NCBI GenBank assembly: GCA_937872185.1
Contig: CALMQN010000030.1
Span: 1 to 15,453 of the forward strand
Direction: 5' to 3'
From: an uncultured bacterium
Lineage (GTDB): Bacteria; Patescibacteriota; Saccharimonadia; Saccharimonadales; Saccharimonadaceae
Length of the DNA stretch: 15,453 bases
Below the pieces are notes generated by a model. That model was not told where the DNA came from and did no database searches. It saw only the letters and a program-made list of their open reading frames with translations. Made by a program: the position numbers and the translations under genes. Below are positions 1 through 15,453 of this stretch, one piece after another (the stretch's first letter is position 1; each line of letters begins with the position of its first letter).

Positions 1-413
1 TTTTGCTTTTCTTTATCGCTACGGCCCACAACGCGCAGTGCCGCCTGAACACGTTTTTTACGCGCTCCCGCGGACAAACTAGCGATTTCAAGTGGCAAAG
101 CAACATTTTCGAACGCGGTTTCGTTGGCCTGGACAAAGAATGCCTGAAAAATAAAACCGATTTTTTGCGAACGAAAGGTGTCGACTGCTTTTTGCTTCAA
201 TTTCAAAATATCAACACCATCAATCACAATCTGACCCTTTTCAGGACGGTCCAGACCACTAATTGCATGCATTAGGGTTGATTTACCAGACCCAGACTTA
301 CCGACAATCGCAACACTGGCACCATCAGGAATGGTAAAGCTGACGTCATCAAGTGCAACAAATGCCGCAGACTTTTTTCCATATGTTTTTGTGACATTCT
401 GAACTTCAATCAT
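1..413 (-). CDS. ABC transporter ATP-binding protein, LolD/MacB/FtsE type (partial, N-terminal 137 codons)
   Basis: This is the N-terminal part of an ABC ATPase that runs off the left edge. Translation from the ATG at 411-413 begins MIEVQNVTKTYG. It shows an A-loop Tyr (Y11), a Walker A motif GKSGSGKST at residues 38-46, and a Q-loop around Q90 in the context IGFIFQ, followed by ENVALPLE. That pattern is typical of the LolD/MacB/FtsE family, which energises FtsX-like permeases in lipoprotein export, macrolide or peptide efflux, or cell-division signalling. The signature motif, Walker B and H-loop lie outside the window, so activity cannot be judged. The start is supported by a strong Shine-Dalgarno GGAGGGG (420-426) six nt upstream. 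A permease gene probably follows beyond the edge (inference). The exact transported substrate cannot be told. Confidence 0.9.
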   Translation of the reverse strand, partial: MIEVQNVTKTYGKKSAAFVALDDVSFTIPDGASVAIVGKSGSGKSTLMHAISGLDRPEKGQIVIDGVDILKLKQKAVDTFRSQKIGFIFQAFFVQANETAFENVALPLEIASLSAGARKKRVQAALRVVGRSDKEKQ

Positions 414-462
414 CAACAACCCCTCCAACTAGGCCTCATGTGTTACGTTCTTATTCTCGCAT

Positions 463-483
463 GATACTGTATCTATTTTAGCA
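463..483 (-). promoter_or_regulatory. Candidate extended -10 promoter and small palindrome upstream of the ABC ATPase gene
   Basis: On the minus strand TGC-TAAAAT (475-483) resembles an extended -10 box; no good -35 is seen. An 11-bp perfect palindrome GATACAGTATC lies at 463-473, about where transcription would start, and could be an operator. The predicted leader of about 55 nt ends in the strong SD of the ABC gene. Another -10-like run lies further upstream (TTATAA near 500), so the promoter choice is uncertain. Confidence 0.3.
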
Positions 484-515
484 CTAGCGCATTTTTTATA
501 ACATACGGACTTTTA

Positions 516-545
516 TCAAAAAACAGGCGGCCGTTATGGCCGCCT
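516..545 (-). terminator. Intrinsic terminator of the FMN reductase gene
   Basis: A perfect 8-bp GC-rich stem, AGGCGGCC/GGCCGCCT with a 5-nt loop, spans 525-545. On the minus strand it is followed by a run of six T (518-523). It sits 20 bp past the stop codon of the reductase at 566, the right place and orientation to end that transcript before the ABC transporter gene. Confidence 0.88.
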
Positions 546-565
546 ATTGATGTATGTACGTGTTC

Positions 566-1102
566 TTATTTCTGAACGTGGGCAACAAATGCCTCGATAT
601 ACGTCTTGAACGATTCTTTTGATGTGTCGACAACAGTCCCCTGTTCGTCAAACACGGCGTTACCATGCGCGACGTACAGTTCGGGTTGGCCCATCAACTG
701 AGTGCTCAAATACACTAAGATGCTACGAAGATGCGCCTGCGCAGGACCAGTCGCAAGTATACCGCCTGAGGCGCCGACGATACCCGCAGGCTTACCAGCA
801 AACGAGTTACTGCCCCATGGTCGTGATCCCCAGTCGATTGCGTTTTTCAGGACACCAGGAATGCTGCGGTTGTATTCTGGCGTTACAAATAATACACCGT
901 CGGATGCTTCGACAATGTCTTTCATTGCTTTCGCGGGTGCCGGAAACTCGGCCTCTAACTCTTCGTTAAATAATGGAAGTGCAGCGATATCGACATAGCT
1001 AAACGTCGTCCCCTCTGGCACCAAAGCTTCTAAGTTTTTGGCCAATTTCTTGTTTAATGAGTCAGCACGAAGACTGCCCACAAATACAGCGATTTGCGTC
1101 AT
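566..1102 (-). CDS. NADPH-dependent FMN reductase (ChrR/YieF-like flavodoxin fold)
   Basis: A 178-residue protein with the signature of the NADPH-dependent FMN reductase family. The N-terminal phosphate-binding loop GSLRADSLN lies at residues 9-17, and PEYNRSIPGVLKNAIDW at 75-91 surrounds the flavin site. Length is normal for the family (about 180). Such cytoplasmic flavoenzymes move electrons from NAD(P)H to FMN, quinones, chromate or azo compounds and are often linked to oxidative stress; the natural substrate cannot be read from the sequence. The start ATG has an AAAGGG Shine-Dalgarno (1113-1118) ten nt upstream. The gene has its own promoter 3' of lysS and its own terminator, so it is a single-gene unit. 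An inverted repeat over its -10 box suggests control by a repressor, which would fit a redox or quinone stress gene. Confidence 0.92.
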   Translation of the reverse strand: MTQIAVFVGSLRADSLNKKLAKNLEALVPEGTTFSYVDIAALPLFNEELEAEFPAPAKAMKDIVEASDGVLFVTPEYNRSIPGVLKNAIDWGSRPWGSNSFAGKPAGIVGASGGILATGPAQAHLRSILVYLSTQLMGQPELYVAHGNAVFDEQGTVVDTSKESFKTYIEAFVAHVQK

Positions 1103-1125
1103 GAATTTAATACCCTTTCGTTAAT

Positions 1126-1165
1126 TACTATATTTAGTATAGTATGTACCACTATATAAATGCAA
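1126..1165 (-). promoter_or_regulatory. Promoter with overlapping inverted repeat (possible operator) of the FMN reductase gene
   Basis: Minus-strand -35 TTGCAT (1160-1165), 18-bp spacer, -10 TATACT (1136-1141). A perfect 7-bp inverted repeat TACTATA-TTTAG-TATAGTA (1126-1144) covers the -10 and the probable start site. The -35 box begins only 4 nt after the lysS stop codon. A 19-bp dyad over the -10 is where a dimeric repressor would bind; no regulator gene lies in the window. Confidence 0.6.
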
Positions 1166-1169
1166 GTAA

Positions 1170-2693
1170 TTATTCGAACTTCACGTCTGGATAAATGTCA
1201 CGAGTCGTCGAATCGATCTCGGCGCGCAGTTGTGGGAATGGTACGCCTTCGCGTGCAGTTACGCCTTCAAGTGACCAGAAAATACGTTCTGAAAAGCCTA
1301 ATCCGCATGCCGGAGGCATCGCGTATTCAAGCGCTTCAACGTAATCGATGTCCATCATCTGCGCCTCATCGTCACCGCTATCTCGCATGTTTTGTTGTTC
1401 CAAGAATCGATTATATTGATCAATTGGATCGTTCAATTCCGAGAATGCTTTGCACATCTCACTACCGGCAAAAACGAGGTTAAACTGCTCGGTCAGGTCA
1501 GGGTTGGCAACCTGGACCTTTGCAAGCGGCTGCATGAATGTTGGCATATCCACTAGAAATGCTGGGCCTGTAAGTGTTTTTCGATACTTTTTCCATAATT
1601 TATCAAGACTTCGTTGGCGATTATCTTGTTTCTCAACCTCTAGGCCGTTTGTTTTAAGCGCCGCGGCAATATCTTCAATAGAGGAATTGAACACATCGAT
1701 ACCATATTGATCTTTTAATACCCGCACAAAGCTGATCCGCGGGAAATGTTCACCATCCTGACCAAAATCAATCCTACTACCGTCCGATAACGTAAACTGA
1801 CGTGTCCCCCACGTTGCATCAGAGATCGCGCGAATCATATTTTCGGTAAATACCATCCCCTTTTCCCAATCGGCATATGCCCAATACCATTCCATGGCAA
1901 TATGTTCAGGTAAATGCTCGTCACTATAATTTTCATTCCTAAAGCGAGCACCGATGTCATAGACTTTTTCATAACCTGCAACCAAAAGACGCTTTAATGG
2001 TAACTCGTGGCTAATACGCAGGTAAAAGTCTTGATCCAACGCATCCATGTGCGTAACGAAAGGATTCGCGTCAGCACCACCGGCAGTTGTTTCAAGTACC
2101 GGAATATTAATTTCGATGAAATCGTTCGCGTTCAAAAAGTCACGTGTCGCTTGCCAAAACTTACTACGGCGTACAAAACGATCGCGGACGTCTTGGTTGA
2201 CGTTCATATCCACGTATCGGCGGCGCATACGCTCTTCTTTGTTGGTAAAGCCTTCTTGAGCACTTGGCATTGGTCGCAGTGACTTTGTGAGCAGACGGAA
2301 CGTTTTAACAGCGATCGAAATCTCGCCTGTTTTGCTTTTAATAATGTCCCCCGTTGCTTCGACAAAATCACCGGTGTCCAGCAGCGGCAAGTCCGCAATC
2401 GACAGCTGACTAATGCTTGCGTCACGTTCAGCGACCTGGCCTTCGGCCAAAAACAACTGAATCTCACCGCTAAAATCTTTCAGCACGATAAACGCAAGCT
2501 TACCGAACTTGCGGATACCGGTAATACGCCCGGCAACCGTTGCCGTCTGACCTTCCAAGCTCTCAAAGTTCGCGACAATATCGCCCATATTGTGGGTCCG
2601 GTGCGCATCGGCTGGGTATGGATTAATACCTAACTGCTTCAGTTCATTTAGCTTGCGCAGTCGCTCATCCCGAAAATCTTTTAGTGTCGCCAT
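1170..2693 (-). CDS. lysS: Lysyl-tRNA synthetase, class II
   Basis: A 507-residue class II LysRS that charges tRNA-Lys in the cytoplasm. It has an N-terminal OB-fold anticodon-binding domain (about residues 50-135, with GRITGIRKFGKLAF), and the LysRS-typical linker LRPMPS...EERMRRRYVDM (139-163). Motif 2 is ARFRNE (249-254), FSELNDP is at 417-423, and motif 3 contains GLGFSER (464-470). Motif 3 departs from the common GLGIDR form but keeps its Arg, followed by an unusual C-terminal extension. An in-frame ATG exists 23 codons upstream (2762) but is rejected: a consensus promoter lies between the two ATGs, so the upstream one would not be transcribed from it, and family N-termini start at MATLKDFRDERLRKL. 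There is no Shine-Dalgarno sequence before the ATG and the -10 ends 9 nt upstream, so the mRNA is probably leaderless. Confidence 0.95.
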   Translation of the reverse strand: MATLKDFRDERLRKLNELKQLGINPYPADAHRTHNMGDIVANFESLEGQTATVAGRITGIRKFGKLAFIVLKDFSGEIQLFLAEGQVAERDASISQLSIADLPLLDTGDFVEATGDIIKSKTGEISIAVKTFRLLTKSLRPMPSAQEGFTNKEERMRRRYVDMNVNQDVRDRFVRRSKFWQATRDFLNANDFIEINIPVLETTAGGADANPFVTHMDALDQDFYLRISHELPLKRLLVAGYEKVYDIGARFRNENYSDEHLPEHIAMEWYWAYADWEKGMVFTENMIRAISDATWGTRQFTLSDGSRIDFGQDGEHFPRISFVRVLKDQYGIDVFNSSIEDIAAALKTNGLEVEKQDNRQRSLDKLWKKYRKTLTGPAFLVDMPTFMQPLAKVQVANPDLTEQFNLVFAGSEMCKAFSELNDPIDQYNRFLEQQNMRDSGDDEAQMMDIDYVEALEYAMPPACGLGFSERIFWSLEGVTAREGVPFPQLRAEIDSTTRDIYPDVKFE

Positions 2694-2702
2694 CGTAGGT
2701 GT

Positions 2703-2731
2703 ATTATATCTGTTCTTTGGCGATGTGACAA
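2703..2731 (-). promoter_or_regulatory. lysS promoter (near-consensus, leaderless configuration)
   Basis: Minus-strand -35 TTGTCA (2726-2731), exactly 17 bp spacer, -10 TATAAT (2703-2708). Only 9 nt (ACACCTACG) separate the -10 from the ATG at 2693, placing the transcription start within about three bases of the initiation codon. Confidence 0.85.
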
Positions 2732-2732
2732 A

Positions 2733-2748
2733 TAAAGACGTATCTTTA
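2733..2748 (-). terminator. Weak hairpin after greA, possible terminator
   Basis: A perfect 6-bp A/T-rich stem TAAAGA/TCTTTA closed by a UACG tetraloop (UNCG class) is followed on the minus strand by TTTG. It lies 34 bp beyond the greA stop and abuts the lysS -35 box. The stem is short and the U-run poor, so termination would be partial at best. Confidence 0.35.
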
Positions 2749-2781
2749 GGTAGCCAGTGCAAGAATGCGGTTTAAATAAGA

Positions 2782-3237
2782 TTAGCTGATGCTAACAATC
2801 TTGTAAGTCACATTACCCTTAGGTGTCGTGATAGCAGCGCTATCGCCTACTTTTTTGCCAAAGACGGCTTCGCCGATTGGTGATTCGTTGCTGATCTTGC
2901 CTTCCAATGGGTCGGCCTCAACTGGGCCAACAACAGTGTAAGTGACGGTTTTGTTACCCGTTTTTAGTTCAACTTTGCTGCCCAGCGATACTTTTGATTT
3001 GCTACCCGCTTTAATTAGGTCAGCGTTCAACAAAATATCTTCGATCTCAGCGATGCGGCTTTCCAGCAGCCCCTGGTCTTCACGGGCTGCATCGTATTCA
3101 GCGTTCTCAGACAAATCACCAAAATCACGAGCGTTCGCAATTTTCTCGGCAACTTCGCCGCGGCGACCTTTTAGCTTCTTCAGCTCTGACTCAAGTTCTT
3201 TTTTGCCCTGTGCGGTGATTTGGTATAATTTTTTCAT
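2782..3237 (-). CDS. greA: Transcription elongation factor GreA
   Basis: A 151-residue protein of normal GreA length. The N-terminal coiled coil (about residues 10-75) carries the tip motif ARDFGDLSENAEYDAA, placing the acidic pair at D41 and E44, the same numbers as in E. coli GreA. These residues hold the metal in the RNA polymerase secondary channel and stimulate cleavage of backtracked transcripts. The C-terminal FKBP-like domain (about 80-151) includes SPIGEAVFGKKVGD. The gene follows proS after a 93-bp gap that holds a small hairpin; lysS follows 88 bp downstream from its own promoter. SD support for this start is weak (an AGAGAG about 13 nt upstream), but the family N-terminus MKKLYQIT.. 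fits. Confidence 0.97.
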   Translation of the reverse strand: MKKLYQITAQGKKELESELKKLKGRRGEVAEKIANARDFGDLSENAEYDAAREDQGLLESRIAEIEDILLNADLIKAGSKSKVSLGSKVELKTGNKTVTYTVVGPVEADPLEGKISNESPIGEAVFGKKVGDSAAITTPKGNVTYKIVSIS

Positions 3238-3270
3238 AATAATTGGTTATCTCTCTTTTTATCATATGCA

Positions 3271-3289
3271 GTGTCCTTATCAAGGACAC
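3271..3289 (-). other. Inverted repeat in the proS-greA gap
   Basis: GTGTCCTT-ATC-AAGGACAC is a perfect 8-bp inverted repeat with a 3-nt loop, 34 nt upstream of the greA start. On neither strand is it followed by a U-run, so it is not a convincing intrinsic terminator. It may be a structured greA leader, an RNA processing site or a protein-binding dyad. A TATATA stretch (3296-3303) just upstream could be a -10 box, but no good -35 goes with it. Confidence 0.45.
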
Positions 3290-3330
3290 CTACGCTATAT
3301 ATAGTGTAAGCACCGCCCGAGCATTTACAT

Positions 3331-4575
3331 TCAGCTCAGTTTAGCAAGCAGTTCGTCGCGTGTCAACATGTTCGTCTCGCCAGATGTACGCTCGGTATAT
3401 TCGTACTGATTTTCAGCCAGATGACGATCACTCACAGTGACCCGATGTGGAATTCCCATCAGTTCACTATCAGCAAATTTTTGACCTGGACGAACATCAC
3501 GATCATCGTATAAAACGGTGATGCCTTTGGCCGTCAACTCGTCGTACAATGCGTCGGCATGTGCAATGGCATCTTCGTTACCAATGCTCACTAAATATAC
3601 TTTGGCAGGTGCCACATTCTCAGGCCAGACCAGCCCCTTGTCATCTGCAAAATGTTCAGCGATAAGCCCCACCAGGCGACTTGGGCCAATCCCGTAACTA
3701 CCCATGATAACCTTTTTGCTGGATCCATCCTCATCTGTAAACGTCAGGTCAAGCGCATCAGAAAACTTCGTCCCAAGCGTGAAAATATTCCCTACTTCGA
3801 CACCACTTTTTTGAACCAGATCATCCTTGGCAATCCCCAAATCAGCCAGTACCTCATCGTTATAAACCTCTTCGTTAATCGCGATTCGCTTACCTTCGTG
3901 AACATATATCGTGTCTTCACCGACAGGGCTAATTGTCTGGAACTCATGGCTATATTTAGCAAAGCTACCGCCACTCGCAAACGTTTTATATGTCGATTCG
4001 CCAAGCCCCAATCGATCGAAAATATTCGCATACGCAACGCTAATTTTCTCGTAAAATGCGTCATGCTCCTGTTGATTGCGGCTAAAACTATACAGATCTT
4101 TCATCCAGAATTCGCGTCCGCGCATCAACCCTGATTTTGATCGCAGTTCATTGCGAAATTTAATCTGAAACTGATAAGGGTACACTGGCAAATCTTTATA
4201 GCTATTAATAAAACTTTTCATAAGTTTTGTCAGCGGTTCCTCATGCGTTGGTGCAAGCCCAAGATCACTGCCGTTGGCTAGTTTTGTCTTAAACCACACG
4301 TCCATCACGCTATCATCCCAGCGCCCTGATGCTTCCCACGCGTCTTTTTGCTGCAAGGCAGTTAGGCTAATTTCGTTACCGCCAATCGCGTCCATTTCCT
4401 CGCGAATAATCTGAACAACATTGTTCAGCACAGCCCTACCCAGCGGCAAATAATCATATACGCCAGCCATTTCTTTATGGATAAAGCCAGCCTGAATCAG
4501 CAATTGGGCATTTTTTGACACTTCGTCGCCCGGGACAGATTTGCTGGTTTTGGTAAACAGTTGAGTAACGCGCAT
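3331..4575 (-). CDS. proS: Prolyl-tRNA synthetase, short form lacking the INS editing domain
   Basis: A 414-residue class II ProRS, well below the roughly 570 residues of E. coli-type enzymes. Motif 1 lies around residues 42-60 (DYLPLG), followed by TxE-like APTHEE (108-113). Motif 2 is FRNE (140-143) continuing to MRGREFWMKDLYSF, motif 3 is MGSYGIGPSR (291-300), and the anticodon-binding domain is about 322-414. Only about 70 residues separate SGGSFAKYSHEF from motif 3, so the roughly 180-residue INS domain that hydrolyses Ala-tRNA-Pro is absent, as in alphaproteobacterial and mitochondrial-type ProRS. The aminoacylation core looks intact. The start overlaps the upstream stop as TAATG, with AGGAGG just before it, so it is translationally coupled to the CPBP protease gene. 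Confidence 0.96.
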   Translation of the reverse strand: MRVTQLFTKTSKSVPGDEVSKNAQLLIQAGFIHKEMAGVYDYLPLGRAVLNNVVQIIREEMDAIGGNEISLTALQQKDAWEASGRWDDSVMDVWFKTKLANGSDLGLAPTHEEPLTKLMKSFINSYKDLPVYPYQFQIKFRNELRSKSGLMRGREFWMKDLYSFSRNQQEHDAFYEKISVAYANIFDRLGLGESTYKTFASGGSFAKYSHEFQTISPVGEDTIYVHEGKRIAINEEVYNDEVLADLGIAKDDLVQKSGVEVGNIFTLGTKFSDALDLTFTDEDGSSKKVIMGSYGIGPSRLVGLIAEHFADDKGLVWPENVAPAKVYLVSIGNEDAIAHADALYDELTAKGITVLYDDRDVRPGQKFADSELMGIPHRVTVSDRHLAENQYEYTERTSGETNMLTRDELLAKLS

Positions 4576-5342
4576 TATCCTCCTAGTGTATTCAATAACA
4601 GCGGATTAATAAAGAGCAGATAAAACGCAATACCATTTTTCGTCATGTGCAACAGCATCGGCGCCCACAGACTGCCCGTGCTCAGTCGCAGCAAACACAG
4701 CACAATACTGAGCGCAAAGGTATCGAATGCCAGGTTCCAGGCACCATGGACTGCAGCGAATAGCAGGCTGGTTGCAATGACTGCTGCCCATACCGGTACC
4801 GACTTTAGCAGCTTGCCAAACAAGTATCCGCGAAATAGCAGCTCTTCGGCAACCGGTGCAATGATCACCAGCGTGATAAACGCCAAAATATATTCATACC
4901 GCTGGCCTAACTGACTGAACCCGGTGTCCTGTGCCTGCGATGCATCAAACCATGGCAGCAGATTAGTCGCAAGATATATCAGGAATGCCGATAAAATAAG
5001 ATACACGACCAGCCCAACAGGTGTCATCCAAATATCTGTCCACGACGGCATTGCGCGAAGTGCCAAATCTTGCGTCGTCACTTTTCGGCGTTTCACCAAC
5101 CATGGGACACCGATGACAATCCCCAGCGTCAGCACATACATCAGCGCAGCCAGCGTCGTCGTCAGCACGCTTTCGTTAATGGCATATAGCGGGGCGTGCA
5201 CGGCCTTCAAAATGGCAACCAGGCCACCAATCAACGTCTGAGCCAGCAACAAACTGGCAAACACCCATATCGGCAAGACAATCAACATCCACCAGCGTCG
5301 CTGTAGATGCTTTTTAGGAGTATCAGAAGAGTTTTGTGACAT
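4575..5342 (-). CDS. CPBP (CAAX/ABI-type) intramembrane metalloprotease family protein
   Basis: A 255-residue polytopic membrane protein with the three CPBP glutamic-protease motifs: EELLFR (residues 166-171), FAAVH (195-199) and LHMTKN (231-236). These supply the conserved Glu pair, Arg and His residues inside the membrane. There are about six to eight hydrophobic segments, with a Lys/Arg-rich N-terminus (about 1-17) in the cytoplasm. Bacterial members cleave membrane peptides or act in bacteriocin immunity and peptide maturation; no substrate can be named here. The start overlaps the 3' end of rseP by 20 nt and the stop overlaps the proS start by one nt, so it belongs to the frr-to-proS operon. 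This position between rseP and proS is not part of the usual bacterial order. Confidence 0.9.
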   Translation of the reverse strand: MSQNSSDTPKKHLQRRWWMLIVLPIWVFASLLLAQTLIGGLVAILKAVHAPLYAINESVLTTTLAALMYVLTLGIVIGVPWLVKRRKVTTQDLALRAMPSWTDIWMTPVGLVVYLILSAFLIYLATNLLPWFDASQAQDTGFSQLGQRYEYILAFITLVIIAPVAEELLFRGYLFGKLLKSVPVWAAVIATSLLFAAVHGAWNLAFDTFALSIVLCLLRLSTGSLWAPMLLHMTKNGIAFYLLFINPLLLNTLGG

Positions 5343-6462
5343 CCGCGATTGTTACCAGGACCACAAGGCCCATTAAAATGATGAACCCGGTCGCCTGAAT
5401 CTTTTCTTCGAGGTCCTTGGTTAGTTGCTTTTTAATGACACGAAACAGCGCTGTGACAAACCAACGTCCACCATCAAGTGCCGGAATTGGCAGCACGTTC
5501 ATGACCGCAAGTGTCAGTGATATAATCGCCGTCAGAAAAATCAACTGCGTCGGGCCAGCGCGTTCAGCAGCCGGGAAGATTGTTCCCAAAATGCCAATCG
5601 GACCTGCGACACTATCACCCACACTCTTCAGATTTTGGCCCGCCTGGTCACGACTGGCTTGGTCTGGGCTCAGCTGCAAAAACAGCCCGCTCGCCAGATT
5701 ACCAACCAGATTTCCCAAACCTTGTAATGTCGCCCAGGTAAACTGCCCCGTCGTCACCACACCAACAATCGGTGCAGACCAAGTGGAACGCATCAATTCA
5801 CGTTGGCCAAGCCCTGCGCCAAAAATGCTGCCGGTTGCGTCGTCGCGCAGCTGCACCTTGGCGGTTGCTTCCGCACCACCGCGATTATAAATAACTTCTA
5901 CTTGCTGACCCTTGTTCACTTTTGTCAGGTCAATTAATGCCTGAGCACTATCGACAGGCTGTCCCGCAAAACGGACAATCTTATCACCCGTCTTTAGACC
6001 TGCTTTTTCGGCGGGAAAATCAGGTGTCAGCGCCGTCAGCTCAACCGATTGTGTCGCCACCACTGTGTCAGAAGCAATTGAAAATTGATTTGGCAAAATC
6101 TTCGGCAGCCCGGTCAGCGCCAAAATTGTGAGTAGCACGACAGCAACCACCCAGTTAATAGCGACGCCGGCTAGCAAAATCTTGGTTTTTTGCCAGAACG
6201 TTGCCGCCCCATAATCACCCTTTTTATCCGCCGCGTCGTGTTCGCCCTGCAATTTAACAAACCCACCCAGTGGCAGCCAGTTCAGGCTAAACACCACTCC
6301 GTTTTTTAGCTTGCGCTTCCAGGCGCGCGGCGGAAAACCAATCCCAAACTCCTCAACGACAACACCGTTACGCTTAGCGACAATTGCGTGCCCCAGTTCG
6401 TGCACTACAACCAAAAACACCAAGATAATAAGACCCAGTGCAATTCCAAAAATTAATTCCAT
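5323..6462 (-). CDS. rseP: Site-2 intramembrane zinc metalloprotease RseP/RasP (M50)
   Basis: A 379-residue M50 protease. The first transmembrane helix carries the zinc motif HELGH (21-25). A PDZ domain spans about 135-210 (FPAEKAGLKTGDKIVRFAGQPV), and the third ligand motif NVLPIPALDGG lies at 322-332 in a C-terminal helix, with a further helix to residue 372. Family members cut anti-sigma factors and clear signal-peptide remnants in the membrane. The single PDZ domain matches Gram-positive RasP rather than the double-PDZ E. coli form. The ATG directly follows the uppS stop (TAGATG), with a GGGGG Shine-Dalgarno inside the uppS end. With lepB in the same window it may clear leader peptides released by signal peptidase (inference). 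Confidence 0.95.
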   Translation of the reverse strand: MELIFGIALGLIILVFLVVVHELGHAIVAKRNGVVVEEFGIGFPPRAWKRKLKNGVVFSLNWLPLGGFVKLQGEHDAADKKGDYGAATFWQKTKILLAGVAINWVVAVVLLTILALTGLPKILPNQFSIASDTVVATQSVELTALTPDFPAEKAGLKTGDKIVRFAGQPVDSAQALIDLTKVNKGQQVEVIYNRGGAEATAKVQLRDDATGSIFGAGLGQRELMRSTWSAPIVGVVTTGQFTWATLQGLGNLVGNLASGLFLQLSPDQASRDQAGQNLKSVGDSVAGPIGILGTIFPAAERAGPTQLIFLTAIISLTLAVMNVLPIPALDGGRWFVTALFRVIKKQLTKDLEEKIQATGFIILMGLVVLVTIADVTKLF

Positions 6463-7155
6463 CTATCCCCCAAACCGTCGATGACGTTTGCTATATTCAT
6501 TTATTATATCGGTCACGTCATCTTTTGTCATGTCAGGCCAAAACTTTTCGATAAAGATTAGCTCGCTATATGCCGCCCGCCACAACATAAAGTTGCTGAT
6601 CCGCTTTTCGCCGCCCGAACGAACCATCAGATCAAGCGGTGGTATTTCAGGTGCATACAAATTGTTCTCAATAAGTTCTGGCGTGATATCTTCTGCGGTA
6701 GCTCCAGAGCGAATAATTTTCTTAACTGCATCCGCAATCTCAAGCTGGCCGCCATAATTGAAACACATCAGCAATGTCCCCGCCGTATTATGTTTTGTTG
6801 ATTCCTGGGCCTCGTTAATGGCTTTCAATATTGATTTGTCGATGCCTTCAGGAGAGCCAAGAACAATCAAGCGAATGTTCTTATCATGGAAGATGTTTAT
6901 ATCTGTTTTGACGACCCTAAATACAAGCGCCATAAGCTTTGAGACTTCCTCTTTTGATCGTTTGTGATTTTCTGTAGAGAAAGCGTAGACAGACATAAAC
7001 TCGACCCCAGCATCCAACACCTCAAAGGCAATATCTTTAAGCGTATTATAACCAGCCAAGTGTCCCTCGTACCCAGGCAGACCATGCTTCTTTGCCCAGC
7101 GCCGATTACCGTCAATAATAAACCCAATGTGGCGAGGAACGACGATGTCAGCCAT
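6463..7155 (-). CDS. uppS: Undecaprenyl diphosphate synthase (cis-prenyltransferase)
   Basis: A 230-residue cis-prenyltransferase that extends farnesyl diphosphate with isopentenyl units to the C55 lipid carrier for cell-wall polymers. Motif PRHIGFIIDGNRRWA holds catalytic Asp15; FSTENHKRSKEEV starts at about residue 59; FNYGGQLEI is at 132-140; and VRSGGEKRISNFMLW (178-192) carries the Arg/Ser residues that bind the IPP diphosphate. Two variations from E. coli UppS are visible: DGNGRW is DGNRRW, and NYGGR is NYGGQ. The start overlaps the frr stop as TAATG. The neighbours cdsA and dxr, common in this operon elsewhere, are absent; whether the cell makes IPP itself cannot be told from here. Confidence 0.95.
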   Translation of the reverse strand: MADIVVPRHIGFIIDGNRRWAKKHGLPGYEGHLAGYNTLKDIAFEVLDAGVEFMSVYAFSTENHKRSKEEVSKLMALVFRVVKTDINIFHDKNIRLIVLGSPEGIDKSILKAINEAQESTKHNTAGTLLMCFNYGGQLEIADAVKKIIRSGATAEDITPELIENNLYAPEIPPLDLMVRSGGEKRISNFMLWRAAYSELIFIEKFWPDMTKDDVTDIINEYSKRHRRFGG

Positions 7156-7709
7156 TAGATTGTCAGGATATCTTTCTCTTTGGCGCGGAAGATCTCGTCA
7201 ATTTTAAGGTTATATTTTGACATATCATCGTCAATTCCCTTTTCGATGCGCTTCACATCATCTTCGGATAGTTCTTTGGCTTCTTTGCGACGCTTGGCCT
7301 CTTTTAGCGCATCCTGGCGGATATTACGCAGGGCAATGCGCGTTTCTTCAACTTTTTCACTCGCTTGTTTTACCAGCAGCTTACGACGGTCTTCGGTCAG
7401 TGCAGGCACTGGCACGCGGATGATGCGCCCATCGTCACTCGGGTTAAAGCCCATCGATTGATCGGCACGAATGGCGGCATTGATTGCTTGGATGTTACCT
7501 GGATCAAACGGCGTCACCTGCAGCATCTGCGCCTCGGGCGCGGTGATATTGGCAGCTTGGTTCAGTGGCAACAATGTACCATACACTTCAACCTTGATGC
7601 CCTCTAACTGCCCGGGGTGTGCCCGACCGGTGCGCACCTTCTTCAATTCATCTTCAAAATGCATGACGGCCAGTTCAAATTTTTCTTCATAGGGTTTTGT
7701 ATCAAACAT
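7155..7709 (-). CDS. frr: Ribosome recycling factor
   Basis: A 184-residue RRF, which with EF-G splits post-termination ribosomes. Hallmarks are VRTGRAHPG (residues 25-33), VPVPALTEDRRKLLVK in the middle, RNIRQDALKEAKRRKE, and the C-terminal helix ending FRAKEKDILTI. An ATG eight codons upstream (7733) is rejected: the extended -10 box TGC-TATAAT lies between the two, and family members begin close to MFDTKPYEEKF. The ATG at 7709 has no Shine-Dalgarno and is 9 nt after the -10, so translation is probably leaderless. It is the first gene of the frr-uppS-rseP-CPBP-proS operon. pyrH, which usually separates tsf and frr, is missing. Confidence 0.95.
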   Translation of the reverse strand: MFDTKPYEEKFELAVMHFEDELKKVRTGRAHPGQLEGIKVEVYGTLLPLNQAANITAPEAQMLQVTPFDPGNIQAINAAIRADQSMGFNPSDDGRIIRVPVPALTEDRRKLLVKQASEKVEETRIALRNIRQDALKEAKRRKEAKELSEDDVKRIEKGIDDDMSKYNLKIDEIFRAKEKDILTI

Positions 7710-7718
7710 TGTATGTCC

Positions 7719-7727
7719 ATTATAGCA
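7719..7727 (-). promoter_or_regulatory. Extended -10 promoter of the frr operon
   Basis: Minus-strand TGC-TATAAT is a perfect extended -10 box with no good -35, which is usual for this class. Nine nt separate it from the frr ATG. It lies just past the tsf terminator, so the operon gets its own promoter in a 75-bp gap. Confidence 0.75.
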
Positions 7728-7739
7728 AAACACACATCA

Positions 7740-7765
7740 AATAAGCGCCCAGATGGGCGCTTATT
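7740..7765 (-). terminator. Intrinsic terminator of the rpsB-tsf operon
   Basis: A perfect 11-bp stem AATAAGCGCCC/GGGCGCTTATT with a 4-nt loop, followed on the minus strand by the T-rich run TTGATGTGTGTTTTG. It begins 19 bp after the tsf stop. It separates rpsB-tsf from the frr operon. Confidence 0.88.
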
Positions 7766-7784
7766 CTTGTTATCGTCGGTATTT

Positions 7785-8381
7785 CTATTCGTTGACACCC
7801 AGTTCAATGCGCTTGAACTGACGGATGATGATGTTTTCGCCCATTTTACCGATGTTTTCCTTCAAAAATGTCTCGACAGTCATACTGTCGTCCATAATGT
7901 ATGACTGGTTCAGCAGTACTTTTTCAGCAAAGTGCTTTTTGACCTGACCGTCAACAATCTTGTCGGCCATATCAGCTGGCTTGCCATCAGCAATCACCTT
8001 TTCCTTGGCTTCTGCACGAACACGCTCCATTTCAGCAGCTGGAATGTCGGCTTCAGAAATATACGTTGGTGCCATTGATGCAATTTGTAGTGCAATCAGG
8101 TGCGCAAACTCTTTAAAGCCATCTGTGCGTGCAACAAAGTCAGTTTCGCAGTTTACTTCGACCAAGACGCCAATGCGTCCACCGTGAACATAACTGTCGA
8201 TAATGCCTTCGCGGGCTTCGCGGTCACTTTTTTTATCAGCCTTTGTCAGACCTTTTTTGCGAAGCGCCTCTAGCGCTTTATCAAAATCACCACCTGCATC
8301 AACAAGTGCAACCTTGGCATCGGTCAAACCAATACCGGTCAGTTCTTTTAGCTTTTTAATATCGTCAATCGATACGCTCAT
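7785..8381 (-). CDS. tsf: Elongation factor Ts
   Basis: A 198-residue EF-Ts, the nucleotide exchange factor of EF-Tu. The N-terminal UBA-like domain (about 1-50) has LKELTGIGLTDAKVAL and LRKKG. The core motif VEVNCETDFVAR (74-85) is present and a single core subdomain follows, giving the short form seen in Thermus (about 196 residues) rather than the 283-residue E. coli form. The start lies 2 nt after the rpsB stop, with GAGGAG in the last rpsB codons as Shine-Dalgarno, so the pair is coupled as in most bacteria. Confidence 0.97.
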   Translation of the reverse strand: MSVSIDDIKKLKELTGIGLTDAKVALVDAGGDFDKALEALRKKGLTKADKKSDREAREGIIDSYVHGGRIGVLVEVNCETDFVARTDGFKEFAHLIALQIASMAPTYISEADIPAAEMERVRAEAKEKVIADGKPADMADKIVDGQVKKHFAEKVLLNQSYIMDDSMTVETFLKENIGKMGENIIIRQFKRIELGVNE

Positions 8382-8383
8382 TG

Positions 8384-9100
8384 TTATTTCTCCTCTTTGT
8401 CAGCTGTCTTTGCGCTGCCCAGGCCTTCTTTAACTGCACTAGCAACATAGTCAAGTAGCAATTGAATGCCCTTGATCGCGTCGTCGTTACCAGGAATCAC
8501 ATAATCAACGAGCGATGGGTCAGCGTTGGTATCAACCACAGCAACAACAGGAATACCGAGTGTCTTTGCTTCTTTGATCGCATTTGCGTCGCCGATAACG
8601 TCGATGACAAATAACGCACCGGGTTTACCGTTCAGGTCCTTAATGCCACTGTACTTGTCATTCAGTTCATCGATTTCCTCTTGAAAACGTTGCACTTCAA
8701 GCTTGTTGTAGCGCTTTTCAAGATCGCCCGATTCCATGCGCTTTTCAAGATCTTTTAGTTTCTTGATTTGCTGACCAACAGTCGCAACGTTCGTCAGGAT
8801 TCCGCCCAACCATCGTTCAGTCACGTATGGCTGTTTGATTGATTCTGCAGTGCTTTTAACGATTTCTTTGGTGTGTTTTTTGGTACCAACAAACAATACT
8901 TGTTTGCCGTTTGCCGCGACGCGGGTCAAAAATGGCAAGGCCACTTCTAAACCTTCGACGGTCTTAACCAAGTCAATAATGTGACTGTCTTGGCGTTTGC
9001 TATGAATGTATGGCGCCATTTTAGGGTGCCAACGGCTGGTCTTATGACCAAAGTGTACGCCTGCTTCAAGCAAGGCTTTAATATCGACAGATACTGCCAT
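8384..9100 (-). CDS. rpsB: 30S ribosomal protein S2
   Basis: A 238-residue S2 with the family blocks LLEAGVHFGHKTSRWHPKM (residues 11-29), RWLGGILTN, and near the end VVAVVDTNADPSLVDYVIPGNDDAIKGI. The charged insertion QQIKKLKDLEKRMESGDLEKRYNKLE forms the S2 coiled-coil hairpin. The start has Shine-Dalgarno AAAAGGAG (9112-9119) eleven nt upstream, at the end of a structured leader. First gene of the rpsB-tsf operon, divergent from rpmE. Confidence 0.98.
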   Translation of the reverse strand: MAVSVDIKALLEAGVHFGHKTSRWHPKMAPYIHSKRQDSHIIDLVKTVEGLEVALPFLTRVAANGKQVLFVGTKKHTKEIVKSTAESIKQPYVTERWLGGILTNVATVGQQIKKLKDLEKRMESGDLEKRYNKLEVQRFQEEIDELNDKYSGIKDLNGKPGALFVIDVIGDANAIKEAKTLGIPVVAVVDTNADPSLVDYVIPGNDDAIKGIQLLLDYVASAVKEGLGSAKTADKEEK

Positions 9101-9196
9101 AATGTTGTGAACTCCTTTTCGCTTACGCGAATCCTCACCTTCGACCCTGAAATTCAGGAGTTATGTCGAAAGTTGTATCATTTAAAATGTTGTTAC
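9101..9196 (-). promoter_or_regulatory. Structured 5' leader of rpsB, candidate S2 autoregulatory site
   Basis: Between the predicted start site and rpsB the minus strand can form two structures. One is a stem TTCGAC/GTCGAA (9140-9170) enclosing a second stem CCTGA/TCAGG with a 3-nt loop and a 6-nt one-sided bulge. The other is TTCGC-GTAA-GCGAA (9118-9131), with a GNRA tetraloop, whose last bases run into the Shine-Dalgarno. rpsB-tsf operons in several bacteria are repressed by S2 binding to the rpsB leader; that this leader does so is inference from position and structure only. Confidence 0.5.
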
Positions 9197-9202
9197 CTAG
9201 CC

Positions 9203-9231
9203 ATATTAACAGATTGAAGGCGTTCTGTCTA
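9203..9231 (-). promoter_or_regulatory. Candidate rpsB-tsf promoter
   Basis: Minus-strand -35 TAGACA (9226-9231), 17-bp spacer, -10 TAATAT (9203-9208) with a TG one base upstream. The implied start near 9196 gives a leader of about 95 nt. The -10 is imperfect, so a promoter further upstream remains possible. Confidence 0.5.
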
Positions 9232-9323
9232 GGCCCGGACGGCAGGCGCCGACACATGGCAACACGGCCCCGTGCCAGAACTGGCCGGTCTATCAATACA
9301 TGAATAGACACCGCATAGTACCC
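9232..9323. other. GC-rich patch with clustered inverted repeats between the rpsB and rpmE promoters
   Basis: No convincing coding frame. Four small inverted repeats follow one another: CGGC-AGGC-GCCG (9240-9251), CACGG-CC-CCGTG (9263-9274), GCCAG-AA-CTGGC (9274-9285, sharing one base with the previous), and GTCTAT...ATAGAC (9288-9309, 10-nt loop). Base composition is clearly more GC-rich than the flanking A/T-rich promoter DNA. It could be a structured RNA, an extended leader or a protein-binding region; it matches no RNA family I recognise. Confidence 0.4.
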
Positions 9324-9352
9324 TTTACAAAACACCTCAAAACAGATACAAT
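9324..9352 (+). promoter_or_regulatory. rpmE promoter (leaderless configuration)
   Basis: -35 TTTACA (9324-9329), exactly 17 bp spacer, -10 TACAAT (9347-9352). Nine nt separate the -10 from the rpmE ATG at 9362, and no Shine-Dalgarno is present. Confidence 0.75.
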
Positions 9353-9361
9353 AATTCAGAT

Positions 9362-9682
9362 ATGAAAACCAACTTACACCCAACCGATTACCGTCCCGTC
9401 GTATTTAGCGATGACGTGGCTGGGTTTGCGTTTTTGACACAGTCTACTGCGCAGACCAACGACACTATTAAATGGGAAGACGGACAAGAGTACCCACTTG
9501 TGAAAGTCCATATTTCCAGTGCTTCTCACCCGTTCTTTACTGGCGAAGAGAAGATCATCGACACCGAAGGCCGTGTCGACCGCTACAAAGCGAAGTTTGC
9601 CGCTGCTGAAGCACGCAAAGAACAGCTTGCTAGCAAAGCCAAAAAAGCTGCTGCTGTCAAAGCCAAAAAGTCAGCAGAATAA
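9362..9682 (+). CDS. rpmE: 50S ribosomal protein L31, type B
   Basis: A 106-residue L31 of the type B (RpmE2/YtiA) form: KTNLHPTDYRPVVFSDD, STAQTNDTIKWEDGQEYPLVKVHISSASHPFFTG and DTEGRVDRYKAKF are characteristic. There is no cysteine at all, so it is the zinc-independent version. The usual protein ends near residue 80; here an Ala/Lys-rich tail of about 26 residues is added (AKKAAAVKAKK). Tails of this kind bind rRNA in other ribosomal proteins; the role here is not known. It is alone between its own promoter and a terminator. Confidence 0.96.
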   Translation: MKTNLHPTDYRPVVFSDDVAGFAFLTQSTAQTNDTIKWEDGQEYPLVKVHISSASHPFFTGEEKIIDTEGRVDRYKAKFAAAEARKEQLASKAKKAAAVKAKKSAE

Positions 9683-9692
9683 CGACTGCTTT

Positions 9693-9723
9693 AAAAGAGG
9701 CTACCGATGTGTAGTCTCTTTTT
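9693..9723 (+). terminator. Intrinsic terminator of rpmE
   Basis: A 12-bp stem AAAAGAGGCTAC/GTAGTCTCTTTT (one G-U pair, 6-nt loop) running into a T-tract (9719-9723), 10 bp after the rpmE stop. Confidence 0.85.
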
Positions 9724-9726
9724 GTA

Positions 9727-9740
9727 TGTCATAATAGGAG
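9727..9740 (+). promoter_or_regulatory. Candidate prfA extended -10 promoter with adjacent Shine-Dalgarno
   Basis: TGT-CATAAT (9727-9735) resembles an extended -10 box, 9 nt before the prfA ATG, the same distance as at lysS, frr and rpmE. The 9 nt contain AGGAG (9736-9740), a Shine-Dalgarno only 4 nt from the ATG. If transcription starts here the SD would be mostly lost; if it reads through from rpmE the SD would work, though closely spaced. Confidence 0.45.
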
Positions 9741-9744
9741 TAAC

Positions 9745-10815
9745 ATGCCAAAGATTAGCCTGAACATCGACGAACTGCAAACCGAGAAGAATGATCTGGG
9801 TGAGTTTTTGGCACGTCCTGACGCCTATGCCGATGACGACTATACCGCCAAAAACAAACGGTTCACCGAGCTTGACGCAATCTTAGAAAAGGCGAATCTC
9901 CGCAAAAAACTAGAAGCCCAGCTGGTTGAGGCTAAAGATCTTATCGGCGGGGGCGATGATCTGGCCGAAGTTGCAAAATTAGAGGTATCTGATATCGAGT
10001 CGCAGCTTGAAGCGCTTGAAAACGAATTGTTTTTGATGCTTGCCCCTAAAGACCCCAACGACGAAAAAAACGTCATCATCGAAATTCGCGCCGGTGCTGG
10101 CGGTGATGAGGCTAGCCTGTTTGCCGCCGAATTATACCGCATGTATCTGCGCTACTGCGAAACACATTCACTGCGCACCGAAATGATCAACGAATCTGCC
10201 AACGATACCGGTGGATATAAAGAAGTTATTTTTAGCGTCAAGGGCGACTCGCCCTACGCCCAGTTAAAATTTGAATCTGGTGTCCACCGCGTTCAGCGTG
10301 TCCCAGCCACCGAATCACAAGGCCGCATCCACACCAGCACAGTCACGGTTGCTGTCCTTCCGGAAGCCGAAGAAACAGACCTTGAAATTAATCCCGGCGA
10401 CCTAAGAATCGACATTTACCGGTCAGGTGGTCATGGTGGTCAGTCAGTTAATACCACCGACAGCGCCGTGCGCATCACCCACATTCCGTCTGGTCTGGTG
10501 GTCATCAACCAGGATGAAAAGTCACAACTAAAAAACAAAGAAAAAGCCATGTCGGTCCTTCGCAGTCGACTGCTGCAGATCAAAAACGATGCCGAAAATG
10601 CCAAACTTGACGCCGAACGACGCGGGTTGATTGGGTCAGGCGATCGCAGCGAAAAAATTCGCACCTATAACTTCCCCCAAGATCGCATTACCGATCACCG
10701 CATTGGCTATAGTCGCAGCAACATCCCCGTTGCCATGAACGGCGCCATCGAAGATATCATAGAACACTTGCAGGCATATGAACGAGAACTTGCAGCCGCC
10801 AATGCTGGCAATTAA
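9745..10815 (+). CDS. prfA: Peptide chain release factor 1
   Basis: A 356-residue RF1 that ends translation at UAA and UAG. An N-terminal coiled-coil domain (to about residue 105) is followed by the core start [16 protein letters not shown] (112-127). The stop-codon reading tripeptide PAT (187-189) sits in [21 protein letters not shown] marks RF1 as opposed to SPF in RF2. The catalytic GGQ (231-233) lies in [17 protein letters not shown], where the Gln is the target of PrmC methylation. The gene overlaps prmC, the gene for that methylase, as in many bacteria. Confidence 0.98.
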
Positions 10816-11632
10816 GGACTGGCTGCTTGACGCCTCGCAGCGTCTTAGCAGTACCGGGATTACCAGCGCCCACCTGGACGCCGAGATTATTTTGGCACAC
10901 ACACTTCGTAAAAACCGTACCTACCTACACGGTCACGTTGATGATATATTGACCGCATATGACCAAGAGGTCGCCGACGCCAGGCTAGCGCTCCGCTTGG
11001 ACCGCGTGCCGATTGCCTATATCATTGGGCATAAAGAATTCTATGGTCGACGCTTTACCGTCACTACCGCGACCCTGATCCCTCGTCCCGAATCTGAAGA
11101 TATCGTTGATGTTATCAAAAAACTGGTGCCGAAAAACCTGTCACTCCTTGATGACGGCTACCGTTTGGTTGATGTCGGCACTGGCACGGGCTGCTTGGGC
11201 ATCACTGCTAAATTGGAGCTGCCTGATATCGATGTGACGTTACTCGATATCAGCCCTTACGCATTAAAAGTTGCGGCATCAAATGCATCGCGCCTGAACG
11301 CCGATGTACGCAGCATAAAAAGCGATCTTTTGGCACGGTATCCGTTTAAAGCTGATATGGTCGTCGCCAACCTCCCATACGTCGATCCATCATGGGATCG
11401 TTCACCCGAAACTAATCACGAACCAGACCTGGCACTTTTTGCCGACGACGGGGGTAAAGCCTTAATGATCAAATTGATTAGCCAGGCACCCCAATCGCTA
11501 AGGGCAAATGGGTATCTGCTGCTAGAAGCCGATCCGACTCAGCACGCCGCGCTCATCGATTTTGCACATGGTCACGGATTTCATCTTAAGAAAAAGCTGG
11601 GCTATTGCCTCGCGCTCCAAAAAACAACCTAG
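10802..11632 (+). CDS. prmC: Release factor glutamine methyltransferase PrmC
   Basis: A SAM-dependent methylase that modifies the Gln of the release-factor GGQ motif; the partner RF1 is encoded just upstream. From this start it has 276 residues. Visible are the N-terminal helical domain (WLLDASQRL...DAEIIL), the linker [16 protein letters not shown]...[11 protein letters not shown] motif [11 protein letters not shown], and the substrate-Gln site as NLPY instead of the usual [16 protein letters not shown] follows. Two starts are possible: ATG 10778 (38-nt overlap with prfA) and ATG 10802 (14-nt overlap). Neither has a clear SD; 10802 puts the conserved Trp near position 7 as in E. coli PrmC and is preferred. 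The stop shares CTAG with the convergent gene. Confidence 0.93.
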
Positions 11633-12438
11633 ATACCGATAGTAACGTCGGCGCCCAGCAGATTTAAAACAATAGGCAGCACGATAATGATACTCAGCGT
11701 GAACAAAATCGGTAGCAACACATCATTAGTACGAATTTTTTGGTGGTGATAATACGAATCGTATGCCTTGTGCAAAATAAATCCAATACACAGCACTGTT
11801 AGCGCTACCCGTGGGAAAATGACGCTCTCAATCCCTAGCGGACGATACGCAACCGTCCAGTGATACGCCAACCAACCCAGTTCCGCGAGAGTTAACCCCC
11901 ATACCAGGCTAAGAAATAATATATGCGTCTCGTCATACGTCGCCAATACGTGGCGGGCGGTTGCATACCCAATCAACCACATAATAATAACTGTGACCGA
12001 TGCTGGCAGCGCATATGAGAGCATAAACAAAGCGGCAACACCGGCAAACAACGCCACTCCTGCCTGTGCGACGATGTAAGCGCGTTTGGCGCGTGGTTTC
12101 AAAAACAGCAGCCAGCCAATATATAACAGGGTTAAACCAATCAGTATCGCCAGCTTCTGCGCAGGCTCAGCCGCACTGATATATGTGGTATATAAAAACA
12201 CAACCAGGCTGATGCTGACGATAAAATCGACTAGGTTTGCCTGAATGTTTACAAACCAATAACGCGGTCGCACTGCCAAAACACGCCACTTACTCAGCAG
12301 CACCAACCCAACCGCGGGCCATGGTGATTCAGTTGCACGGATGACCAACACAACGGCAATCGCTAGCGCGATGTTTAGTCCCATGTAGATGACCTCACTC
12401 AAAAACGAGCGTCGTCGAACAATTTTCAAAAATTCCAT
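11629..12438 (-). CDS. Polytopic membrane protein of unknown function
   Basis: Not recognised. A 269-residue, very hydrophobic protein with about eight or nine predicted membrane segments. The first follows a short basic N-terminus (KIVRRR); others lie near residues 68-87, 95-112, 121-162 (two), 171-193, 204-223 and 240-262. Loops carry Arg/Lys-rich stretches (KPRAKRAY; KAYDSYYHHQKIRTND). No catalytic or transporter signature is visible. An ATG 18 codons upstream (12492) is rejected: it lies inside the LCP coding end and upstream of an extended -10 box. From 12438 the leader is 9 nt or less with no Shine-Dalgarno. It follows the LCP gene by 34 bp on the same strand and might take part in envelope polymer work, but this is only neighbourhood inference. 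Confidence 0.8.
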   Translation of the reverse strand: MEFLKIVRRRSFLSEVIYMGLNIALAIAVVLVIRATESPWPAVGLVLLSKWRVLAVRPRYWFVNIQANLVDFIVSISLVVFLYTTYISAAEPAQKLAILIGLTLLYIGWLLFLKPRAKRAYIVAQAGVALFAGVAALFMLSYALPASVTVIIMWLIGYATARHVLATYDETHILFLSLVWGLTLAELGWLAYHWTVAYRPLGIESVIFPRVALTVLCIGFILHKAYDSYYHHQKIRTNDVLLPILFTLSIIIVLPIVLNLLGADVTIGI

Positions 12439-12447
12439 TGTCTTTAC

Positions 12448-12456
12448 AGTATACCA
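12448..12456 (-). promoter_or_regulatory. Extended -10 promoter of the membrane protein gene
   Basis: Minus-strand TGG-TATACT, 9 nt before the ATG at 12438, inside the 34-bp gap after the LCP gene. No good -35 is seen. The spacing repeats the arrangement of lysS, frr and rpmE. Confidence 0.6.
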
Positions 12457-12472
12457 TGCCGTGCGGGGGTGG

Positions 12473-14098
12473 CTACTCCTGGGCAGCGCCAATAATAATC
12501 ACAAAATCGGCCTCTGCGCTGCCAAGAACCGGTGGTGCAGTCGTTTTAACCGTCACACCAAAACGCTCAGCAAGTTTTGCAGCTGTTACTGTGTTGCCCT
12601 CACCTATCTTATATATCTCGACACTGGCATATGTTCCCGCAGGTGCGTTATCAACCAGCCCAACAGTAAAGCCGGCATCTGTTAACTTATCCGCCTCAGT
12701 CTGACCAACACCAGCGACACCACTTCCGTTAAGCACAACAATGTTCGCACTTTCACGCGTCACAGGATCGCTCGTAAGATTCTTTTGAACATAGGCTTGA
12801 ATTGCAGTAAAGTCGTCAATGCCGGCAACTGGCCGGACGATACTCTGACCGTTATAACTGCCCGTCGTCACCAGCGGCGAATCTTCGTCAACCAGTGTCA
12901 GCGATATGATATCGGCCGAATTAATATCACTGCCCAGCGACATCAACGTGCGAATTTCTTTGGTTTCAACATTGGTACGCAGGTTGTTGCCCAGCGCATC
13001 AATAAGGCCGGTCACCGCACCAAGATTCGATAACGTTCCGGCACTCAGTGCCTTTTCGCGCAGTGCCTGAATAATCTTTTGTTGGTTTTTCTCGCGGTCA
13101 AAGTTACCACCAGGCAGCCCATATCCACCAGCAGCATTACGTGCGCGGGCCAATGCTAGGGCATGCTCGCCGTCCAAATGTGCAACTTCACCCTTATCGT
13201 ATTTCACGTAGTAACATTTAAAGTTACATTTCCAGTCAAAGTTCCGATCCAAGATACCATTAGGATCAGGCGTTTCAATGGTGACATCAACACCGCCAAC
13301 CGCATCGACTGCCTCAATAACGGCAGTGAAGTTAAGGTGTATATAGTACTGCGTATCAACGCCAAGGATATTCTTTACCTGTGCCTGCAAGGCCGCAGCA
13401 CCAGCTGCTTCATCTGCTCCGTCGTCTGATGCGCACGAATATGCTGCGTTCAATTTGCCTTGGTTGCCGACCCAACAGGTGTCTTGATACGTCACCCACA
13501 AATCACGAGGCAAGCTTAGCATATAGGCATTTTTATTAACCTGGTCAACACTCAACAACATGATCGAATCAGTCAGGTTAGCGCCACCATGCGTTCCGCC
13601 GGCATCATCTTCGGCAGTCCCAAAGATCACGAAGTTGCTGCGGCCGTTGGCGTCTGTTTTAAGTGGCTGGTTTTGTACAATATCGAAAATACTACCCTTT
13701 AAGATGTTCTGACTCGCGCCCAAAAACTTAACGCCAAGATATGCGCCAACGCCAAGCGCCGCGATAAGCAGCAAAATAAAGAACCACTTAACAATCCGCT
13801 TTGCTTTACTGCGTGGTTTGGCCTGTTTCTCTAAGCGGCGACGCTGTCGTTTCGATAGTTTAGGTGCGTCATCACCGTTATCAATTTCGCGTAGCGAATC
13901 ATCAATATCAGAACGGCCAATGCCCATCCCAGGGCGTGGACGACCAACCGTTTCGCGAACGGCATCATCTTCGGTGTGAAGCGAGCGGTCAATCGGCTCT
14001 ACCTCAAGTCCCGATCGCTTCATATCATGAAGCTCACCCAATTGGCTACCAGTACGGCGAGGCACAAAGCCGTCGATTGAAGGTCGTTTATCTTTCAT
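12473..14098 (-). CDS. LytR-CpsA-Psr (LCP) family protein with C-terminal LytR_C domain
   Basis: A 541-residue membrane-anchored protein. A long charged cytoplasmic N-terminus (1-103, ending in KRQRRRLEKQAK) is followed by one transmembrane helix (about 104-125), an extracellular LCP domain (about 153-355) and a LytR_C domain (about 451-541, ANIVVLNGSGVAGVGQ...). LCP hallmarks are LTDSIML (175-181), SLPRDLW (195-201), HLDGEHALALARARN (307-321) and NFDREKNQQKIIQAL (332-346), with the Asp/Arg residues that hold the prenyl-pyrophosphate. Such enzymes transfer glycopolymers from the undecaprenyl carrier to peptidoglycan or protein, linking it to uppS here. Cys208, Cys222, Cys291 and Cys295 might form disulfides outside the cell. 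An ATG at 14143 is rejected because it lies upstream of the promoter. Confidence 0.94.
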   Translation of the reverse strand: MKDKRPSIDGFVPRRTGSQLGELHDMKRSGLEVEPIDRSLHTEDDAVRETVGRPRPGMGIGRSDIDDSLREIDNGDDAPKLSKRQRRRLEKQAKPRSKAKRIVKWFFILLLIAALGVGAYLGVKFLGASQNILKGSIFDIVQNQPLKTDANGRSNFVIFGTAEDDAGGTHGGANLTDSIMLLSVDQVNKNAYMLSLPRDLWVTYQDTCWVGNQGKLNAAYSCASDDGADEAAGAAALQAQVKNILGVDTQYYIHLNFTAVIEAVDAVGGVDVTIETPDPNGILDRNFDWKCNFKCYYVKYDKGEVAHLDGEHALALARARNAAGGYGLPGGNFDREKNQQKIIQALREKALSAGTLSNLGAVTGLIDALGNNLRTNVETKEIRTLMSLGSDINSADIISLTLVDEDSPLVTTGSYNGQSIVRPVAGIDDFTAIQAYVQKNLTSDPVTRESANIVVLNGSGVAGVGQTEADKLTDAGFTVGLVDNAPAGTYASVEIYKIGEGNTVTAAKLAERFGVTVKTTAPPVLGSAEADFVIIIGAAQE

Positions 14099-14111
14099 AA
14101 ATACTCGTACT

Positions 14112-14140
14112 ATTATACCTAATTTTGACACTATTTTGAA
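14112..14140 (-). promoter_or_regulatory. Promoter of the LCP gene
   Basis: Minus-strand -35 TTCAAA (14135-14140), 17-bp spacer, -10 TATAAT (14112-14117). The -10 ends 13 nt before the ATG, so the leader would be about 6 nt with no Shine-Dalgarno. Confidence 0.7.
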
Positions 14141-14187
14141 CACTAAAAATCATAAGCTCGTTACTATCCCCCTGTCCTTAAACCGTG

Positions 14188-14193
14188 TATAGT
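14188..14193 (+). promoter_or_regulatory. -10 element of lepB (leaderless configuration)
   Basis: TATAGT ends 8 nt before the ATG at 14202, divergent from the LCP promoter in the same 103-bp gap. No clear -35. It also decides the lepB start, since the upstream GTG at 14196 would lie 2 nt after the -10. Confidence 0.55.
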
Positions 14194-14201
14194 AAGTGTA
14201 C

Positions 14202-14810
14202 ATGGAAGCCTCATTTCTGCAGCGCCACCCTTTTGTTAAAGATGCACTCAACATTGCCATCTTTATTTTTTGTGTACTGATTGGCACACTGCTGATTAAT
14301 ACGTTCATTTTTCGCAGTTTTAGCGTGATCGGCCCCAGCATGGAATCAACCATGTATACCAATGACCGCCTAATCGTTAACCGCCTGCCTGTCACCTGGG
14401 CACAGCTACAAAACAAATCATATATCCCTGAACGTGGGCAAATTATCGTTTTCAAAAACCCCCACTACAGTACGGGCATGTCAGACGAATACATCGTCAA
14501 ACGCGTGATTGCTTTTCCTGGCGAACGGGTTACAATCCAGGACGGCCGCTACGTCGTCTACAATGATGAATTCCCTGATGGTTTTAACCCCGATGATGCC
14601 AATCACGGCGAACCAGGCGTCCCAACCAGTGGTACAGCCGATGAAATCGTTCCGGTCGGCGAGCTATTCGTTAGCGGCGACCACCGCCAGGGTAACTATT
14701 CACTCGATTCACGTAATGGTAGCAGCGGCCTGGGGACTATCCCCTTCTACGACGTTGTCGGCCCCGTCAGCATGCGCATCTTCCCATTCGATAAAGTCCG
14801 CGGCTTCTAA
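14202..14810 (+). CDS. lepB: Signal peptidase I
   Basis: A 202-residue type I signal peptidase. One N-terminal membrane helix (about 14-37) is followed by the catalytic Ser46 in VIGPSMEST, general base Lys100 in EYIVKRVIAFPGE, and the conserved block SGDHRQGNYSLDSRNG (158-173). The usual SMxPT reads SMEST, a Pro-to-Ser change two residues from the helix that carries the nucleophile. It cuts signal peptides from exported proteins on the outer face of the membrane. An in-frame GTG two codons upstream (14196) is rejected because it lies only 2 nt from the -10 box. No Shine-Dalgarno is present. Divergent from the LCP gene, convergent with the NUDIX gene. Confidence 0.96.
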   Translation: MEASFLQRHPFVKDALNIAIFIFCVLIGTLLINTFIFRSFSVIGPSMESTMYTNDRLIVNRLPVTWAQLQNKSYIPERGQIIVFKNPHYSTGMSDEYIVKRVIAFPGERVTIQDGRYVVYNDEFPDGFNPDDANHGEPGVPTSGTADEIVPVGELFVSGDHRQGNYSLDSRNGSSGLGTIPFYDVVGPVSMRIFPFDKVRGF

Positions 14811-14819
14811 CCCTTTGCA

Positions 14820-14837
14820 GAGGACGGACCTCGGCAG
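14820..14837. other. Small hairpin between convergent lepB and NUDIX genes
   Basis: GAGG-ACGGA-CCTC lies in the 33-bp gap, flanked by TGC/GCA that could extend the stem past one mismatch. Neither strand has a U-run after it, so a role as a bidirectional terminator is doubtful. Confidence 0.25.
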
Positions 14838-14843
14838 AATGCT

Positions 14844-15341
14844 TTACGCCAATTCTAGTAACTCAAGCATATTTCCCATGCCCTGAATATACTTACCGGG
14901 ATTGTACCCGATATCTTTTTGAAGATCGTCCTTAGCAAACCATGCAATGGCTTCCAGCTCATCTTCCTGGTACATAAAGCTCTCGACAGGTACATCGACC
15001 TTTGCCTTATACCACTGCACGAAATATGTAGCATCTCCCTTTACTAGCTGCTTTGGACCATCGTGCAGCTCCACGTCTAACAGCCCAAGCTCCTCGGCTG
15101 CTTCACGGCGCGCGGTTTCCTTATATGAATCATCCCCTTCAACCGTACCGCCAACTGCCTCTCCCCATTTCCCTGGATCAACTTTTTTATCAAATGAACG
15201 CTGTGCCAATAGTATGTCGCCTTGAGAGTTTGTTACCCAGACAGATGCCGTACGAAAGATATCGACAGCGTAATCTATATCTCCCCGCTCTTTGTAAGTG
15301 ATAATCTCGTCTTGGTCGGACACAATAGGTACGAGTGACAT
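14844..15341 (-). CDS. NUDIX hydrolase (YfcD / IPP-isomerase-like subgroup)
   Basis: A 165-residue NUDIX protein. The box runs from G65 to L87: GTVEGDDSYKETARREAAEELGL, matching Gx5Ex7REUxEExGU except that the first Glu is Asp71. The metal-binding REUxEE core is intact. WVTNSQGDILLAQRSFDKKVDPGKWGEAVGG before the box resembles YfcD and isopentenyl-diphosphate isomerase relatives, which act on diphosphate substrates; the substrate is unknown. The ATG is one base after the parB stop (TAATATG) with no Shine-Dalgarno, so expression depends on coupling to parB. Confidence 0.9.
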   Translation of the reverse strand: MSLVPIVSDQDEIITYKERGDIDYAVDIFRTASVWVTNSQGDILLAQRSFDKKVDPGKWGEAVGGTVEGDDSYKETARREAAEELGLLDVELHDGPKQLVKGDATYFVQWYKAKVDVPVESFMYQEDELEAIAWFAKDDLQKDIGYNPGKYIQGMGNMLELLELA

Positions 15342-15342
15342 A

Positions 15343-15453
15343 TTATTTTTCTAACAGTGACTGAATTCGCTTAAAATCTTCATCGCTTTTGAACTTGATG
15401 ATAATCTCGCCTGCACCGCGGGTGTTGGTGCGAACGATAACTGGCGTCGTAAA
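15343..15453 (-). CDS. parB: Chromosome partitioning protein ParB (partial, C-terminal 36 codons)
   Basis: The minus strand entering from the right edge encodes a C-terminus ending VRTNTRGAGEIIIKFKSDEDFKRIQSLLEK. This fits the ParB C-terminal dimerisation domain (G.I.I.Y.S.eDl.rI...L pattern). ParB binds parS sites and loads SMC near the origin, so this segment may lie close to oriC (inference). The HTH and ParB/Srx domains lie outside the window, so the call rests on the tail alone. Confidence 0.7.
   Translation of the reverse strand, partial: FTTPVIVRTNTRGAGEIIIKFKSDEDFKRIQSLLEK

Follow-up and report, generated by a model that had tools for sequence, protein, structure and literature searches.

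Leaderless mRNAs present a 5′-AUG that is translated by 70S or IF2-dependent initiation. Promoters in archaea carry a TATA box at about −26. In the parts drawn on here of a survey of 953 bacterial genomes (RefSeq 2010), leaderless genes are recognized by a TA-like signal lying ∼10 bp before the start of translation, which is taken to indicate them (Zheng et al., 2011; PMC3160421); the words "TM7" and "candidate" are absent from its main text. Sulfolobus, as cited in the same paper, has leaderless single and proximal genes and Shine-Dalgarno (SD) sequences at distal genes. For Deinococcota, the relevant passages of Zhong et al. (2025; PMC12340547) describe a TANNNT motif a few bp before the ORF, shown by experiment, with weak dependence on the remaining promoter, reannotation of start codons and an RBS motif for other genes. 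Deinococcota is the sole name in the section of that paper on a bacteria-wide survey, and the main text of the paper contains neither "Patescibacteria" nor "Saccharibacteria".

The DNA analyzed here (the window, 15,453 nucleotides) is a contig of the MAG of a tiny, uncultured Saccharibacteria bacterium, a member of the CPR, a large, mostly uncultured share of bacterial diversity. The mechanism considered is a known, minority mode of gene start, for which the Saccharibacteria lineage is a new case. Its genes resemble the TA-led genes of Zheng et al. in the TA-like −10 signal ∼10 bp before the start; the −10 here is often extended (TGN). The −10 adjoining the ORF, the re-annotated starts and the RBS of other genes are shared with Deinococcota, here from sequence alone; the phylum is another one, and in the window's genus the spacing is 6–10 nt and TGN is common. 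The split of modes along the operon corresponds to that in Sulfolobus, although the promoter there is archaeal and here is a bacterial −10.

Promoter-Proximal Starts in the Window

The names lysS, frr, rpmE, prfA and lepB come from a sequence-only reading of the window. That reading had placed a −10 box 8 or 9 nt before the ATG of six genes, which proved correct for five, whereas prfA fits only weakly. On the reverse strand, TATAAT (2703..2708) ends 9 nt before the lysS ATG (2693–2691; CDS 1170..2693, an ORF whose start is supported by the aligned loci of 13 relatives), a second TATAAT (7719..7724) ends 9 nt before that of frr (7709; CDS 7155..7709) and TATACT, preceded by TGG (12448..12453), ends 9 nt before that of a membrane-protein gene (12438; CDS 11629..12438), the last two CDSs being defined by the ORF and aligned relatives. 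On the forward strand, TACAAT (9347..9352) ends 9 nt before the rpmE ATG (9362; ORF 9362..9682) and TATAGT (14188..14193) ends 8 nt before the promoter-proximal ATG of lepB (14202; ORF 14202..14810). The LCP gene lies near the pattern, as had been noted, with TATAAT (14112..14117, reverse strand) ending 13 nt before its ATG (14098). The −35-like boxes reported at 17 bp are present upstream of lysS (TTGTCA, 2726..2731, reverse strand) and rpmE (TTTACA, 9324..9329, forward strand). The prfA gene (ORF 9745..10815, forward strand) has CATAAT, preceded by TGT (9730..9735), ending 9 nt before its ATG (9745), and an SD, AGGAG (9736..9740), 4 nt from the ATG; it is the sole exception among the six, the other five having no SD. 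All of these elements were read from the sequence, and the spacings were then recomputed. Elsewhere in the window, SD sequences were found as described before proS, tsf, rpsB and the ABC gene, but rseP has only a G run (GGGGGATAG) and is a weaker case than that reading suggested. No Rfam family matched the window at gathering score.

Orthologues were compared after exclusion of alignments starting beyond residue 15, of those with <60 nt upstream and of those with no start within 12 codons; L154, L155 and L159 were excluded as copies of genomes already counted, and L069 and L167 are one genome, counted twice. Close spacing was observed in 112/127 orthologue cases of lysS, frr, rpmE, the membrane-protein gene and lepB, and in only 5/170 for eight other window genes, counts that are not independent because the relatives share common ancestry. 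All 13 lysS loci keep close spacing (8–10 nt) and an extended TGN, and none has a −35-like box with a 5/6 or better match. In rpmE, the −10 lies at 8–10 nt in 29/30 relatives and the −35 is kept: 27 of the 29 close-spaced relatives match TTGACA at 5/6 or better with a 16–18 bp spacer. The −10 lies at 5–11 nt in 29/30 lepB relatives and in 28/31 of those of the membrane-protein gene (within 13 nt in 31/31, with TGN in 30/31), and within 13 nt in 23/25 LCP relatives. For frr, 13/23 relatives are close-spaced and the remaining 10 have the −10 at 17–27 nt. Of these 10 long-leader relatives, 3 were scored as having an SD, whereas GAGG or GGAG stands directly before the ATG in 9; the scoring rule looks for four matching letters between −18 and −4, and SDs nearer the ATG escape it. 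A close −10 was found in 8/32 prfA relatives under the strict rule, and under a relaxed rule the −10 was within 13 nt in 17, at 14–33 nt in 10 and not found in 5. Nine of those 17 have an SD. prfA is a poor example of the close-promoter class, with its SD retained.

The starts of four genes had been moved downstream to the promoter-proximal ATG, and relatives agree with this: no in-frame ATG, GTG or TTG occurs upstream before a stop in 11/13 for lysS, 17/23 for frr, 29/31 for the membrane-protein gene and 21/23 for LCP.

Enrichment, Spacing and Architecture of Close −10 Elements

Genes were called with a custom ORF picker (≥90 codons, greedy by length), and a strict −10 was defined as TANNNT with ≤1 mismatch to TATAAT. 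A strict −10 at 8–9 nt was present in 5 of 15 window genes checked (three window-edge genes were excluded) and in 2/576 of the out-of-frame background, a binomial P of about 1.5e-9 (2.8e-7 if the background rate is 1%) that is inflated because the genes were picked by the earlier reading. A fair test was provided by the genome outside the window, of which 191 kb could be read and in which a −10 ending 5–10 nt 5′ was observed for 43/305 in-frame versus 5/239 out-of-frame ATGs (p = 1.8e-7). With the window included, the counts were 48/330 versus 5/261, and a second genome of the genus, G009, gave 70/419 versus 11/393. The enrichment was clear for ATG (106/664 versus 16/576) and not clear for GTG (10/315 versus 7/520, p = 0.06) or TTG (11/409 versus 22/1035, p = 0.32). 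Across 28 whole genomes of the genus, TATAATN{6,9}ATG occurred 3100 times; the backwards control gave 1495 and N{16,19} gave 1533, and the close pattern exceeded both controls in all 28. No excess was observed in E. coli (1/161 in-frame versus 2/109), in Bacillota (14/836 versus 18/646) or in a mixed set of Desulfobacterota/Proteobacteria and others (5/273 versus 2/198).

A constant spacing of 8 or 9 nt had been noted, and a genome-wide peak at 9–10 nt had been suggested as a check. The −10 is indeed enriched before ATGs, but 9 nt characterizes these window genes and is no general rule; the sampled spacing is 6–10 nt with a peak at 6. In the own-genome sample including the window, the counts at 6, 7, 8, 9, 10 and 11 nt were 13, 11, 8, 10, 6 and 3, with spacings of 12 and 13 nt rare (1 and 2 matches), and in G009 they were 26, 16, 9, 10, 9 and 6. 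The spacing in the genus is broader than in genome G028, where 28 in-frame matches lie at exactly 6 nt. At 6 nt, the A of the ATG is the seventh base after the hexamer, and the preceding base is C or T in 31/39; at 9 nt, base 7, which is 3 nt before the ATG, is A in 14/20 (window genes among the 20). If transcription starts at base 7, the predicted leader is 0 nt at a spacing of 6 and about 3 nt at 9. The promoters adjoin the starts as claimed, but at 9 nt leaders of 2–3 nt are likelier than none, and "ultrashort leader" would be more exact than "leaderless". The rule for +1 is not universal, since some genes are not rich in purines at this position (G4 C4 A3 T2 in lysS relatives; A12 T11 C6 G2 in those of the membrane-protein gene).

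The most frequent type of promoter has an extended −10 (TGN-TATAAT) and no recognizable −35; rpmE retains its −35. TGN, which lay outside the selection criteria, was present in 53/106 matches. By distance, it accompanied 58/115 in-frame hexamers at 6–11 nt and 32/136 at 15–44 nt; out of frame, it was found in 0/13 at 6–10 nt and 4/8 at 11 nt. A −35 of 5/6 or better was present in 12/106 matches, a minority, compared with 1.6 in shuffles.

First and Operon-Internal Genes

The window had been read as using two initiation modes, leaderless for promoter-proximal genes and SD or coupling inside operons. The genome sample and the conservation support this as a tendency, but first genes are mixed. 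By simple rules, the 105 first genes of the own-genome sample comprised 42 that were leaderless-like, 26 with an SD only and 37 with neither signal, and the 65 operon-internal genes, among which an SD is the most frequent signal, included 8 leaderless-like and 39 SD-only. The difference in leaderless-like genes was significant in this sample (42/105 versus 8/65, p = 1e-4) and in G009 (59/148 versus 10/86, p = 3e-6), but not in G028 (19/64 versus 11/51, p = 0.39). An SD was present in 4/52 leaderless-like genes of the own sample versus 67/124 others. In the two sampled genomes of the genus, about 40% of the genes heading a unit appear leaderless-like and 25%–30% appear to use an SD. The data support an arrangement in which head-of-unit genes would have a promoter adjoining the start and SDs would be mainly operon-internal.

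Origin and Distribution of the Pattern

The pattern very probably reflects sigma-70-type promoters fused to start codons and producing leaderless or ultrashort-leader mRNAs, whose 5′ ends and mode of translation we infer. Such a promoter would place the transcription start on the start codon or 1–4 nt before it, the resulting mRNA would have no leader or one too short for an SD site, and translation would start upon recognition of the 5′-terminal or near-terminal AUG. The clear enrichment for ATG alone is compatible with 5′-AUG initiation, the predicted mode. The longer leaders frequent among frr and prfA orthologues count against this explanation, as do the SD-only and signal-free first genes of the own sample, the composition of base 7 in lysS and membrane-protein relatives, the nonsignificant contrast in G028 and the low backwards-pattern ratios of some genomes of the same family and order.

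Chance or composition, in which TATAAT-like hexamers would be expected near ATGs in AT-rich intergenic DNA, has a negligible probability. A few of the out-of-frame ATGs also have such a hexamer (5/261) and a few single matches may be chance, but as the main cause it is refuted by the out-of-frame ATGs, by the shifted spacing and backwards pattern in the genus, by E. coli and Bacillota and by orthologue conservation. It is also improbable, if less so, that the AT-rich hexamer works in RNA, as an unstructured or S1-binding enhancer before the AUG, and that transcription begins farther upstream. In the part of their text that bears on this, Nakagawa and others note that A/T enrichment around −20 to −10 cannot be ascribed simply to leaderless promoters and may represent S1 sites (PMC5397173), and the bS1 model has a long match in most genomes of the genus, though not in the window's own incomplete genome. 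The elements nevertheless carry traits of promoters and not of general A/T content, namely the TGN in half of the matches, the excess of −35s over shuffles and the −35 kept in rpmE relatives, together with a spacing peak at 6–7 nt and the bias to first genes.

A more serious alternative, although still unlikely, is that some leaders are short but real (5–8 nt), with starts set otherwise than by a 5′-terminal AUG, at least for the widest-spaced genes, LCP and the membrane-protein gene. The first −10 match lies at exactly 13 nt in 22/25 LCP relatives, where base 7 is A in all 23 close-spaced relatives and a 7-nt leader is therefore predicted, and the spacing is 11 nt in 15/31 relatives of the membrane-protein gene; the broader spacing of the genus relative to G028 points the same way. 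Against it, the own sample has few hexamers at 12–13 nt, compared with 48 ATGs that have one at 5–10 nt.

Loss of the anti-SD as a cause was rejected: ACCTCC is present in 12/12 16S tails read, of which one (L234) may be foreign, among the 14 genus genomes that gave a 16S match; the window's own incomplete genome gave no 16S match. Loss of bS1 or IF3 was set aside. The bS1 model had some match in 27/28 genus genomes, none above the family cut-off, and a long match (about 270–360 of 516 positions) in 24/28; in the own incomplete genome the only match was short and lay in another ORF. IF3 was found in 23/28 genus genomes and not in the own incomplete genome.

If the first genes of CPR bacteria are often leaderless, longest-ORF or SD-based start calls would be wrong for some CPR genes, promoters could be read directly from MAGs, and genetic tools for these epibionts should try leaders of 0–3 nt. 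Among the frr orthologues, an ultrashort-leader and an SD-led form of one gene can be compared as they occur in nature. The pattern bears on whether bacterial leaderless initiation is ancestral, and Saccharibacteria are a lineage now open to direct test of leaderless starts.

On balance, it seems probable that start-fused, largely extended −10 promoters are a principal initiation mode for first genes in Saccharibacteria and in several, not all, other CPR lineages, with a strictness that varies by lineage (0 nt in the genus of G028, 0–4 nt in that of the window), and that single genes, frr among them, alternate between ultrashort and SD-led leaders in closely related genomes, the spacing differing by ∼15 nt. 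A uniform CPR-wide rule was rejected, 18 genomes of other classes being strongly heterogeneous (p = 8.5e-10). Pooled, they gave 110/1123 in-frame versus 24/899; taken one by one and without correction, 6 of the 18 reached p < 0.05, and G140, G077 and G118 showed no excess by the in-frame test. The backwards-pattern ratio, computed for 286 genomes of the phylum and 13 non-CPR genomes, was set aside as a means of classing genomes because this control is biased: it ranges from about 1 to 2.5 in non-CPR genomes having >20 matches, and the AT-rich G127 gives 49 versus 133 despite a strong in-frame test (17/58 versus 2/63). By this ratio, some genomes of the same family were weak (G177, 65 versus 50; G230, 59 versus 37) and some of the same order were near 1 (G200, 64 versus 64; G123, 42 versus 39). 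A small excess was observed in Acidobacteriota by the in-frame test (10/398 versus 0/258, p = 0.0065).

Spacing of -10 hexamers in the window and its relatives

Contig 30 of a 653 kb MAG (148 contigs, 85.75% complete) makes up the window. Of the named relatives found with PrfA, the first is a MAG labelled just "bacterium" (93% identity), and Candidatus Saccharibacteria MAGs are near the top (e.g., UBA5170, 86% identity). Gene names (lysS, frr, rpmE, prfA, lepB, LCP, etc.) are the sequence-based assignments of the sequence-only reading, which had proposed six genes with close -10 boxes as leaderless transcription units. The spacings it gave were all reproduced: the -10 hexamer ends 9 nt before the ATG in lysS, frr, rpmE, prfA, and the membrane-protein gene, 8 nt in lepB, and 13 nt in the LCP gene. 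The prfA hexamer, CATAAT, falls outside TANNNT, and AGGAG is also present. If the first ATG of its ORF is taken, prmC starts inside the 3' end of prfA with a 38-nt overlap (window 10778-10815), a case for putative translational coupling.

Fifteen window proteins were aligned to relatives' loci (32 loci from 31 genomes), and the region upstream of each aligned start was inspected. A -10 at 5-11 nt was found in nearly all relatives for lysS (13/13), rpmE (29/30), the membrane-protein gene (28/31), and lepB (29/30), in 13 of 23 for frr, in 8 of 32 for prfA, and in 1 of 25 for LCP. The remaining genes gave 4/16 for proS, 1/21 for uppS, and none for greA (0/17), cpbp (0/15), rseP (0/13), tsf (0/28), rpsB (0/28), or prmC (0/32). 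The extended -10 element TGN is kept in 13/13 relatives at lysS and 30/31 at the membrane-protein gene, and the -35 of rpmE in 27 of 29 close-spaced relatives.

At frr (window 7710-7740; orthologues in loci L053-L071 and L156-L168), the -10 lies at 6-9 nt in the close-spaced form. In the other 10 relatives it lies at 17-27 nt, with GAGG or GGAG just before the ATG in nine. Both forms occur inside the window's genus. Between closely related genomes, frr seems to switch its leader type, ultrashort in one and SD-led in another (e.g., 8 nt in locus L054 versus 23 nt in L055). For LCP, 22 of 25 relatives have their first -10 match precisely 13 nt from the ATG. In the divergent lepB/LCP region (window 14099-14201), the LCP sequence from -10 to ATG, about GTATGAGTATTT, is nearly constant even though the proteins share just 45-59% identity, which may point to a 7-nt leader of fixed length or to a shared operator.

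Enrichment of close -10 hexamers at ATG codons

Predicted promoters fused to start codons are a true, general feature of this Saccharibacteria genus. In-frame ATGs near ORF 5' ends were compared with out-of-frame ATGs of the same stretches, counting TANNNT hexamers that differ from TATAAT at no more than one position and end 5-10 nt before the ATG. Of the 653 kb of the window's own genome, 206.7 kb were readable; there, 48/330 in-frame and 5/261 out-of-frame ATGs carried such a hexamer; without the window, the counts were 43/305 and 5/239 (p=1.8e-7). G009, a genome of the same genus (260 kb), gave 70/419 versus 11/393, and loci L154-L168, mostly labelled Saccharibacteria, 55/318 versus 8/302. 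Enrichment was clear for ATG (106/664 in-frame versus 16/576), but not for GTG (10/315 versus 7/520, p=0.06) or TTG (11/409 versus 22/1035, p=0.32).

A whole-genome pattern count provided a check independent of gene calls. Across 28 genomes of the genus, TATAATN{6,9}ATG occurred 3100 times, versus 1495 for the backwards pattern and 1533 at N{16,19}, and exceeded both controls in 28/28. The own genome had 60 occurrences versus 11 backwards, 14 at N{16,19}, and 15 with GTA replacing ATG.

No in-frame excess was seen in Bacillota (14/836 versus 18/646) or in 100 kb of E. coli K-12 (1/161 versus 2/109); a mixed set of Desulfobacterota, Proteobacteria, and others gave 5/273 versus 2/198. Acidobacteriota (loci among L172-L223) showed a small excess (10/398 versus 0/258, p=0.0065). 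Within the order, G055 gave 13/57 versus 0/50, G040 11/74 versus 3/56 (p=0.07), and G041 6/70 versus 1/69 (p=0.06); G123 (same order, 3/46 versus 0/38) and G149 (same class, 5/77 versus 1/73) were singly not significant. From other classes of the CPR, 18 genomes sampled at 40 kb each gave 110/1123 versus 24/899 when pooled and were strongly heterogeneous: six (G127, G162, G064, G070, G104, and G102) reached p<0.05 singly (uncorrected), and the remaining 12 did not, G140, G077, and G118 having no signal at all. In G028, from another genus of the same family (L250-L256; 37/240 versus 9/171), the spacing is exactly 6 nt for 28 in-frame matches, and 28 of the 37 matches counted have TGN ahead of them; judged from these sequences, promoter-start fusion is apparently stricter there than in the window's genus.

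Promoter architecture and position in operons

TGN, which was not used in selecting hexamers, precedes 53 of 106 close -10 matches. By distance, it accompanies 58/115 in-frame matches at 6-11 nt and 32/136 at 15-44 nt; at out-of-frame matches, it was found at 0/13 (6-10 nt) and 4/8 (11 nt). A -35 element (5/6 match or better, 16-18 bp) accompanies 12/106 matches versus 1.6 in shuffles.

When the first ATG was taken as the start, close -10 hexamers in the own sample were found at 12/39 divergent genes, 9/29 genes whose same-strand gap was at least 60 nt, 6/12 whose gap was 26-59 nt, and 4/47 internal genes; the corresponding SD counts were 11/39, 8/29, 3/12, and 26/47. In G009, the counts were 23/80, 16/51, 13/24, and 10/88 for the -10 and 26/80, 16/51, 8/24, and 52/88 for SD. 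When the better-fitting ATG was taken instead, a count that is somewhat circular because the start is chosen by its signal, whereas the first-ATG count is free of this, first genes of the own sample were leaderless-like in 42/105 and SD-only in 26/105 cases (internal, 8/65 and 39/65); for G009, the values were 59/148 and 45/148 (internal, 10/86 and 50/86). For G028 (first, 19/64 and 36/64; internal, 11/51 and 34/51), the contrast was not significant (p=0.39). The two signals tend to be mutually exclusive: SD was present in 4/52 leaderless-like genes versus 67/124 others in the own sample, 4/75 versus 97/168 in G009, and 1/34 versus 72/87 in G028.

Predicted transcription starts and translation machinery

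The seventh base after the -10 hexamer is the usual +1. At a spacing of 6 nt, this base is the A of the ATG, and the preceding base is C or T in 31/39 cases. At 9 nt, where it lies 3 bases before the ATG, it is A in 14/20 and a purine in 17/20 (window genes among the 20). This pattern predicts leaders of 0 nt and about 3 nt, respectively. In the window, the base is A in lysS, frr, prfA, the membrane-protein gene, and lepB, and G in rpmE. The rule is not universal, as shown by the base counts in relatives of lysS (G4 C4 A3 T2) and of the membrane-protein gene (A12 T11 C6 G2). The sequence-only reading was right in outline as to promoters fused to start codons, and leaderless or ultrashort-leader mRNAs are predicted for a sizeable fraction of the first genes in the genus.

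Leaderless transcription is reportedly modelled in work by Lomsadze from 2018. The mechanism is known and the lineage is apparently new: promoter-adjacent or leaderless genes are well known in themselves (PMC3160421, PMC12340547), and no report of leaderless genes for Saccharibacteria, TM7, Patescibacteria, or CPR was found in the portion of the open-access literature covered, which leaves room for an earlier one. According to PMC12641178, YchF promotes translation of leaderless mRNA and is broadly conserved.

IF3 was detected in 23/28 genomes of the genus, and the bS1 model had matches in 27/28 (24 long), none above the model cut-off. A 16S match was found in 14/28 genomes, the own genome (85.75% complete) having none. 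ACCTCC is present in 12/12 16S 3' tails read, so SD initiation is available in the genus. One of these tails, L234 (G009:C1:419-1939), belongs to a 16S at a contig end; it ends CTGGATCACCTCCTTA, the 11 other genus members end GGATTACCTCCTTTCT, and it may be foreign to the G009 assembly.
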